Assembly (NCBI GenBank): GCA_902521355.1
Contig: CABYRT010000005.1
Span: 35,716-99,715, forward strand
Direction of reading: 5' to 3'
Source: an uncultured Pelagibacteraceae bacterium
GTDB taxonomy: Bacteria; Pseudomonadota; Alphaproteobacteria; Pelagibacterales; Pelagibacteraceae
DNA length: 64,000 nt
Positions 1 to 64,000 of the stretch are shown here, in pieces (positions within the stretch are counted from its first letter, which is position 1; the number at the start of each line of letters is the position of its first letter). A model generated the notes under the pieces. That model worked only from the letters and a program-made list of their open reading frames with translations. It was not told the DNA's origin and made no database searches. The translations under genes and the position numbers were made by a program.

Positions 1-162
1 AAGGTTTTTTGTTTTCCTATTATCTAGTTTAACGTCAATAATCTCAAATTTTCCATCGTCTTTACTCTCTAAGTTTTTAAGACTTTCCTCATTTATATCA
101 TCTAAATAATGAGATACTTTAAAGCTGCATGTGTAATATGTTTCAACTAAATATTTTGCCAT
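1..162 (-). CDS. Hypothetical protein, 3' end cut by window edge
   Basis: A minus-strand reading frame open from an ATG (complement of 160-162) to the left edge, 54 codons without a stop, too short for the ORF track. The visible protein begins MAKYLVETYYTCSFK and is mixed acidic/basic with no membrane segment or signal peptide. I do not recognise the family. It is divergent from the NDUFA12 gene across 106 bases that contain a 24-bp perfect palindrome, so the two may share a control region. The frame shows normal codon use for the window, which is why I accept it; the real length and C-terminus are unknown. Confidence 0.7.
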   Translation of the reverse strand, partial: MAKYLVETYYTCSFKVSHYLDDINEESLKNLESKDDGKFEIIDVKLDNRKTKNL

Positions 163-224
163 TGTAATCCTATTTGTAAATTGAATCTTGATTAGAATTA
201 TGTATATACATTTTTGAAATATAG

Positions 225-248
225 TCTAATTGTAAATTTACAATTAGA
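225..248. promoter_or_regulatory. 24-bp perfect palindrome in divergent intergenic region
   Basis: TCTAATTGTAAATTTACAATTAGA is its own reverse complement. It lies 20 bases before the NDUFA12 ATG and 62 bases from the divergent start at 162. A dimeric regulator operator is one reading; an RNA hairpin in the NDUFA12 leader is another. A shorter palindrome, TGTATATACA, sits at 211-220. Confidence 0.5.
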
Positions 249-268
249 AATTGAAAATAATTTAAAAA

Positions 269-625
269 ATGATTAAAGAAATTTTTACTTGGTGGAACAA
301 ACAAACATTTGGCACTAGACTAAATACAATTTTATTTGGAAAACTTGTTGGCGAAGATAATTCAGGCAACAAATATTATGAAAGCAAATCGGGAAAAAGA
401 TGGGTAATTTACAATGGGGAAGTCGAAGCATCAAAAATACCCAGTGAATGGTATTCTTGGATTCACCGAACTGGAAATAAAATTGAAAATAGTCATGAAT
501 TAGATAAATATAGCTGGCAAAAAGAGCATATGCCAAATCAAACGGGCACTGAAAATTCTTATCATCCAAATAAAAATAAAAGTAAAAATGCTTCGAATAA
601 AAAATACACTTCTTGGAAAAGTTAA
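269..625 (+). CDS. NADH:ubiquinone oxidoreductase NDUFA12-like subunit
   Basis: A 118-residue protein of the NDUFA12 (17.2 kDa, B17.2) family, an accessory subunit of respiratory complex I in mitochondria and alphaproteobacteria that binds on the matrix/cytoplasmic side near the iron-sulfur subunits. Family features seen: an N-terminal WWNKQTFGTRL segment, GEDNSGNKYYE near residue 28, RWVIY near 44 and the EASKIPSEWYSWIH block near 53, followed by a proline/asparagine-rich basic tail. Its 3' end overlaps the DUF2155 gene by 38 bases, the usual alphaproteobacterial neighbour. Its presence away from the nuo operon is normal. The ORF on the opposite strand at 315-569 is a shadow. Confidence 0.93.
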   Translation: MIKEIFTWWNKQTFGTRLNTILFGKLVGEDNSGNKYYESKSGKRWVIYNGEVEASKIPSEWYSWIHRTGNKIENSHELDKYSWQKEHMPNQTGTENSYHPNKNKSKNASNKKYTSWKS

Positions 626-995
626 AGTTTTTATACTTGTTTTTTTTTCTTATAATTTGTTAATGATCAATTCTTTAAGTGAAAATAATACACGAACAGA
701 AAATTATGCTGTTTTAACAATATTAGACAAAGTAAACTCTCAGAGTGACATTATAGAGATTGAGGTTGGAAAGGAATATAAATTTAAAAATCTATCTATA
801 AACATTCTTAAATGTAATAATTCAAAATTTGATGATGATCCGGAAGTCACAGCATACATGCAAGTAAGAGATACAGTAAACAAAGATGACAACAAGGTGT
901 TCATTTTTAATGATTGGACATTCGCCTCGTCTCCATCAATTAGACCTTTTGATCACCCTGTGTATGATATTTGGTTAAAAAAATGTTATTCTTAA
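588..995 (+). CDS. DUF2155 domain protein, exported
   Basis: A 135-residue DUF2155 family protein. After a basic start (MLRIKNTLLGK) there is a hydrophobic segment at about residues 13-28 that looks like a signal peptide or anchor, so it probably acts in the periplasm. The DUF2155 core is clear: a KVNSQSDIIEIEVG strand region, a cysteine-containing LNILKC-like segment, and the C-terminal FASSPSI..FDHPVYDIWLKKC signature, leaving two conserved cysteines that could form a disulfide. The biochemical function of the family is not known. It is translationally overlapped with NDUFA12 upstream and its stop overlaps the convergent accC stop by four bases. Confidence 0.88.
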   Translation: MLRIKNTLLGKVKVFILVFFSYNLLMINSLSENNTRTENYAVLTILDKVNSQSDIIEIEVGKEYKFKNLSINILKCNNSKFDDDPEVTAYMQVRDTVNKDDNKVFIFNDWTFASSPSIRPFDHPVYDIWLKKCYS

Positions 996-2329
996 AGTAA
1001 TTTTTCTTTATCAAGCCAACTCACATTAAAATCTGAATCTAAAAATTTTTTGTGATTTAAAAGTATTTTATGTAAGTCTATCGTTGTTTTAATGCCCTCT
1101 ATAACAAATTCATCAAGGGATCTTCGCATTCTTTGAATTGCTTCAGTTCTATTCCTTCCATGACATATTACTTTGCAAATCATGCTATCATAGTATGGAG
1201 TCACTTTGTATCCCTGAAATATTGCTCCGTCTACTCTAGTTCTAAAACCTGATGGTTGATGACACATTGTAATTTCTCCTGGCGAAGGTTGAAAATTTTT
1301 ACTTACATCTTCAGCATTTATTCGGCACTCAATTGCGTGACCTCTTGGGTTAATATCTTCCTGTTTTAAGGCAGTATTACCATCATATGCAATCCATATC
1401 TGTTCTTTTATTAAATCTATACCTGTTACTACTTCAGTTACTGGATGTTCAACTTGTATTCTCGTATTCATTTCTAAAAAATAAAATTTTCCATCCTCAA
1501 AAATAAATTCTACTGTGCCCGCACCTTCATATCCAATTTGGCTTACCATTTTTACAGTTTTATCAAAAAGATCTTTTCTTAGTTGATTATTTAATAAAGG
1601 ACTGGGTGTTTCCTCAATTAATTTTTGATGTCTTCTTTGAATAGAACAATCTCTTTCATGAAGATGCACAGTTCTATTTTTACCAGATAATACCTGAACT
1701 TCTATATGTCTTGGATTTTGAAAAAATTTCTCAATATAAACTTCATTATTACCAAAAAACTTTTTTGCCTCAGTTTTTGCAGTTAAAAATAAGCTTTCAA
1801 ATTCATCTTCTTTTTTAACAACTTTCATTCCTTTTCCACCACCACCACCAGCTGCCTTAATCAACACTGGATATCCAATTTGTTTACATATTTTTTTTGC
1901 TTCATTTAAATCAGATATCCCACCTTCAGATCCATCAATCACTGGAAGACCATATTTTTTTGCTATTTTTTTTGCTTCAATTTTATCACCCATCATTTTA
2001 ATCAGTGAAGATGATGGACCAATAAATTTAATTTTGTTTTGTTCAAGGATTTTTGCAAATTCATAATTTTCAGATAAAAAACCATATCCTGGATGTACAG
2101 CTTCAGAATTTGTCAATTCAATTGCTGACATAATTGCTGGAATGTTTAAATAACTATTCGAGGCTTGATGCGGCCCAACACAAATACTTTCGTCAGCTAA
2201 TCGAACATGCATACTATTTCTATCAACATCAGAATGAATTGCGACTGTTTTTATTCCCCATTCCTTGCATGCTCTGATAACTCTAACAGCTATCTCACCT
2301 CTATTTGCAACAAGAATTTTTTTGAACAT
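992..2329 (-). CDS. accC: Acetyl-CoA carboxylase biotin carboxylase subunit
   Basis: A 445-residue biotin carboxylase, the subunit that uses ATP and bicarbonate to carboxylate biotin on AccB, the first half-reaction of acetyl-CoA carboxylase in fatty acid synthesis. It has the N-terminal FKKILVANRGEIAVR Rossmann-like domain, the glycine-rich ATP-grasp loop (AAGGGGGKGMK, near residue 160), the MNTRIQVEHPVTE active-site block near 290 and the C-terminal ARGHAIECRINAED-type lid segment. Length matches the bacterial family (about 447). It lies two bases after accB in the aroQ-accB-accC order and is surely cotranscribed. In many alphaproteobacteria aat follows accC; here the convergent DUF2155 gene follows directly. 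Confidence 0.98.
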   Translation of the reverse strand: MFKKILVANRGEIAVRVIRACKEWGIKTVAIHSDVDRNSMHVRLADESICVGPHQASNSYLNIPAIMSAIELTNSEAVHPGYGFLSENYEFAKILEQNKIKFIGPSSSLIKMMGDKIEAKKIAKKYGLPVIDGSEGGISDLNEAKKICKQIGYPVLIKAAGGGGGKGMKVVKKEDEFESLFLTAKTEAKKFFGNNEVYIEKFFQNPRHIEVQVLSGKNRTVHLHERDCSIQRRHQKLIEETPSPLLNNQLRKDLFDKTVKMVSQIGYEGAGTVEFIFEDGKFYFLEMNTRIQVEHPVTEVVTGIDLIKEQIWIAYDGNTALKQEDINPRGHAIECRINAEDVSKNFQPSPGEITMCHQPSGFRTRVDGAIFQGYKVTPYYDSMICKVICHGRNRTEAIQRMRRSLDEFVIEGIKTTIDLHKILLNHKKFLDSDFNVSWLDKEKLL

Positions 2330-2331
2330 TA

Positions 2332-2754
2332 TTACTCAATTATTACTAAAGTATGCCCATATTCAACAGGCTGACCGTCTTCAACGCAGATTTTTTTTAC
2401 AGTACCAGTTATTGGAGATGGAACATGGTTCATTGTTTTCATAGCTTCAACAATCATAATCGTGTCGCCTTTGTTAATTTTTTTACCAACATCTACAAAC
2501 TTTTTACCACCTGGTTCTGGTGCCAAATAAGCTGTTCCTATAATAGGCGATGGAACTTCAGTCCCACTAATATTATCTTGTTCTATATTTTCTGTTTTTA
2601 TTTCTGATTTTATTTCTTTAACTGATGTTATATTTGATCCGAAAGATTTTGATACTTTAACTTTTATATCTTTTTCTGTGTACTCTATCTCGTTAAGATT
2701 AAATTCATTTAAATATTCTGTAAGCTCTTTAATTATACTTTTATTTATTTTCAT
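2332..2754 (-). CDS. accB: Biotin carboxyl carrier protein of acetyl-CoA carboxylase
   Basis: A 140-residue BCCP. The N-terminal third (residues 1-45) is a charged helical region that mediates interaction with AccC; a flexible linker follows; the C-terminal biotinyl domain begins near VPSPIIGTAYLAPEPG and carries the biotin attachment site EAMKTMN with the target lysine at residue 106. The Thr after Lys, in place of Leu or Met, is a common alphaproteobacterial variant. The gene overlaps aroQ by 14 bases and is followed by accC after two bases, so translation of the three is likely coupled. Somewhat shorter than the E. coli protein (156). Confidence 0.97.
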   Translation of the reverse strand: MKINKSIIKELTEYLNEFNLNEIEYTEKDIKVKVSKSFGSNITSVKEIKSEIKTENIEQDNISGTEVPSPIIGTAYLAPEPGGKKFVDVGKKINKGDTIMIVEAMKTMNHVPSPITGTVKKICVEDGQPVEYGHTLVIIE

Positions 2755-3184
2755 TCAACATTTCATGCATAGAATTTATGGCCAAAATATATCCATTTAT
2801 ACCTAATCCACAAATTATTCCTGTAACCACTCCACTTATTACAGATTTATGACGAAACTCCTCTCTTTTATATATATTTGATATATGGAGTTCAATTATT
2901 TTGCCTTTAAATATATCTAGAGCATCTCTAATTGCAACCGATGTGTGGCTATATCCACCTGCATTAATTATAATTCCTTCAAATTTATTTCTGGCACTTT
3001 GAATAGTATCAACGATTTCTCCTTCAACATTCGATTGTTTCATTTCAAGAATTAAATTTAATTCTTTCGATTTTTTCTTACAAATATCCTCTAAGTATTT
3101 ATAATCTTTGCTACCATATTGTGATTGTTCTCTCTCACCTATTAGATTAAGATTGGGTCCATTAATGATTAATATTTTACTCAC
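2741..3184 (-). CDS. aroQ: Type II 3-dehydroquinate dehydratase
   Basis: Catalyses the third step of the shikimate pathway, 3-dehydroquinate to 3-dehydroshikimate. I start the gene at a GTG (complement of 3182-3184), giving 147 residues, the normal type II length. The protein then begins VSKILIINGPNLNLIGERE, the family's signature with the catalytic tyrosine soon after (SQYGS), the NAGGYSHTS loop and ELHISNIYKREEFRHKS with the catalytic histidine. A Shine-Dalgarno AAGGA precedes this GTG. The ORF track's longer version adds 54 hydrophobic residues antisense to thiS and is not credible. Only 16 bases separate this start from the divergent thiS start. Confidence 0.96.
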   Translation of the reverse strand: MSKILIINGPNLNLIGEREQSQYGSKDYKYLEDICKKKSKELNLILEMKQSNVEGEIVDTIQSARNKFEGIIINAGGYSHTSVAIRDALDIFKGKIIELHISNIYKREEFRHKSVISGVVTGIICGLGINGYILAINSMHEMLNENK

Positions 3185-3200
3185 GAAATCCTTATAATCT

Positions 3201-3419
3201 ATGAATATTAAAAATAAAATAAAAATAACTGTAAATGGCAAGCAAATGCAAATAATTCCCAAATTTTCACTTAAGAGCTTGATTACAAAATTAAATATGC
3301 CAATAAATAAAATAGCTATAGAACTAAATAAAAAAATTATAGACAAAAAACGAATTTCTAAAATTCAATTAAAAAAAGGTGATAAAATAGAAATTGTTCA
3401 TTTTATCGGTGGTGGATAA
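3201..3419 (+). CDS. thiS: Sulfur carrier protein ThiS
   Basis: A 72-residue ubiquitin-fold sulfur carrier that supplies thiocarboxylate sulfur for thiazole formation. The C-terminus is HFIGGG, with the essential terminal Gly-Gly for adenylation and thiocarboxylation, and the N-terminal KITVNGKQ beta strand is typical. The stop codon overlaps the thiG start (TAATG), so the two products are translationally coupled and act together. No TPP riboswitch can precede it: only 16 bases separate it from the divergent aroQ start. ThiF, ThiH/ThiO and ThiC are not in the window. Confidence 0.93.
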   Translation: MNIKNKIKITVNGKQMQIIPKFSLKSLITKLNMPINKIAIELNKKIIDKKRISKIQLKKGDKIEIVHFIGGG

Positions 3420-4192
3420 TGATTGACAATAAATTTAAGATAGCAAATAAGATTTTTAAATCACGTTTAATAGTTGGAACAGGAAAATATAAAAGCTTCA
3501 GTGAATGCGCCAAAGCCATTAAGACTTCTGGTGCAGACATAGTGACAGTTGCAGTTAGAAGAGTAAACATATCTAATAAGAATAAAGCTAGATTGATGGA
3601 CTTTATAGATCCAAAAAAAATAACATACTTACCAAATACAGCTGGATGTTTCACAGCAGAGGATGCAATTAGAACTTTAAGATTAGCAAGAGAAATAGGT
3701 GGATGGAAATTAGTAAAATTAGAGGTATTAGGTGACAAAAGAAACCTTTTTCCTGAAATGATTGAAACTTTAAGATCTACCGAACTATTAACCAAAGAAG
3801 GTTTTAAAGTAATGGTTTATTGTAATGATGATCCATTAATGGCAAAAAGATTAGAAAATGCAGGTGCAGTTGCTATTATGCCTCTCGCCGCTCCAATTGG
3901 TTCAGGTCTTGGTATACAAAATAAAGTAAATATAAAAATTATCAGAAAACAAACAAAATTACCTTTAATTATTGATGCTGGAATAGGGCAAGCTTCTGAC
4001 GCAACTATAGCAATGGAGTTAGGATGTGATGGTGTTTTAATAAATACAGCAATTGCAAAAGCTAAAAATCCATTTCAAATGGCAGAAGCAATGAAGCTTG
4101 CAGTTATTTCAGGAAGAAAGTCTTTTTTATCAGGAAGAATCAATCCAAATTTATTTGGCTCAGCATCAACTACTAATAAAGGAATTATTTAG
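3419..4192 (+). CDS. thiG: Thiazole synthase ThiG
   Basis: A 257-residue TIM-barrel thiazole synthase that condenses 1-deoxy-xylulose 5-phosphate, dehydroglycine and ThiS thiocarboxylate into the thiazole half of thiamine. Visible family features: FKSRLIVGTGKYKS at the N-terminus, the VTVAVRRVNI strand, LPNTAGCFTAEDAIRTLRLAREI, VKLEVLGD with the Schiff-base lysine region, and the phosphate-binding PLAAPIGSGLGIQN and DAGIGQASDA loops. Full family length. It overlaps thiS by one base and its 3' end overlaps the convergent RNase E/G gene by 8 bases. Cultured SAR11 strains keep thiazole synthesis but lack thiC and need the pyrimidine moiety; this pair fits that picture. Confidence 0.97.
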   Translation: MIDNKFKIANKIFKSRLIVGTGKYKSFSECAKAIKTSGADIVTVAVRRVNISNKNKARLMDFIDPKKITYLPNTAGCFTAEDAIRTLRLAREIGGWKLVKLEVLGDKRNLFPEMIETLRSTELLTKEGFKVMVYCNDDPLMAKRLENAGAVAIMPLAAPIGSGLGIQNKVNIKIIRKQTKLPLIIDAGIGQASDATIAMELGCDGVLINTAIAKAKNPFQMAEAMKLAVISGRKSFLSGRINPNLFGSASTTNKGII

Positions 4193-5951
4193 TTTTTTTC
4201 TTATGAAATTGCTTTCTGAACTTTCTTTTTTTAAAAATTTTTCTATTTTTAACGTTAATAATTTTATTTTCTTTTTTTAATTCAATTTTTATAGACTTAA
4301 GCTTTTCTACCTTTTCTATTTTATCTAAAACTTTTTTTGTTTTTGATTTAAACTCAATTATATAATCTTCTAGGTTTAGATCATTATTTATAATTAAATT
4401 AATTTTTGCCTTATTTTTTTTTTCAAAGTATTTTACAACTTCTTGATAATGGTCTGCTATATATTTCTCAATTTTATCATTAATTGTCAATTCAACCAAT
4501 TTAGCATTAATTTCTAAAGACTTTATTTCTATTAATTTTAGTATTTTTAAAACAAAGGTTTCATCTGTTAATTTCATATGCCACTTTACATTGCTTTCTC
4601 TTAACCTTTGTCTAGACATTTCTAGCAATCCAAAATTACTTATTCTACCAATTTGAATTCTTGCTCTATCATTTCTGCATTTCTCTTTTAATTTCCGCTC
4701 AACTTGTCGTCTATTATTGAAGTTAAGCATATCAATAAAATCGATTATTATTAATCCAGACAAATCTCTTATCTTGATTTGTCTAGCAATTTCTTCAGCT
4801 GCTTCAATATTTGTGTCAAATGCTGTGCTTTCAACGTTTTTTTGTTTAATAGATTTGCCTGAATTAACATCTATTGATACTAAGGCTTCAGTAGGATTTA
4901 TAACTAGATAACCGCCTGACGTTAATTTTACCTCTGTCTCAAATATTTCAAATAATTTTTTTTCAATATTTTCTTTGTAAAAAAGAGGGACTTTATCTCT
5001 GTACTTTTTAACTTTTTTTAATTGATTAGGCATCATTAGCTTGATGTAATTTTTTGTTTTTTGATAACCCTCATTTCCTTCAACATATATAGTTTGAGTA
5101 TCATCATCATACATGTCTCTAATACATCTTTTGATAATGTCACTTTCTTGATGAATAAGAGATGGAGCAATTGAGTTTAAAGCATTATCTTTAATTTTAT
5201 CCCAAACTGAAATTAAATTTTTTAAATCATTCTCTATTTCATTTTTTGTCTTATTTGATCCAGCAGTTCTTACAATTATTCCCATCTCTTTAGGAATTAT
5301 TATTTCATTTAAAATATTTCTTATTTTTTTTCTATCTCCCGCATTAAATATTTTTCTTGAAATTCCACCGCCTTTAGCTGTGTTAGGCATCAAGACAATA
5401 TATTTACCAGCAATTGAAATAAACGTGCTTAGGGCCGCTCCCTTTAAACCTCTTTCATCTTTCAATACCTGTACTAGAATTACTTGATTTGGTTTTATAA
5501 CTTCTTGTATTTTATATCTTTTAGATGGAAATTTTTTTTGAGTATTGAATTTTTCTTTTTCATCGTCTTCATTCTTTTCGACAGGATCATTAATTTTTAT
5601 TTCTTCTTTTCCTTCTAGAATTTGATCCTCTATAACTTCACTCTCTTTTGATAATTCTTCTCTGACAAGTTCTTCTTCTTTTTTTATCTTTTCTAAATCG
5701 CTTAATGGAAGTTGGTAATAATCTGACTGAATATCATTAAATGATAAAAATCCATGTCTTTCTCTTCCAAAGTCAACGAATGCTGCTTGCAAGGAAGGCT
5801 CAATTCTACTTACTTTACCAAGATATATATTATTCTTAATTAAAGTATTATTTATACTTTCATATTCATAGTCTTCGATATGATTGTTATTTTTAAGAAC
5901 AACTCTTGTTTCATTAGGATGCGATGCATCAATGTATAAATTTTTAGACAT
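4185..5951 (-). CDS. Ribonuclease E/G, Zn-link cysteines absent
   Basis: A 588-residue endoribonuclease of the RNase E/G family, acting in mRNA decay and rRNA processing. It has the N-terminal S1 domain (NNIYLGKVSRIEPSLQAAFVDFG) interrupted by an acidic lysine/glutamate-rich insertion at about residues 75-145, as in alphaproteobacterial RNase E; the 5'-sensor/RNase H region with RTAGSNKT; and DNase I-like catalytic motifs LVSIDVNSGK and LIIIDFIDML with the magnesium-binding aspartates. After RQRLRESNVKWHM the CPxCxGxG Zn-link expected here is missing. There is no long C-terminal degradosome scaffold, only a basic tail ending KKRKFRKQFHKKKTK. It may be called rne or rng; the S1 insertion favours an rne origin. 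Confidence 0.93.
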   Translation of the reverse strand: MSKNLYIDASHPNETRVVLKNNNHIEDYEYESINNTLIKNNIYLGKVSRIEPSLQAAFVDFGRERHGFLSFNDIQSDYYQLPLSDLEKIKKEEELVREELSKESEVIEDQILEGKEEIKINDPVEKNEDDEKEKFNTQKKFPSKRYKIQEVIKPNQVILVQVLKDERGLKGAALSTFISIAGKYIVLMPNTAKGGGISRKIFNAGDRKKIRNILNEIIIPKEMGIIVRTAGSNKTKNEIENDLKNLISVWDKIKDNALNSIAPSLIHQESDIIKRCIRDMYDDDTQTIYVEGNEGYQKTKNYIKLMMPNQLKKVKKYRDKVPLFYKENIEKKLFEIFETEVKLTSGGYLVINPTEALVSIDVNSGKSIKQKNVESTAFDTNIEAAEEIARQIKIRDLSGLIIIDFIDMLNFNNRRQVERKLKEKCRNDRARIQIGRISNFGLLEMSRQRLRESNVKWHMKLTDETFVLKILKLIEIKSLEINAKLVELTINDKIEKYIADHYQEVVKYFEKKNKAKINLIINNDLNLEDYIIEFKSKTKKVLDKIEKVEKLKSIKIELKKENKIINVKNRKIFKKRKFRKQFHKKKTK

Positions 5952-6032
5952 AATTTTAGTGATTTTTTCATAAGTTTATTTATTAAATTCTGTGCCTTAA
6001 CAATAACAAATTCATGAAATATTTAAACTAAA

Positions 6033-8369
6033 ATGCAAAAAATTATCAAAAGAATATTTGTAATAGGATTGTTGTTTTCTACTGTATTTTTGATTGGAAT
6101 TATATCCATTCTTTGGACATACTCAAATAAACTACCTGATTATAAATATCTTAAAAATTATAAACCACCTGTTTCCAGTAAATTATATTCTGGAAATGGT
6201 GTTTTGGTTAGTGATTTTTCTTCAGAAAAAAGAATATTTGTTCCTTACACAGCAATATCACAAACAGTAATAAATGCTTTCTTATCTGCAGAGGATAAAA
6301 ATTTCTTTGATCATCCAGGTGTTGATGCAAAAGGCGTTATTAGAGCTATAAAAAATAATATTTTCAACCTAATATATTCAAGAAGATTAGAGGGCGCGTC
6401 AACCATTACTCAACAAGTGGCAAAAAACTTTCTTCTAAACAATGAGATCAGTATAGATCGAAAAATAAAAGAGGCCATTTTAGCATTCAGAATTGAACGT
6501 GTTTTAACAAAAAAAAGAATTTTAGAACTATATCTGAATCAAATTTATCTAGGAGAAGGGAGTTATGGAATAGCTTCAGCAAGCTTAAGATATTTCAATA
6601 AACCAATAAGTGAACTTGATTATGGAGAAGCAGCATTATTAGCGGCTCTTCCAAAAGCACCAAGTAAATATAATCCATATAAAAATATTGAATTAGCAAA
6701 ATTTAGAAGAAACTTAGTTTTAAATAATTTATTAGAAAATGGTTTTATAAATAAAAAACAACACTTAGATTTAAGTAAATCTAAAATTAATTTGAAAAAA
6801 AGAAAAAGAATTTATTTGGAAGACTCAAGGTACTATGTTGAAGATGTTAGAAAAGAAGTGATTGATAAATATGGTTTTGATCAAGTTTATAAACAAGGTT
6901 TTAATATTAAAACACCTTTAAACTTAGAATTACAAAAAATTGCAACTCAATCGCTCAGGAATGGTTTGCAAGAATTTGATAAAAGAAAAGGATGGAGAGG
7001 AGCTCTATCTAATATAAAAAAACATAAAAATTGGATTAACGATCTTAAAGATCTAAATCTAGAAAAATCTTTAGGGTGGGAATTAGCTGTTGTCACTAGA
7101 ATTGATAAATTTGAAACAGTCATCGAAACTCAAAATGAAAATATTGGAACAATTAATTTTAATGATATTGATTGGACCCGAAAGGAATTCAAAAAACTAT
7201 TTAAAATTGGAGATATAATTCATGTCAAGAAATTATCCGATGGAAACTATAGTTTAAAACAACTCCCGAAAGCTAATGGAGGTATTGTTGTAATGGACCC
7301 ATATAGTGGAAGGGTTTTAGCATTGTCAGGTGGCTTTAGTTTTAAAAAAAGTGAATTCAACAGAGCATCTCAAGCAAAACGTCAACCCGGGTCAGCATTT
7401 AAACCTTTCATATATGCTTTAGCATTAGAAAATAATTTTTCACCAACCACATTAGTATTAGATGCACCTATAGTATTAGATCAAGGAAATGATTTAAAAA
7501 TGTGGAAACCAGAAAATTATGGTAAAAAGTTTTATGGACCTTCAACACTAAGAACAGGCATAGAAAAATCAAGAAATCTAATGACTGTCAGAATAGCTCA
7601 AGAACTAGGTATAGATAAAATAATAAATTTTTCAAAAAAATTAAATATTTATGAAAATCCTGATGAACTTATGTCGGTATCTTTGGGATCTGCCGAAACA
7701 ACTTTGTTAAAAATTACAAGCGCTTACTGCTCCTTTTTAAATGGTGGAAAATTAGTTAACCCAATATTAATTGATAGAATTCAAGACAGTGAGGGAAATA
7801 CTATTTTTAATAATGAAAAAAGATTTTGTGAAAATTGTGATTTAATTTCATATGATGGAACAAGTAACCCAATTATTAAAAATAAATATCAACAGATTTT
7901 TTCACCACAAACGGCCTATCAGATCACTTCTATGTTGAAAGGCGTTATAGAACGTGGAACTGGAAAAGGTTTAAGAGAATTAAAACTTGAATTAGCTGGA
8001 AAGACCGGAACAACAAACAAAAATACAGATACTTGGTTTATAGGATTTACATCTAATTTAGTGGTTGGTGTATACATTGGCTATGATAATCCAAAGAGTT
8101 TAGGTAAATTCGAGACAGGTTCAAAAACAGCGATGCCAGTTTTTAAAGAATTCATAAAAAAAACAGCAAATACTTTTAATGCGAGACCTTTTAAAGTTGC
8201 AGACAATATAAATATGATGGTTATAGATGCAAAAACAGGAAAAAAAGCGAATTCTAAAACCAAGTTAGCCATAATTGAGTCATTTAAAAAAAATGATAAT
8301 AAACTCAACAATAAATCTAATAATTTTGATAGTAGATTAAATACAACAAATATATTAAAATTTTATTAA
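6033..8369 (+). CDS. mrcA: Penicillin-binding protein 1A, bifunctional peptidoglycan synthase
   Basis: A 778-residue class A PBP in the inner membrane that polymerises and crosslinks peptidoglycan. Order: short cytoplasmic tail, one membrane anchor (about residues 7-28), glycosyltransferase domain with FLSAEDKNFFDHPGVD and the EGASTITQQVAKNFLL motif, a linker/OB-like region, then the transpeptidase domain with SxxK (QPGSAFKPF, catalytic Ser), SRN (EKSRNLMTV) and KTGTT (LAGKTGTTNK). It is a normal but compact PBP1A. The stop overlaps the prfB start by one base. Divergent from RNase E/G; the rne-mrcA-prfB order is common in alphaproteobacteria, though the amidase gene often found between rne and mrcA is absent. 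Confidence 0.96.
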   Translation: MQKIIKRIFVIGLLFSTVFLIGIISILWTYSNKLPDYKYLKNYKPPVSSKLYSGNGVLVSDFSSEKRIFVPYTAISQTVINAFLSAEDKNFFDHPGVDAKGVIRAIKNNIFNLIYSRRLEGASTITQQVAKNFLLNNEISIDRKIKEAILAFRIERVLTKKRILELYLNQIYLGEGSYGIASASLRYFNKPISELDYGEAALLAALPKAPSKYNPYKNIELAKFRRNLVLNNLLENGFINKKQHLDLSKSKINLKKRKRIYLEDSRYYVEDVRKEVIDKYGFDQVYKQGFNIKTPLNLELQKIATQSLRNGLQEFDKRKGWRGALSNIKKHKNWINDLKDLNLEKSLGWELAVVTRIDKFETVIETQNENIGTINFNDIDWTRKEFKKLFKIGDIIHVKKLSDGNYSLKQLPKANGGIVVMDPYSGRVLALSGGFSFKKSEFNRASQAKRQPGSAFKPFIYALALENNFSPTTLVLDAPIVLDQGNDLKMWKPENYGKKFYGPSTLRTGIEKSRNLMTVRIAQELGIDKIINFSKKLNIYENPDELMSVSLGSAETTLLKITSAYCSFLNGGKLVNPILIDRIQDSEGNTIFNNEKRFCENCDLISYDGTSNPIIKNKYQQIFSPQTAYQITSMLKGVIERGTGKGLRELKLELAGKTGTTNKNTDTWFIGFTSNLVVGVYIGYDNPKSLGKFETGSKTAMPVFKEFIKKTANTFNARPFKVADNINMMVIDAKTGKKANSKTKLAIIESFKKNDNKLNNKSNNFDSRLNTTNILKFY

Positions 8370-9467
8370 TGGACCAAGAAGTATTAAATATTAAAACGGA
8401 AATAGAGAAAATAAATCAAAGAATTAAGGAGTTTCTTTGAAAAGACAAAGGTTTCAGAAAAAATAATTAATTTATTAAATTTAATAGAAAAACCAGATTT
8501 TTGGCAGGATAAAAGAAATGCTGAAAAAATTTTAAGAGAAAAAAACAATTTAGAAAAATTACTAAATAATTTTGAATATTCAAAAAAAGAAAGTAAAGAT
8601 TTATTTGACATATATGATTTAGCCATAAATGAAAATAATGACGAAATAATTAAAGAGACAACCTCAAATATAAAAACACTTTTTAATAAAATAAAACAGA
8701 TTGAAATAAGATGTTTCCTATCAGATGACAATGATACATTTGATAGTTATTTAGAGTTTCATGCAGGTGCAGGTGGAACCGAAAGTCAAGACTGGGCTGA
8801 TATGTTAAGAAGAATGTATATGAAGTGGGCAACTAAAAAAAATTTCAAAATCGAAATTATCAGTGAACATAAAGGCGATGAAGCTGGCATTAAATCTTCA
8901 ATAATTAAAGTAAGTGGAGATTACATAAATGGATTATTAAAAAATGAATCAGGAATACATAGACTTGTTAGAATTTCTCCGTTTGATTCTGGTGCTAGAA
9001 GACATACAAGTTTTGCCAGTGTTTGGGTATATCCAGTCATATCTGAAAATATTGATGTTGAAATTTTAGAAAAAGATTTAAGAATAGATACATACAGATC
9101 TAGTGGTGCAGGAGGTCAACATGTCAACACAACAGATAGTGCAGTAAGAATTACACACTTGCCAACAAAAATTGTGGTACAATGTCAAAATGAAAGATCA
9201 CAACACAAAAATAAAGAAACTTGCATGAATATGTTAAGAGCAAGACTTTATGACCATGAGTTAAAAAAAAAAGAAAAAGAAAATGAAAATCTTGAAAATT
9301 CAAAGTCAGAGATTGGATGGGGTCATCAAATTAGATCATATGTATTACACCCTTATAAAATGGTGAAAGATAATAGGACTAATTTTGAAAGTTCTAGTCC
9401 AGAAAAAGTATTAGATGGAGAAATAGATAATTTTTTAGAAAGCTCTTTATATAAATTAAATGCGTAA
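8369..9467 (+). CDS. prfB: Peptide chain release factor 2, programmed +1 frameshift
   Basis: RF2 terminates translation at UGA and UAA. The gene starts at ATG 8369 (overlapping the mrcA stop), runs 23 sense codons to an in-frame TGA at 8438-8440, and continues in the +1 frame from GAA 8439 to 9467, giving about 365 residues, equal to E. coli RF2. The ORF track shows only the part from 8802. Visible: coiled N-terminal domain, EFHAGAGGTESQDWA, the RF2-type SPF tripeptide (VRISPFDSGARR) that reads UGA/UAA, and the catalytic GGQ (SSGAGGQHVNTTDSAVR, near residue 248). The frameshift makes synthesis self-limiting: ample RF2 terminates at the UGA, scarcity lets the ribosome slip. It overlaps the downstream AsmA-like gene by 8 bases. 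Confidence 0.97.
8426..8440 (+). promoter_or_regulatory. prfB +1 programmed frameshift site
   Basis: AAGGAG TTT CTT TGA: an internal Shine-Dalgarno-like AAGGAG, a three-base spacer, the slippery leucine codon CTT and the stop TGA. This spacing equals that of the E. coli prfB site (AGGGGG UAU CUU UGA). Peptidyl-tRNA-Leu slips from CTT to TTT and the next codon read is GAA. Confidence 0.95.
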
Positions 9468-12042
9468 AATAATTTCTATAATTATAATTTCAATAATAAC
9501 CTTCTTAATTGCAATTTTAATATTTCTAACAACAAAAGGAATTAAAACAGATAATTTTAATAGTTTAATAAATGAAAAAGTTAAAGAGATTAACCCAAAA
9601 ATAAAATTAAAATTAAATCAAGTAAATTTTAAATTAAACCCATCTAATTTTGAATTTGAGATATTTACCTTGGACCCTCAAGTAGCAATTAACGAAAAAA
9701 ATATTGAATTAGAAAATATAAAGTTTGATTTAAATATTTTTGATTATATAAGCAATATAAATCCAATCTCCGAGATATCGATAATTTCCAAAGAAAATGA
9801 TATTAGCGAATTAACTGATTTTTTAAATGAATACGAATTTAATTTAGCTAGAAACCTAATTTTCAAACAAATCAAAAAAGGAAAGATAAAAATAATATCT
9901 AATATAACATTTGACGAAAAAAGTCCTAAAAATATTAACTATGTTATAAATGGTTCAGTAACCGATGCGCAGATAAAATTACTTGACCAGTCACAAATTG
10001 CAAATATTAAATTTGATTTTTTAGTAGTTCAGGATGCTATAAATCTAAATGATATAGAATTAGAATTTGATAAAATTTTCATTACATCAGAAAAAATAAA
10101 TATAAAAAAAATTAATAATGATTTCGAAATTTCTGGAAATTTTAAAACAAAAAAAACTAAAATTGATTTAAATAAATACAAAAAAATTATAAATACTAAT
10201 TTAGACTTACTAGATAATAGACCTATAAATGTAAGTTCTGACAATAATTTATCATTTAAAATAAATAAAAAACTTAGAATTAAAGATTTAAGTATTATTT
10301 CAAAATTAAATTTTGATGAGTTATTTACAAATGCAAAATATCAAGATCATATATATTTCAAAGATGGGAATATTTTAATTAATTACATTAAAGATGAATT
10401 AAAAGTTATTTTAAATAGCAAGTTTTTATTTCAAAATAAAAAATATAACAATAATGAAACAAAAAATTTAATTAATATAATTTATAAAAAAAAACAAAAC
10501 AAAGATGCTTTAGTCAGTATAGATTTAAGTAATACAAAAAATACAATTAACTCAAAAGAATTTAAAAAATTTGTTCAATTTGAAAACTTTAGTCTTCAAG
10601 ACCAAGATATCACATTCGCATCTGAAAATTTAATAAATTTTAAATTGAATAAAAAAAATGAAATTCAAAATTTTAGCATCAAATCTAAACTAAAATCTGA
10701 AAGTATTTTAATTGACTATAGTTCACAAAGAATAAAGAAATATTTGAGTGATTTCAAAAATCAGATAAAATTTAGTAATAGCCATTTAAATTTAGATATT
10801 AACAATAAAAAATTTAAACTTAACTTAAAAAGTAAATATTCTATTAACAATATAAATGAAAATATGTCTTTAAATATTGAAAAAAAAGCTAATAAGTATT
10901 TTTTTGATTTAAATTTAGACCTAGATAGCGCAGAAATAGATATTGAAGAATTAGAATATCAAAAAAAAGCAGATATAAATTCTGAATTAAATATAAATGG
11001 AATTTATAAAGATAATAATGAAATAATTTTCAAAAATATAAATTTTAATGAACAAGAAAAAAGTATTAATGTTGAAAATCTTGAAATAGGAAAAAATGAT
11101 AAAATTAAAAGTTTAGATTTATTTAAAATCGATATAATCAACAAAAACGGCAAAGAAAATAAATTAGAATTTAAGAAGGTTAATAACAATTACTACTTAA
11201 CCGGCAGTCAATTTGACGGATCTAAAAATATAAAAAATTTATTAGATAATTCCTCTAAATCGATTTTTTCAAGTTTCAAAAATTTGAATACTTATATTTA
11301 CTTAGATATTGGAAAATATTTTGTTGATAGCTTTTCATATTTATCAAATATTAAAGGTCAAATACAATTAAAAAATAACAAAGTTTTTAGCTCAAATATA
11401 AATGCAAAATTAAATAATAAGAAAAAATTTGCTTTAAGCATTTTTACTAATGATAAAAAACAAAAAATTACCAGTTTAGAAATAGAAGAACCAGAACCTT
11501 TCATTAAAAATTTCAAATTTATAAAGGGTTTTAGAGAAGGTAAATTAATATACGAGGCACTTAATTATGAGGGTAAAACAAAATCAAATTTAAAAATTAT
11601 CGATTTTAAAGTACAAGAGGTACCTGTTCTTGCAAAGCTTCTTACATTGGCATCTCTTCAAGGGATAGCAGATCTTCTTACTGGTGAAGGTATACGATTT
11701 ACCGATTTTGAAATGGACTATGAGACTTTAGGAAATAATACAAAAATTGAAGAGATGTATGCCATAGGTCCAGCAATTTCGGTTATGATGGAGGGTTATA
11801 TTGTAAAAGATGAATTAACAAGTTTGAAGGGAACACTTGTGCCAGCAACAACTGTTAATAAAACAATTTCAAAAATACCCATGTTAGGGGAAATATTAGT
11901 TGGAAAAAAAATTGGTGAAGGCGTTTTTGGAGTAAGTTTTAAAATTAAGGGACCTCCTAAAGAGCTTAAAACTTCTGTAAATCCAATCAAAACTTTAACT
12001 CCAAGATTTATTACTAGAACATTGGAGAAGATTTCTAATTAA
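9460..12042 (+). CDS. AsmA-like envelope protein (DUF3971/YhdP type)
   Basis: An 860-residue protein with one N-terminal membrane anchor (about residues 3-25) followed by a long, repetitive beta-rich region extremely rich in Lys, Asn, Ile and Leu, and a better conserved C-terminal domain (EVPVLAKLLTLASLQGIADLLTGEGIRF, then GPAISVMMEGYI and the GTLVPATTVNK..IPMLGEILVG block). That C-terminus is the AsmA-like/DUF3971 signature of the YhdP-TamB group, bridge-like proteins implicated in phospholipid transport to the outer membrane. Function here is by family only. The start overlaps the prfB stop by 8 bases. The 3' end overlaps the convergent tyrS by four bases. Low sequence complexity in the middle means alignments there would be weak. 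Confidence 0.8.
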   Translation: MRKIISIIIISIITFLIAILIFLTTKGIKTDNFNSLINEKVKEINPKIKLKLNQVNFKLNPSNFEFEIFTLDPQVAINEKNIELENIKFDLNIFDYISNINPISEISIISKENDISELTDFLNEYEFNLARNLIFKQIKKGKIKIISNITFDEKSPKNINYVINGSVTDAQIKLLDQSQIANIKFDFLVVQDAINLNDIELEFDKIFITSEKINIKKINNDFEISGNFKTKKTKIDLNKYKKIINTNLDLLDNRPINVSSDNNLSFKINKKLRIKDLSIISKLNFDELFTNAKYQDHIYFKDGNILINYIKDELKVILNSKFLFQNKKYNNNETKNLINIIYKKKQNKDALVSIDLSNTKNTINSKEFKKFVQFENFSLQDQDITFASENLINFKLNKKNEIQNFSIKSKLKSESILIDYSSQRIKKYLSDFKNQIKFSNSHLNLDINNKKFKLNLKSKYSINNINENMSLNIEKKANKYFFDLNLDLDSAEIDIEELEYQKKADINSELNINGIYKDNNEIIFKNINFNEQEKSINVENLEIGKNDKIKSLDLFKIDIINKNGKENKLEFKKVNNNYYLTGSQFDGSKNIKNLLDNSSKSIFSSFKNLNTYIYLDIGKYFVDSFSYLSNIKGQIQLKNNKVFSSNINAKLNNKKKFALSIFTNDKKQKITSLEIEEPEPFIKNFKFIKGFREGKLIYEALNYEGKTKSNLKIIDFKVQEVPVLAKLLTLASLQGIADLLTGEGIRFTDFEMDYETLGNNTKIEEMYAIGPAISVMMEGYIVKDELTSLKGTLVPATTVNKTISKIPMLGEILVGKKIGEGVFGVSFKIKGPPKELKTSVNPIKTLTPRFITRTLEKISN

Positions 12043-13262
12043 ATTACTATTTTATAATGTTTTTTTTTACCAATTGAGAGCTTAATAAAATTATTTTTTT
12101 TTAATAACTCACTAGAAATTTTAAATTTATCATCAGAAACGGTTTCATTATTGATTTTAATACCATTAGATTTTATTAATCTTCTAATTTCGCTTTTTGA
12201 TAATTTTTTATCAATAATTGAAACTAAATTGACTATATCAAAATCAATATTTGGGATGTCTATTTTTGTATCAGGTAAATTTTCTCCTGATGAATTTTCT
12301 GAAAAAGAATTTTTCGCTATTTTTTCTGCTTTAGCAGCCTCGTTAGCTCCATGAAGAATTGATGTAGCCTCGTTCGCTAGAATAATTTTTTGATCATTTA
12401 TATTTTGATTACTTATTTCTTTAATTTCACTTAAATTTAAATCCGTAAACATTTTAAGAAATTTTAATACATCTTTATCATCGATATTTCTCCAAAATTG
12501 CCAATAATCAAATACTGAAAATAATTTTTTATCTAACCAAATAGCACCGCTTTCTGTTTTTCCCATTTTAGCGCCTGATGCCAAAGTTATAAGTTCTGTT
12601 GTCAAACCATAAACTTCACTGGATGAATATCTTTTAATTAATTCAACCCCATTAACTATATTACCCCATTGATCTGATCCCCCAATTTGTAATAAACAAT
12701 TCTCTGTTTTATTTAATTCTAGAAAATCGTATGCTTGTAAAATCATATAATTAAATTCCATATAACTTAATGATTGCTCTCTTTCCAATCTAAGCTTAAC
12801 ACTGTCAAAACTTAACATTTTATTTATAGTAAAATGTTTTCCTATATCTCTTAAAAAAGAAATATAATTTAAATTTTTTAACCACGCGTAGTTATTTACA
12901 AAAATAGGCGAAATTTTTTCATTATCTGTGTCTAAAAACTTTTTTAAAATATTCTCTATACTTTTAATATTTTTTTCGATCTCATCTTCATCTAAAATTT
13001 TTCTGGTTTTGTCTTTTCCAGATGGATCTCCTATTCTTGTGGTTCCTCCGCCGAGCAAAACAATTGGTTTATGTCCATGTTTTTGCATCAATCTTAAACA
13101 CATAATTTGGAGTAAGCTACCTACATGTAAACTTTGAGCTGTACAATCAAAGCCAATATATCCTTTTATACTCTCTTCATTTAGTTTCTTTGAAAGAGCT
13201 TTTTCATCTGTGCATTGATAAAAATATCCTCTATCTTTAAATTCTTTTAAAAATTCATTCAT
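12039..13262 (-). CDS. tyrS: Tyrosyl-tRNA synthetase
   Basis: A 407-residue class I aminoacyl-tRNA synthetase that charges tRNA-Tyr. The Rossmann fold has the tyrosine-binding YIGFDCTAQSLHVGSLLQ region with the HIGH-equivalent HVGS, QIGGSDQWGNI for substrate binding, and the KMSKS-equivalent AKMGKTESG. A C-terminal S4 RNA-binding domain follows (SKSEIRRLIKSNGIKINN). Length and domain order are normal for bacterial TyrRS. It is convergent with the AsmA-like gene and divergent from anmK over 47 bases. Confidence 0.97.
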   Translation of the reverse strand: MNEFLKEFKDRGYFYQCTDEKALSKKLNEESIKGYIGFDCTAQSLHVGSLLQIMCLRLMQKHGHKPIVLLGGGTTRIGDPSGKDKTRKILDEDEIEKNIKSIENILKKFLDTDNEKISPIFVNNYAWLKNLNYISFLRDIGKHFTINKMLSFDSVKLRLEREQSLSYMEFNYMILQAYDFLELNKTENCLLQIGGSDQWGNIVNGVELIKRYSSSEVYGLTTELITLASGAKMGKTESGAIWLDKKLFSVFDYWQFWRNIDDKDVLKFLKMFTDLNLSEIKEISNQNINDQKIILANEATSILHGANEAAKAEKIAKNSFSENSSGENLPDTKIDIPNIDFDIVNLVSIIDKKLSKSEIRRLIKSNGIKINNETVSDDKFKISSELLKKNNFIKLSIGKKKHYKIVI

Positions 13263-13309
13263 AAATGGTACTTTTAATATACATATTTAAATAAAAATAA
13301 TAATCAATA

Positions 13310-14407
13310 ATGGATAATTCTTTTATAGCACTGGGTTTAATGAGTGGTACATCTCTCGACGGCATTGATGCAAGTATTATCAAATCAGATGGCGAAAATA
13401 ATTTAGATATAATAGACAATAAGTACCTAAATTATCCTGAAGAATTTAGAAAAAGACTTTCTACATTTATTCTAAATATAAACAATAGAGCAGATATAGA
13501 GAAAAATTTAAGTACTTATAAATCTTTAGAAAGAGATCTTACTCTTTATCATTCAAAAATATCAAAAAAAATTTTAAGTGAGAATAATTTAAAAGTTCAA
13601 TTAATTGGTTTTCATGGACAAACAATAATTCATAAACCTAAAGATGGATACTCTATACAAATGGGAGATGCAAATTTACTCTCTCAAGAATTAAAAGGAA
13701 AAGTAATTTATAATTTTAGAGCTAACGATATTAATAAAGGTGGGGAAGGTGCTCCATTAACAGCCATTTATCATAAACTTTTAGTAAAAAAATTTCAGAT
13801 AAATAATCCTACATTAATTTTAAATATAGGAGGAATATCAAATTATACTTATTCTTTTAAAAATAATTTAGCCTCAAAAGATATTGGCCCTGGAAATGTA
13901 TTAATAGATGAGTATTTAAAAAAAACAAAAAGAATAAACTATGATCGAAACGGAGATATAGCGTCATCAGGAAAAATAAATATTGATATAATTAATCAAT
14001 TTTATGAACATGAGTTTTATAATGTAAAAGAAAAACATTCTTTTGACAAAAAAGAATTTGATTTTAGTTTTGTTAAAGGTTTAGAATTTGAAGATGCTGT
14101 CGCTACATTAACATATTTTACAGCGTTAGTAATTTCACAAAATATAAAAAAAAATTTTGATAATGAAACAGAAATTATTTTATGTGGAGGAGGCAGGAAA
14201 AATTTAACATTAGTTAATCATATAAAGAAATTATTGAAATATAAAATTAAATTAATTGATGAATTTAATATCGATGGTGATTTTATAGAGTCCCAAGCAT
14301 TTGCATATTTATCTATAAGATCTTATCTAAACAAAATAATTAGCTATCCAAGTACAACAAATGTTACGTACCCTGTAACTGGTGGTGAAATTAAAGAAAA
14401 TTATTAA
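13310..14407 (+). CDS. anmK: Anhydro-N-acetylmuramic acid kinase
   Basis: A 365-residue AnmK that phosphorylates and opens 1,6-anhydroMurNAc released by lytic transglycosylases, feeding cell-wall recycling. The ASKHA-fold signature LMSGTSLDGIDASI is at the N-terminus, GFHGQTIIHKP near residue 103, NIGGISNYTY near 170 and the nucleotide-binding LCGGGRKN near 288. Length is typical. It is divergent from tyrS, as in many proteobacteria, and its end overlaps the convergent hydrolase gene by four bases. With mrcA nearby it suggests the cell recycles peptidoglycan. Confidence 0.96.
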   Translation: MDNSFIALGLMSGTSLDGIDASIIKSDGENNLDIIDNKYLNYPEEFRKRLSTFILNINNRADIEKNLSTYKSLERDLTLYHSKISKKILSENNLKVQLIGFHGQTIIHKPKDGYSIQMGDANLLSQELKGKVIYNFRANDINKGGEGAPLTAIYHKLLVKKFQINNPTLILNIGGISNYTYSFKNNLASKDIGPGNVLIDEYLKKTKRINYDRNGDIASSGKINIDIINQFYEHEFYNVKEKHSFDKKEFDFSFVKGLEFEDAVATLTYFTALVISQNIKKNFDNETEIILCGGGRKNLTLVNHIKKLLKYKIKLIDEFNIDGDFIESQAFAYLSIRSYLNKIISYPSTTNVTYPVTGGEIKENY

Positions 14408-15069
14408 TATAAGGCTGTTTCTTTTTTTATATATTTATTTAAAGAATTTAATAATGAAGTATCAGCTTTTGAAAAAAAATGATTTGCGTCTGATACTATA
14501 TCAAACTCAACCTTAATTCCTTTTTGAGCGCTTAACCTTTTATTTAATTCGTTTATATCTTCGTAAGGAACTAATTCATCTTTCTTACCATACACTACAA
14601 GTCCTGATGTCGGACAAGGTGATAAAAATGAAAAATCATAGACATTTGGTTGAGGAGATATAACAATAAATCTATTTATTTCAGGTCTTCTCATTAATAA
14701 TTGCATTGCAATTAATGAGCCAAAAGAAAATCCAGATATCCAACATTGTGAGTTATCAAAATTTTCTCTTTCTAACCAATCCAATGCTGCTGCTGCATCC
14801 GCAAGCTCTCCTTGCCCATTATCAAATTCTCCATCACTTTTTCCAACACCTCTAAAATTTACTCTGCAAACTGAAAAATTATTGTCAACAAAAGTTTGAA
14901 ATGTATCGACTATAACTTTATTATTCATAGTTCCTCCGTACTGAGGGTGTGGATGAAGAATTAAAGCAATTGGAGATGTATTCTTTTTACTTTTATAATA
15001 TTTAGCTTCTAATCTTCCAGCAGGCCCAGGAATAAAAATTTCAGTAATTTTAGTATCTGTAGATGGCAT
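14404..15069 (-). CDS. Alpha/beta hydrolase, dienelactone-hydrolase-like
   Basis: A 221-residue small alpha/beta hydrolase. The nucleophile elbow is ISGFSFGS (serine near residue 118), the oxyanion region LHPHPQYGGTMNN near 40, an acidic residue in YGKKDELVP near 175 and the catalytic histidine in SDANHFF near 205, so the Ser-Asp-His triad appears complete. No signal peptide. This is the widespread proteobacterial family near dienelactone hydrolases; the substrate is unknown. It is divergent from the suf operon with 129 bases between starts. The region contains the IscR site, so shared control is conceivable but unproven. Confidence 0.88.
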   Translation of the reverse strand: MPSTDTKITEIFIPGPAGRLEAKYYKSKKNTSPIALILHPHPQYGGTMNNKVIVDTFQTFVDNNFSVCRVNFRGVGKSDGEFDNGQGELADAAAALDWLERENFDNSQCWISGFSFGSLIAMQLLMRRPEINRFIVISPQPNVYDFSFLSPCPTSGLVVYGKKDELVPYEDINELNKRLSAQKGIKVEFDIVSDANHFFSKADTSLLNSLNKYIKKETALY

Positions 15070-15146
15070 TGATTATCAGTCTCAAAAAAAAATTATATTT
15101 TTCTATCAAAATTGAGCGACAAAATGCAAGTATTTTAAATTTACAT

Positions 15147-15178
15147 AATCTTGACTAATTTAGTCAGGTATATATAAA
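15147..15178 (+). promoter_or_regulatory. IscR type 1 operator over the suf promoter
   Basis: AATCTTGACTAATTTAGTCAGGTAT (15147-15171) matches 23 of 25 positions of the published E. coli IscR type 1 consensus, including the GACT...AGTC half-sites. The same bases supply a -35 TTGACT (15151-15156), with a -10 TATAAA at 15173-15178 after 16 bases. This implies that holo-IscR represses its own operon when iron-sulfur clusters are sufficient. Confidence 0.85.
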
Positions 15179-15198
15179 GCCCGTTTATTGCGGAAAAT

Positions 15199-15621
15199 AT
15201 GAAACTATCAACTAAAAGCAGATACGCTGTGATGGCTTTAGCTGACATAGCAAGATTTAAAAATAACGAGCCAATCTCACTAAGAGATATCTCTATAAGA
15301 CAAGGAATATCATTAGTTTACTTAGAACAGTTATTTTTAAAATTAAAAAAAAATGAAATTGTTAAAAGTATACGGGGAAAAAAAGGTGGGTACACTTTGA
15401 ATAAAATTCCTAGTGAAATTAAAATTTCTGAAATTCTTTCTGCTGTAGACGAAAAAGTAAAAACAATTGGATGCCAAAAACAATCAAAAAAAGGATGTAA
15501 TGGGAAATCTGCTAAATGCATTACCCATAATTTGTGGGACGAGCTGGAGACACATATAAACCTTTTTTTCCAAGAAAAAAATCTTGGAGATCTAATAAAT
15601 AAAACTGAAAATAGACTTTAA
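15199..15621 (+). CDS. iscR: Rrf2-family iron-sulfur regulator IscR
   Basis: A 140-residue Rrf2-family winged-helix repressor. The N-terminus is the typical [18 protein letters not shown], with the recognition helix in [21 protein letters not shown]. Three cysteines in [23 protein letters not shown] match the cluster-ligand loop of alphaproteobacterial IscR, so it should bind a [2Fe-2S] cluster. It is the first gene of the suf operon and its stop overlaps the sufB ATG by one base. A near-consensus IscR type 1 site overlaps its own promoter, arguing for autoregulation by cluster status. The E. coli ligands are Cys92, 98 and 104; spacing here is slightly longer. Confidence 0.94.
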
Positions 15622-17057
15622 TGAGAGATAAACAAATAGAAGATTTAAAAGATTATAAATACGGTTTTTCAACCGATATAGAAAGTTTTAAAGCACCAAA
15701 AGGATTAAATGAAGAAGTTATCAGATTTATATCAAATATTAAGAAAGAACCAGACTGGCTTCTTAAATGGAGGTTAAAAGCATTTGAAAGATTAAAAGTA
15801 TTAAAAGAACCTGATTGGCAAAAACCAAAATACCCAAAAATTGATTATCAAGACTTATATTACTATTCTGCGCCTAAAAGTTTCAAAGAAAAACCAAAAA
15901 ATTTAGAAGATTTAGATCCTAAACTGTTAGAAACTTACAAAAAATTAGGGATACCTTTACAAGAACAAAAAAGATTAAATGGAATTGCAGTAGATGCAGT
16001 GTTTGACTCTGTATCTGTTGCTACAACTTTTAAAGATACTTTAACTGAAAAAGGAATTATTTTTTGCTCTATTTCTGAAGCAATACAAAAACATCCAGAC
16101 TTGGTTAAAAAATATTTAGGTTCAGTTATACCAATTACTGATCACTTTTTTGCTACATTAAACTCAGCAGTTTTCACTGATGGATCATTTGTTTACATAC
16201 CGCCAAATGTACAGTGTCCAATGGAACTATCAACTTATTTTAGAATTAATGCATCTGATACCGGACAATTTGAGAGAACTTTGATCATTGCTGATAAAGG
16301 TAGTTATGTAAGTTATTTAGAAGGATGTACTGCACCAATGAGAGATGAAAATCAGTTACATGCCGCCAATGTCGAATTGATTGCTTTAGATGATGCAGAA
16401 ATTAAATATTCTACAGTACAAAATTGGTATCCTGGAGACAAAGATGGAAAAGGAGGTATATATAATTTTGTAACTAAAAGAGGATTGTGTAAAGGTAAGA
16501 ATTCAAAAATTTCGTGGACACAAGTAGAAACAGGTTCTGCAATTACTTGGAAATATCCAAGTTGTATTTTAAGAGGTGATAACTCAATTGGAGAATTTTA
16601 TTCAATCGCAATTACAAATAACCATCAGAAAGCTGACACTGGAACTAAGATGATTCATTTAGGAAAAAATACAAAAAGTAAAATTATTTCAAAAGGTATT
16701 AGTGCTGGTAAATCAGATATGACTTACAGAGGTTTGGTAGATATTTCAAAAAATGCATATAATTCAACAAATTATACTCAATGTGATTCATTATTAATGG
16801 GCAACAAGTGTGGAGCACACACAGTACCTTATATTAAGAATAAAAATTCAAATTCTAATATTGCTCATGAAGCGACAACATCTAAAATAAGTGAAGATCA
16901 ACTACATTATTGTCAGCAAAGAGGACTAAATCAAGAAGAAGCTGTAGGACTTATTGTTAATGGCTTTTGTAAAGAGGTTTTGCAACAATTACCAATGGAA
17001 TTTGCTGTGGAAGCTCAAAAATTAGTTGGAATAAGTTTAGAAGGAAGTGTTGGTTAA
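15621..17057 (+). CDS. sufB: Fe-S cluster assembly scaffold SufB
   Basis: A 478-residue SufB, core scaffold of the SufBCD complex on which new iron-sulfur clusters are built. The long beta-helix region carries conserved blocks such as [20 protein letters not shown] (shortened here: [16 protein letters not shown]), EGCTAPM with a conserved cysteine, [37 protein letters not shown] and the C-terminal AFEHEATTSK-like [15 protein letters not shown]. Length matches the family. It is flanked by iscR (1-base overlap) and sufC (no gap), so it is expressed as part of one operon. Confidence 0.98.
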
Positions 17058-17792
17058 ATGTTAAAAATTAACAATTTAAACGCAAGAATTCAGGAAAAAT
17101 CCATATTAAGTGGTTTTAACTTAGAAATAAAACCTGGGGAGGTTCATGCAATAATGGGACCCAATGGATCAGGGAAAAGCACTTTATCAAATATTCTATC
17201 GGGTAAAAAAGGATATGAGGTATCAGGAGAAGTATTATATGAAAACAATAATTTATTTGATCTTGAAACAGAGGAAAGAGCGCACAAAGGTATCTTCTTA
17301 GCATTCCAATATCCTTTGGAAATACCTGGGGTGAATACAAATATTTTTTTAAAAACATCTTTAAACTCAATCAGAAAAGCTAGAGGCGAAAAAGAATTAG
17401 ATGCTTTAGAATTTTTAAAATTAGTTAAAGAAAAAGCAAAAGAACTTAAATTTGATGAAGAAAAATTAAATCGCCAATTGAACGTAGGTTTTTCTGGAGG
17501 TGAAAAAAAGAAAAACGAAATTTTACAAATGTCAATTTTAGATCCAAAGTTATCTATATTAGATGAAACAGACTCCGGATTAGATATAGACGCACTTAAA
17601 ATTGTTGCAGATGGTGTTAATGCTTTAAGAAAAAAAAATAATTCATTTTTAATAATTACTCACTATCAAAGATTACTTGATTATATAAAACCTGACTTTG
17701 TACATGTGCTTATGGGTGGAAAAATTATTAAATCAGGAGGTGCAGAATTAGCTTTAGAGTTAGAAAAAAAAGGATATGAGAATTTCAATTAA
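17058..17792 (+). CDS. sufC: Fe-S assembly ATPase SufC
   Basis: A 244-residue ABC-type ATPase that drives conformational change in SufBCD; it is cytoplasmic and not a transporter component. Walker A is GPNGSGKST near residue 36, the Q-loop lies in FLAFQYPLEIPG, the signature is FSGGEKKKNE, and Walker B plus D-loop is LSILDETDSGLDIDA with the H-loop histidine in LIITHYQRLL. All motifs are intact. It follows sufB without a gap and is followed immediately by sufD, the usual BCD order. Confidence 0.98.
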   Translation: MLKINNLNARIQEKSILSGFNLEIKPGEVHAIMGPNGSGKSTLSNILSGKKGYEVSGEVLYENNNLFDLETEERAHKGIFLAFQYPLEIPGVNTNIFLKTSLNSIRKARGEKELDALEFLKLVKEKAKELKFDEEKLNRQLNVGFSGGEKKKNEILQMSILDPKLSILDETDSGLDIDALKIVADGVNALRKKNNSFLIITHYQRLLDYIKPDFVHVLMGGKIIKSGGAELALELEKKGYENFN

Positions 17793-19037
17793 ATGGAACA
17801 AAAATTAAAAACAGATTTTGATAAATTTATAAGTACTTCTAATTTTTCAAACCAAGAGATTAAATTAAAAAAAGAAGCTCTTGATTTTTTTTTGAAAAAT
17901 GGATTTCCTAGTAGAAAATTAGAAAACTGGAAATTCTCAGATATAAACCAGATAATTCAAAAAAATATTGGAGAACTAGCATTTTATAATGATTATAATA
18001 TTGAAAATAAAATTAATGACGAAATTTTTTTAGAGAAAATTGAGCATAATAAAATTGTTATTGTTAATGGTAAAGTTGAGCAATTGAGTTTCGAATATGA
18101 AGAGAGTGATAAAATTAATTTAACGACTTTAAATAATTTTAGCCCAAACCCAAATGATGATAATTCTCTTTTAAGTCTAAATAATTCTTTTTCTAATAAA
18201 ATACATAATATTTTAGTTAAAAAAAATTATTCATTAAAAAATCCTTTAATTATATATCAAATAACAAATGAGAAAGTGATCAATACTAATATTAATTTTC
18301 AATTAAACTTTGAGCTAGAAGACAATAGCTCAATAAAAATTATTAATCTTTCTGAGGATAATTCAGAAAAGAATTTCATCAACAATTTATTTAATTTTAA
18401 TCTAGGTAAAAATTCAATTCTTAGGAATTATAAAATAGATAAAAAAAGTAATAAAAATATAAAGTATGATTATTCTAGTATTACTCAAAAAGAAAATAGT
18501 ATCTCTGAAACATTTATATTTTCATCTGGTTCAGATTATATAAAAAATGAAGTTACCTGTAATCTTGAAGGTCAATATTCTTCAGCATTTATTAATGGAA
18601 TACATTTATTGTCTAAAAATAAACACCACGAAATAAGAACTAATACTAAACATTTGTATGAAAACACGAAAAGTTATCAGTTAATAAAAAGTGTAATCGA
18701 TGACAATTCAAAGTCTGTTTATCAAGGGAAAATATATGTGGATTCTAAAGCTCAGAAAACAGATGGATACCAATTAAGTAAAGCTGTGCTTTTAAATGAA
18801 CAAGCAGAATTTAATGCAAAGCCTGAACTAGAAATTTATGCTGACGATGTTAAATGTTCACATGGTTCAGCGTCAGGTAGTTTAGATGAAGATTCTATTT
18901 TTTATTTAATGTCTAGGGGTTTAGATCAAAAAACTGCAAAAGAATTATTAATTAGCGGCTTCCTTTTAGACGTCGTTGAAAAGATTACGGATGAAGAAAT
19001 TAAAAAATTAATAAAAAATATGATTGGATTAAATTAA
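17793..19037 (+). CDS. sufD: Fe-S assembly protein SufD
   Basis: A 414-residue SufD, the SufB paralogue that completes the SufBCD scaffold and is needed for iron acquisition. The N-terminal half is poorly conserved and Asn/Lys/Ile-rich; near residue 38 the family FPSRKLENWKFSDI segment is clear. The C-terminal half has the beta-helix, then YQGKIYVDSKAQKTDGYQ, ADDVKCSHGSASG and LMSRGLDQKTAKELLI, the SufB/SufD family end with the conserved CSHG histidine. It starts directly after the sufC stop, and its own stop overlaps the sufS start by one base. Confidence 0.96.
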   Translation: MEQKLKTDFDKFISTSNFSNQEIKLKKEALDFFLKNGFPSRKLENWKFSDINQIIQKNIGELAFYNDYNIENKINDEIFLEKIEHNKIVIVNGKVEQLSFEYEESDKINLTTLNNFSPNPNDDNSLLSLNNSFSNKIHNILVKKNYSLKNPLIIYQITNEKVINTNINFQLNFELEDNSSIKIINLSEDNSEKNFINNLFNFNLGKNSILRNYKIDKKSNKNIKYDYSSITQKENSISETFIFSSGSDYIKNEVTCNLEGQYSSAFINGIHLLSKNKHHEIRTNTKHLYENTKSYQLIKSVIDDNSKSVYQGKIYVDSKAQKTDGYQLSKAVLLNEQAEFNAKPELEIYADDVKCSHGSASGSLDEDSIFYLMSRGLDQKTAKELLISGFLLDVVEKITDEEIKKLIKNMIGLN

Positions 19038-20254
19038 TGAACATAGATGATATAAAAAGAGAATTTCCAATTTTTGATGATAAAATTCAAAATAATGATT
19101 TAGTGTATTTAGATAGTGCTAATTCATCTCAAAAACCAAGAGTTGTTGTAGATAGAATTTATGACTTTTATACAAAAGAGTTTTCTAATGTAGGTAGAAG
19201 TGTTCATTATTTGGCTGTTGCTGCCACCAACTTATATGAACAATCAAGGGTATCAGTTCAAAAATATATTAACGCTAAAGATAAAGATGAGATCGTATTT
19301 ACTAAAGGAGCTACTGAAGCAATAAATTTAGTCGCTAACACTTTTGGTCAAAAATATTTATCTGAAGGAGATGAAGTATTGTTGACTGAACTCGAGCATC
19401 ATTCAAATTATGTGCCTTGGCATTTTCTCAGAAAAGCAAAAAATATTAAAATAGAATTTGCTGAAATTAATGATGATGGTGAAGTAACATTAGAAGCTAT
19501 AGAAAAAAAAATTACAAACAAAACAAAAATAATCAGTGTAAGTCATTTATCGAATGTAACAGGTGCAATATTACCAATCAAAGAAATTGTGCAATTAGCA
19601 CATTCAAAAAATATACCTGTTCTAATTGATGGTTGCCAAGGAGCTCCACACTTAAAATTAGATATGCAGGATATTGATTGTGATTTCTATGCAATATCTG
19701 GACATAAAATGTACGGACCAACCGGAATAGGTGTTCTATATGCTAAAAAAAAATGGCTTGAAGATTTACCCCCATATCAAGGTGGAGGAGGAATGATAAA
19801 TGAGGTTAAAAAAGAAGGGATTACTTACGGTGAGTTACCTAATAAATATGAGGCTGGTACAATGGCAACAGCTCAGGTTATAGCTTTTAATGAATCCATA
19901 AAATTTATGGAAAAAATTGGTATTCAAAATATCGAGAAACATGAAAAAGAACTATTAGACTATGGATTAGAAAAGTTAAGAAAAAATAATTCAATTAATA
20001 TTATAGGAAATCCAAAAGAAAAGGGTGGAGTTATATCATTTACTATTGAAGGTGTTCATCCACATGATATTGCAACAATTCTTGATGAAGATGGAGTAGC
20101 TATTAGAGCAGGTCATCACTGCTGTCAAATATTACATGACAAATTAAATTTACCTGCAACCGCAAGGGCTTCGTTTGGAGTTTATAATACGAAAGATGAT
20201 ATTGATAAACTTGATGAAGCAATAAATAAATGTAAAAAAATTTTTAACTTATAA
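19037..20254 (+). CDS. sufS: Cysteine desulfurase SufS
   Basis: A 405-residue group II, PLP-dependent cysteine desulfurase that releases sulfur from cysteine as a persulfide for cluster assembly. The PLP lysine is in AISGHKMYGPTG (near residue 225), preceded by the DGCQGAPH aspartate block. The active-site cysteine is in the short RAGHHCCQ loop near residue 360, typical of SufS rather than IscS. The protein is full length. It overlaps sufD and sufU by single bases. The expected sulfur acceptor is the SufU encoded immediately downstream, since no SufE gene is present in the operon. Confidence 0.97.
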   Translation: MNIDDIKREFPIFDDKIQNNDLVYLDSANSSQKPRVVVDRIYDFYTKEFSNVGRSVHYLAVAATNLYEQSRVSVQKYINAKDKDEIVFTKGATEAINLVANTFGQKYLSEGDEVLLTELEHHSNYVPWHFLRKAKNIKIEFAEINDDGEVTLEAIEKKITNKTKIISVSHLSNVTGAILPIKEIVQLAHSKNIPVLIDGCQGAPHLKLDMQDIDCDFYAISGHKMYGPTGIGVLYAKKKWLEDLPPYQGGGGMINEVKKEGITYGELPNKYEAGTMATAQVIAFNESIKFMEKIGIQNIEKHEKELLDYGLEKLRKNNSINIIGNPKEKGGVISFTIEGVHPHDIATILDEDGVAIRAGHHCCQILHDKLNLPATARASFGVYNTKDDIDKLDEAINKCKKIFNL

Positions 20255-20718
20255 TGGACTTAAAAGATTTATATCAAGAAATAATATTAGACCATGGAAA
20301 AAATCCGAGGAATTTAGGAAAGTTTGATAATTATAATAAAGATGCAAAGGGAAATAATCCTTTATGTGGTGATAATGTTCATGTCTATCTCAGATTAAAT
20401 GAAAATAAAAAAGTTGAAGATATTGCATTTGAAGGTCATGGTTGCGCTATTTCAATGGCATCGGCATCAATTATGACTGATATGGTTAGAGGCAAAGAAG
20501 AAAAAGAGGTAAAAGAAATTGTAACTGATTTTCTAGGAATGATAAAAGAAAAAGACTCTTTAGAAACTAATATTTTAAAAGATGACGAAAAAACTAAATT
20601 AATGAGTTTATCGGGTGTTAAACAATATCCTATGAGAGTAAAGTGTGCGACTTTGTCTTGGCACACTCTTACATCAGCATTAGATAATTCAGATCAAATT
20701 GTAAAAACAGAGGAATGA
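20254..20718 (+). CDS. sufU: SufU-type sulfur acceptor/scaffold
   Basis: A 154-residue IscU-fold protein of the SufU type. It carries the three cysteines NPLCGD, GHGCAIS and VKCATLSW, with the aspartate after the first; together these form the zinc/sulfur site that accepts persulfide from SufS. The stretch of about 20 extra residues between the second and third cysteines (KEIVTDFLGMIKEKDSL region) is the SufU hallmark against IscU. The gene order SufS-SufU supports this role. It overlaps the next gene, the MIP18-like factor, by four bases. Confidence 0.93.
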   Translation: MDLKDLYQEIILDHGKNPRNLGKFDNYNKDAKGNNPLCGDNVHVYLRLNENKKVEDIAFEGHGCAISMASASIMTDMVRGKEEKEVKEIVTDFLGMIKEKDSLETNILKDDEKTKLMSLSGVKQYPMRVKCATLSWHTLTSALDNSDQIVKTEE

Positions 20719-21017
20719 AAATGGATCTTAAAGAAAAAGTAATTGCTGAAATAAAAAAAATTTATGATCCTGAGATACCTGTAAATATATATGAATTAGG
20801 TTTGATATACGATATTATCGTTAATAATTCTGAAGTTAAGGTTAAAATGACTTTAACCACACCAAATTGTCCAGTAGCTGAAAGTTTGCCTAAAGAAGTT
20901 AAAGACAGTATATTAGAAATTAAAGAAGTTTCAAAAGTAGATCTTGATTTAGTCTGGGAACCACCATGGGACAAATCAATGATGTCTGAAGCTGCAAAAC
21001 TTGAATTAAATTTATGA
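20715..21017 (+). CDS. sufT: MIP18/DUF59-family SufT
   Basis: A 100-residue DUF59 (MIP18-like) protein, called SufT when inside suf operons, involved in maturation or delivery of iron-sulfur clusters. Seen: the YDPEIPVNIYELGLIYDI signature at about residues 16-33, the conserved cysteine in TTPNCPVAESLP and the C-terminal VWEPPWDKSMMSEAAK. Start choice is ATG 20715 (ATGAAAATG; a second ATG lies two codons on, at 20721). It overlaps sufU and sufA by four bases each (ATGA type), so the tail of the operon is translationally coupled. Confidence 0.93.
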   Translation: MKMDLKEKVIAEIKKIYDPEIPVNIYELGLIYDIIVNNSEVKVKMTLTTPNCPVAESLPKEVKDSILEIKEVSKVDLDLVWEPPWDKSMMSEAAKLELNL

Positions 21018-21355
21018 CAAAACAAATTATAACATTAAGCGATAATGCAGCTCAAAGAATAAAAGAAATTATGTCTAATGCTGAGAAAGACTCTTTAGGA
21101 GTTAGAGTTGGAGTTAAGTCAGGTGGGTGCGCAGGTATGTCTTACGTTATGGAATATACAAAAGAGGCAAATCCAAATGATGAAGTAGTAGAAGATAAGG
21201 GTGTGAAAGTCTTTATAGACTCTGCAGCGGTAATGTATTTACTTGGAACAGAGATGGATTTTAAAAAAGAAAAATTTTCTTCACAATTTGTATTCAATAA
21301 CCCGAATGAAACGGAGAGATGTGGATGTGGAGAATCTTTTAAATTTAGTATTTAA
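21014..21355 (+). CDS. sufA: A-type Fe-S carrier protein SufA/IscA
   Basis: A 113-residue A-type carrier (HesB/IscA/SufA family) that receives clusters from the scaffold and passes them to apoproteins. Three conserved cysteines are present: SGGCAGMSY near residue 38 and the C-terminal CGCG (ETERCGCGESFKF). Length is standard. It is the last recognised member of the suf operon, overlapping sufT by four bases. Whether it is functionally SufA, IscA or ErpA cannot be decided from sequence alone; the operon position favours SufA. Confidence 0.94.
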   Translation: MTKQIITLSDNAAQRIKEIMSNAEKDSLGVRVGVKSGGCAGMSYVMEYTKEANPNDEVVEDKGVKVFIDSAAVMYLLGTEMDFKKEKFSSQFVFNNPNETERCGCGESFKFSI

Positions 21356-21407
21356 TATACGCATATCAGAATTGCGTTTATTGCATGTCTATGATAGAAT
21401 CATTGAT

Positions 21408-21572
21408 ATGAACACTTTTGAGCATAAAAACCTAATTAACTCTGAAGTTAAAACTCAAAAAAGAAAATCTTTATTCAGAAGTTTAATTAAACCAGTAGAA
21501 GCGGGCGCACATGGCACCCTCAACTACGTGGTTAAAAAAGGTTTAGGAAAAAATAAAATAGCTAAAAAATAA
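21408..21572 (+). CDS. Small basic hypothetical protein after sufA
   Basis: A 54-residue protein from ATG 21408 (MNTFEHKNLIN...). The ORF track's 109-residue version begins inside sufA in another frame and is not credible upstream of this ATG. It is strongly basic (many Lys and Arg), has no membrane segment or cysteine, and ends VVKKGLGKNKIAKK; the stretch KPVEAGAHGTLNYV is non-repetitive and looks like real protein. I do not recognise a family. It lies 52 bases after sufA on the same strand and ends 9 bases before the convergent glnA stop. It may be a RNA-binding-like small protein, but that is a guess from charge only. Confidence 0.55.
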   Translation: MNTFEHKNLINSEVKTQKRKSLFRSLIKPVEAGAHGTLNYVVKKGLGKNKIAKK

Positions 21573-21583
21573 AAAAGCTATTT
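21556..21583 (-). terminator. Probable glnA terminator
   Basis: On the minus strand, AAATAGCT and AGCTATTT form an 8-bp stem around a 12-base loop just at the glnA stop, followed by TATTTTTT. It overlaps the end of the small convergent gene. The loop is long and the stem AT-rich, so this is only a plausible intrinsic terminator. Confidence 0.4.
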
Positions 21584-22988
21584 AACAACTATAATACATA
21601 TCAAACTCAATAGGATGAGGTGTATGTTCAAAGTTGTGTATCTCCTCAAATTTAAGAGCAATATAAGCATCAATTTGATCGTCAGTAAATACTCCGCCTT
21701 GAGTTAAAAACTTTCTATCTTTATCTAAACTTTCCATTGCTTCTCTTAATGATCCACAAACTGTTGGAACTTTTTTAACTTCCTTCTCCGATAAAGCGTA
21801 AAGATCTTTATCAAAGGATTTGCCTGGATCAATTTTATTTTTGATACCGTCAATTCCAGCCATTAACATAGATGCAAATGTTAAATATGGATTACCAGAT
21901 GCGTCTGGGAATCTAATTTCACATCTTGCTCCTTTTTTGCTTAGAGTTATCGGAATTCGACATGATGCTGATCTGTTTCTCGCAGAATAAGCAAGCAACA
22001 CAGGAGCTTCAAAACCTGGAATTAATCTTTTATAACTATTTGTTGTAGCATTTGAAAACGCATTAATCGCCTTAGCATGCTTAAGTATTCCACCAATATA
22101 ATAAAGTGCAGTTTGAGACAAACCTGAATATTTATTTCCAGAAAAAACTGGAGTTTTTCCTTTCCAAACTGATTGGTGAACGTGCATTCCTGATCCATTA
22201 TCACCTTTTACAGGTTTAGGCATAAACGTAGCAGTTTTACCAAATGAATGTGAAACCATTTGAACTACATATTTGTATAATTGAACATTATCTGCTTGAT
22301 CAACTAATGTACCAAAAAGCATTCCAAGTTCGTGCTGACTTGGAGCAACTTCATGGTGATGTTTTTCAACTGTAATACCTACGTCTCTTAAACCTTTTAG
22401 GTATTCACCTCTTATATCTTGAGCACTATCCACTGGAGGGACTGGAAAATATCCACCTTTAACTCCAGGTCTATGACCCATATTTCCGTTTTCATAATTT
22501 TTTCCTGAATTATATGGACCTTCAGTACTATCTATTGAAAAACTTGTTTCGTTCATATCGTTTTTAATTTTAACGTCATCAAAAACAAAAAATTCTGGTT
22601 CAGGACCAAAGTAAGCTTTATCACCTATACCAGTCTTCTTTAAATAAGCTTCAGCTTTCTTTGCAATTCCCCTTGGATCTCTTTCATAAGGGTTTCTTTT
22701 AATTGCATCTAAAATATCGCAAAATAAAACAAGAGTATTATGAGATGTGAATGGATCAACGATTTGTCTGTTTAAATCTGGTTTTAATATCATGTCAGAT
22801 TCATTTATTGCTTTCCATCCAGCAATAGATGATCCATCGAAAAATACACCGTCGGTTAACATGTCCCCATCGACTACCGATGCATCCATAGTTAAGTGCT
22901 GTAATTTACCTCTTGGGTCCGTAAATCTTAAATCGACAAACTCAATTTGCTTGTCTTTCATCATTTTTAGAACTTTGCTTGCGCTCAT
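21582..22988 (-). CDS. glnA: Type I glutamine synthetase
   Basis: A 468-residue GSI that joins ammonium to glutamate using ATP, the central nitrogen-assimilation step. Visible: VDLRFTDPRGKLQH near the N-terminus, FFDGSSIAGW, GPEPEFFVFDDV with metal-binding glutamates, HHEVAPSQHELG, the ATP-binding KPVKGDNGSGMHVHQS, NRSASCRIP and, near residue 400, DLYALSEKE, which retains the tyrosine used for adenylylation in the GSI-beta class. A good ribosome site (AGGAG) precedes the ATG. It stands alone; glnB is not adjacent. No NtrC box of the usual TGCAC-N-GTGCA type was seen upstream. Confidence 0.98.
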   Translation of the reverse strand: MSASKVLKMMKDKQIEFVDLRFTDPRGKLQHLTMDASVVDGDMLTDGVFFDGSSIAGWKAINESDMILKPDLNRQIVDPFTSHNTLVLFCDILDAIKRNPYERDPRGIAKKAEAYLKKTGIGDKAYFGPEPEFFVFDDVKIKNDMNETSFSIDSTEGPYNSGKNYENGNMGHRPGVKGGYFPVPPVDSAQDIRGEYLKGLRDVGITVEKHHHEVAPSQHELGMLFGTLVDQADNVQLYKYVVQMVSHSFGKTATFMPKPVKGDNGSGMHVHQSVWKGKTPVFSGNKYSGLSQTALYYIGGILKHAKAINAFSNATTNSYKRLIPGFEAPVLLAYSARNRSASCRIPITLSKKGARCEIRFPDASGNPYLTFASMLMAGIDGIKNKIDPGKSFDKDLYALSEKEVKKVPTVCGSLREAMESLDKDRKFLTQGGVFTDDQIDAYIALKFEEIHNFEHTPHPIEFDMYYSC

Positions 22989-23133
22989 ATAATCTCCTGT
23001 AGAATTAAATATCTGGGTTAATTACCAATATTGTTATAATAAAGAATACATATAATGAGGATATCACCTATGCAATTTAAACATATAATTATGCCAATAA
23101 TTTCAGTACTTTTTTATCAATCGTAAGTTGAAT

Positions 23134-23613
23134 ATGACTTTATTAAATAAAGAACCAGTTAAAAGAGCAGAGAAGCGTCTTAAAGAGTTTGATGAAAATT
23201 TATCAGTTGTAGAATTAGAAAATTCAGCAAAAACAGCATTGGATGCTGCAAATTCATTAAATTGTGAAGTAGGAGCAATTGTTAAAAGTCTGCTTATTAA
23301 GATAGAAAATGAATTTTTACTTTGTTTAGTTTCTGGTGACAAAAGGTGTTCATTAAATAAATTAAAAAAAATTTCTGAAAAAAAAAATGTAAGAATGGCT
23401 TCTGCTGAAGAAGTTAAGTCTCAAACAGGATATACAATTGGAGGCGTATCTCCTATAGGTCATATAAATAATATTCCAATATTAGTAGATAATTCTTTGA
23501 GTAGGTTTAAAGATATTTTTGCTGCAGCTGGACATCCTAATGCAATTTTTAAGATCAATTATGAAAAATTAATTCAAATTACCGATGGTGATGTGAAAGA
23601 TATTACAGAATGA
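23134..23613 (+). CDS. YbaK/EbsC-family aminoacyl-tRNA deacylase
   Basis: A 159-residue YbaK/ProX-like protein; relatives hydrolyse mischarged tRNAs such as Cys-tRNA-Pro or Ala-tRNA-Pro. I use ATG 23134; the track starts two codons earlier at a TTG. Features: CEVGAIVKSLLIK with the conserved lysine, LVSGDKRCSLNKLKK, the TGYTIGGVSPIGH glycine-rich loop and the FAAAGHPNAIFKI end, all family hallmarks. Cytoplasmic, single domain, normal length. Its stop overlaps the EamA transporter start by four bases, so the two are cotranscribed. Exact tRNA specificity is not predictable here. Confidence 0.9.
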   Translation: MTLLNKEPVKRAEKRLKEFDENLSVVELENSAKTALDAANSLNCEVGAIVKSLLIKIENEFLLCLVSGDKRCSLNKLKKISEKKNVRMASAEEVKSQTGYTIGGVSPIGHINNIPILVDNSLSRFKDIFAAAGHPNAIFKINYEKLIQITDGDVKDITE

Positions 23614-24497
23614 AGCAAGCCAATTTAACAGATTATATTTTATTAACATTATTATCAATAATTTGGGCATCTGCTTTTTTTAATATAAAAATTGCAACAG
23701 AATCGTTCGGTCCAATGACAATTGCTTTTTTGAGAGTGTTTTTTGGATCTATACCAGTTTTAATTTTATGTTTTTATAAAAAAATAATAATCGAAGCATT
23801 TTCAAAAGATTGGCATTGGTTCATGTTAATAGGACTAATCAATTTAGTTATTCCATTCTTTTTAATTGCTTATGGAGTAAAGTCTGTGCAAAGCAATTTG
23901 GCAGCAATTTTGATGTCTACTACTCCTTTGAGTTCTACCATATTAGGTCACTTTTATACAAAAAATGAAAAATTTAATTTTGCAAAAACTGTTGGGATAT
24001 TAATAGGATTTGCAGGAATTGTTTACTTATTTTCTGATAATATTTTAATAGATGAAAATAATTTTCTTTCAGCAGTACTAATTTTAGTAGGATCAACATG
24101 TTATGTAATAGGTGGAGTTTTAACACTTAAAATTAGCAAGAAAAAAAATGAAAACGTTACTGGATCAATATTAATTTGGGCAACTCTGATTTTATTTCCT
24201 TTGATGTTTTTATTTGAAACTCCATGGGAAAATACTCCATCATTAAATTCAACAATGTCAGTAATTTATCTTGGTATAGTACCAACAGGAGTTGCATGGC
24301 TTTTAAGGTTTAAAATTTTGAAAAAGAATGGTTTAATTTTTCAATCTCAGGTCTCATACTTAATTCCAATCTTTGGAATTATTTTAGGCTATATATTTTT
24401 GAATGAATTAATAACTTACAAGGTATTAATATCTTTATTGGCTGTGGTTGTAGGAATTTATTTTGTTAGAAAAGCAGATACAAAAATTATTATTTAA
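23610..24497 (+). CDS. EamA/DMT-family permease
   Basis: A 295-residue integral membrane protein of the drug/metabolite transporter superfamily with about ten predicted helices in two EamA repeats (for example the N-terminal LLTLLSIIWASAFFNIKIA and GILIGFAGIVYLFS at the end of repeat one, LLAVVVGIYFV at the end of repeat two). Such proteins export amino acids, nucleosides or other small metabolites; the substrate is unknown. Coupled to the YbaK-type gene by a four-base overlap, and convergent with the homocysteine methyltransferase gene by 8 bases. A second, diverged EamA gene lies just beyond it. Confidence 0.9.
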   Translation: MKQANLTDYILLTLLSIIWASAFFNIKIATESFGPMTIAFLRVFFGSIPVLILCFYKKIIIEAFSKDWHWFMLIGLINLVIPFFLIAYGVKSVQSNLAAILMSTTPLSSTILGHFYTKNEKFNFAKTVGILIGFAGIVYLFSDNILIDENNFLSAVLILVGSTCYVIGGVLTLKISKKKNENVTGSILIWATLILFPLMFLFETPWENTPSLNSTMSVIYLGIVPTGVAWLLRFKILKKNGLIFQSQVSYLIPIFGIILGYIFLNELITYKVLISLLAVVVGIYFVRKADTKIII

Positions 24498-25407
24498 GTG
24501 AAGATATAGAACTAATATGCTCTGGTTTTGTCTCACAGCATCCACCTAATATTGTTGCCCCGCCTTCTATGAATTTTTTTGATAAATTATAAAATTCATT
24601 TGCATCAAAATTATCTCTCTTTCCTAAAGATTGATTAGGATTTGCTCCAATTTCATTATGTTTTGCTGTATTAAATGTCTGTATTGGGCCTGGTTCATCA
24701 ACTCCCCACAAATTTATTTTAAATCCAAATGGAACTTTACAATTTAAAAATTTATCTAATACAGATAATGATATTTCTGGAGAAACACATGCACAAACTA
24801 CACCAAGTGTATTTTCATCTTGAATAATTTCAATTAATTGCTCAATTTTTTCTTTTGAGGGTAGGTCGCCATTTTTTTTTAAATGTATTCCAATTAAAAA
24901 TTTTTTATTTAACTTTTTAGATATATTAAGAGCAGCTTTAACCTCATTAGTGCTGCTAATAACATCTAAATATAAAAAATCAGTAAATTCACTTAAAATA
25001 TCAGCTTGTTCAAACATATCTTCCTCTATTAATTTGATATCGCGATCATCAGTTATATAAGTGTCTCTTTGGCTTGGAATAGATCCAGCTACTAATATAT
25101 TTTTCTTTGATAAATCTTTAGCTTTGATTGCAAGTTTACATGCAATTTCGTTTAATTTTTTGAATTTATCACCAACTTTATTTTCTATTAATCTAAATTT
25201 TCTACAACTAAAGGTGTTAGTAACAATAACATCTGAGCCTGCGTTGATATATGATAGATGAGTATCAACTAACATTTGATGATATTTTTCATCCAATAAA
25301 GCGCTAGCAGACCATAATGTCCCCATAGATACCATTCCTTTTTCAAGTAATAATTGACCCATACCACCATCTAAAATTCTTATTTTTTTAAAAAAATTTT
25401 TATCCAT
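24490..25407 (-). CDS. Homocysteine S-methyltransferase family protein
   Basis: A 305-residue TIM-barrel methyltransferase of the MmuM/BHMT family, transferring a methyl group (from S-methylmethionine, betaine or a related donor) to homocysteine to form methionine. The start ILDGGMGQLLLEKG and VTNTFSCRKFRL are typical; zinc ligands are the cysteine in GVVCACVSPE (near residue 205) and the GGCC pair in ATILGGCCETKP near the C-terminus, all retained. The donor cannot be fixed from sequence. It overlaps the upstream EamA gene by 8 bases on the same strand, leaving no room for a SAM riboswitch in front of it. Confidence 0.91.
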   Translation of the reverse strand: MDKNFFKKIRILDGGMGQLLLEKGMVSMGTLWSASALLDEKYHQMLVDTHLSYINAGSDVIVTNTFSCRKFRLIENKVGDKFKKLNEIACKLAIKAKDLSKKNILVAGSIPSQRDTYITDDRDIKLIEEDMFEQADILSEFTDFLYLDVISSTNEVKAALNISKKLNKKFLIGIHLKKNGDLPSKEKIEQLIEIIQDENTLGVVCACVSPEISLSVLDKFLNCKVPFGFKINLWGVDEPGPIQTFNTAKHNEIGANPNQSLGKRDNFDANEFYNLSKKFIEGGATILGGCCETKPEHISSISSLK

Positions 25408-26260
25408 TTTTTTTATCCCTTGTAGCTATAAATACTCCAACGGTTGTTATTAAAAAACCAATTATGTCAGTAAATGTTAATTGTTCATTTAAAAATATCC
25501 ATGCCATCACTGCTGAAGTAGGAGGTACTAAAAAAAATAAAGTAGTAGTTTTGCCCACAGTACCCCTTTTGATTAAAAACATAAGAATAGTAAAAGCTCC
25601 AAATGAAACTAATATAATTTGGTGAGACATACCCAATATAAAACTAGTTGTAAAATTTATGTAAGCATTTTCAAATATAAACATTAATAATAGATTAAAA
25701 AGGCAACCACCAACTGCTTGATACGCATTGTTAACTGACAAAGCTAAATTTCCACTCAATTTTTTTTGCCACAATGTTCCAGCCGTTATTGCAAATAAAG
25801 CTAAGACTGTAGCTAACAATCCTAAAGGAGGAATTTCTTTTCCAAAATCAATACCTAAGACAGTGACAGAACCAATGAAACCTAAACTGATACCTACCCA
25901 CTGTTTCCAAGATATTTTTTCTCCAAAAATAGGACCAGATAAAATATTTGTTAAAATCGGTTGAAGTGTAACTATTAAAGCTACAATTGCAGCTGGCATC
26001 CCAATTGAAAATGCATACCAACATCCACCTAAATAAATCCCATGAAATAAAATACCCGTTGAAAGACTTTCAATAATATTTTTTAATTTTCCGAAAATTT
26101 TATCATTACTGAAATAAGCAAATACAAGAAAACCAATTGTTACAATCCCAAACCTAAATGCTAAAGCTGCAAATGGAGAAGCGTTTTGAACAATTTCTTT
26201 CCCAGATATAAATGCCGATGACCATAATAATATAAAGAGCAAAGGAAATGATTTTGTCAT
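25400..26260 (-). CDS. EamA/DMT-family permease
   Basis: A 286-residue DMT-superfamily permease with about ten hydrophobic helices and two EamA repeats. The N-terminus FPLLFILLWSSAFISGKEIV and the mid-protein WKQWVGISLGFIGSVTVLG and LTFTDIIGFLITTVGVFIA are typical repeat ends. Substrate unknown. It is the first gene of a two-gene unit with the homocysteine methyltransferase (8-base overlap), suggesting efflux of a methylated or sulfur-containing metabolite, but this is inference from position. The next gene upstream on the strand is the ABC ATPase, ending 23 bases before this start. Confidence 0.9.
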   Translation of the reverse strand: MTKSFPLLFILLWSSAFISGKEIVQNASPFAALAFRFGIVTIGFLVFAYFSNDKIFGKLKNIIESLSTGILFHGIYLGGCWYAFSIGMPAAIVALIVTLQPILTNILSGPIFGEKISWKQWVGISLGFIGSVTVLGIDFGKEIPPLGLLATVLALFAITAGTLWQKKLSGNLALSVNNAYQAVGGCLFNLLLMFIFENAYINFTTSFILGMSHQIILVSFGAFTILMFLIKRGTVGKTTTLFFLVPPTSAVMAWIFLNEQLTFTDIIGFLITTVGVFIATRDKKNG

Positions 26261-26283
26261 GTTAAAGATATATGGCGTAATAT

Positions 26284-27081
26284 CTAATTTTTGTTGTGAA
26301 TTCTATCCATTTCTTGAAGTTCGACTTCAAGTTTGTCTAATTCTTCACCACCAGCCATCATACTAAGAAGCTTTTCTCTAGAAATATCTTTTTTTTGGAA
26401 TGTTCCCATGCTTTTTCCTCGGTTAAGTACAGTGAAACTATTACCAACAGGGTAAGCATGATGTACATTATGAGTAATTAAAATTACAGCCAATCCCTCA
26501 GACGCAGCCTTTACAATATATTTTAATACCATTGATGCTTGATGAACTCCTAAAGCAGAAGTTGGTTCATCTAAAACTAAAACTTTTGCTCCAAAATATA
26601 TAGCTCGTGATATTGCTAGGCATTGTCTTTCACCACCGGACATAGTTCCAACTGCCTGAGATGGATCTCTAACATCGATACCTATCTGTCCCATTCTATC
26701 TGCTGCTATCTTATTTGCTTTCTCCACATCAAAAGTTTTAAGGAAAGGAATACCTTTTTGAGGCTCTCTTCCCATAAAAAAATTTCTAGTAACACTCATT
26801 AAAGGAACTAATGCTAGATCTTGATAAACTGTTCCTATACCAATATCTAAAGCATCTTTGGGTGAGTCAAAAACAATATTATTATCTTCAAATATAATTT
26901 CTCCTTCATCTGGTTTATGAACACCTGCTAAAGTTTTAATTAATGTTGACTTTCCTGCTCCATTATCTCCAAGCAAACACATGATCTCACCTTTTTTTAA
27001 TCTCATAGTAACGTCTTTAAGCGCTATTACCTTCCCAAAAAACTTACTAATATTATTAAATTGAACGAGATAGTCAGACAT
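26284..27081 (-). CDS. CUT2 sugar ABC importer ATPase (FrcA/IatA-like)
   Basis: A 265-residue single-domain ABC ATPase of the fructose/inositol type (FrcA-like), in contrast to the tandem RbsA form. Walker A is GDNGAGKST near residue 38, the Q-loop YQDLALVP near 88, the signature [11 protein letters not shown], Walker [14 protein letters not shown] and switch histidine LITHNVHHA. The C-terminal tail after [11 protein letters not shown] is charged. It is last of a minus-strand operon SBP-permease-ATPase and overlaps the permease gene by one base. Adjacent iolG/iolE-like genes point to inositol or a related cyclitol or sugar as substrate; inference. Confidence 0.95.
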
Positions 27082-28208
27082 TATTTACTCTCAGTCACTT
27101 TCTTTCTGATGTAGTTATTAAACACTACAGCTATCAACATCATTGCTCCTAAGAAAACTTTAAACCAATCAGTGTCAACATCTGTATAAAATATTCCCAT
27201 AGATACAGTCCCAAATATAATTGCACCAAAAGCTGCACCTATTGCAGATCCATACCCACCTGTTAAGAGACACCCACCAACAACAGCAGCTGCAATAGCT
27301 TCTAGTTCTTTTAAAGTACCTCTCATAGTATCTGCAGAACCCGCATCTAATACTTGAATACAAGCGAAAATAGTAGAAGCGACTGCCGTACCAATAAATA
27401 GACTTATTTTTACCCTTCCAACAGGTACACCCACATTTGTTGCTCCAACCTTATCGCCTCCAGATGCGAAGATCCAATTACCGTATCTTGTTTTCATCAA
27501 TATCCATGTTGCAAACAATGTTAATGCAATAAACCAAATAACTGATGGAGGTATTCCAGTTGCAAGAGGAGTTCCATCAGTTCTTAGTTCAATCAATTTT
27601 AATGATCCCAACCAAGTAAAAAGCCATTTAAAAGTATCTGTAGCAAATAACCATGCTAATGGATCATCTTCAATTAATACTCTTAGTCCTGGAACCTGAG
27701 TTCTACCAGTAATCAATCTTGTTATTGCTAATGTCAAACCTCTTAAAATAAAAAGCATTGCAAGTGTTACAATAAAAGATGGCAAACCAGTTTTTACAAC
27801 CATTATGCCATTAAAGTATCCGACCAATACTGCCATAGCGAAAGCAAAAACTATGCTCATCCATAGTGGCCAACCCCAGTAAATTGCAGGAATTGCGATA
27901 CAAATTCCAGCAAAGCCAATCATTGATCCAATTGACAAATCAAATTCACCGCCAATCATTAACATCGCTGCTGCTATTGCTATAATTCCTAAATTAGCTG
28001 AAACGTCGAGGAAATTAAGCATTCCATAGGCACTAAACATACCAGTATCGCCAGCTACAATTCCAAAAAATATAAATACAAGTATTGAGCCACCTAATGC
28101 ACCTAGCTCAGGCCTATTCAATAAAACTCTTAGTGGTGATATTTTTTTTAGACGTTCGTCTTCATTAAGACTACTTTTTGATGAAATACTTTTTGATTTT
28201 AATGACAT
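27081..28208 (-). CDS. CUT2 sugar ABC importer permease (FrcC/IatP-like)
   Basis: A 375-residue permease with a charged cytoplasmic N-terminal tail of about 40 residues, then roughly ten helices. Family blocks: [23 protein letters not shown] (the CUT2 motif), [39 protein letters not shown] and [20 protein letters not shown]. It forms the homodimeric channel of the importer. The binding-protein gene lies upstream, separated by 56 bases holding a strong hairpin terminator, so permease and ATPase are probably made in lower amounts. It is one base into the ATPase gene. Substrate as for its operon partners. Confidence 0.95.
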
Positions 28209-28222
28209 TTAAATTTTGAAAA

Positions 28223-28253
28223 AAGGCCTGACTATTAAATTTAGTCAGGCCTT
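28223..28253 (-). terminator. Hairpin between binding-protein and permease genes
   Basis: AAGGCCTGACTA and TAGTCAGGCCTT form a perfect 12-bp stem with a 7-base loop, followed on the minus strand by TTTT, in the gap after the solute-binding-protein gene. It looks like an intrinsic terminator acting as an attenuator and 3'-end stabiliser, so the binding protein is made in excess over the membrane parts. Confidence 0.88.
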
Positions 28254-28264
28254 AAATATAGATT

Positions 28265-29188
28265 TTATCTATAACCTTGAGCTGCCCATTTAATTACTTT
28301 AGCAGCATTATCAGGAGTAACAAATCCAGGTCCAGTCATAACTACACCAGCAGGCATTGTTCCCCATCTCATGTACTGAGCAAATATAGCTATAGGCAAA
28401 TAACCTTGTAGATATTGTTGTTGGTCAATTAAAAACTCTACTTTACCTGCAGCAGCAGCTTTTAACATGTTAGGTGACATATCAAATGTTCCTAATTTAA
28501 CATTTCCAACTTTACCAGCAGCTTCTAAAGCTTTTAGTGCTGCTTCACCAGATAAACCAGCTCCTAAAGTTAGAATAGTGTCATATCCACCACCTAATTT
28601 TGCAGCAACAGCTTTTTGAATTTCAGTTGGGTCATTTGATGTTCCAAGAATATCAACAGATCCACCAAAACCTTTTTTGAAACCTGCACATCTTCTATCA
28701 AGCGCTACGTTTCCAACTTCGTGGTTAACGCATAAAGCTTTTTTTCCTCCAGCAGCTTTCATTTTTTGTCCGCCACCAACACCAGCTTCAAATTCAGTTT
28801 GACCTACGTGTGCACTAATTCCTAATGATGCATAGTCATCCGAACCAGAGTTCATAGAAACTACTGGTATACCAGCAGCTATTGCTGCTTTAACAGATTT
28901 TCCTAATGCAGCTGCATCAGGTAAAGTAATTACAATACCTTTTGGTTTTTGTGATACAGCGTTATCTATTAGTTTTGCCATTTCAACCATGTCAAAAGTT
29001 CCAGGTGCAGTGTATTTGCAAGATACTCCCATATCTTTACAAGCAGCATCAACTCCATTTTTAGCTACTGACCAAAAAGGGTCATTAGCTTGTCCATGTG
29101 AAACAACAATTATATCAGTTGCTAATGCTGATACAGACATCATTGCCCATGCAGCAACAGCTAATATAAAGTTCTTTATTGTTTTCAT
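28265..29188 (-). CDS. Periplasmic sugar-binding protein (CUT2, inositol-like)
   Basis: A 307-residue periplasmic-binding-protein type 1 (RbsB fold). Signal peptide MKTIKNFILAVAAWAMMSVSALA precedes the mature start near TDIIVVSHGQANDPFW. Sugar-binding residues are typical in the NDPFWSV loop, VVSMNSGSDD and the LGTFDMSPN region. It is the first gene of a SBP-permease-ATPase operon and the most highly G+C-biased (Ala/Gly-rich) protein of this neighbourhood, as often seen for abundant periplasmic proteins. Just upstream lies iolG-like dehydrogenase on the same strand. A hairpin follows the stop. Substrate inferred, not shown, to be myo-inositol or a similar polyol. Confidence 0.95.
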   Translation of the reverse strand: MKTIKNFILAVAAWAMMSVSALATDIIVVSHGQANDPFWSVAKNGVDAACKDMGVSCKYTAPGTFDMVEMAKLIDNAVSQKPKGIVITLPDAAALGKSVKAAIAAGIPVVSMNSGSDDYASLGISAHVGQTEFEAGVGGGQKMKAAGGKKALCVNHEVGNVALDRRCAGFKKGFGGSVDILGTSNDPTEIQKAVAAKLGGGYDTILTLGAGLSGEAALKALEAAGKVGNVKLGTFDMSPNMLKAAAAGKVEFLIDQQQYLQGYLPIAIFAQYMRWGTMPAGVVMTGPGFVTPDNAAKVIKWAAQGYR

Positions 29189-29208
29189 TTTTAATTTCCT
29201 CTCTTAAA

Positions 29209-29224
29209 TAAAAGTTAACTTTTA
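29209..29224. promoter_or_regulatory. 16-bp palindrome upstream of the binding-protein gene
   Basis: TAAAAGTTAACTTTTA is a perfect palindrome ending 20 bases before the binding-protein ATG (minus strand). It may be an operator for the importer. In this AT-rich DNA such a palindrome can arise by chance. The half-site AAAAGTTAA recurs in the divergent region before iolD (GTTAAAAGTTAA), which slightly favours a shared regulator. Confidence 0.3.
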
Positions 29225-29293
29225 AACATTAAAGCTAACATAAATTTATTTAGATTGTAAAGAAGCAGGTTGTATTCAACCTAAAGTTGATTT

Positions 29294-30307
29294 TTAATAT
29301 TTTATTTTTTCAAACTTTTTTGATTTTAATGACTGGATAGCACTCTCAGCAATTTGTATTGAAATCTTTCCATCAATAAAACCACTTTTAGGTCTTAAAT
29401 TCGATCTGAATAATTTAGCAAGATCATTTAACTGTTCTTTGTATGCCTGGTCGTATCTTTCTATAAAAAAATGTTTAAAGCTTGATCGTGCATTCGTACT
29501 TTTATTAGAATACAAACTAATCTCATTTTCTTTGATATTATCAGAAATAATCATTCCTTTGCTTCCAAAAAGCTCTACTCTTTGATCATATCCAAAACTA
29601 CAATGTCTAGAATTACTAATAATACATTGAACACCATTTTTTGTTTTCAAAATTGCTGTAGCAAGCTCGAAATCTTTAAGTTTATTGAAGTATTTATTAG
29701 AAATATTGCTCCCTGTGGCAAATATAGAAACAAATTCATCTTTACCCGCATAATACCTTGCTAGATCGAAATCATGGATCATCATATCTTTAAAAATACC
29801 ACCTGAGGCTTTTAAATAATTTACAGATGGAGCAGCCGGATCTCTGCTAGTAATAATAATTTTCTCTAGTTTTCCTATCTTGCCTTTTATTAAATTATTT
29901 TTTAGAGAACTATGACCTGGATCATATCTTCTGTTAAATCCAATTTGAATTTTATGATTAAATTTATTTATTTTTTTTTCGTAATTTTGAATTTTTTTTA
30001 AATTTAAATCTAAAGGTTTTTCACAAAATACTGTTTTGTTACTTTTTATACTTTCATATATAAATTTAAGATGAGTTGATGTAGTGGAAGAGATAAAAAT
30101 ACAATCAATTTTTTTATCTTTATATGCTATTTGAGGATTTTCAATATTTTGACAATTTAGATTTTTTGAAACTTTTTTTGCAAGTTTTCTATTAACATCG
30201 AAAATATATTTAAGATTAAAATTTTTATTATTTATTAAATTATTTGCATGCATTAGTCCTATTCTTCCCAAACCGAATAATGCTACGTTAATTAAATTTT
30301 TACCCAT
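29294..30307 (-). CDS. Gfo/Idh/MocA dehydrogenase, IolG-like
   Basis: A 337-residue NAD(P)-dependent oxidoreductase, best fit inositol 2-dehydrogenase (IolG) or a close relative, which oxidises myo-inositol to 2-keto-inositol (scyllo-inosose). The Rossmann motif is FGLGRIG near residue 13, CEKPLDL with the catalytic lysine near 96, GFNRRYDP near 123, and IHDFDLARYY near 178 with the conserved Asp/His pair of the GFO C-terminal domain. Length matches IolG. It lies at the 3' end of a two-gene unit with another Gfo/Idh gene (16-base overlap) and precedes the importer genes. Exact sugar specificity is uncertain. Confidence 0.85.
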   Translation of the reverse strand: MGKNLINVALFGLGRIGLMHANNLINNKNFNLKYIFDVNRKLAKKVSKNLNCQNIENPQIAYKDKKIDCIFISSTTSTHLKFIYESIKSNKTVFCEKPLDLNLKKIQNYEKKINKFNHKIQIGFNRRYDPGHSSLKNNLIKGKIGKLEKIIITSRDPAAPSVNYLKASGGIFKDMMIHDFDLARYYAGKDEFVSIFATGSNISNKYFNKLKDFELATAILKTKNGVQCIISNSRHCSFGYDQRVELFGSKGMIISDNIKENEISLYSNKSTNARSSFKHFFIERYDQAYKEQLNDLAKLFRSNLRPKSGFIDGKISIQIAESAIQSLKSKKFEKIKY

Positions 30308-31437
30308 TGTTTTTTTAATGATGATTTCTTACATGCATCAATGAATTTAGCAGTCTCCAAACCCTCTTCTTCGTTAGGAAAATAAAATCTTTTTTTTGTA
30401 TTCGTTTTTAAATATTCAGCAAATTCCTTATATATATTTGCAAAAGCATCTAAATATCCTTCAGGGTGACCAAATTTTACTCTAGAAAATTTTTTTGAAA
30501 AATTTGCTTTTGTATATCCTCTTTCTAAAAACTTTACTGCTCCTTTGCTTGGATTGAATTTTAAATAATTTGGATCATTTTGAACCCATTCTAAACTTCC
30601 TTTAGATCCATATACCCTAATTCTTAAACCATAAACACCACCTTTAGCTGTTACACATGTCCACACAATTCCTTTAGCACCATTGTTAAAATTAACAAAA
30701 ACTTGTGCGTTATTATCCATATTAACGTCTTTCGAATATTTGCTTACATCGGCTATAAGTTTTTCTCCTTTAAGGCCTGTAATATAAATTGCTAAATGAT
30801 ATGCGTGCGATCCTATTTCATTGAGAACTGCTGATACACCGACAATTTTTTTATCAACTTTCCATTTAAAAACCTTTTTTGAATTTGTTTTTGAAATTTT
30901 ATTACCATCTGTCCAATCCTGAATATATTCAACGTTGATATATTCAACTTTTCCAATTTTTCCTTTTTCCACTAAATTTTTTGCTTCTCTTACCATTGGA
31001 TAAGATGAATAGTTATGAGTCAGTGCATATTTAATTTTTTTGTTATTCTTTATCGCTTTATATAGTTTTTTTCCCTGATTAAGATTTCCAGCAAATGGTT
31101 TGTCTGAAATTACATGTATATTTTTTTTTATAAAATTCTCTGCAATAATTTGATGACTTGATGGTGGAGTCATTATTGCTACAACATTAATACCATCTTT
31201 TCTTTTCGCTTCTTTTACAGACATCTCCTTGTAATTTGAATAACATCTAGATTTATCTAAACCTATACTTTGTCCAAATTTCCTAGATTTATCAACACTT
31301 CTAGAAAATACCCCTGCAACGATTTCGTATTTGTCATCATATCTAGATGAAATTCTATGAACATGCCCGATCCAAGATCCAGGTCCGCCTCCAACAATTC
31401 CAAGTTTAAATTTTTTAGGTTTAATTTTTTGAAGCAT
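30292..31437 (-). CDS. Gfo/Idh/MocA family oxidoreductase
   Basis: A 381-residue paralogue with an N-terminal Rossmann domain (IVGGGPGSWIGHVH) and a GFO C-terminal domain. The EKP motif is changed to SDKPFAG, keeping the catalytic lysine, and LTHNYSSYPMVREA corresponds to the substrate-side helix. The GGGPGSWIG form with a 'gxWIGxxHR' block is that of long Gfo/Idh members found in inositol and sugar loci. The reaction could be oxidation or epimerisation of an inositol isomer, but the substrate is unknown. Start ATG 31437 lies 26 bases from the divergent iolE-like start. It overlaps the IolG-like gene by 16 bases. Confidence 0.85.
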   Translation of the reverse strand: MLQKIKPKKFKLGIVGGGPGSWIGHVHRISSRYDDKYEIVAGVFSRSVDKSRKFGQSIGLDKSRCYSNYKEMSVKEAKRKDGINVVAIMTPPSSHQIIAENFIKKNIHVISDKPFAGNLNQGKKLYKAIKNNKKIKYALTHNYSSYPMVREAKNLVEKGKIGKVEYINVEYIQDWTDGNKISKTNSKKVFKWKVDKKIVGVSAVLNEIGSHAYHLAIYITGLKGEKLIADVSKYSKDVNMDNNAQVFVNFNNGAKGIVWTCVTAKGGVYGLRIRVYGSKGSLEWVQNDPNYLKFNPSKGAVKFLERGYTKANFSKKFSRVKFGHPEGYLDAFANIYKEFAEYLKTNTKKRFYFPNEEEGLETAKFIDACKKSSLKKQWVKI

Positions 31438-31463
31438 CTAATATCATAACAAAACTATTATTT

Positions 31464-32366
31464 ATGTCAGTAAAATTAGGTATAGCCCCAATAGCTTGGA
31501 GCAATGATGATATGCCCGAGCTTGGTGGTGATACTCCGCTTGAACAATGTCTTTCCGAAGCTAGTGAATCAGGATTTAAAGGAATAGAATCTGGGGGAAA
31601 ATTTCCAAAAACATCAAAAGAATTAATTCCTATATTAAATAAATATAATTTAAAATTATGTTCAGGTTGGTATGGAGCAAATTTAAGAAAAAATACTTTT
31701 GAAGAGGAAAAATCAAAAATTCAAAATCAATTGAAACTATTTCAAGATTGTGAAGCACCCTGCATGGTTTTTGCCGAAGTTTATGGTTCTATTCAAAGCG
31801 ATCCAAATATAAATTTATCTAAAAGACCTAGAATGGATTTAGACGAGTCTAAAAAATATTATAAAAAAATTTCAGAAATGGGAAAATATCTAGAGGATCA
31901 AAATATGCCTCTTGCTTACCATCATCATATGGGAACTTGCATTGAAAGTGAAGAAGATACAAGAAGATTATTAGAAAATACAGATGGTAGTGTCAAACTA
32001 ACTTTAGATACTGGACACATGTTATTTGCAAAAGGGGATAGTTTGAAAATTTATAAAGAATTTAAAGAAAGAATAATTCATATACATTGCAAAGATATGA
32101 GAAAAAATGTTTTAGATAATTCATTAAATCACGATTATAGTTTTAGACAGGCTTTTTTAGAAGGAGCCTTCACTGTTCCAGGAGATGGTTGTATTGATTA
32201 CAAGCCCTTTTTTGACTTGTTAAAAGAACAAAATTATTCTGGATGGTTAGTTGTAGAAGCGGAGCAAGATCCCGCAAAAGCAAATCCTTTTGAATATGCT
32301 AAAATTGGATACAAATATCTAGTTGAAACTTTAAAAAGTGCAAATTTAGAAATCGAAAATAATTAG
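31464..32366 (+). CDS. iolE: Myo-inosose-2 dehydratase-like protein
   Basis: A 300-residue xylose-isomerase-like TIM-barrel protein matching IolE, which dehydrates 2-keto-myo-inositol to 3D-(3,5/4)-trihydroxycyclohexane-1,2-dione. The start VKLGIAPIAWSNDDMPELGG is the IolE signature; metal and catalytic residues appear in LAYHHHMGT, LTLDTGHMLF, IIHIHCKDMR and VVEAEQDP. Length equals the family. It is divergent from the Gfo/Idh unit and its stop abuts the convergent pilin-like stop with no spacer. Together with IolG-like and IolD-like genes it supplies the first three steps of inositol catabolism. Confidence 0.92.
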   Translation: MSVKLGIAPIAWSNDDMPELGGDTPLEQCLSEASESGFKGIESGGKFPKTSKELIPILNKYNLKLCSGWYGANLRKNTFEEEKSKIQNQLKLFQDCEAPCMVFAEVYGSIQSDPNINLSKRPRMDLDESKKYYKKISEMGKYLEDQNMPLAYHHHMGTCIESEEDTRRLLENTDGSVKLTLDTGHMLFAKGDSLKIYKEFKERIIHIHCKDMRKNVLDNSLNHDYSFRQAFLEGAFTVPGDGCIDYKPFFDLLKEQNYSGWLVVEAEQDPAKANPFEYAKIGYKYLVETLKSANLEIENN

Positions 32367-32867
32367 CTATCTATATAAAGAAGTTAATTCATTATTACCA
32401 GCAGCCACACATGGAGATTTAAAACAAGTACCAACTATCCATTCTGATCCTGGTTCTGCTAGAAAATTTGATGACATTATAAAAATAACACCCATTTCTA
32501 CTGACTGACCGGCTTTTCCTTCTGCTTTTATTCTTGGGTCGGGGTCTGTTTTAACTTTATTGTCGTCTGAAAATGGATTTTCAATCTTAAGATTATCATT
32601 TATATGATTAACAACTTTTTCAGCTATCCATTCAGCATTACATGGATCACCCCAAACAGTAATTTTCCCCTCATCATTATTTCCGCAATTATTAATTTCG
32701 CCATTAATAAAATCGACAACTTTTTTATGATTTTCTTTTACTAAATTTGCGCGAGCTTCAACTTCAGGCCTTGTACTCGCTGTCCATATCAACATTCCTA
32801 CAACATAAACAGCCGATATAATGATAAGAAACTCTAACAATCCAAAATTTTTTAATTTTAAGCTCAT
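32367..32867 (-). CDS. Pilin-like protein of unknown function
   Basis: A 166-residue protein with a short basic N-terminus and one hydrophobic helix (about residues 9-29), then an extracytoplasmic domain with four cysteines. The segment KNFGLLEFLIIISAVYVVG aligns with the type IV prepilin start KGFTLIELLIVI: Phe at +1 and Glu at +5 are kept, but Gly at -1 is Asn, so processing by prepilin peptidase is doubtful. The C-terminus has GTCFKSPC, like a pilin disulfide loop. The start overlaps the hydroxyacid dehydrogenase stop by four bases (ATGA), so it is cotranscribed with catabolic genes. It may instead be a plain membrane-anchored protein. Confidence 0.6.
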   Translation of the reverse strand: MSLKLKNFGLLEFLIIISAVYVVGMLIWTASTRPEVEARANLVKENHKKVVDFINGEINNCGNNDEGKITVWGDPCNAEWIAEKVVNHINDNLKIENPFSDDNKVKTDPDPRIKAEGKAGQSVEMGVIFIMSSNFLAEPGSEWIVGTCFKSPCVAAGNNELTSLYR

Positions 32868-33823
32868 GAGATTTTTACTATTTTTGACTTTTCCAATTTA
32901 TTATCAAAAAAATCAATAATATTTTGGACTGTTTCAATACCCATTCTAGACAAACATTCTTCGGTAAATACTGCTGAATGAGGGCTTAAAAATGCTTTCT
33001 CATTTTTTAGCAATGGATTATCTAAAGATGGAGGCTCCTTTTCAAAAACATCAAGCCCTGCACCAAAAATTAAATCTTCGTTTAATGCCTTATTAAGATC
33101 TTCCTCTTTAATAATACCACCTCTTGCAGCATTAATTAAAATACAATTTTTTTTCATTTTTTTTATCATTTCATAATTGATTAAATGTTTTGTATTTTCG
33201 TTTAGAGGCATATGAATTGAAATTGCATCCATTTTATTTAAACTTTCATTTAAATCATTAATTTTAGTACCACCAACTTTTTTAATCTCCTCTTCGCTGA
33301 CAAAAGGATCATAAACAAAAATGTTCATTTCTAAACCCTTACATTTTTTAAGTAAGCATTTTCCAATACGACCAAAACCTGCAATTAAGATACTTTTATT
33401 CCATAACTCAATTGTTTTAGGAAGCTTAGTTCTATCACTGAACTTTCCAGTTTTTACAGTCTCATTGTACATATTATTTCTTTTTGCAATGCTGAATAGC
33501 ATGAATAAAACATGTTCTGCTACAGCTTGAGCATTTGCTGTAGCTGTTATTGTTAATGTGATATTGTTTTGCTTGGTTGCTTTAAGATCTATATTGTCAT
33601 AGCCGACACCATGTCTAGATATCACTTTTAAATTCTTAGCTGAGTCTATAATTTCTTTTGACAATTTAGATGTTCTAATACTTATTCCATCACAGTCTTT
33701 TATTTTATCTTTCAAAAATTCTGTATCTGTATTGTCTACAACTTCAAATTCAAAATTTTTATTTCCTTTTAGTAAATCAATACCATGATTATGTATCGAT
33801 CCTATTATTAAGATTTTTTTCAT
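32864..33823 (-). CDS. D-isomer-specific 2-hydroxyacid dehydrogenase
   Basis: A 319-residue NAD-dependent 2-hydroxyacid dehydrogenase (phosphoglycerate/hydroxypyruvate reductase superfamily). NAD motif GFGRIGKCLL near residue 148; catalytic residues Arg in INAARGGIIKEEDL, Glu in FEKEPP and His in LSPHSAVFTEE are intact. There is no ACT regulatory domain, so it is a catabolic-type enzyme and not SerA. It follows the HpaI-like aldolase by 24 bases and overlaps the pilin-like gene by four bases. Possible roles are hydroxypyruvate, tartronate-semialdehyde or 2-oxoacid reduction downstream of the aldolase. Confidence 0.92.
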   Translation of the reverse strand: MKKILIIGSIHNHGIDLLKGNKNFEFEVVDNTDTEFLKDKIKDCDGISIRTSKLSKEIIDSAKNLKVISRHGVGYDNIDLKATKQNNITLTITATANAQAVAEHVLFMLFSIAKRNNMYNETVKTGKFSDRTKLPKTIELWNKSILIAGFGRIGKCLLKKCKGLEMNIFVYDPFVSEEEIKKVGGTKINDLNESLNKMDAISIHMPLNENTKHLINYEMIKKMKKNCILINAARGGIIKEEDLNKALNEDLIFGAGLDVFEKEPPSLDNPLLKNEKAFLSPHSAVFTEECLSRMGIETVQNIIDFFDNKLEKSKIVKIS

Positions 33824-33847
33824 ACGTAAAAGTTTATACTTTATTTA

Positions 33848-34639
33848 TTAATAGGCTTTAGATAATTCTGATTTCACTGTGCCTTTTAAATTTTCAACTG
33901 TATTTTTCGCACCAGCACTTATAAATCTAGAGTCTGCTCCAACTGTTACAAATTGAAAACCTTTTTCAATCATTTTTTTTGCATAGTCAGTACTTCCGTT
34001 ATGAATTCCAGCAAATATATTGTTTTTTTTTGCATGCTCTAATATTCTAAGTATTTCTGAATAAGCTTTAGTATCCTCACCTTTGTCAAAACTAGGCTTT
34101 TCTCCTATAGCCAAACTTAAATCAGCAGGCCCTATGTAGATACCATCAAGGCCTGGGGTACTCATAATTTCATCAAGATTTTCTAAAGCTTCTTTAGTTT
34201 CAATCATAGCCATTTTTAATATTTCATCGTTTGCATGATCTCCATAATCAGGCCCTCCATAGATTAACCCTCTCATTGGACCGAAACTTCTATATCCATC
34301 TGGTGGATATTTACATGCTTGAACAAATCTTTCTGCTTCTTTTCGATTACTTACCATTGGACAAATGATTCCATAACATCCAGCATCTAAAATTTTCATA
34401 ATTTGACCAGGTTCATTCCAATTAACTCTTGCCAAAGGCACGACTTCAGTCGCTGAAATCACTTGCATCATTGGCATTGCATTCGTGTAATCAACGAGCC
34501 CGTGTTGCATATCAATTGTTAATGAGTCCCATCCTTGTTGAGCCATTGTTTCAGCCGAAACAGTACTTGGAATTTGTAACCAACCATTGATTACAGCTTT
34601 GCCATTTTTAATTATTTCTTTGGCTTTATTTTTTCTCAT
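33848..34639 (-). CDS. HpcH/HpaI-family class II aldolase
   Basis: A 263-residue metal-dependent aldolase of the HpaI/GarL family, which cleaves 4-hydroxy-2-oxo acids to pyruvate plus an aldehyde. Seen: NGWLQIPSTVSAETMAQQGWDSLTIDMQHG with the conserved DxQHG histidine, PLARVNWNEPGQIMKILDAG, and the GIYIGPADLSLAIG loop; the metal-binding Glu is in AMIETKEALEN. Normal length. It is four bases after the aldehyde dehydrogenase and 24 before the hydroxyacid dehydrogenase. In this operon it would take the place of IolJ. Substrate not determined. Confidence 0.92.
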   Translation of the reverse strand: MRKNKAKEIIKNGKAVINGWLQIPSTVSAETMAQQGWDSLTIDMQHGLVDYTNAMPMMQVISATEVVPLARVNWNEPGQIMKILDAGCYGIICPMVSNRKEAERFVQACKYPPDGYRSFGPMRGLIYGGPDYGDHANDEILKMAMIETKEALENLDEIMSTPGLDGIYIGPADLSLAIGEKPSFDKGEDTKAYSEILRILEHAKKNNIFAGIHNGSTDYAKKMIEKGFQFVTVGADSRFISAGAKNTVENLKGTVKSELSKAY

Positions 34640-34643
34640 TTAC

Positions 34644-36086
34644 TCAGGTTTTTAGACCCATATGGGTATACTTTATATTAAGGTAATCTTTAATAGCCAT
34701 AGATCCACCTTCACGACCATAACCGGTTTGTTTTATTCCACCGAATGGAGCTTCAGCAACTGCAACTGCAGCTGTATTTACTGCTACACAACCGGTTTCC
34801 ATCATCTCTGATGCTCTATTAGCTTTGTCCATTGAGTTTGTATATAAATAGCTACAAAGTCCCAGGTCATTATTATTTGCTCTCTCTACTACTTCGTCAA
34901 AATCCTTGAAAGTTAAAACGGGCACTAGGGGACCAAAAGGTTCTTCTTTCATAATTGTAAAATTGTCCTGCACTTCATCAAATACGGTTGGTTCAAAATA
35001 ATAACCTTTATTAAATCCTGAAGGTCTACCTCCACCTAAAACAACTTTTGCCCCTTCACTCTTTGTAGTTTCGACTAATTTTTCAATTTCCTCCAAACGA
35101 TTTGCTGTTGTTAAAGGTCCTAAGTCAGTGCCTTCATCCATACCATTTCCAATTTTTAATTTTTTTGCTCTATCTACGAAAGCATTTATAAATTCTTCTT
35201 TTCTTGTTTCTTGAATGTAAAACCTATTTGGGGATATACAAACTTGACCATTGTTACGAAATTTTGCTGTTATTGCCATATCTGCAACTTTATTCATGTC
35301 AACATCGTCAAATACTATAAATGGAGAATGACCACTTAATTCCATTGTAACTCTTTGAACTTTATCTGCAGCTTTTTTAAGTATTAATTTTCCAACACGT
35401 GTTGAGCCAGTTATAGAAACTTTTTTTATTATATCTGATTCAAGTAATTCATTTGATATTTCAGCTGGGTCTCCAGATAATAAATTGACTACTCCATCAG
35501 GAACTCCAGCATCTTTACAAATATTTACAAGTTCCATAACTGCTCCAGGCGTAATCACATCTGGCTTACAAATAACTGAACAACCAGCAGCCAGTGCAGT
35601 TGAAATTTTTCTAGATGCTAAAACTATAGGAAAATTCCATGGCACAAGTGCTGCTACAACACCTACTGGCTGATAGTAAACATGAACTCTTGTTTCTGGA
35701 AATCTACTTTGTAATGTTTCACCATAAATTCTCTTAGTTTCTTCTGCATTCCATTCAAATATATCTGCTCCACCACCAACTTCTCCAATTGCTTCTTTAA
35801 GAGGTTTTCCAACTTCAAGTGTAAGCCATTTAGCCAATACATCTTTTCTTTCACGCATCAAATCTGCAATTTTTCTTATTACATAAGACCTCTGCCATGG
35901 AGTGGTATTTTTCCAAGTTTCGAGTCCTTTCTCTGCTGATTTTAATGCTTTTTGAACGTCAACAGAGGACGCTTTTGATGCTTCTCCTAAAACTTCTTCT
36001 GTTGCTGGATTGATAACTTTATAAGTTTCTTTTTTTTCTGCTTGTTGCCACTGACCTTCAATGAATTGACCAAAATTGCTATACAT
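34644..36086 (-). CDS. NAD(P)-dependent aldehyde dehydrogenase (GabD-like)
   Basis: A 480-residue aldehyde dehydrogenase of the succinate-semialdehyde/lactaldehyde type. Motifs: VPWNFPIVLASRKI, the general-base Glu in VTMELSGHSP (usually MELGG), the catalytic Cys in NNGQVCISPNRF and the EEPFGPLVPV segment near residue 386. It lacks the CoA-acylating hallmarks of methylmalonate-semialdehyde dehydrogenase (IolA), so it probably makes a free acid. It heads a minus-strand operon with HpaI-like aldolase, hydroxyacid dehydrogenase and the pilin-like gene, and is divergent from iolD across 52 bases. Likely substrate: a semialdehyde in this sugar/cyclitol pathway. Confidence 0.93.
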   Translation of the reverse strand: MYSNFGQFIEGQWQQAEKKETYKVINPATEEVLGEASKASSVDVQKALKSAEKGLETWKNTTPWQRSYVIRKIADLMRERKDVLAKWLTLEVGKPLKEAIGEVGGGADIFEWNAEETKRIYGETLQSRFPETRVHVYYQPVGVVAALVPWNFPIVLASRKISTALAAGCSVICKPDVITPGAVMELVNICKDAGVPDGVVNLLSGDPAEISNELLESDIIKKVSITGSTRVGKLILKKAADKVQRVTMELSGHSPFIVFDDVDMNKVADMAITAKFRNNGQVCISPNRFYIQETRKEEFINAFVDRAKKLKIGNGMDEGTDLGPLTTANRLEEIEKLVETTKSEGAKVVLGGGRPSGFNKGYYFEPTVFDEVQDNFTIMKEEPFGPLVPVLTFKDFDEVVERANNNDLGLCSYLYTNSMDKANRASEMMETGCVAVNTAAVAVAEAPFGGIKQTGYGREGGSMAIKDYLNIKYTHMGLKT

Positions 36087-36138
36087 ATTTTTTAAATTGT
36101 GTTTAATTGTTAAAAGTTAAAGATTTATATATAGAATA

Positions 36139-37983
36139 ATGAAAAAAATAAAGCTCACTTGTGCACATGCAATAATAAAACATCTTATTGCTCAAAAAAT
36201 TTTAATAGATGGTAAAAAAGAGCAGTTATTTGCTGGAGCTTTTGGTATTTTTGGACATGGCAATGTTGCTTGTTTAGGACAAGCTCTTCAAGAAAATCAA
36301 GATAAATTACCAACTTATAGAGGGCATCATGAGCAAAATATGGCTCTGACTGGAATAGCATACGCTAGAGCTAAAAGAAGAAAACAATTTTTTGTTGCAA
36401 CTAGTTCAGTTGGACCAGGATCTACAAATATGGTTACAGCCTCAGCTGTTGCTATGAGCAACAGATTACCAATATTATTTTTACCTGGAGATACATATGC
36501 AAACAGAATGCCTGACCCAGTTCTTCAACAAGTTGAGCATTTTAATAATCCTGGCATTACTCAGAATGATGCTTTCAAACCAGTAACAAAATATTTTGAT
36601 AGAATTACAAGACCAGAACAAATTTTACAAACATTACCTCAAGCAATCCAAACAATGTTAGATCCAGCAGATTGCGGACCAGCATGCTTATCATTATCAC
36701 AAGATGTTCAAGGTGAAACATATGAATATCCTGAGGAATTTTTTAAAGAGAGAGTTCATAATATAAGACGACCAAGACCTGATGATTTTCAAATAAAACA
36801 AGCGGCTGAGCAAATTAAAAAATCTAAAAATCCTTTATTGATTTCAGGTGGAGGAGTTTTCTACTCTGATGCAATGGAAGATCTAAGTAATTTTGCAATT
36901 AAACACAATATACCAGTTACACAAACAGTTATGGGCTACTCTACAATGAAGAGAGACCACTCTCATTTTTTGGGTCCCATAGGTGGTCTTGGTGGCAAAG
37001 CAGCAAATAATTTAGCAAAACAAACTGACCTAGCTATTGCTGTTGGAACAAAGTTAGCTGATTTTACAACTGGGTCATGGGCAAATTTTGAGAACCCAGA
37101 CTTTTCACTTGTTAGTGTTAATGTCTCTAGATTTGATGCTAGCAAACATTTGGCGCAATCAGTAATAGGTGATGCAAAAGTAAGCTTACAAGAGCTATCA
37201 AACGCTTTGGGAGATTGGAAAGCACCTGATGAATGGCATAAAAAATCAAGAGATGAATTAAAAAATTGGAATGATTATGTAGATAAAGAAAGCGGTCCAA
37301 CTAATCAAGAACTACCTAGTTATGCACACGCTGTAGGAGCAATATATCGTAATTCAGATCCAACAGATATTGCTGTTACTGCGGCTGGTGGATTGGTTGG
37401 AGAAGTTGTACAAATTTGGAGGCCAAAAGAATTAAATACACATGAAACCGAATGGGGTTTTAGCTGTATGAGTTATGAAATTTCTGGTGCATTGGGAGTT
37501 AAAATGGCAAACCCAGATAAAGAAGTAATAGCTTTTGTAGGAGATGGATCTTATTTACTTTTTAATTCAGATATTTATTCATCAGTTATAACAAATAATA
37601 AATTAATAATAGTTTTATGTGATAATGGAGGCCATGCCGTTATTAACAGGCTACAATTATTTAAAGGTGGAAAAGAATTTAATTGTCTATTTAATAGTTC
37701 AAAAGCTCCAAATCTTGTACCTGTTAATTTTGCTAAACATGCAGAGAGTATGGGTGCAAAATCTGAGGAGGTATCATCTATTTCTGAATTAGAAGAAGCA
37801 TTTAAAAGAGCTAAAAAATCTGATGTGACTTACTTAATTTCAATAAAAACTCATTCTTATGAGTGGTTAGAAGGTTCTGCTTACTGGGAAAGTCCTACTT
37901 TAGAAATGCCATCAACAAAAGAAAATGAAGAGGCATTAAAACTTCATAAAGAAGGAAAATCAAAGCAAAGACAAGGTGTCTAA
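36139..37983 (+). CDS. iolD: Trihydroxycyclohexanedione hydrolase, TPP-dependent
   Basis: A 614-residue ThDP-dependent enzyme matching IolD, which opens the ring of trihydroxycyclohexane-1,2-dione to give 5-deoxy-glucuronate. The ThDP-activating glutamate is in RGHHEQNM (near residue 55); the central domain has LISGGGVFYSD; the ThDP/magnesium motif is VGDGSYLLFNSDI near 470 with CDNGGH after. Length matches IolD. It heads a plus-strand operon with two dehydrogenase genes and an ABC importer, gaps 5, 3, 22 and 1 bases. Divergent from the aldehyde dehydrogenase gene. Specificity is inferred from family and from the IolE-like gene nearby. Confidence 0.93.
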   Translation: MKKIKLTCAHAIIKHLIAQKILIDGKKEQLFAGAFGIFGHGNVACLGQALQENQDKLPTYRGHHEQNMALTGIAYARAKRRKQFFVATSSVGPGSTNMVTASAVAMSNRLPILFLPGDTYANRMPDPVLQQVEHFNNPGITQNDAFKPVTKYFDRITRPEQILQTLPQAIQTMLDPADCGPACLSLSQDVQGETYEYPEEFFKERVHNIRRPRPDDFQIKQAAEQIKKSKNPLLISGGGVFYSDAMEDLSNFAIKHNIPVTQTVMGYSTMKRDHSHFLGPIGGLGGKAANNLAKQTDLAIAVGTKLADFTTGSWANFENPDFSLVSVNVSRFDASKHLAQSVIGDAKVSLQELSNALGDWKAPDEWHKKSRDELKNWNDYVDKESGPTNQELPSYAHAVGAIYRNSDPTDIAVTAAGGLVGEVVQIWRPKELNTHETEWGFSCMSYEISGALGVKMANPDKEVIAFVGDGSYLLFNSDIYSSVITNNKLIIVLCDNGGHAVINRLQLFKGGKEFNCLFNSSKAPNLVPVNFAKHAESMGAKSEEVSSISELEEAFKRAKKSDVTYLISIKTHSYEWLEGSAYWESPTLEMPSTKENEEALKLHKEGKSKQRQGV

Positions 37984-37988
37984 AATTC

Positions 37989-39143
37989 ATGAATAAAGTT
38001 TTTAAGGTTGGTCTCATAGGATGTGGCCATATCGCAGAAACATATTTTAGAGGACACCAATATTTTAATAATTTCAAAATCGTTGCTTGTGCAGATATTA
38101 ATCAAAAAGCAGCTGAAAAATGTGCAAAATTATACAACATCAAATCAATGACTGTTAATGAAATACTAAAAGATAAAGATATAGAGGTAATTTTAAATTT
38201 AACAATTCCTCAATCACATTATTCTGTATCAAAAAAAGTATTAAATGCTGGTAAGCATGTTTATTCAGAAAAACCATTAGCAACATACTTTCAAAAAGGA
38301 AAAGAATTAGTAGCTTTGGCAAAACAAAAAAAATTATACATTGGTAATGCGCCGGATACTTTTCTTGGAGGAGGTGGACAAAAAGCAAAGGAGTTAATTG
38401 ACTCTGATTTGATTGGACAAATTAAACTTGGAAATGCAATATTTGCATTTCCTGGCGTTGAAAACTTTCATCCAAAACCAGAATCTTGGTATAAAAAAGA
38501 GGGAGGACCAGTAATAGATATGGGTCCTTATTTTTTTACAACGCTTGTTAATCTTTTAGGGCCAGCTAAACAGGTGCAAGGAAGAACATTAACGGCGTTT
38601 AAAAGAAGAAATTATAGAGCAGGTCCAAATAAAGGAAAAACATTTAAGGTTGAAACACCAACTACTTATTTAGCAACAATTCAATTTCATAATGAAGCAA
38701 TTATTCAAGTTACTCTATCCTTTGATGTTATTAATCATCAAAGAAATCATATGGAACTTTATGGAACTAAAGGATCAATTATCGTTCCTGATCCGAACAT
38801 GTTTGGTGGATCTGTTTATATTTCTGTTACAGAGGGTGGTCGTTGGGGTGAACATAAAACTGATAAAATGCATTTAGGAAAAATAAATATTACATCTGCA
38901 AGTGGTAGATCCAATGAGTCACCAACAAATGCTAACTATAGAAGTGTTGGAATGTCTGAGATGTTATATTCAATCGAAAAAAAGAAAAAACATCGATGTT
39001 CAGGAGAGCTATCTCTTCATGTTTTAGATATAATTGAGTCTACTATGAAAGCAGCAACAACTGGAGTACCTCAAAAAATAAAAACTAAATGTGAAAAGCC
39101 AAAAAGATTTACAGAAGAAGAAGTAAAAAAAATTCTCTTATAG
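37989..39143 (+). CDS. Gfo/Idh/MocA family oxidoreductase
   Basis: A 384-residue NAD(P)-dependent dehydrogenase. Rossmann motif GLIGCGHIAETY near residue 8, YSEKPLATYF with the catalytic lysine near 97, and the C-terminal GFO fold with WYKKEGGPVIDMGPYFFT, whose Asp/Tyr replace the usual Asp-His pair. This is the third Gfo/Idh enzyme in the island and not close to the other two, so it probably handles a different sugar, cyclitol or its 3-keto form. It lies between iolD (gap 5) and a 2-hydroxyacid dehydrogenase (gap 3) in the same operon as an ABC importer. Substrate unknown. Confidence 0.9.
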   Translation: MNKVFKVGLIGCGHIAETYFRGHQYFNNFKIVACADINQKAAEKCAKLYNIKSMTVNEILKDKDIEVILNLTIPQSHYSVSKKVLNAGKHVYSEKPLATYFQKGKELVALAKQKKLYIGNAPDTFLGGGGQKAKELIDSDLIGQIKLGNAIFAFPGVENFHPKPESWYKKEGGPVIDMGPYFFTTLVNLLGPAKQVQGRTLTAFKRRNYRAGPNKGKTFKVETPTTYLATIQFHNEAIIQVTLSFDVINHQRNHMELYGTKGSIIVPDPNMFGGSVYISVTEGGRWGEHKTDKMHLGKINITSASGRSNESPTNANYRSVGMSEMLYSIEKKKKHRCSGELSLHVLDIIESTMKAATTGVPQKIKTKCEKPKRFTEEEVKKILL

Positions 39144-39146
39144 ATC

Positions 39147-40166
39147 ATGAAAGATATTGCAATTGTTGATCCGTATCCAAGAACTATGGAGCTTATTTTT
39201 TCAAAATCAAAATTAAATGAGTTAAAAAATAAATTTAAGCTTATTTTCGCCCCAAAAACAAATAAACAAAAATTTTATATTAATAATATTCATAAAGCGA
39301 AATATATAATTGGTCAGCCTGATCTTCCTAAATTTTTATTAATAAAAGCAAAAAAGTTAAAAGCTGTAATAAATGTCGAAAGCAACTTTCTAGATAATAT
39401 GGATTATAATTATTGCTTTGATAAAGGTATTCACGTTATCGCAACTTCACCTGTTTTCTCAAAACCAGTCGCAGAAATTGCGCTTGGATTTACACTCTCT
39501 CTTCTTAGAAATATTCATGGAGCAAATCAGGATTTCATTAATAAAAAGGAAAAGTATGGATTAGATGGAAATCTTAAGGCTTCATTGTTATCAGACAAAA
39601 AAATCGGATTATTTGGATTTGGAGACTTAGGGAAAGCTTTGGTTCCATTATTGAAACCATTTTCGAGTAAAATAAATATCTATGATCCTTGGATACCAAA
39701 CAAAAAAATTATTAATCAAGGATTTAAACCAATTACTTTAAAAAAAATGTTTAAAGAATGTGAGGTTATTTATGTGCTTGCTGCAATTACTACAAAAAAC
39801 AAAGGATTAATTGATAAAAAATTACTCAATCTTATGAAATCAAACTCTCTTTTTATACTAATGAGTAGAGCTGCAGTTGTTAATTTTAAAGATTTAAAAA
39901 ATAGGCTTAAAAAAGGTGATATTTATGCAGCGCTTGATGTTTTTCCGGAAGAACCAGTTAAAAAAAATGACCCAATAAGAAAATTAAAAAATGTTTTATT
40001 TTCTGCACATAGAGCGGGTGCTTTAGATGAGGCATTTAAGGAAATGGGAAATATTGTGTTTGAAGATATGAAATTGATTTCAAAAAATCTTAATCCAAGA
40101 TTTTGTAAAAAAGCTCTAAGAAAAACTGTTCATCTTTTAAGGTCAAAACCTGTTGCAATTAATTAA
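39147..40166 (+). CDS. 2-hydroxyacid dehydrogenase
   Basis: A 339-residue D-isomer 2-hydroxyacid dehydrogenase. NAD-binding GLFGFGDLGKALVPLL near residue 150; catalytic Arg in LMSRAAVVNF, Glu in FPEEPV and His in FSAHRAGALDE. It is diverged from the other hydroxyacid dehydrogenase at 32864-33823 and may belong to the GyaR/hydroxypyruvate-reductase-like group. No ACT domain. The position after a Gfo/Idh gene and before the importer ATPase suggests that it reduces or oxidises an acidic intermediate of the same pathway. Substrate unknown. Confidence 0.9.
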   Translation: MKDIAIVDPYPRTMELIFSKSKLNELKNKFKLIFAPKTNKQKFYINNIHKAKYIIGQPDLPKFLLIKAKKLKAVINVESNFLDNMDYNYCFDKGIHVIATSPVFSKPVAEIALGFTLSLLRNIHGANQDFINKKEKYGLDGNLKASLLSDKKIGLFGFGDLGKALVPLLKPFSSKINIYDPWIPNKKIINQGFKPITLKKMFKECEVIYVLAAITTKNKGLIDKKLLNLMKSNSLFILMSRAAVVNFKDLKNRLKKGDIYAALDVFPEEPVKKNDPIRKLKNVLFSAHRAGALDEAFKEMGNIVFEDMKLISKNLNPRFCKKALRKTVHLLRSKPVAIN

Positions 40167-40188
40167 TTTTTTTTTTAATTTAAATTAA

Positions 40189-40938
40189 ATGACTTCAACA
40201 AATAAATTGCTCTTAGAGGCCAAAGGTATCACAAAGTATTTTGGAACAATAACTGCTCTAGAAAATGTAAATTTAAAAGTACACGAGGGTGAATGTTTAG
40301 GTGTTGTGGGAGATAATGGTGCAGGCAAATCTACACTAATGAAAGTTTTATCTGGTTTGTACAAACCAAGTGCAGGCGCTTTATTTTTTGAGGGTAAAGA
40401 ACACGTATTAGATAGTCCAAAAGATTCTCAAAATTTAGGTTTAGAAATGGTTTATCAAGATCTTGCATTGGCAGGTAATTTACCCATTGGAGAAAATATT
40501 TTCTTAGGAAGAGAACCTACAAAAAATATTGGCTTTTTAAAGTTTCTAGATTTTAAAAAAATTCAAGAAATGACGAGTGCACACTTAGAGAAACTAAAAA
40601 TAAATGTTAAAAGTGCTGACCAAAAAGTAGAGGAATTATCTGGAGGACAAAGACAAGCAGTTGCAATAGCTAGGTCAACAGCATTTAATGCCAAAGTTGT
40701 TATAATGGATGAACCAACTGCTGCTTTAGCAATAAAAGAAGTTGGAAAAGTATTAGATTTAATTAATAAATTAAAAAGTACTGGCGTAGGTGTTATAGTA
40801 ATAAGTCATAGAATGGATGATATTTTTACTGTTTGCGACAGAGTAATGGCACTTTTTCAAGGAACAAACTTTGCTGAGTCTCAATTAGATAAAACTTCAA
40901 GAGATGAAGTCATTGGTTGGATTATGGGAAAAAAATAA
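40189..40938 (+). CDS. CUT2 sugar ABC importer ATPase
   Basis: A 249-residue single-domain ATPase of the FrcA type, paralogous to the one at 26284-27081. Walker [10 protein letters not shown] near residue 41, Q-loop YQDLALAG, signature LSGGQRQAVAI, Walker B VVIMDEPTAALA and switch His ISHRMDD. It follows the hydroxyacid dehydrogenase by 22 bases, which include a poly-T tract and a 16-bp AT palindrome directly at the ATG, and precedes the permease by one base. It should energise the second sugar importer. Confidence 0.95.
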   Translation: MTSTNKLLLEAKGITKYFGTITALENVNLKVHEGECLGVVGDNGAGKSTLMKVLSGLYKPSAGALFFEGKEHVLDSPKDSQNLGLEMVYQDLALAGNLPIGENIFLGREPTKNIGFLKFLDFKKIQEMTSAHLEKLKINVKSADQKVEELSGGQRQAVAIARSTAFNAKVVIMDEPTAALAIKEVGKVLDLINKLKSTGVGVIVISHRMDDIFTVCDRVMALFQGTNFAESQLDKTSRDEVIGWIMGKK

Positions 40939-40939
40939 A

Positions 40940-41953
40940 ATGGACGATAAGGAAAAAAAACAAGATAGCTTATATGTAAAACTTATTCCATATTTTGAAA
41001 AATATGGGATTTTACTATTATTAGTTATCATGATCTTGGTAATGCATATTTTGCAACCAGATGTCTTCTTGTCTTGGAGAAATGTAACAAACGTATTCAA
41101 ACAAATATCTTGGCAATCAATGTTAGCTTTAGGTGTTTTTATGGTGATTGTGACTGCGGGTATAGATCTATCAGTTGGCTCAATAATGATGCTTTCATTG
41201 ATGATTTTAGCAATAGTAGCTAAAGCCGGAGCACCTTGGTTTATAGTTGTTCTTGTACCTTTATTTGCTGGATTTTTATGCGGGTTGATAAATGGTTTAG
41301 GGATAACACTTTTAAGAATGCCTCATCCTTTTATAATGACTTTAGGAACTCTTTATATTTTTAGAGGAACAGGAAACTTAATATCAGGCGGAACACCTAT
41401 AAGTGGATTTACTGATGAAGTTAGGTACTTAGGTCATGGTAGAATAGATCTTACTTGGCTAGGATTAGAGAAATCTCAATATCTCCCCGTAAGCTTAGTT
41501 TTAATCGCTGTTGTATATTTTGTTTTTTGGGTTTTCTTAAATCATAGTCGAACAGGAAAGTGGATTTATGCAATTGGAGGCAACCCAAGCGCAGCAAGAG
41601 CTTCAGGAATTAATGTTAATAAAATTTTAATAATTGTTTATTCACTTTGTGGATTTTTATCAGGTATTGGAGCATTAATTTTAGCAGGAAGAACAGACTC
41701 TGGTTATCCTAATGCAGGATTACAATCTGAATTGGATGCTATCGCAGCATGTATAATTGGTGGAGCTAGTTTCTTTGGTGGTAGAGGAACTGTTCTTGGA
41801 GTATTTGCCGGAGTAATGATTATGGGAATTTTAAGAAATGGACTTAATTTGATGGATGTAAGTTCTTTCTGGCAACAAGTATTGATTGGTTCAATCATTG
41901 TATTAGCAGTTTACGTGGATGTTTTAAGAAGAGATTTCGGCACAAGAAAATAA
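40940..41953 (+). CDS. CUT2 sugar ABC importer permease
   Basis: A 337-residue permease starting at ATG 40940, one base after the ATPase stop (the track's start at 40904 lies inside the ATPase gene and is rejected). About ten helices. Family blocks: VTAGIDLSVGSIMMLSLMI (CUT2 motif), RMPHPFIMTLGTLYIFRG, YAIGGNPSAARASGINVNK and LDAIAACIIGGASFFGGRGT. Typical length. It is followed after 107 bases by its binding-protein gene, so the operon order is ATPase-permease-SBP, the reverse of the first importer. Confidence 0.95.
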   Translation: MDDKEKKQDSLYVKLIPYFEKYGILLLLVIMILVMHILQPDVFLSWRNVTNVFKQISWQSMLALGVFMVIVTAGIDLSVGSIMMLSLMILAIVAKAGAPWFIVVLVPLFAGFLCGLINGLGITLLRMPHPFIMTLGTLYIFRGTGNLISGGTPISGFTDEVRYLGHGRIDLTWLGLEKSQYLPVSLVLIAVVYFVFWVFLNHSRTGKWIYAIGGNPSAARASGINVNKILIIVYSLCGFLSGIGALILAGRTDSGYPNAGLQSELDAIAACIIGGASFFGGRGTVLGVFAGVMIMGILRNGLNLMDVSSFWQQVLIGSIIVLAVYVDVLRRDFGTRK

Positions 41954-42033
41954 ACACGTCAAAGTTGAATAGATGCTATCATAAGAGACCCTGTAAACAG
42001 TTGAATTTTTTTTAAAAATTTTATTAAATTAGG

Positions 42034-42051
42034 CTTTAATAATTATTAAAG
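42034..42051. promoter_or_regulatory. 18-bp palindrome overlapping the ribosome site
   Basis: CTTTAATAATTATTAAAG is a perfect palindrome. Its end overlaps the AAAGGGG ribosome-binding site of the sugar-binding-protein gene that starts at 42061. As RNA it could hide the ribosome site; as DNA it could be an operator. A TTGAAT (42001) and TTAAAT (42024) pair with a 17-base spacer upstream is a weak promoter candidate. Confidence 0.4.
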
Positions 42052-42060
42052 GGGAAATTT

Positions 42061-42993
42061 ATGAGAGAACTATCAAGAAAAATTGTTGTTTTAGTATCAG
42101 CAATTTTTTTATCGATAAGCATGATTTCAGCTTCTTTTGCTGATGGTCATGGTAAAAAAATCTTGTTCAGTATTAAAGGTCCTGGGTCTGGAAATCCTTT
42201 CTGGGCTTCAGTTACAAAAGGTGCTGAAGAAGAAGCTAAAAAATTAGGTGTTAAGTTAATCTTGGTTGCGCCACCTCAGGAAGGTGATGTTCAAGCACAA
42301 ATTAACCAAGTGGAAGACCAACTTGCTAAAGGTGTTGATGCTTTAGCTCTTGCACCAGGAGATCCAAATGCATTTGCTCCAATTGTAGATGACGCTATCA
42401 AAAGTGGTGTTCCAGTTGTATTCGTAGATACAAAAGGGATCAATGAAGGTGTTACTTTTATTGGAACTAACAATATGAACGGAGCAGAATTAGCTGCTAA
42501 ATTCATTTGTGACAAAACTCCAAAAGGTTCAGATGTTGCAATTTTGACTGGAATAGAGTCTCAATCAACAGCTTTACTAAGAAGAGACGGTGCAATAAAA
42601 GGATTTAAAAATTGCGGTTTAAATATAGTTGCTACTCAAACAGCTGAGTGGGATACTGCAAAAGGTAGATCAGTTACTGAGTCAATTATTTTGAAAAATC
42701 CTAATATCAAAGCAATATTTGCTTCAAATGACAATATGGGCTTAGGTGCTATGCAAGCTCTTAAAGATGCAGATATGAATGATGTTGTTGTTGTTGGTTT
42801 TGATGCAACTCCAGATGCTGCTACAAGTATCTTAAAAGGTGAAATGACTGCAACTATTGCTCAGTTCTCATATAACATGGGTGCTTACGGTGTTAAATAT
42901 GCTCTTGAGCTAGCTAATGGTGGAAGTATTGATCCAAACATTGATACTGGAACACAACTAGTAACAAAAGAAAACGCTAACGATTTTAAATAA
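42061..42993 (+). CDS. Periplasmic sugar-binding protein (RbsB-like)
   Basis: A 310-residue periplasmic-binding-protein type 1. Signal peptide MRELSRKIVVLVSAIFLSISMISASFA, mature start near DGHGKKILFSIKG. RbsB-type segments: GSGNPFWASVTKGAEEEAKKLG, VDALALAPGD, GVPVVFVDTKG, FASNDNMGLGAMQALK and VVVGFDATPDA. A strong AAAGGGGA ribosome site precedes the ATG. It has its own 107-base upstream region and a strong terminator downstream, so it can be expressed apart from permease and ATPase. The following RbsD/FucU and ribokinase genes suggest ribose or a similar sugar; inference. Confidence 0.95.
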   Translation: MRELSRKIVVLVSAIFLSISMISASFADGHGKKILFSIKGPGSGNPFWASVTKGAEEEAKKLGVKLILVAPPQEGDVQAQINQVEDQLAKGVDALALAPGDPNAFAPIVDDAIKSGVPVVFVDTKGINEGVTFIGTNNMNGAELAAKFICDKTPKGSDVAILTGIESQSTALLRRDGAIKGFKNCGLNIVATQTAEWDTAKGRSVTESIILKNPNIKAIFASNDNMGLGAMQALKDADMNDVVVVGFDATPDAATSILKGEMTATIAQFSYNMGAYGVKYALELANGGSIDPNIDTGTQLVTKENANDFK

Positions 42994-43014
42994 TCATTAG
43001 TATATAACATTTAA

Positions 43015-43048
43015 AAAGGGTGGAATTTTTATTCCACCCTTTTTTTTT
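43015..43048 (+). terminator. Rho-independent terminator after sugar-binding protein
   Basis: AAAGGGTGGAAT and ATTCCACCCTTT pair over 12 bp around a TTTT loop, followed by a run of T to 43048. The hairpin starts 21 bases after the binding-protein stop. It should end most transcripts there and protect the mRNA 3' end. Confidence 0.93.
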
Positions 43049-43066
43049 ATGTAATATAATCTTTTA

Positions 43067-43528
43067 ATGTTAATAAATATTAACCCTGTTTTAAGCCCTG
43101 ATTTACTTTTTAATTTAAGATCCATGGGTCATGGTGAGAAAATTATTCTTGCTGATGCTAATTTTCCTGCAAACTCTATGAACAAAAATGTAATCCGATT
43201 AGATGGGGTAAATATTAAAAGTGCAGCAAATGCAATTTTATCTGTTTTTCCATTAGATAGTTTTATCGTATCACAAGGGGGCTCACCTGCACTTAGAATG
43301 GAAGTAGATGATAAACCAGAGGAACTAACTGAAACTCATAAAGAATTTATTGAAGCAGTAAAAAATAATTCTGGTCCTCAATGGAAAGTTGGATCAATTT
43401 CAAGACAAAATTTTTATGAAGAAGCAAAAAAAGCATATTGTATTGTAACCACTACAGATGCTCGACCTTTTGGATGTTTTGTTATTACTAAAGGAGTTAT
43501 TCTTCCTGACGGTAAAGTCTGGTCTTAA
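43067..43528 (+). CDS. RbsD/FucU-family sugar mutarotase
   Basis: A 153-residue mutarotase of the RbsD/FucU family, interconverting ring forms of ribose or fucose after uptake. Seen: VLSPDLLFNLRSMGHGEKIILADANFPA with the catalytic His in MGHGE, and the C-terminal TTTDARPFGCFVITKGVI end with the conserved TxDxRPxGCxxIxKG motif, which points to FucU more than RbsD. It starts right after the terminator; a TATAAT at 43055-43060 lies six bases before the ATG. Followed four bases later by ribokinase. Which sugar is used is not settled. Confidence 0.9.
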   Translation: MLININPVLSPDLLFNLRSMGHGEKIILADANFPANSMNKNVIRLDGVNIKSAANAILSVFPLDSFIVSQGGSPALRMEVDDKPEELTETHKEFIEAVKNNSGPQWKVGSISRQNFYEEAKKAYCIVTTTDARPFGCFVITKGVILPDGKVWS

Positions 43529-43532
43529 TTAA

Positions 43533-44447
43533 ATGAAATCTATATGTGTATTTGGAGTATTTGTTGCAGACTTATGTTTTATTGGTGAAAAAATTCCTGA
43601 AGTAGGGCAAACTATTTTAGGAACAAAACACTTAATAGGACCTGGTGGAAAAGGATCTAACCAAGCCATTGCTGCAGCAAGACTTGGCGGAAATATAAGT
43701 TTTATCACAAAAATAGGTGATGATAATAATGCTGAAATGGCACTAAATTTATATAAATCCTCTGGAGTAAATACCGATTATATTATCAAAGATAAAAATC
43801 AATCAACTGGCGTTGCTGGTATTATGATTAATGCTAATACAGGTGATAATGCAATAAACATCATACCAGGCGCTGCTGGCACTTTAAATAGTTCTGATAT
43901 AGATAATAATTTAAAAGCAATCGAGAAGTCAGATATATTCTTAACACAATTAGAAACACCATATGATGTTACAAGCTATGCTTTACAAAAAGCTAAAGAT
44001 ACTGGTTCAATTACAATATTAAATCCAGCTCCTGCTTCGAAAATATCTGAGAATGACTTTAAAAATATAGACTATTTTACACCAAATGAAACTGAAGCTA
44101 GTTTTTATTTAGAAAAAAAAATAGAAACAAAATCTGAAATAGAAAATGCAGCTAAAGAATTTTTAAAAAAAGGAATAAAAAATATCTTAATAACTCTAGG
44201 TTCTAAAGGAGTTTATTTTTCAAATGGAACTGAAAGCCATTTTGTAGACGCCCATGAATTAAAAGAGGATGTAAAAGATACTACTGGAGCAGGTGATGCT
44301 TTTAATGGAGCTTTTAGTGTAGCATTAGCTAAATCATTAAAAATTGTTGATGCATTAGAATTTTCTAATAAAGTTGCTGGTATTTCTACAACTAAAGAAG
44401 GAGCCGCGAATTCCATGCCAACATATGAAGAGGTCGAGGTTTACTAA
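43533..44447 (+). CDS. rbsK: Ribokinase (PfkB family)
   Basis: A 304-residue PfkB-family sugar kinase resembling ribokinase, phosphorylating a sugar at the 5-position. PfkB signature 1 is GPGGKGSNQAIAAARLGG near residue 38; the anion-hole/ATP motif DTTGAGDAFNGAF with the catalytic Asp lies near 252. NPAPASKI and FTPNETEA are typical RbsK segments. Length is normal. It follows FucU/RbsD by four bases and precedes an aldo/keto reductase by two. An IolC-type role (5-dehydro-2-deoxygluconokinase) cannot be excluded, but the sequence fits ribokinase better. Confidence 0.92.
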   Translation: MKSICVFGVFVADLCFIGEKIPEVGQTILGTKHLIGPGGKGSNQAIAAARLGGNISFITKIGDDNNAEMALNLYKSSGVNTDYIIKDKNQSTGVAGIMINANTGDNAINIIPGAAGTLNSSDIDNNLKAIEKSDIFLTQLETPYDVTSYALQKAKDTGSITILNPAPASKISENDFKNIDYFTPNETEASFYLEKKIETKSEIENAAKEFLKKGIKNILITLGSKGVYFSNGTESHFVDAHELKEDVKDTTGAGDAFNGAFSVALAKSLKIVDALEFSNKVAGISTTKEGAANSMPTYEEVEVY

Positions 44448-44449
44448 AT

Positions 44450-45478
44450 ATGAAATATAACGCTGATAATAAAAGATATTCAGAGATGTTATATAGAACT
44501 TGTGGCGATAGTGGAGTTAAATTACCACTAATAAGCCTTGGGCTCTGGCATAACTTTGGAGGTAAAGTTCCACTTTCTAATATTAAAAAAATATTATTCT
44601 ATGCTTTTGATAAAGGCATCACTCATTTTGATTTGGCAAACAATTATGGCCCACCTTACGGTAGTACAGAAAGTAATTTTGGAAAAATAATAAGCAAAGA
44701 TTTAAAAAAATACAGAGATGAACTGATTATATCATCAAAAGCTGGTTATGATATGTGGGAAGGACCTTATGGAGAATGGGGGTCAAAAAAACATATTATC
44801 GCAAGTTGTGATCAAAGTTTAAAAAGAATGAAAATTGATTACTTTGATATATTTTACTCACATAGATTTGATCCAAATACACCTTTAGAAGAAACAGCAG
44901 ATGCATTAGAGAGTATTTATAAATCGGGAAAAGCTTTATATGTTGGTATATCGTCTTATTCTTCCAAAAAGACGAACCAAATTTACAAAATTCTAAAATC
45001 AAGAAATATTAAATTGCTTATTCACCAGCCTTCATATTCTTTAATTAATAGATGGATTGAAAAAGATTTAACTAAAACTATAAAAAAACTTAAAATTGGA
45101 TGTATTGCCTTTTCTCCTCTTGCTCAAGGAATGCTATCAGACAAATATTTAAAAAAGATACCTAGAGTTTCAAGAGCGAGTGATGTTACATCTTATTTAG
45201 ATAAATCTTTAATAACAAAAAAAAACTTAAAGATAGTTTCAGATTTAAATAAGATTGCGAATAAAAGAGGTCAATCTTTATCTCAAATGGCAATTTCTTG
45301 GGTCTTGTCAAATAATTATGTAACATCTGCTCTAATCGGAGTTAGAAATATAAACCAGTTAAAAGAAAATATAGAAAGTCTAAACAAACTTAATTTTACA
45401 CCTTCTGAAATGAAAATAATTAATAAAACCGCTAAAGATGGTAATATTAACATCTGGAAGCAGTCAAGCTCTTACTAA
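44450..45478 (+). CDS. Aldo/keto reductase (YghZ-like)
   Basis: A 342-residue aldo/keto reductase with the (beta/alpha)8 fold, near YghZ (L-glyceraldehyde-3-phosphate reductase) and voltage-gated channel beta subunits. The catalytic tetrad is visible: Asp in THFDLANNYG, Tyr in the same NYGPPYG loop, Lys in SSKAGYDMW and His in YSHRFDP. The NADPH-binding C-terminal region has LIGVRNINQLKENIESL. It is packed between ribokinase and a ROK kinase gene with two- and one-base gaps. It may reduce or oxidise the sugar or its aldehyde product; substrate unknown. Confidence 0.93.
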   Translation: MKYNADNKRYSEMLYRTCGDSGVKLPLISLGLWHNFGGKVPLSNIKKILFYAFDKGITHFDLANNYGPPYGSTESNFGKIISKDLKKYRDELIISSKAGYDMWEGPYGEWGSKKHIIASCDQSLKRMKIDYFDIFYSHRFDPNTPLEETADALESIYKSGKALYVGISSYSSKKTNQIYKILKSRNIKLLIHQPSYSLINRWIEKDLTKTIKKLKIGCIAFSPLAQGMLSDKYLKKIPRVSRASDVTSYLDKSLITKKNLKIVSDLNKIANKRGQSLSQMAISWVLSNNYVTSALIGVRNINQLKENIESLNKLNFTPSEMKIINKTAKDGNINIWKQSSSY

Positions 45479-45479
45479 A

Positions 45480-46355
45480 ATGAAAATTGGAATAGATATT
45501 GGGGCAACAAAAATTGAAAGCGTCATCTTAAAAAAAAATGGTGATGAAATTGAGAGATCAAGGATCCCTTGCCCAAAGAGTTATAAAAAAATAATAAAAG
45601 ATGTTAGTAAAATAGTTTTTTCACTAGATCGGAAGTATAAAAAAAAATTTCAAGTAGGCGTGTGTCATCCCGGATCTATAGATTATAAAACTGGACTACT
45701 TAAAAATTCAGTAAATGCCAAACAATTAAATAATAAAAAATTAAACATAGATTTATCAAAAGCTTTAAAAAGAAATATAAAATGTGAAAATGATGCAAAT
45801 TGTTTTGCATTATCTGAAGCAATGGATGGAGCTGCAAAAAATTATAATGTTGTTTTCGGAATAATTATTGGATCAGGCACTGGAGGTGGAATAGTTATTA
45901 ATAAGAAAATCTTAAAAGGTGCAAATTATATTTCTGGAGAGTGGGGACATCTTCCTCTACCAATTTTTGGAAATCTAAACGATAAAAAATATATTAAAAA
46001 AAAGATATCACTTATGCAAATACAAAAGTTTACCTCAGGAAAAGGTTTGGAAAAACTTTATCATAAAAAAATTACTGCGAGAGAAATATTTAATAAATCT
46101 GATAAGTTTACAAAATCAATTTTTATTAAACATTTTAAAATACGGTTGGCTAGAGCACTTGTTAACTTAATTTATACAATTGATCCTGATGTATTTGTAT
46201 TTGGAGGTGGATTATCTAATGAAATCTCTTCATTAAATGAATTAAAGAAAATGGTTACAAAAAATATGGAAATTAAACATATAAATACGAAATTTTTAAA
46301 GGCTAAGTATGGAGATGCAAGTGGAGTAAGAGGAGCGGCACGGTTGAATTATTAA
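45480..46355 (+). CDS. ROK-family sugar kinase lacking zinc motif
   Basis: A 291-residue ROK kinase starting at ATG 45480, just after the upstream stop; the track's start at 45438 is inside that gene. It has the phosphate-1 loop MKIGIDIGATKIES, the catalytic GHPG-like CHPGSIDYKTG, ENDANCFALSEA with the catalytic Asp, GSGTGGGIVIN and GEWGHLPLP with the sugar-binding Glu-His. The ROK zinc motif CxCGxxGCxE that normally follows is replaced by SLMQIQKFTSGKG: no cysteines remain there. Likely a fructo- or glucokinase by family; substrate unknown. One base later the next gene begins. Confidence 0.9.
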   Translation: MKIGIDIGATKIESVILKKNGDEIERSRIPCPKSYKKIIKDVSKIVFSLDRKYKKKFQVGVCHPGSIDYKTGLLKNSVNAKQLNNKKLNIDLSKALKRNIKCENDANCFALSEAMDGAAKNYNVVFGIIIGSGTGGGIVINKKILKGANYISGEWGHLPLPIFGNLNDKKYIKKKISLMQIQKFTSGKGLEKLYHKKITAREIFNKSDKFTKSIFIKHFKIRLARALVNLIYTIDPDVFVFGGGLSNEISSLNELKKMVTKNMEIKHINTKFLKAKYGDASGVRGAARLNY

Positions 46356-46356
46356 T

Positions 46357-47211
46357 ATGACAAAAATCGGTTTTATAGGAATTGGATTAATGGGTGCTCC
46401 TATGGCAAAAAATCTTCTAAAATCTAATTATCAAGTCAAAGTTTTTAATAGAACTAAAAAAAAAGCTGATAAATTAAAAAATTATGGCGCAAAAGTATGT
46501 AATTCATTAAGGGAAGTTGTTTCTGACCAGGATTTAATAATTACTATGTTATCTGATGATAAGGCTATAAAAAAAATATATTCTAACTTAGAATTTTTAA
46601 AAAATTTAAAAGCAGGATCTACAGTTATAGATATGAGTTCTGCAAATCCTAAAACAGCAATTAATTTATCAAAATTATTAAAAAAATATAAAGTTAATTT
46701 TTTAGACGCGCCAGTTTCTGGAGGCACAAATGGCGCAGAAAATGCTCAGCTGGCCATAATGGTTGGCGGAGATAAGAAAGTTTTTTCTAAAAATTTAAAT
46801 ATAATAAAGAAATTAGGCAATCCTGTTTTAGTTGGAAAAAATTCTGCAGGTCAAATAGCAAAATTAGCTAATCAAATAATAGTAGGAATTACAATTGGAT
46901 CTGTTGCAGAGGCTATTAAATTAGCACAAAAAAATAATGTAAATCCAATAAATATTCTCAAAGCATTAAAAGGGGGGTGGGCTGACAGTAAAGTTTTACA
47001 AACTCATGGATTAAGAATGATCAAAAAAGATTTTAAACCAAGAGGAAAAAATTTTTCTCAATTAAAAGATATGAACAACATCCTTGATTGTGCAAAAAAT
47101 AAAAAGCTAGAATTACCTTTATCTAAAATAGTTAAAAAAATGTATAATAATCTCGTTAAAAAAGGATTGGGTAACTATGATCATAGTTCGTTATACAAAA
47201 GCTATAAATAA
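46357..47211 (+). CDS. Beta-hydroxyacid dehydrogenase (HIBADH family)
   Basis: A 284-residue NAD(P)-dependent dehydrogenase of the 3-hydroxyisobutyrate/tartronate-semialdehyde reductase family. Rossmann motif FIGIGLMGAPMAKNL near the N-terminus; LDAPVSGGTNGAENAQLAIMVGG near residue 118; catalytic lysine in GQIAKLANQII near 170. All key residues are present. Plausible substrates are tartronate semialdehyde (linking to glycerate), malonate semialdehyde or a sugar acid. It follows the ROK kinase by one base and precedes a FAH-type gene by 14 bases. Confidence 0.92.
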   Translation: MTKIGFIGIGLMGAPMAKNLLKSNYQVKVFNRTKKKADKLKNYGAKVCNSLREVVSDQDLIITMLSDDKAIKKIYSNLEFLKNLKAGSTVIDMSSANPKTAINLSKLLKKYKVNFLDAPVSGGTNGAENAQLAIMVGGDKKVFSKNLNIIKKLGNPVLVGKNSAGQIAKLANQIIVGITIGSVAEAIKLAQKNNVNPINILKALKGGWADSKVLQTHGLRMIKKDFKPRGKNFSQLKDMNNILDCAKNKKLELPLSKIVKKMYNNLVKKGLGNYDHSSLYKSYK

Positions 47212-47225
47212 TTATTGGAGATAAA

Positions 47226-48068
47226 ATGAAATTACTAAGAGTGGGAGAAAAAAGTCAAGAAAAGCCAGCTATATTAGATAAAGATGGAAAGTTGAGAGAT
47301 ATATCCAAACATATAAATGATTTAGATCCAACTCATTTAAATTTTGAAACAATTGAAAAAATTAAACAAATTGATTTATCATCATTGCCTGAGATTTCAA
47401 ATAATACAAGGATTGGTTCATGCATAACTAAACCAGGAAAATTTATTGCAATTGGATTAAATTTTTCTGACCATGCAGCGGAAACTGGAGCAAAACCACC
47501 AACAGAACCAATTGTGTTTATGAAAGCCAGTAGTTCAATCAATGGACCAAATGATGATATTGAAATTACAAGCTATTCAAAAAAACTAGATTGGGAAGTT
47601 GAGCTAGGTTTAGTTATAGGAAAAAATGCTAAAAATATCCCAGAGAAAAATTCACAAGATTATATCTTAGGTTATTGTTTAGTGAATGATGTAAGTGAAA
47701 GAGAGTGGCAAATAGAAAAAATGGGACAGTGGGTAAAAGGTAAGTCGCACGATACATTTGGTCCTATTGGTCCATACCTTGTGACCAAAGATGAGATTAA
47801 TGATGTAAACAACCTAAACATGGAATTAGATTTAAATGGTGAACGAATGCAAACGGGTAATACAAAAACAATGATTTTTAATGTAGATCATATTGTTTCA
47901 TATGTTAGTCGATATATGTCCCTTCAACCAGGAGATATCATTACCACAGGAACACCCCCAGGAGTTGGAATGGGAATGAAGCCACAAAAATTTTTAAAAG
48001 CAGGTGATGAAATGAGGCTTTCAATTGAACTTCTTGGTGAACAAAAATCAAAAGTAGTAGCAATTTAA
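47226..48068 (+). CDS. Fumarylacetoacetate hydrolase family protein
   Basis: A 280-residue FAH-family enzyme of the type that hydrolyses 2,4-diketo-3-deoxy sugar acids (fuconate/rhamnonate pathways) or isomerises similar diketo acids. FIAIGLNFSDHAAETG near residue 75, then the metal-binding Glu/Asp in WEVELGLVIG and NDVSEREWQIEK, and the C-terminal PGDIITTGTPPGVGMG. A ribosome site GGAG precedes the ATG. It is the last gene of the sugar block. Together with FucU and the hydroxyacid dehydrogenase it hints at a non-phosphorylating deoxy-sugar-acid route; the dehydratase for such a route is not seen here. Confidence 0.92.
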   Translation: MKLLRVGEKSQEKPAILDKDGKLRDISKHINDLDPTHLNFETIEKIKQIDLSSLPEISNNTRIGSCITKPGKFIAIGLNFSDHAAETGAKPPTEPIVFMKASSSINGPNDDIEITSYSKKLDWEVELGLVIGKNAKNIPEKNSQDYILGYCLVNDVSEREWQIEKMGQWVKGKSHDTFGPIGPYLVTKDEINDVNNLNMELDLNGERMQTGNTKTMIFNVDHIVSYVSRYMSLQPGDIITTGTPPGVGMGMKPQKFLKAGDEMRLSIELLGEQKSKVVAI

Positions 48069-48102
48069 TCCAAATATAATCTCTTTTTTGGTATAATAAA
48101 TT

Positions 48103-50784
48103 GTGATCAAAAGAGACTTATATTATGAAAGAATTCCAACAAAATCTTTAAGAGAGGATGTTAGGTTTTTAGGAAATTCATTAGGAAATGTAATTAAAGA
48201 ACAAGAAGGTAAAAGCTTTTATAATCTTGTTGAGAAAATTAGAAAGTTATCAAAAGCAAATAAAATCCAAAAAAGATCATATAAAAAAATTTCTAGTGAA
48301 ATAAAAAGTATTAATCCTAAAAATACTTATAAGCTTGCAAGAGCATTTAATCATTTTATGAATTTTATAAATCTAGCCGAGTCTATTGATGCATCTAGAC
48401 AACTCAACCAATATGAAAATAAAAGAGACGGTAAAAATCAAAAAAATATTTTTATAGAAGAAATTTTTGAGAAATTATTTAAAAATAAAAAAATTAATAA
48501 TAATAAAATATATAATTTTGCGAAAAATTTAAATATTGGAATAGTTTTGACAGCTCATCCAACAGAGGTCAAAAGAAGAACTTTAATTCAAAAATATCAT
48601 AAAATTACAGAAATACTTGAAGAAAGAGAGTTATTTAAAGATCACGCTTTAAAAATAAAATCTTTAAATAAAAAAATTCATGATGAATTTACCATTATCT
48701 GGAATACAGATGACTTAAAAAGATCAAAACCGTCTCCAGCCGATGAAGCGCGATGGGGTCTTGCAATAATAGAGGATAGTCTTTGGGAAACTATTCCAAA
48801 AGTCTACAGAAGACTCAATGATATATTTTTGAAAAATATGGGTAAAGGTTTGCCAAAAAATTTTAATCCTATTGAGTTTGGATCATGGATGGGAGGTGAT
48901 AGAGATGGAAATCCAAATGTAACTTCAAAAGTAACCAAAGAAGTTTTGTTATTATCAAGATGGGAAGCAGCAAAATTGTATGAAAAAGAACTTACTAAAT
49001 TAATTAGATCGTATTCAATGAGAAAATGTTCTAAAAAAATTCAAAAACTAACAGGAAAATCATTTGAGCCTTACAGAGTTTTCTTAAGACCTCTAAGGGA
49101 TAAAATGAGATTTACTCACAGAGCAATTGAACAGTTCATAGTGAATAAAAAACCTTTGGACTATAAAAAATTGCTAAACTCAAAAGAGGAAATTTTAAAA
49201 CCTCTTAGAATTGTCCGTGAGTCTTTAGAGGAAAATCAAAGTGAAAATATAGCAAGTGGCGAATTATTAGATTTAATGAGAAGAGCAAAATGTTTTGGAG
49301 TTAATCTTGCAAAACTAGATATTAGACAAGAGTCAACTAGACACTCACAGTTAATTAATGAACTTATTAAGAAAAAAAATAAACTTAATTATTTAAAATG
49401 GAGTGAGGAGGAAAAAATTAAATTTTTATCTTCTAAGATGAAAAAAAAATCAAATTTCATAAAAAACTTTAATTTTAAAAATAAAGAAAATAAAGAAGTT
49501 TGGTCAACATTTAAAATTTTATCTGAAGAGCCGCCTGAATGTTTAGGAGCTTATGTTATTTCAATGACATCATCTGCATCTGACATTCTCTCTGTTTTAT
49601 ATTTGCAAAAAGAAGCAAATATTAAAAACAAATTAAGAGTTGTCCCTTTATTTGAAACATTAGATGACTTAATTAACGCAAAATCAATAATGGCCAGTTT
49701 GTTTTCATTAAAGTGGTACAGAGATTTAATAAAAAATAAACAAGAAGTCATGATTGGATATTCAGACTCAAGCAAAGATGCTGGAAAAATTTGTGCAAGT
49801 TGGCATCAATATAAGGCTCAAGAAGAAATTATTAAAATTGCTAAAAAATATAACATAGATGTTACGTTTTTTCATGGAAGAGGAGGTTCTGCGGGTAGAG
49901 GAGGAGGTCCAATTCAAGCTACTTTAAAATCTCAACCACCAAATACTGTAAATGGAAAAATCAGAATAACAGATCAAGGAGAAGTAATTCAACAGAAATA
50001 TGGATATCAGCCTTTAGCAATTTATAATTTATGTAGCTATATAGGAGCGGTAATGGAGGCAACATTAACCCCACCGCCAGTCCCTAAAAAAGATTGGAGA
50101 AATCTAATTGAAAAAATGTCTGATATTTCAAAAAGCTCATATAGAAAAAATATTAATCAAAGTTCAGATTTTATTAAATATTTTAAAACCGTTACGCCAC
50201 ATGTGTCTTTAGGAAAACTTTCAATTGGATCAAGACCGTCTAAAAGAAAGAATATTGATAATATCAAAGGTTTAAGAGCAATACCCTGGGTATTTGCTTG
50301 GACACAAATAAGACTAATGCTCCCAGCATGGCTTGGAAGTGCAGAAGCTTTAAGATATTCATCAATTAAAAAATTTGAAAAAACACTAATAGATATGGAA
50401 AAAAACTGGCCTTTCTTCAATTCAATGATGGATATCTTGGATATGGTAATTTCAAAAGTGGACCCAGATATTTCAAAAATATATGAGGAGTATTTAGCTG
50501 ACAAAGATTTAAAAAGAGTTGGAAAAAAACTTAGGTTTCAATTCGAAATTATTAAAAAATTAAATAAAAAGATTACGCCAAAAGAAATTATAAATGAAAG
50601 AAAAAAATTTAGATCAGGAGTTATTGTAAGAAATATTTACACAGAGGTATTAAATATAATTCAAGCAGTAGTTATGAATAAAATTAAAAACAAAAAAATA
50701 AATTCAGATAAAAAAAATGATCTTAATGATGCATTATTAACATCTATTGCAGGTATTTCAGCTGCAATGAAAAATACTGGTTAA
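48103..50784 (+). CDS. ppc: Phosphoenolpyruvate carboxylase
   Basis: An 893-residue PEP carboxylase, adding bicarbonate to PEP to form oxaloacetate and refill the TCA cycle. Catalytic blocks: VLTAHPTEVKRRT near residue 150 with the essential His, GSWMGGDRDGNPNVT, the GYSDSSKDAGK motif near 552, FFHGRGGSAGRGGG near 590, and the C-terminal MKNTG matching the QNTG end. All active-site motifs are intact. Start is GTG 48103; no nearby in-frame ATG exists. A TATAAT at 48092-48097 lies only five bases before this GTG and no ribosome site is visible. ccdA starts directly after the stop. Confidence 0.97.
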   Translation: MIKRDLYYERIPTKSLREDVRFLGNSLGNVIKEQEGKSFYNLVEKIRKLSKANKIQKRSYKKISSEIKSINPKNTYKLARAFNHFMNFINLAESIDASRQLNQYENKRDGKNQKNIFIEEIFEKLFKNKKINNNKIYNFAKNLNIGIVLTAHPTEVKRRTLIQKYHKITEILEERELFKDHALKIKSLNKKIHDEFTIIWNTDDLKRSKPSPADEARWGLAIIEDSLWETIPKVYRRLNDIFLKNMGKGLPKNFNPIEFGSWMGGDRDGNPNVTSKVTKEVLLLSRWEAAKLYEKELTKLIRSYSMRKCSKKIQKLTGKSFEPYRVFLRPLRDKMRFTHRAIEQFIVNKKPLDYKKLLNSKEEILKPLRIVRESLEENQSENIASGELLDLMRRAKCFGVNLAKLDIRQESTRHSQLINELIKKKNKLNYLKWSEEEKIKFLSSKMKKKSNFIKNFNFKNKENKEVWSTFKILSEEPPECLGAYVISMTSSASDILSVLYLQKEANIKNKLRVVPLFETLDDLINAKSIMASLFSLKWYRDLIKNKQEVMIGYSDSSKDAGKICASWHQYKAQEEIIKIAKKYNIDVTFFHGRGGSAGRGGGPIQATLKSQPPNTVNGKIRITDQGEVIQQKYGYQPLAIYNLCSYIGAVMEATLTPPPVPKKDWRNLIEKMSDISKSSYRKNINQSSDFIKYFKTVTPHVSLGKLSIGSRPSKRKNIDNIKGLRAIPWVFAWTQIRLMLPAWLGSAEALRYSSIKKFEKTLIDMEKNWPFFNSMMDILDMVISKVDPDISKIYEEYLADKDLKRVGKKLRFQFEIIKKLNKKITPKEIINERKKFRSGVIVRNIYTEVLNIIQAVVMNKIKNKKINSDKKNDLNDALLTSIAGISAAMKNTG

Positions 50785-51492
50785 ATGATAGAATTATTTG
50801 TTGCATTTGGAGCTGGATTGATAAGCTTTTTGTCTCCATGTGTACTTCCATTAATACCTGGATATATATCTTATATTTCTGGAAGCTCTTTAAATGAATT
50901 ATTAGAAAAAAAAACGATTAATATATTCCCTATAGTTTTATTTACTTTTGGTTTTTCAATTGTTTTTATAAGCTTTGGAGCTACCGCAACTTTTTTAGGT
51001 TCTTTAATTTTAAGTAACTCTTTTGAACTAAGAATTATTGCAGGAAGTATTATAATTATTTTCTCCCTTCATATTATGGGATTAATTAATATTAAGTTTT
51101 TAAATTATGAAAAAAGAATTAATACTGAGATTAAATCAGGAAATTTTAGCTCAATATTAGTTGGTATGGCATTTGGATTTGGATGGACTCCATGTATTGG
51201 ACCTATTTTAGGATCAATATTAGCTCTAGCTTCAATTGAGCAAAGTTTGAACCGAGGTATATTGTTACTTGTGTTCTATTCACTTGGTTTAGCACTGCCT
51301 TTTATTGCATCAGGTTATTTGATTCAACGTTTTATGGTTGTTACAAAAAATCTAAAATCAAAAATGATAACTATTTCAAGAGTTGGTGGAGGATTATTAT
51401 TGATAACAGGAATATTAATGATTACAAACCAGTTGCAAGCTTTAGGATTTTACATATTAAAGTATTTTCCTATACTTCAAAAACTTGGATAA
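50785..51492 (+). CDS. ccdA: Cytochrome c biogenesis protein CcdA
   Basis: A 235-residue, six-helix membrane protein of the CcdA/DsbD-transmembrane family that carries reducing equivalents from cytoplasmic thioredoxin to periplasmic thiol proteins for cytochrome c maturation. The redox-active cysteines are in SFLSPCVLPLIPGY near residue 20 and FGWTPCIGPILGS near 133. Length fits CcdA rather than full DsbD. It starts at the base after the ppc stop and is two bases from the flavoprotein gene. Its partner thioredoxin-like proteins are not in the window. Confidence 0.94.
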   Translation: MIELFVAFGAGLISFLSPCVLPLIPGYISYISGSSLNELLEKKTINIFPIVLFTFGFSIVFISFGATATFLGSLILSNSFELRIIAGSIIIIFSLHIMGLINIKFLNYEKRINTEIKSGNFSSILVGMAFGFGWTPCIGPILGSILALASIEQSLNRGILLLVFYSLGLALPFIASGYLIQRFMVVTKNLKSKMITISRVGGGLLLITGILMITNQLQALGFYILKYFPILQKLG

Positions 51493-51494
51493 AA

Positions 51495-52082
51495 ATGAAA
51501 ATATACCAAATCGATTGCAGTGCTAGAAAAGAAGGTTCTACCTCAAGGATGCTTGCAAAAAAAATACTTGATAAAGTTAAAAAAGATAATGATGAGGTCA
51601 TTTATAGAGACCTAGATGACGAAATGCTTTTTATATCTGGCTTAACTGAGTCTGGAATGAAAATTCCAGAGAATGAGCAAACAGATGAACATAAGAAAAT
51701 GTTTGAATTATCTGATAAGTTAGTATCGGAGTTAAAAGAATGTGATGTAATTATTATATCAGTGCCAATTTATAATTTTGGCCCACCAGCAACCCTTAAA
51801 GCTTGGGCTGATCTTGCAGCCAGAGTAAAATTGACATTTAAATATGGGGATGACGGAAGAAGAAAAGGTTTATTAGAAGATAAGCAGGTATATTTAGTAA
51901 TTACTTCTGGCGGAACAAAAATACAAGGTGAAGAAGACTTTTTAACCCCGTGGTTGATACATATGTTAAATTTTTTTGGTATTAAAAAAATCGATATAGT
52001 TGCAGCAGATCAAATGGCTTTAGATTATGAAAAGTCGATAAAAAACGCTGAAGAAAAAATAAAAGAATTATTTAAAGATTAA
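51495..52082 (+). CDS. FMN-dependent NADH-azoreductase-like flavoprotein
   Basis: A 195-residue flavodoxin-fold protein of the NAD(P)H-quinone/azoreductase (AzoR) family. The FMN-phosphate loop is SARKEGSTSRMLA near residue 9; VPIYNFGPPATLKAWAD near 95 is the AzoR hallmark; LVITSGGTK near 135 is the second FMN loop. Cytoplasmic, normal length (about 200). Members reduce quinones and azo compounds and may protect against quinone stress; the natural substrate here is unknown. The 3' end overlaps the convergent dioxygenase gene by 11 bases. Confidence 0.9.
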   Translation: MKIYQIDCSARKEGSTSRMLAKKILDKVKKDNDEVIYRDLDDEMLFISGLTESGMKIPENEQTDEHKKMFELSDKLVSELKECDVIIISVPIYNFGPPATLKAWADLAARVKLTFKYGDDGRRKGLLEDKQVYLVITSGGTKIQGEEDFLTPWLIHMLNFFGIKKIDIVAADQMALDYEKSIKNAEEKIKELFKD

Positions 52083-53175
52083 ATTTTCTTTTTAAATGTC
52101 TAAGTTTACCTTCTGTACTGTCGAAATCAATGTAGCATCCTTGTAAATATCTATCACCTTCGTTAACATCATACTTTGTTCTTCCATGAAGTAATCTATG
52201 ATTGTCCATCATTAATAAATCTCCAGTTTCTAACTTAAATTCAACTTTATATTTATCAGAGTTATATAATTCAGAAATTTTATTTCTAGCTTTATAGAAT
52301 AAATCCAATTTTGATTTTTCTAATATCGGAGCATAATCTAATCTTGGACTAAATCTAACTTGTTTAAAATTATTTTTTTCATCCAATTTAATTAACTCAG
52401 ACATATCTTCTAGAACAACTGTATTGTCTATAAATTTAAATTTTACTTTAACTGAAGATAAAATTTCATAATATTCTGGATAATCCTCTTTGATTTTTTC
52501 ACTTACTGTGTAACCATCAACCAAGGTAGAATTTCCTCCACTCACATTATTTATAATACAATGCAATAATTGAACACAAGGAACTGGTTTTCTATACGGA
52601 TTATCTGTATGCGGAGATAATGCTAATGAAGTATAAGCCAAATCATTTGGATAAGGCACAGATCTTACATTAAAAAATTCCCCAAAATTTGTTCTTCTGA
52701 CACTCCCAATTGAATTTGCAAATTTAATAATAAAATTATCTTCAGTTGGTACATTAGTTAAAACTACAAAACCATATTTATAGAATGATACTAATAAATC
52801 ATACATGATTTTTTTTTCAAAAATATCATTTTCAAATTTAAATTTTTGAAAATTATTAAAATTTGAATCCCATTTAATTTTATCAATTGAAATAGGATCA
52901 AGATTTTGTGATTTATACTCATTTAATATTTGATCTTCTTTTATTTTATAATTGGTTCCATCATTGAAAAATAAATTAAGTAATCCATCTTCATTCTCAA
53001 TTTTTTCTATATCAATGTTAGTATTTATAGAATTTGGATCAAATAATCTTTGTTGATTTCCTTTATCCAGAGCATCTTCGTTATTTATTCTTTCTCTAAG
53101 CCAAAATGGATGTATTTCTTCTTTATTATTACCACTATTTATAAATACTTTTTTAGAATCGATTTCTATTTTCAT
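52072..53175 (-). CDS. TauD-family dioxygenase, gamma-butyrobetaine-hydroxylase-like
   Basis: A 367-residue Fe(II)/2-oxoglutarate dioxygenase of the BBOX/trimethyllysine hydroxylase subgroup. It has an N-terminal DUF971-like domain (IHPFWLRER near residue 22, QQRLFDPNSI near 42), then a TauD double-stranded beta-helix with the iron ligands in LSPHTDNPYRKP (HxD, near residue 190) and distal HGRT in HRLLHGRTKYD near 335. The zinc-binding cysteines expected after WLRER (CxCxxC in BBOX) are absent. Likely substrates: carnitine precursors, other quaternary amines or an osmolyte; none is proven. Isolated gene; divergent from hisN-like over 87 bases. Confidence 0.88.
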   Translation of the reverse strand: MKIEIDSKKVFINSGNNKEEIHPFWLRERINNEDALDKGNQQRLFDPNSINTNIDIEKIENEDGLLNLFFNDGTNYKIKEDQILNEYKSQNLDPISIDKIKWDSNFNNFQKFKFENDIFEKKIMYDLLVSFYKYGFVVLTNVPTEDNFIIKFANSIGSVRRTNFGEFFNVRSVPYPNDLAYTSLALSPHTDNPYRKPVPCVQLLHCIINNVSGGNSTLVDGYTVSEKIKEDYPEYYEILSSVKVKFKFIDNTVVLEDMSELIKLDEKNNFKQVRFSPRLDYAPILEKSKLDLFYKARNKISELYNSDKYKVEFKLETGDLLMMDNHRLLHGRTKYDVNEGDRYLQGCYIDFDSTEGKLRHLKRKFNL

Positions 53176-53262
53176 CTACCTGGATTCTTCTATCAAATTC
53201 TAAAATTTTCAAGATATTTTATTTGAACTAGTTGTATATTTTAACTATTACTCATCAGATAA

Positions 53263-54066
53263 ATGACCTTCAAAAAAACAAAAGATTTCAAGATTTATTA
53301 CACCTTTTTGAACAAGCTTGCTAAGGATTTAACTAATTTTTATTACACTAAACTTAACAAAACTTTTACAATTAATAACAAGTTAAAAGGTAAAGGTTAT
53401 GATCCAGTTACCAGTGCCGATAAAGCTTTTGAAAAATTTATAAGAAAAAAAATTAATGATAAGTTCCCAGATCATCAAATTATTGGTGAAGAGTTTGGAG
53501 CAAAAAAGACAAAAAGTCTATTTTCATGGATAATTGACCCAATTGATGGGACAAGATCATTTGTCGCTGGAAATCCTACATGGAGCAATTTAATTTCTTT
53601 AAATTATAACGACGCCCCTATAGTTGGTTTAGCAAATTTTCCAAGAATGAAAAGATACTATTTAAATCAAGATGATAAATCTGCTTTTGTGTTTGAAAAT
53701 GGAAAAAAAAGAAAATTAAAAGTAAACAAAAAAATAAAATTTGATTATTTGAAAGTAGCTGCTGCTTTTCACGGAACTTTATCTTTTCAAAAACAAAAAA
53801 AAATAATGAAATTTATCAAGAGAATGCAGTTTCCATGTTTCGATGCACTAACATATTGCCAATTAGCAGAGGGAAGGCTAGATATTGTAGCTCAATGTGC
53901 AAACAAAATTTGGGATATACATCCGATAATACCAATTATTAAAGCATCAGGTGGAATAATTACTACATGGGATAATAAAGATGCTTCATTAGGTGGAAAC
54001 ATAATTGTTTCAAATAATTTATCAAATCATAAAAAAATTTTAAAATTACTCAAGCCTGCTACATGA
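53263..54066 (+). CDS. hisN: Inositol-monophosphatase-family phosphatase, HisN-like
   Basis: A 267-residue magnesium-dependent phosphatase of the IMPase superfamily. Metal site motifs are present: DPVTSADKAFEKFI, GEEFG, DPIDGTRSFVAGNPTWS and the C-terminal CANKIWDIHPIIPI. The DPIDGTRSFV and WDIHP forms are typical of HisN, the histidinol-phosphate phosphatase of alphaproteobacteria, rather than inositol monophosphatase (which has WDxAAG). It would complete histidine synthesis. It overlaps the glutamine amidotransferase gene by four bases. Given the cyclitol island upstream, inositol-phosphate activity is an alternative but less likely. Confidence 0.85.
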   Translation: MTFKKTKDFKIYYTFLNKLAKDLTNFYYTKLNKTFTINNKLKGKGYDPVTSADKAFEKFIRKKINDKFPDHQIIGEEFGAKKTKSLFSWIIDPIDGTRSFVAGNPTWSNLISLNYNDAPIVGLANFPRMKRYYLNQDDKSAFVFENGKKRKLKVNKKIKFDYLKVAAAFHGTLSFQKQKKIMKFIKRMQFPCFDALTYCQLAEGRLDIVAQCANKIWDIHPIIPIIKASGGIITTWDNKDASLGGNIIVSNNLSNHKKILKLLKPAT

Positions 54067-54788
54067 AAAATATAATTGTTCTTCAACACATTAAAATTGA
54101 GGATCCTGGTTATATTAAAGATTTAATGTTAAAGGATAAAGTTCATATTAAAACTGTAGAACTTGACGAAGGAGAAAAAATACCTGATGATTTAACTGGA
54201 TTTGATGCAATGTTTTGTATGGGCGGACCAATGGATACTTGGATGGAAAAAGATTACCCTTGGTTAATAGAAGAGAAAAAAAAAATCAAAGAATTTGTAG
54301 TAGACTTAAATAAACCATATTTAGGTTTTTGTTTAGGTTGTCAATTATTAGGAGAGGTAGTTGGAGGTAAAGTAGTTAAATCAAAAAATCCAGAGATAGG
54401 TATTTTAGACATTAATTTTTTAAATAGTAAAAAGGACGATTTATTATTTAAAGAATATCCTGATATTATTAAATCACTGCAATGGCATTCATATGAAGTT
54501 CAAAATCTAGAAAATAATAATGATATAACTCTTTTAGCGTCATCTCCTGTAACGAAATACCAAATTTTTAAATACAAAAAACATGCTTACGGTATTCAAT
54601 TTCACATAGAGATAAAAGATACCACTGTAGGAGAATGGGGATGTGTGCCTGAATATAAGTCTGCTTTAGAGAGTCAGTTAGGACAAGGAGCTCTTGATAA
54701 ATTTGATAGTGATGCGAAAGACAACATTCAATCTATGAACAAATATTCTAAAATTCTTTACGAAAACTTCAAAAAAATAGTGAATTAA
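54063..54788 (+). CDS. Class I glutamine amidotransferase-like protein
   Basis: A 241-residue stand-alone GATase1 domain of the GMP-synthase-like type. The nucleophile elbow is LGFCLGCQLLGEVVGG (Cys near residue 90) and the catalytic His-Glu pair is in YGIQFHIEIKD near 180, so a functional glutaminase triad is likely. The N-terminal FDAMFCMGGPMDTW is the usual GATase1 start of this family. Cytoplasmic. It has no partner synthetase domain; relatives include glutamine amidotransferases of unknown role and gamma-glutamyl hydrolases. Coupled by a four-base overlap to the HisN-like gene. Confidence 0.88.
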   Translation: MKNIIVLQHIKIEDPGYIKDLMLKDKVHIKTVELDEGEKIPDDLTGFDAMFCMGGPMDTWMEKDYPWLIEEKKKIKEFVVDLNKPYLGFCLGCQLLGEVVGGKVVKSKNPEIGILDINFLNSKKDDLLFKEYPDIIKSLQWHSYEVQNLENNNDITLLASSPVTKYQIFKYKKHAYGIQFHIEIKDTTVGEWGCVPEYKSALESQLGQGALDKFDSDAKDNIQSMNKYSKILYENFKKIVN

Positions 54789-54849
54789 ATCACTTTAGTT
54801 TACATAATTAATAAGTTAGATTTTTATTTTAATAATATAGGAGAGAGAA

Positions 54850-56412
54850 ATGAAGTATGGGTATTTTATAAAAATTTTATTGGCTTTTTTTCTAGCTTTT
54901 GCTCCAACACAAGCGTTTGCAAAAACTATTAAATGGTCAATGCAGGGTGATAGTTTAACACTTGATCCTCATGCTCAAAACGAAGGTCCTACCACTCAAG
55001 TATCTAGACAAGTATACGAAGCTCTAGTTACCAGAGGATTAGATATGAAAATTGGACCTCAACTAGCAACAGAGTGGAGAACTCAAGGTCCTAATACTTG
55101 GATCTTTAAATTAAGAGAAGATGTTAAATTTTCTGATGGAACTCCATTTACATCTGAAGATGTTGTATTTAGTATTTTAAGAGCAAAACAAAGAACATCT
55201 GATTTTAAAGAATATATTAGTACAGTATCAGGTGTAAAAGCAGTTAATGACTACACAGTAGAAATTACAACAAGTAAACCAAATCCAATTCTTTTAAACC
55301 AACTTTCAAACATTTTTATAATGTCAAAAAAATGGAGTGAAAAGAATTTTGCAGTCATGGCGCAGAACTGGGATGCTGGACAAGAAACATTTTCAGCTAC
55401 AAATGCTATGGGAACTGGACCATTTAAAATTACATTAAGAGAACCAAATACTAAAACAGTTTTCAAACGTAATAAAAAATGGTGGGGTACTATGAAAGAT
55501 GACAAAGTAACAGAAATTCATCTACTACCTATAAAAAATGCAGCTACTAGAGTTGCAGCTCTTTTATCTGGTGAAATTGATGTTGTTACTGATGCACCTG
55601 TGCAAGATTTAGCTAGAATTAAAAATTCACCTGCTCACAAAGTTGAAAGCACTGCTCAAATGAGAACTATATTCCTTGGTATGGATCAGGGAGCAGATAA
55701 ACTTAGAACAGGTAATACAGGTGATAATCCATTCAAAAAGAAAGCAGTTAGACAAGCTCTTTATCAAGCTATAGATATTGAAGCTATTAAGAAAAAAGTA
55801 ATGAGAGGTTTAAGTGAACCTGCTGGAATAATTACTTTTCCAGGTGTTAACGGATACACAGAAGAACTTGATAAAAGACTTCCTTATGATGTAGCTGCTG
55901 CAAAAAAACTTCTAGCTGATGCTGGATATCCGAATGGATTTGAAGTTGAGCTTAGATGTCCAAATGACAGATATGTAAATGATGAAGCTATATGCACAGC
56001 TGTTGTTGGTATGTTAGGTAAAATCGGTGTTAAAGTAAATTTATTTGCCCAAACAAAAAGTAAGCACTTTAAAGAACTAAAAGATAATCAAGGTGACTTT
56101 TATATGTTAGGTTGGGGAGTTCCAACTTTAGATAGTCATTATGTTTTCCATTACTTATATGAAAGTGGAGCAAGCTGGAACAGAGTTAACTTTAGTAACT
56201 CTGATGTAGATGCTGCGATAAGAGTTATGGAAGGTGAAGTTAACCTAGATAAGAGAAATGCTGCGATAGCTAAAGCTTGGAAAATAGTAAAAGACGATAT
56301 TTCTTATCTTCCTTTACATCACCAAGTTATATCTTGGGCTGCAAAAAAAGATGTTAATGTTCCGATAAGACCGAATAACGAGCCGTTATTCCGTTTTGCG
56401 AGCTTTGACTAA
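54850..56412 (+). CDS. ABC importer substrate-binding protein, family 5
   Basis: A 520-residue periplasmic binding protein of the DppA/OppA family. Signal peptide MKYGYFIKILLAFFLAFAPTQAFA; mature start near KTIKWSMQGDSLTLDPHAQ. Family 5 blocks: WIFKLREDVKFSDGTPFTSEDVVFS near residue 85 and GTGPFKI near 190. Binds peptides, opines, glycosides or other medium-size substrates; which one is not clear. AGGAGAGAG ribosome site precedes the ATG. First of a complete operon (SBP, two permeases, fused ATPase), with a hairpin directly after its stop. Confidence 0.93.
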   Translation: MKYGYFIKILLAFFLAFAPTQAFAKTIKWSMQGDSLTLDPHAQNEGPTTQVSRQVYEALVTRGLDMKIGPQLATEWRTQGPNTWIFKLREDVKFSDGTPFTSEDVVFSILRAKQRTSDFKEYISTVSGVKAVNDYTVEITTSKPNPILLNQLSNIFIMSKKWSEKNFAVMAQNWDAGQETFSATNAMGTGPFKITLREPNTKTVFKRNKKWWGTMKDDKVTEIHLLPIKNAATRVAALLSGEIDVVTDAPVQDLARIKNSPAHKVESTAQMRTIFLGMDQGADKLRTGNTGDNPFKKKAVRQALYQAIDIEAIKKKVMRGLSEPAGIITFPGVNGYTEELDKRLPYDVAAAKKLLADAGYPNGFEVELRCPNDRYVNDEAICTAVVGMLGKIGVKVNLFAQTKSKHFKELKDNQGDFYMLGWGVPTLDSHYVFHYLYESGASWNRVNFSNSDVDAAIRVMEGEVNLDKRNAAIAKAWKIVKDDISYLPLHHQVISWAAKKDVNVPIRPNNEPLFRFASFD

Positions 56413-56422
56413 ATAATTTATT

Positions 56423-56450
56423 ACAAGCCCTTTTTAATTAAAGGGCTTGT
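56423..56450 (+). terminator. Hairpin after the family 5 binding-protein gene
   Basis: ACAAGCCCTTT and AAAGGGCTTGT form an 11-bp stem with a 6-base loop, 10 bases after the binding-protein stop. No T-run follows, so it is more likely a transcript-stabilising or processing hairpin than a true terminator; the permease genes begin 21 bases later. Confidence 0.65.
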
Positions 56451-56471
56451 ATAAAAATAAAATTTCATAAT

Positions 56472-57455
56472 TTGATAAAGTATTTTTTTAAACGATTGTT
56501 TCAATCTGCAATGGTTATGCTTGTCGTAGCTTTTGTATCTTTTTCTCTTTTTAATTTTGTAGGAGACCCAATAAACAACATGGTGGGTGAGGAAACATCA
56601 GATGAAGAAAGAGCTGAGTTAAGAGAAACCTTGGGTTTAATGGACCCAATTCATGTACAATTTACTAGGTTTATAATTAATGCCTCTAAAGGAGAATTTG
56701 GAATATCTTATCAATTAAGAAGACCTGTATCAGAATTAATCATTGAAAGATTACCTGCAACAATTGAATTAGTTTTAATATCTGCTCTAATTGCATTGGT
56801 TTCTGGTACTTTATTGGGAGTATATACAGGCATAAAAAGAAAAGGTTTTTTGAGTGATTTTATCTTAGCAGTTTCTTTATTAGGTGTTTCTCTTCCAACT
56901 TTTGTAATTGGTATTTTATTTATTTATCTTTTTGCAGTTATATTGGGCGTTCTACCATCGTTTGGAAGAGGTGAGGTGGTAGATCTAGGATTTTGGTCGA
57001 CAGGCTTTTTAACCATGTCGGGTTTAAAAGCAATTATATTACCATCAGTTACTTTAAGTCTTTTTCAAATGACATATATAATAAGACTCGTCAGAGCTGA
57101 AATGATGGAAATACTTCAGACTGATTACATAAAGTTTGCAAGAGCTAGAGGCATTAATGAAAAAAGCATTAATTATAAGCACGCACTTAAAAATGGACTA
57201 ATTCCAGTAATAACTATTGCTGGAATAAATATTGGAACATTAATTGCTTTTTCAATAATTACGGAAACAGTATTTCAATGGCCAGGTATGGGATTTCTTT
57301 TTATTCAAGCTGTTCAGTTTGTAGATATTCCAATTATGTCAGCATATTTAGTATTTATAGCATTCGTTTTTGTAATGATAAATTTTATAGTCGATATCTT
57401 GTATTACTTTATAGATCCAAGAATTAGAGTTAAAGGAGATTCAGCTAGTGGATAA
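56472..57455 (+). CDS. dppB: DppB-type ABC permease
   Basis: A 327-residue inner-membrane permease of the DppB/OppB family with one N-terminal helix, a periplasmic region and five further helices. Typical segments: FFKRLFQSAMVMLVVAFVSFSLF, GDPINNMVGEETSDEERAELRETLGLMDP (the conserved OppB loop, quoted in part), and the EAA loop YIKFARARGINEKSI near residue 220. Start is TTG 56472, which fits the conserved Met-Ile-Lys-Tyr beginning; no better start is near. Overlaps the dppC gene by 8 bases. Confidence 0.94.
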   Translation: MIKYFFKRLFQSAMVMLVVAFVSFSLFNFVGDPINNMVGEETSDEERAELRETLGLMDPIHVQFTRFIINASKGEFGISYQLRRPVSELIIERLPATIELVLISALIALVSGTLLGVYTGIKRKGFLSDFILAVSLLGVSLPTFVIGILFIYLFAVILGVLPSFGRGEVVDLGFWSTGFLTMSGLKAIILPSVTLSLFQMTYIIRLVRAEMMEILQTDYIKFARARGINEKSINYKHALKNGLIPVITIAGINIGTLIAFSIITETVFQWPGMGFLFIQAVQFVDIPIMSAYLVFIAFVFVMINFIVDILYYFIDPRIRVKGDSASG

Positions 57456-58377
57456 TAAAGCTTTAACAACTTGGGATAAAATAAAAGATAGTGAAATTTA
57501 TTTTAGTTTTATAAAATCCCCTACAGCAATAGTTTCATCAATTTTATTAGCAATAATATTTTTCTGTTCATTTTTTGTAGAATTTATTACACCTTATAAT
57601 CCATTCGACCCATCTTCTTTATCTTTAATGGATGCATTCACCCCACCATCTTGGACTAGCGAAGGAAAAGTAGAATTTTTACTTGGTACTGATGGACAAG
57701 GAAGAGATATGTTATCGACTATTCTTTATGGATCTAGAATATCTTTGATTGTTGGTTTCTCAGCAATTTTATTTAGTTTAATTTTAGGAGTTGGATTAGG
57801 TCTTACTGCAGGTTTTTTTGGTGGTAAGTATGAAATGATTGTTATGAGATTAACTGATGTTCAGTTAACAGTTCCAAGTATTTTGATGGCACTTCTTGTT
57901 GATGGTATTGCGAGAGGTATAATTTCGCGTGAACTTCATGACGAGATGGCAATATATGTTTTAATTTTTGCAATTGGTATTTCAGAGTGGCCACAGTTTG
58001 CAAGAGTATCAAGAGCAGCAACTTTAGTTGAAAAAAATAAAGATTATGTCTCAGCATCAACAATTATTGGAGTTTCTAATTTTATAGTAATGTTTAAACA
58101 TATTCTTCCAAATATTATGAGACCAGTACTTGTTATAGGAACTATAGGTCTTGCATTAGCAATAATTGCAGAAGCCACATTGAGTTTTCTAGGTGTTGGC
58201 GTTCCTCCAACTACTCCTTCTTTAGGAACATTAATAAGACTTGGAAATGACTTTTTATTTTCTGGTGAATGGTGGATAACTTTTTTTCCAGCAATATTCT
58301 TAGTTGTTTTGGCTTTTTCCATTAATCTATTAGGAGACTGGATGAGAGACACTCTTAATCCTAAATTGAAAAAATGA
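57448..58377 (+). CDS. dppC: DppC-type ABC permease
   Basis: A 309-residue permease of the DppC/OppC family, forming a heterodimer with DppB. N-terminal helix at about residues 28-48, then TDGQGRDMLSTILYGSRISLIVG near 95 (the OppC start motif), five more helices and the EAA loop with YVSASTIIGVSNFIVMFKHILPN. GTG start at 57448 within the dppB end. It overlaps the ATPase gene by four bases. Substrate specificity is determined by the binding protein, not by this subunit. Confidence 0.94.
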   Translation: MDNKALTTWDKIKDSEIYFSFIKSPTAIVSSILLAIIFFCSFFVEFITPYNPFDPSSLSLMDAFTPPSWTSEGKVEFLLGTDGQGRDMLSTILYGSRISLIVGFSAILFSLILGVGLGLTAGFFGGKYEMIVMRLTDVQLTVPSILMALLVDGIARGIISRELHDEMAIYVLIFAIGISEWPQFARVSRAATLVEKNKDYVSASTIIGVSNFIVMFKHILPNIMRPVLVIGTIGLALAIIAEATLSFLGVGVPPTTPSLGTLIRLGNDFLFSGEWWITFFPAIFLVVLAFSINLLGDWMRDTLNPKLKK

Positions 58378-60056
58378 GTTTTTTAAAAATACAAAATTTA
58401 AGTGTAGATTATAAATTGAGAAAAGAGACAGTTCATGCTGCAAAAGATATAAATATTGAGATAAAAAGAGGAGAAATTGTAGGATTAGTTGGGGAGTCTG
58501 GGTCTGGAAAAAGTACTGTAGCAAACGCAATAATTGATTTAATTGACGAACCAGGGAAAGTATCTGAAGGATCAATTTATTTAAGCGACATAAATATTCA
58601 TGAAAATAAAAAAAATATTCTAAGTTTAAGAGGAAAAAAAATTGGATTTATTTTTCAAGATCCTCAGACATCTTTAAATCCTATCTTAACAATTGGACAA
58701 CAACTTATTGAAACAATCCAAACTCATTTAAACCTCAGTAACTCAAAAGCAAAAGAAAAAGCAATAAATCTTTTAAAAGAGGTAGGCATAAAAGATGCTG
58801 AAAAAAGATTTAATGATTATCCTCATCAATTTTCAGGAGGTATGAGACAAAGGGTTGTTATATCACTTTCTCTATGTTGTGAACCAGAGTTGTTAATTGC
58901 AGATGAGCCCACAACTGCACTTGATGTATCAATACAATCACAAATATTAGAACTTATCAAAAAACTGACTAAAGAGAGAAACTTAGCAGTTATATTAATT
59001 ACACATGATATGGGAGTTATAGCAGAGACTACCAATAGAGTTGCTGTCATGAAAAATGGTAATTTGGTAGAATTGGGAACAACAAAGCAAATATTAACAG
59101 AACCAAAAGAAACTTATACGAAAAGTTTAGTTAGTTCTGTTCCTCCAACAAATAAAAAAATATCCAGATTTAAAATTATAGAGAAAGAAAGCAATAACCA
59201 GGAAAACATCAATTTAAAAATTTTAAACAGATGGAATAAAAGAGAGATTTTAAAAAAAGATTTAGTTCAAATAAAAAATCTCTGTAAAACTTTTAATGAA
59301 GGTTTTTTTACAGAAAAATCTCAAAATAATGTATTAGCAGTTGATACTGTTTCATTTAATATACAAGAAGGAAAATCTTTTGGACTTGTTGGTGAAAGTG
59401 GCAGTGGAAAAACTACAATTGCAAAAATGATTGTTAATTTATTTAAACCCACTTCAGGTGAAATTTATTTTGATGATGTATGTATTAATAATATAAAAAG
59501 TAACAAAGAATTACTTAAATTTAGAAAACAAATTCAAATGATATTCCAAGATCCGTACTCTTCGTTGAATGGTAGGCTTAAGGTTAAAGATATCATTGCT
59601 GAACCTATAAAGTTACATGATGCAAATATTAGCTCTAATGAATTAAATGAGTATATAAATGATCTCTTAGACTCTGTGGAATTATCCAAGTCTTCAGCTG
59701 AAAGATATCCTCATGAGTTTTCAGGAGGACAGAGACAAAGAATTTCTATTGCAAGAGCATTAGCAACAAAACCAAGATTATTAGTTTGTGATGAGCCAAC
59801 ATCTGCTTTGGATGTGAGTATTCAGGCTCAAATACTAAATTTACTTAAAGATTTACAAGAACAACTTAATTTAACTATCCTTTTTATAAGTCATGATCTA
59901 CCAGTTGTTCGACAAATGTGTGATGATATTGGAGTTTTAAGGAATGGAAAACTATGCGAGGTGTCTGAGACGGAAGAGTTGTTTAAAAATCCAAATCATG
60001 AATATACTAAGGAATTATTAAGATTAATGCCTAAAATAGAAACAATTTACAATTAA
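58374..60056 (+). CDS. Fused dipeptide ABC ATPase (DppD-DppF)
   Basis: A 560-residue protein containing two complete ABC domains, equivalent to DppD and DppF joined. First domain: Walker A GESGSGKSTV near residue 37, signature FSGGMRQRVV, Walker B LLIADEPTTALD. Second domain: GESGSGKTTI near 340, FSGGQRQRIS, LLVCDEPTSALD. The two halves are each slightly short, and the DppF-type C-terminal oligopeptide extension is reduced. This fused form is common in alphaproteobacteria (YejF/GsiA-like). It ends the transporter operon, with the AhpD-like gene nine bases later. Confidence 0.95.
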   Translation: MSFLKIQNLSVDYKLRKETVHAAKDINIEIKRGEIVGLVGESGSGKSTVANAIIDLIDEPGKVSEGSIYLSDINIHENKKNILSLRGKKIGFIFQDPQTSLNPILTIGQQLIETIQTHLNLSNSKAKEKAINLLKEVGIKDAEKRFNDYPHQFSGGMRQRVVISLSLCCEPELLIADEPTTALDVSIQSQILELIKKLTKERNLAVILITHDMGVIAETTNRVAVMKNGNLVELGTTKQILTEPKETYTKSLVSSVPPTNKKISRFKIIEKESNNQENINLKILNRWNKREILKKDLVQIKNLCKTFNEGFFTEKSQNNVLAVDTVSFNIQEGKSFGLVGESGSGKTTIAKMIVNLFKPTSGEIYFDDVCINNIKSNKELLKFRKQIQMIFQDPYSSLNGRLKVKDIIAEPIKLHDANISSNELNEYINDLLDSVELSKSSAERYPHEFSGGQRQRISIARALATKPRLLVCDEPTSALDVSIQAQILNLLKDLQEQLNLTILFISHDLPVVRQMCDDIGVLRNGKLCEVSETEELFKNPNHEYTKELLRLMPKIETIYN

Positions 60057-60065
60057 GGAGGTGAA

Positions 60066-60458
60066 ATGGCAGTTTTTAATATGATTGAAGAAGCTGATGC
60101 TACAGGAAAAGTGAAAGAGGTATTTGAGGATATAAAAAAGAAGAGAAATACTGACTACATAAACAATTTTTGGAAAATGTTAGCTAACAACCCAGAAACT
60201 TTAGAGAGAACTTGGACTTCTATACAGCAAGTGATGAAAAAAGGCGCTTTGGATGAAATGACAAAAGAGCTTATTTATGTTGCAGTTTCAATGACAAATA
60301 GTTGTGAGTATTGTATTAAATCTCACAGTATCGCTGCTAAATCTAAAGGTGCTACTACTGAGATGTTAAGTGAACTTATTGCAGTTGTTGCAATGGCAAA
60401 TGAAACTAACAGACTTGTTGAATCATATCAGGTAAAAGTTGACAAAGTTTATGAATGA
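60066..60458 (+). CDS. AhpD-like/carboxymuconolactone-decarboxylase family protein
   Basis: A 130-residue all-helical protein of the CMD family. The redox-type motif SCEYCIKSHSIAA near residue 80 has CxxC followed by His at the usual spacing, as in AhpD alkylhydroperoxidases, so peroxide-reducing or thiol-disulfide function is possible. An AGGAGG ribosome site lies just upstream (AAGGAGGTGAAATG), the strongest seen in the window. It follows the ABC ATPase by nine bases and overlaps the DUF924 gene by 8. Its true substrate is unknown. Confidence 0.9.
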   Translation: MAVFNMIEEADATGKVKEVFEDIKKKRNTDYINNFWKMLANNPETLERTWTSIQQVMKKGALDEMTKELIYVAVSMTNSCEYCIKSHSIAAKSKGATTEMLSELIAVVAMANETNRLVESYQVKVDKVYE

Positions 60459-61011
60459 TAGAGCCAAAGCAATATTAGATTTTTGGTTTGATGATATGGT
60501 CGTTGAAAAGCGATTTAAAAGAGATGATAATTTTGATCAATTAATTAGAGACAAATTCAAAGATGATCATGAAAAAGCTACTTTAAATGAATATGATGAT
60601 TGGCAAGATGAACCATTAAGCACTCTAGCTTTAGTTATTTTATTGGATCAATTTTCAAGAAATTTATATAGAGATGATAAAAAAGCTTTTGAGTTTGATC
60701 ATAAAGCAAGACTGATTGTAAATGATGCAGTCTATAACGGTTATCTTGATCAAATGGATGAATATCAACGTTTTTTCATGCTATTGCCATACATTCACAG
60801 TGAAGAAGTTATAGATCATGATAGAGCATATAAATTGTTAGATAACTATTTATCTAATCATCCAAACTATAATGAGATAAAAAAATTTTGGAAAGATCAT
60901 ACCGCTGCAATTAAACGATTTCATAGATATCCTCATCGAAATAAAGTTATGGGGAGAAAATCTACACCAGATGAGTTAAAATTTTTGGAGAGTCCAAATT
61001 CCTCTTGGTAA
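60451..61011 (+). CDS. DUF924 family protein
   Basis: A 186-residue DUF924 protein from ATG 60451 (the track's TTG start at 60439 adds four residues and is less likely). Family features: ILDFWFDDM at the start, the LALVILLDQFSRNLYR block near residue 60, FMLLPYIHSEEV near 105 and the RRFHRYPHRNKVMGR-like IKRFHRYPHRNKVMGRKST end, with the conserved His/Arg cluster. Helical, TPR-like in known structures; biochemical role unknown. It overlaps the AhpD-like gene by 8 bases and abuts the convergent mmsB-like gene. Confidence 0.9.
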   Translation: MNDRAKAILDFWFDDMVVEKRFKRDDNFDQLIRDKFKDDHEKATLNEYDDWQDEPLSTLALVILLDQFSRNLYRDDKKAFEFDHKARLIVNDAVYNGYLDQMDEYQRFFMLLPYIHSEEVIDHDRAYKLLDNYLSNHPNYNEIKKFWKDHTAAIKRFHRYPHRNKVMGRKSTPDELKFLESPNSSW

Positions 61012-61926
61012 TTATTCTATTGGATAATCCCAAGCATCTCCACCAATTACCTTTGATATAGCAGAAAAATCTTTCGAACTGTTTCCATCCTTACAAAACT
61101 TTGAATATATTTCTAATGCCATCTCTCCTAATGGAGTAGATGCATTTGCATTTTTAGCACATTCATTTGCAAGTTTTAAATCTTTGTTCATCATACCTGC
61201 AGAAAAGCCTGGCTTATATTTATTGTTAGATGGAGTTCCTTCAATTAATCCAGGTAAAGGTGGATAAACTGAAATAGGCCAACTATTTCCGGAAGCATTT
61301 TTCATAATTTCATGAACTTTCTTGATATCTATATTCAATCTTCTTGCTAACATTAATGACTCTGAAGCAGCAATCATTGTTATTCCAAGAGACATATTGT
61401 TACAAATCTTTGCACCGTTTCCACTTCCTATCTCTCCAGCATGGTATATGTTTTTACCCATTAATTTTAAAATAGGTAAAGCTTGATTAAATGCATCATT
61501 TGATCCACCGACCATAATATTTAAAGTTGCTTTTTGTGCACCCATCACTCCACCACTTACTGGTGCATCAATCATCTTAATACCTTTTTCATTTGCTTTC
61601 TTTCCTATTTCTTTAGAGGTATCTATATCGATTGTTGAACAATCTATTAGTAGACAATTTTTAGAAACTTTATCTAGAACACCATTTTCTTTTAAATAAA
61701 CTTCTTTTGAATGTTTTCCCTCGGGTAACATAGTGATTACTACAGACGTTTCACTATTGATTAGTTTTCCAAAATCCTTCTCAACATCAAGATTATTTTC
61801 AACTGCTTTATCAATCATTTCTTTAGAAACATCAAAAACCTTAACCTTTTTCCCTGCGTTCTTTAAATTACAGGCCATTGGGTTTCCCATATTACCAACT
61901 CCTATAAAAGCTATATTTTCACTCAT
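61012..61926 (-). CDS. mmsB: 3-hydroxyisobutyrate dehydrogenase-like protein
   Basis: A 304-residue NAD-dependent dehydrogenase of the HIBADH family. Rossmann motif FIGVGNMGNPMACNL; DAPVSGGVMGAQKATLNIMVGG near residue 120; catalytic lysine in GNGAKICNNMSLG near 170; the C-terminal DFSAISKV. The sequence follows MmsB (valine degradation) closely. It is the last gene of a minus-strand cluster with a DUF2798 protein, a PEP-mutase-family enzyme and a TRAP permease, so it could instead act on a product of that pathway. Abuts the DUF924 gene tail to tail. Confidence 0.88.
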   Translation of the reverse strand: MSENIAFIGVGNMGNPMACNLKNAGKKVKVFDVSKEMIDKAVENNLDVEKDFGKLINSETSVVITMLPEGKHSKEVYLKENGVLDKVSKNCLLIDCSTIDIDTSKEIGKKANEKGIKMIDAPVSGGVMGAQKATLNIMVGGSNDAFNQALPILKLMGKNIYHAGEIGSGNGAKICNNMSLGITMIAASESLMLARRLNIDIKKVHEIMKNASGNSWPISVYPPLPGLIEGTPSNNKYKPGFSAGMMNKDLKLANECAKNANASTPLGEMALEIYSKFCKDGNSSKDFSAISKVIGGDAWDYPIE

Positions 61927-61938
61927 ATGACATCCTCT

Positions 61939-62160
61939 CTATTTAGTAATTTTTTCCACTAATTTATTAACCAATGGTGCAACAAAAGTCGTTGCAACTA
62001 ATGCAACTGGTAAACTAATTGACCAAGCTTTGAAAAATCTCTTGTAATAAAATTCATCATAACCTGTATTTATAAATGTAATAATTAGGGTCATTAACAA
62101 ACTCATTCCTAAACCCATAAAAAAAACGAAAAGAATTTTAGAGAATTTTTTTGGAAACAT
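61939..62160 (-). CDS. Small two-helix membrane protein, DUF2798-like
   Basis: A 73-residue protein with two hydrophobic helices (about residues 8-31 and 45-64) and the connecting loop NTGYDEFYYKRFFKAW. The pattern, an F/MGLGMSLLMTLIITFINTG-type first helix, W-x-x-S-x-P-V-A and a final FVAPLVNKLV, fits DUF2798, a family of small membrane proteins of unknown role. Its start overlaps the PEP-mutase-family gene stop by one base, and mmsB-like begins 12 bases after its stop, so it is part of the same operon. Confidence 0.7.
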   Translation of the reverse strand: MFPKKFSKILFVFFMGLGMSLLMTLIITFINTGYDEFYYKRFFKAWSISLPVALVATTFVAPLVNKLVEKITK

Positions 62161-63035
62161 TATTTATATTTGTCTTCAATATCGTAATATTCGTTGAAGC
62201 CAACTATATCTCTTAAGTCTGAAAATTTGGAAACATTTTTATTATAAACTTTATTTTTCATGTTATTCAAACATTCTTGCATCGTTTTTACTGATGCACT
62301 CATTAGAGTTAGAGGCATTACAGCAATTTTATAACCAATTTCCTCTATTTCATTAATTTCTAATAATGGGGTTTCACCATCTTCGATCAAATTTAACATA
62401 TGATGACCTGGAACTTCTTTTATAATTCTTTTCATATCTTCTTTATTTTTAACAGCTTCAATAAATAAAATATCAACACCAAGTTTTGAAAATGATTGCA
62501 TTCTTTTAATTGCATCATCCAATCCTCTAGTTGCTATGGCATCAGTTCTTGCCATTATTAAGATATCTTTATTTCCATATTCTCTTGCATCCACCGCAGC
62601 TTTAATTCTTGAGTTTGCCTCATCAAGATCGACAACATCTTTACCCTTTGTGTGACCACATTTTTTTGGCCACTTTTGGTCTTCAATCATCACACCAGCT
62701 GCTCCTGCATCCGCATATCCTCTTACAGTTCTAAATACGTTCACTGAATTTCCATATCCAGTATCCCCATCAAATATTATTGGAATTGATGTAGCATTAC
62801 ATATATTTCTTACTTGTTCTGCCATTTCAGAAAAAGAAATTAAACCTGTGTCCGGCATACCAAGCTTTGTAGATGAAACACTGAAGCCAGACATAAATCC
62901 AACTTTCAAACCTTCTCTTTCAATTAATTTTGCTGATAATGCATCAAAGCATCCAGGCATTACAATTATTTCTGGTCCATTTAATAATTGTCTTAATTGT
63001 TCTGCTTTATCTTTTGATTTTATTTTTGAAAACAT
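62160..63035 (-). CDS. Isocitrate lyase/PEP mutase family enzyme
   Basis: A 291-residue TIM-barrel enzyme of the ICL/PEP-mutase superfamily. Motifs: PGCFDALSAKLIEREG near residue 25, the metal-binding FDGDTGYGNSVNV, and MIEDQKWPKKCGHTKGK with the catalytic cysteine in the KKCGH loop; ARTDA and the FIEAVK glutamate follow. KKCGH is characteristic of lyases (methylisocitrate, dimethylmalate, oxaloacetate) rather than PEP mutase. It is probably not PrpB in the strict sense, since no prp genes are near. It lies two bases after the TRAP permease gene, so the substrate may be an imported dicarboxylate. Confidence 0.88.
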   Translation of the reverse strand: MFSKIKSKDKAEQLRQLLNGPEIIVMPGCFDALSAKLIEREGLKVGFMSGFSVSSTKLGMPDTGLISFSEMAEQVRNICNATSIPIIFDGDTGYGNSVNVFRTVRGYADAGAAGVMIEDQKWPKKCGHTKGKDVVDLDEANSRIKAAVDAREYGNKDILIMARTDAIATRGLDDAIKRMQSFSKLGVDILFIEAVKNKEDMKRIIKEVPGHHMLNLIEDGETPLLEINEIEEIGYKIAVMPLTLMSASVKTMQECLNNMKNKVYNKNVSKFSDLRDIVGFNEYYDIEDKYK

Positions 63036-63037
63036 AT

Positions 63038-64000
63038 TTATAATTTAAAAGGTATATATAATGCTAGGTCAGGGAATAAGTAAATAACAAATACTGTAAA
63101 TAACATTATAATGACAAAAGGTATCACACCTTTAGCTATTTCTGACATTTTTGCTTTACCAATTGCTTGGAGAACATAAATATTTAGTCCAACAGGTGGT
63201 GTAATTAATGCACACTCAATCATTAGTGTAAAAATTATTCCAAACCAAATTAAATCAATATTCATTGCAGCGATTGAAATCGAAAATATAGGCATCATGA
63301 TTAAAATTAATGAAAGAGTTTCCATTATAAATCCTAAGATTAACAAAGTAATACAAACAACTAGTATAAATAAACCAGTCTCATTAATATTAGTAACTAT
63401 GAAAGATGATAAATCTTGAGGAATTCTATAAAGAGAAATTGCTTTACCAAAAACTTTAGCTCCTGCAATAATTATAAATATAGTAACTGTAGTTTTCATT
63501 GTCTCCAAACCAGCTTCGATAAAACCTTTAAAATCTAATCTTTTTTTAGCCACAACATAGATAAATGATATTAAAAAACCAATACCACCTGCTTCTGTTG
63601 GTGTATAAATTCCAGCATAAATTCCACCTAGCATGATGAAGGCCATTAATAATATTGGCAAACCTCTTTTTGTGTATTTAATTTTTTCTTCTAAAGTACT
63701 GGATACATTTTGAACTTCTTTATTAAAAAATTTTACGTAAAAAACCGAAAAGATAATAAAAAATAATGCTAAAACTATTCCTGGCCCAATTCCTGCAAGA
63801 AACATACTTAGTACAGACTCTTCAACAACAAATGCATAAACAATCATTGGAATTGATGGAGGAATTAAAATCCCTAAAGTTCCACCCGCTGCCAAAATAC
63901 CTAAAGTAAAATTTCTGTGATAACCTCTATTAATCATTGCAGGAAATGCTACAGTTGAGATTGTTGCAGCAGTAGCAACTGATGATCCAGATATAGCAGC
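63038..64000 (-). CDS. TRAP transporter large permease DctM, 5' end cut
   Basis: A minus-strand gene that runs off the right edge: the track begins at 63937, but the frame stays open through 64000 (AAISGSSVATAATISTVAFPA), so at least 320 residues are visible. It is the 12-helix DctM subunit of a tripartite ATP-independent periplasmic transporter. Segments such as GTLGILIPPSIPMIVYA near the start of the visible part, YTPTEAGGIGFL and ALITPPVGLNIYVLQ at the C-terminal end are hallmarks. The DctQ and DctP partners should lie beyond the window. The next gene encodes an ICL/PEP-mutase-family lyase. Confidence 0.95.
   Translation of the reverse strand, partial: AAISGSSVATAATISTVAFPAMINRGYHRNFTLGILAAGGTLGILIPPSIPMIVYAFVVEESVLSMFLAGIGPGIVLALFFIIFSVFYVKFFNKEVQNVSSTLEEKIKYTKRGLPILLMAFIMLGGIYAGIYTPTEAGGIGFLISFIYVVAKKRLDFKGFIEAGLETMKTTVTIFIIIAGAKVFGKAISLYRIPQDLSSFIVTNINETGLFILVVCITLLILGFIMETLSLILIMMPIFSISIAAMNIDLIWFGIIFTLMIECALITPPVGLNIYVLQAIGKAKMSEIAKGVIPFVIIMLFTVFVIYLFPDLALYIPFKL

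Follow-up and report, generated by a model that had tools for sequence, protein, structure and literature searches.

An iolD-linked HpaI-type aldolase unit as a probable substitute for the lower half of inositol catabolism in SAR11 bacteria

Inositol breakdown is usually presented as a single pathway via IolB, IolC and IolJ. With this canonical series (IolG, IolE, IolD, IolB, IolC, IolJ and IolA in Bacillus subtilis and Salmonella) the SAR11 genome described here has IolG, IolE, IolD, an MmsA/IolA-type enzyme and, as proposed, malonate semialdehyde in common, but iolB and iolC are missing and HpaI cleavage of an unphosphorylated 2-keto diacid would replace IolJ. The glucarate/galactarate pathway (GudD/GarD-GarL-GarR-GarK) likewise cleaves a C6 2-keto diacid with an aldolase of the HpaI family, pyruvate being the donor in these operons, and its aldolases are the nearest to that of SAR11; the SAR11 unit, however, lacks GudD, GarD and GarK and is linked to iolD. 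The oxidative uronate pathway proceeds from uronate dehydrogenase and a lactonase through an aldarate to a 2-keto acid. It resembles the proposed route in the oxidation of a uronate at C1 to a diacid and, in a plasmid variant, in a uronate dehydrogenase-like enzyme with a lactonase, whereas here the substrate would be the 5-deoxy compound supplied by IolD and no dehydratase was found. A Gfo/Idh/MocA enzyme related to the scyllo-inositol/L-glucose dehydrogenase LgdA (PDB 5ya8, PMC5969746) occurs in plasmid-type units, while the SAR11 unit has no close LgdA-type gene. A survey of iol clusters (PMC9430895) counted a cluster only if it held three or more of the genes iolB, C, D and E, so that units with only iolD and iolE would go uncounted. 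In the open-access literature, with subscription journals mostly outside the scope, neither an iolB-free inositol route nor inositol catabolism in SAR11 was found described.

Gene content of the SAR11 locus

The window (the whole 64,000-nucleotide stretch of DNA analysed) comes from a Pelagibacteraceae (SAR11) genome. A preliminary description of this DNA had named iolG, iolE, iolD, two CUT2 importers and a unit on the strand opposite iolD, all of which were recovered where it had placed them. The gene content established computationally is as follows.

26284..29188 (-): CUT2 importer 1 (ATPase 26284-27081, permease 27081-28208, binding protein 28265-29188)
29294..30307 (-): iolG, inositol 2-dehydrogenase (TIGR04380, 354 bits, cut-off 355)
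30292..31437 (-): gfo2, second Gfo/Idh/MocA dehydrogenase (Pfam PF01408/PF02894/PF22725)
31464..32366 (+): iolE, inosose dehydratase (TIGR04379, 395 bits, cut-off 290)
32367..32867 (-): 166-aa protein, putatively membrane-anchored, closing the aldh-hpaI-hadh operon
32864..33823 (-): hadh1, D-2-hydroxyacid dehydrogenase (PF02826/PF00389)
33848..34639 (-): HpcH/HpaI class II aldolase (PF03328)
34644..36086 (-): SSADH-like aldehyde dehydrogenase, ALDH (TIGR01780, 496 bits, cut-off 646)
36139..37983 (+): iolD, trihydroxycyclohexanedione hydrolase (TIGR04377, 799 bits, cut-off 715)
37989..39143 (+): gfo3, Gfo/Idh/MocA dehydrogenase adjoining iolD
40189-42993: CUT2 importer 2, ribose-like
45438..46355 (+): ROK sugar kinase (PF00480)

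The window thus holds a canonical IolG/IolE/IolD set, with IolE and IolD above the curated cut-offs and IolG one bit short. The binding protein of importer 1 is of the rhizopine/inositol type (320 bits against the rhizopine binding protein model NCBIfam NF052284, below its cut-off of 420), and this importer adjoins iolG/iolE in many loci. The gfo2 gene, whose nearest solved chain is 3v5n, is variably present (30 of 40 full-flank loci). The 166-aa protein, for which a Pfam search returned no match, is retained alongside hadh1 in genera g1-g4. From position 40189 onward the ribose-like importer is accompanied by a FucU/RbsD mutarotase, a ribokinase scoring above its cut-off and an aldo-keto reductase, and this half looks like a separate sugar module outside the cyclitol pathway. 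The ROK kinase recurs near the unit across SAR11 at 46-54% identity.

Absence of iolB and iolC and co-occurrence of the aldolase unit with iolD

Many SAR11 bacteria carry the first half of inositol breakdown without the textbook second half. No iolB was detected in any of 80 iolD-bearing Pelagibacteraceae genomes, 68 of them at least 90% complete (TIGR04378, E<=1e-5), while positive controls were detected and the same model picked up the divergent IolB of the sister genome G375 at 152 bits. No iolC exceeded the cut-off in 45 iolD genomes, where the best match (110 bits) was at the level of ribokinases, compared to 296 bits for the IolC of G375. Both genes, reported in the preliminary description as missing from the window, are missing from the window's genome as a whole (iolB with PF04962), and no intact copies came to light elsewhere. 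IolJ was not found in the loci read by tblastn with the G375 protein as query. The CoA-acylating IolA does lie outside the window, as had been stated, but the genome does encode an enzyme of the MmsA/IolA type, at G000:C1:47569-49002 (705 bits against a cut-off of 448.5), and MmsA was present in 43 of the 45 iolD genomes.

The HpaI orthologue tracks iolD. Both genes were present in 138 genomes, iolD alone in five, HpaI alone in ten and neither in 194, which corresponds to 138/143 iolD genomes against 10/204 iolD-less genomes, two of those ten being decayed; these counts are not independent events, as related genomes have common ancestry. An aldh-hpaI pair divergent from iolD-gfo3 was seen in 20/20 loci over four genera and in 40/40 of a partly overlapping set, and all 60 SAR11 loci read show this arrangement, with ALDH and gfo3 in each. 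The aldolase unit was therefore not regularly found apart from the iol genes. Together with the absence of iolB and iolC, this supports the earlier suggestion that the ALDH-HpaI unit takes the place of these genes, and an HpaI-based replacement of the inositol lower half is regarded as highly probable.

The sister genome G375 keeps iolC, iolB-like and iolJ-like genes and also has hpaI and hadh, so hadh is not linked solely to the loss of iolB. Its operon combines a GabD-like ALDH with gfo3 (orthologue at 65%), iolC and the iolB-like and iolJ-like genes. Because gfo3 is retained there with iolC-iolB-iolJ, it is probably an upstream cyclitol dehydrogenase.

The aldolase and its relatives outside SAR11

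The aldolase belongs to the HpcH/HpaI superfamily (PF03328) and keeps the metal and catalytic positions H46, R71, E147 and D173. It scored 165 bits against TIGR02311 (4-hydroxy-2-oxoheptanedioate aldolase), below the cut-off of 369, and likewise fell below the curated cut-offs of GarL and RhmA. A role as rhamnonate or fuconate aldolase was ruled out by the score below the RhmA cut-off and the lack of a partner dehydratase. Its AlphaFold model (pLDDT 82) found as top Foldseek match the hydroxyketoacid aldolase SwHKA of Sphingomonas wittichii (TM 0.83), the nearest solved structure by sequence and by fold. SwHKA, which accepts both pyruvate and hydroxypyruvate and was crystallised with the latter (PDB 6r62, PMC10099721), is alike in structure, with a sequence identity of about 41%. 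At position 213 the SAR11 enzyme has His, whereas the corresponding SwHKA residue, Phe210, contacts the donor; the position is undiagnostic for hydroxypyruvate, since the gudD/garD-linked enzymes have His too. A contig scan with the SAR11 HpaI as query gave matches only from Pelagibacteraceae.

Outside SAR11, an HpaI lies 1.7-12 kb from iolD in all 23 plasmid records carrying a 62-78% iolD clade, in Rhizobium, Paracoccus, Shinella, Klebsiella and Pantoea. Where annotated, the order is ALDH-HpaI-hydroxyacid dehydrogenase, and the Gfo of these units differs from SAR11 gfo3. Phytanoyl-CoA dioxygenases, possible O-demethylases, were observed near some units. Computation also showed that the iol-linked HpaIs do not form one clade (AU p = 2.5e-5); a common origin of all iol-HpaI units is thereby rejected, and the association of HpaI with iolD therefore arose more than once. 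The similar plasmid sets around iolD in unrelated bacteria, together with the SAR11 unit, point to an undescribed second inositol route.

Proposed reactions and competing readings

On balance we consider that the SAR11 locus encodes a complete phosphorylation-free cyclitol pathway, in which we infer every reaction after IolD from gene content. Import followed by IolG, IolE and IolD would follow the textbook route as far as 5-deoxy-D-glucuronate. The ALDH is proposed to oxidise the aldehyde carbon (C1) of this compound to the C6 diacid 5-deoxyglucarate, which would become a 2-keto acid for HpaI to split with release of malonate semialdehyde. Most likely the adjoining 2-hydroxyacid dehydrogenase oxidises the hydroxyl at C2, giving 2-keto-3,4-dihydroxyadipate. 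Retro-aldol cleavage of this compound would then release hydroxypyruvate and malonate semialdehyde, no dehydratase being required. Malonate semialdehyde could be converted to acetyl-CoA by MmsA/IolA, whose gene lies outside the window.

That C1 oxidation comes first after IolD is likely. The preliminary description had already suggested that the IolD product is oxidised to the diacid, and independent support comes from two plasmids (L284 and L285, of Shinella and Rhizobium). There the place of ALDH beside hadh-hpaI is taken by an SDR resembling uronate dehydrogenase together with a gluconolactonase, both of them enzymes that oxidise sugars at C1. SSADH-type enzymes act on short semialdehydes, and the GabD-like ALDH of G375 shares an operon with gfo3, iolC and the iolB-like and iolJ-like genes; ALDH might accordingly act on malonate semialdehyde, with another enzyme, a Gfo dehydrogenase, preparing the HpaI substrate. 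We consider this improbable given the dedicated MmsA of nearly all iolD genomes, the enzyme exchange on the two plasmids and the G375 ALDH, which is merely 43% identical to that of SAR11, no closer than the plasmid ALDHs. About equally improbable is that the main substrate is another cyclitol (O-methyl, amino or chiro), processed by the same lower half from a variant of 5-deoxyglucuronate: the resemblance of the importer binding protein to rhizopine-binding proteins, the dioxygenases mentioned above and a Paracoccus alcaliphilus plasmid unit close to an iolC would fit, but the iolG, iolE and iolD models score at or above their cut-offs, and no second iolD above the cut-off was listed for the window's genome. 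The HpaI phylogeny could also indicate a glucarate/galactarate sugar-acid module with iolD as a mere neighbour, which is very unlikely in view of SAR11 loci read without gudD or garD beside the aldolase, the tight co-occurrence and synteny, and the repeated recruitment next to iolD.

The step before cleavage is held less firmly. The preliminary description had suggested as a hypothesis that 5-deoxyglucarate is dehydrated to 4-hydroxy-2-oxoadipate, which HpaI would split into pyruvate and malonate semialdehyde. No dehydratase was present in any iol-HpaI cluster read. In a genome-wide search covering the mandelate-racemase (MR)/enolase and IlvD/EDD types, MR/enolase dehydratases were absent from ten of 39 iolD genomes, the same ten near-complete genomes lacked a second IlvD/EDD, and neither type tracked iolD, so that no dehydratase of these types fits the step. 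By eye, the ~710-aa protein encoded next to hpaI in genera g2 and g4 looks like a glycosyltransferase rather than a dehydratase, and one UxaA/GarD-like 501-aa ORF was noticed, in L046 only. No other enzyme accompanies HpaI as constantly as the 2-hydroxyacid dehydrogenase, and the same family flanks HpaI outside SAR11; dehydration would leave this enzyme, to which the preliminary description had given no role, without one. Oxidation is therefore favoured over dehydration. hadh1 is proposed to act in the C2 oxidation of 5-deoxyglucarate or in the reduction of hydroxypyruvate; gfo3 was dropped as first choice for the C2 oxidase, being found beside iolC-iolB-iolJ in G375 and differing from the plasmid Gfo.

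Several observations favour pyruvate as the product, and hence count against hydroxypyruvate. The closest non-SAR11 HpaIs are located in glucarate/galactarate (gudD/garD) operons and act on 3-deoxy-2-keto-hexarates, closely related ones lie downstream of mandelate-racemase-type enzymes, and pyruvate carboxylase or ppsA occurs near some plasmid units. In addition, the two main glycerate kinase families (PF13660 and PF02595) were absent from all 69 Pelagibacteraceae genomes searched and were dismissed as an exit for hydroxypyruvate, so that D-glycerate formed by its reduction would lack an ordinary exit; that the ROK kinase substitutes is a guess. Weighing both sides, C2 oxidation with release of hydroxypyruvate is put forward tentatively, at somewhat below even chances, and dehydration with release of pyruvate appears doubtful.

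That an inositol route to hydroxypyruvate and malonate semialdehyde, using neither a kinase nor a dehydratase, evolved repeatedly is accordingly offered as a possibility that is rather less than even. If true, the route would be present in a large share of the Pelagibacteraceae, plasmids of Klebsiella, Paracoccus and rhizobia would carry it too, and it would assign a function to hundreds of genes labelled merely as aldolase, aldehyde dehydrogenase or hydroxyacid dehydrogenase. SAR11 requires glycine or serine, and hydroxypyruvate, converted to serine by transamination, could serve this requirement. The route would also add a predicted carbon source for SAR11, which is among the most abundant bacteria of the ocean and whose nutrition is a central element in models of ocean carbon.

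The inositol locus and the lower half of the pathway

The window lies within contig 5 of a source genome of 1.16 Mb (85% complete), and the gene calls of the preliminary description were borne out by NCBIfam and Pfam. The locus, with two CUT2 importers in all, comprises:

IolE, 395 bits in NCBIfam (cut-off 290)
IolD, 799 bits in NCBIfam (cut-off 715)
IolG, 354 bits in NCBIfam (cut-off 355)
SSADH-like aldehyde dehydrogenase (aldh), HpcH/HpaI aldolase (hpaI) and D-2-hydroxyacid dehydrogenase (hadh1), by NCBIfam and Pfam
40189-48068, second sugar module adjoining the cyclitol unit: ribose/allose-like CUT2 importer, FucU/RbsD mutarotase, ribokinase (over its cut-off), aldo-keto reductase, ROK kinase, and tartronate-semialdehyde-reductase-like and FAH-family enzymes

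The minus-strand genes aldh-hpaI-hadh1-hyp166 (the last encoding a 166-aa protein) lie 4 and 24 bases apart, with overlap at one junction, and are opposed to iolD-gfo3 (gfo3 encoding a Gfo/Idh/MocA dehydrogenase), with 52 bases between.

An iolD over the curated cut-off was found in 139 of 347 Pelagibacteraceae genomes, closed ones among them. The clade-wide absence of iolB is established: at a lenient E-value none was detected in 80 iolD-bearing Pelagibacteraceae genomes, of which 68 reach a completeness of 90% or more, while the gene was recovered from Bacillus, Caulobacter and Corynebacterium. Likewise, no iolC exceeded its cut-off in the 45 iolD-bearing genomes tested. A CoA-acylating MmsA/IolA was present in 43 of 45, including the source genome, so that the last pathway step is available. 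No description of an iolB-free inositol route or of SAR11 inositol catabolism was found in the open-access papers searched; a study of SAR11 carbon metabolism gives other sugars for the same genera and leaves inositol unmentioned.

Association of HpaI with iolD

Within SAR11, co-occurrence and synteny with iolD are established for the aldh-hpaI unit, which probably takes the place of iolB and iolC. Of 143 genomes carrying a complete or partial iolD, 138 have an orthologue of the window HpaI (>60% identity), against 10 of the remaining 204; in two of these ten (G324, G338), which lack iolD, the orthologue is a pseudogene broken by stop codons, pointing to joint decay, and several remaining mismatches lie close to contig ends. 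The core aldh-hpaI/iolD-gfo3 was intact in all 20 loci from four genera and in every one of 40 loci with full flanks from another set that shares some members with the first, and hadh1, iolE, iolG and a ROK kinase were regained with longer flanks in most genomes cut off at 20 kb. Because ancestry is shared, these counts are not independent events. Among named genomes, every match to the window HpaI came from a single-cell genome or MAG of Pelagibacteraceae, with 98-100% identity in many of them, which identifies the source as SAR11.

Two loci of one genus (L037, L045) carry, inserted between gfo3 and ROK, a CUT1 sugar importer as well as a 419-aa ORF resembling a glycoside hydrolase, possibly for glucosyl- or mannosylglycerate use. 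A phytanoyl-CoA-dioxygenase-like protein, possibly an O-demethylase acting on methylated inositols, was seen by eye near the SAR11 unit in L041 (3075-4064), with same-length ORFs in L043, L048 and L050, and is annotated on Shinella and Pantoea plasmids (L205, L212, L215).

Outside SAR11, 55 Alphaproteobacteria with iolD were compared: iolB was canonical in 22, represented only by a relative under the cut-off in 15, and absent from 18. Two of their loci hold the same enzyme families beside iolD:

L149: hadh-hpaI-aldh-iolG opposite iolD-iolE
L142: gfo-hadh-hpaI-iolG opposite iolD, genome without iolB

In a plasmid collection, the 23 best matches to the L149 iolD (62-78%; 54% at the next record) were all among HpaI-bearing records, 1.7-12 kb separating iolD from HpaI. 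In annotated examples the gene order is ALDH, HpaI, hydroxyacid dehydrogenase; iolD, iolE and iolG accompany them, mostly together with another Gfo dehydrogenase. Such units occur in Paracoccus, Qingshengfaniella, Rhizobium, Acidiphilium, Shinella, Klebsiella and Pantoea. Four iolB-lacking genomes (G617, G424, G448, G690; L140, L141, L143, L144) have an iolD grouping with this plasmid clade and no HpaI in the stretch read around it. Large Klebsiella plasmids from clinical and mastitis samples (NZ_CP042531.1, NZ_CP092401.1; one typed conjugative) carry an inositol-like unit, an unrecognised carbon-use cargo.

Proposed reactions after IolD

We infer all reactions after IolD. The best plasmid matches of SAR11 iolD (54-55%, Shinella zoogloeoides and Rhizobium sp. 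NXC24) are followed by an extended SDR, hydroxyacid dehydrogenase, HpaI and a CUT2 importer, with an LgdA/levoglucosan-dehydrogenase-like Gfo, an IolE relative, SMP-30/gluconolactonase and iolG. Among solved structures the SDR is closest to uronate dehydrogenases, and its SSN and RIG motifs are kept. Uronate dehydrogenase plus lactonase would bring 5-deoxyglucuronate to the same outcome as the aldehyde dehydrogenase; we read this as independent evidence that C1 oxidation follows IolD.

The dehydration of the diacid proposed in the preliminary description found no counterpart: none of the iol-HpaI clusters read contains a dehydratase, the constant gene being a 2-hydroxyacid dehydrogenase, and MR/enolase dehydratases and a second IlvD/EDD are both missing from ten near-complete iolD genomes. 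Alternatively, 5-deoxyglucarate oxidised at C2 would become 2-keto-3,4-dihydroxyadipate, and HpaI may cleave this into hydroxypyruvate plus malonate semialdehyde; SwHKA, the closest homologue of known structure, holds hydroxypyruvate in the crystal and accepts it as donor (PMC10099721). However, neither common glycerate kinase (GckA/TtuD-type, PF13660; GarK-type, PF02595) was found in 69 Pelagibacteraceae genomes, genomic context suggests pyruvate donors for the closest HpaI relatives, and some plasmid units adjoin pyruvate carboxylase or ppsA. We tentatively place C2 oxidation ahead of dehydration, which appears unlikely.

Repeated assembly and the sister genome

In HpaI trees, the SAR11 enzymes fall near those of glucarate/galactarate operons, ALDH-type plasmid enzymes group with HpaIs behind mandelate-racemase-type genes, and Udh-type enzymes stand apart. 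A single clade of all iol-linked HpaIs was rejected (AU p 2.5e-5, to be read with caution given long branches). The SAR11 ALDH is equally distant from plasmid ALDHs (41-43%) and GabD (40-43%). Repeated assembly is established, and the same families gathered repeatedly around iolD are stronger functional evidence than one inherited cluster.

The closed sister genome G375 (85% read; iolD 69% identical) has a single operon of ALDH-gfo3-iolC-iolB-iolJ-mutarotase-type genes (iolC 296.5 bits, cut-off 300; iolB 152 bits, cut-off 205), and its hpaI adjoins iolG and iolE 14 kb away. Since gfo3 and the iolD-hadh link are thus not specific to iolB loss, gfo3 is not placed in the lower half. This gene content points to a relative with both lower branches, of which SAR11 would have kept one.
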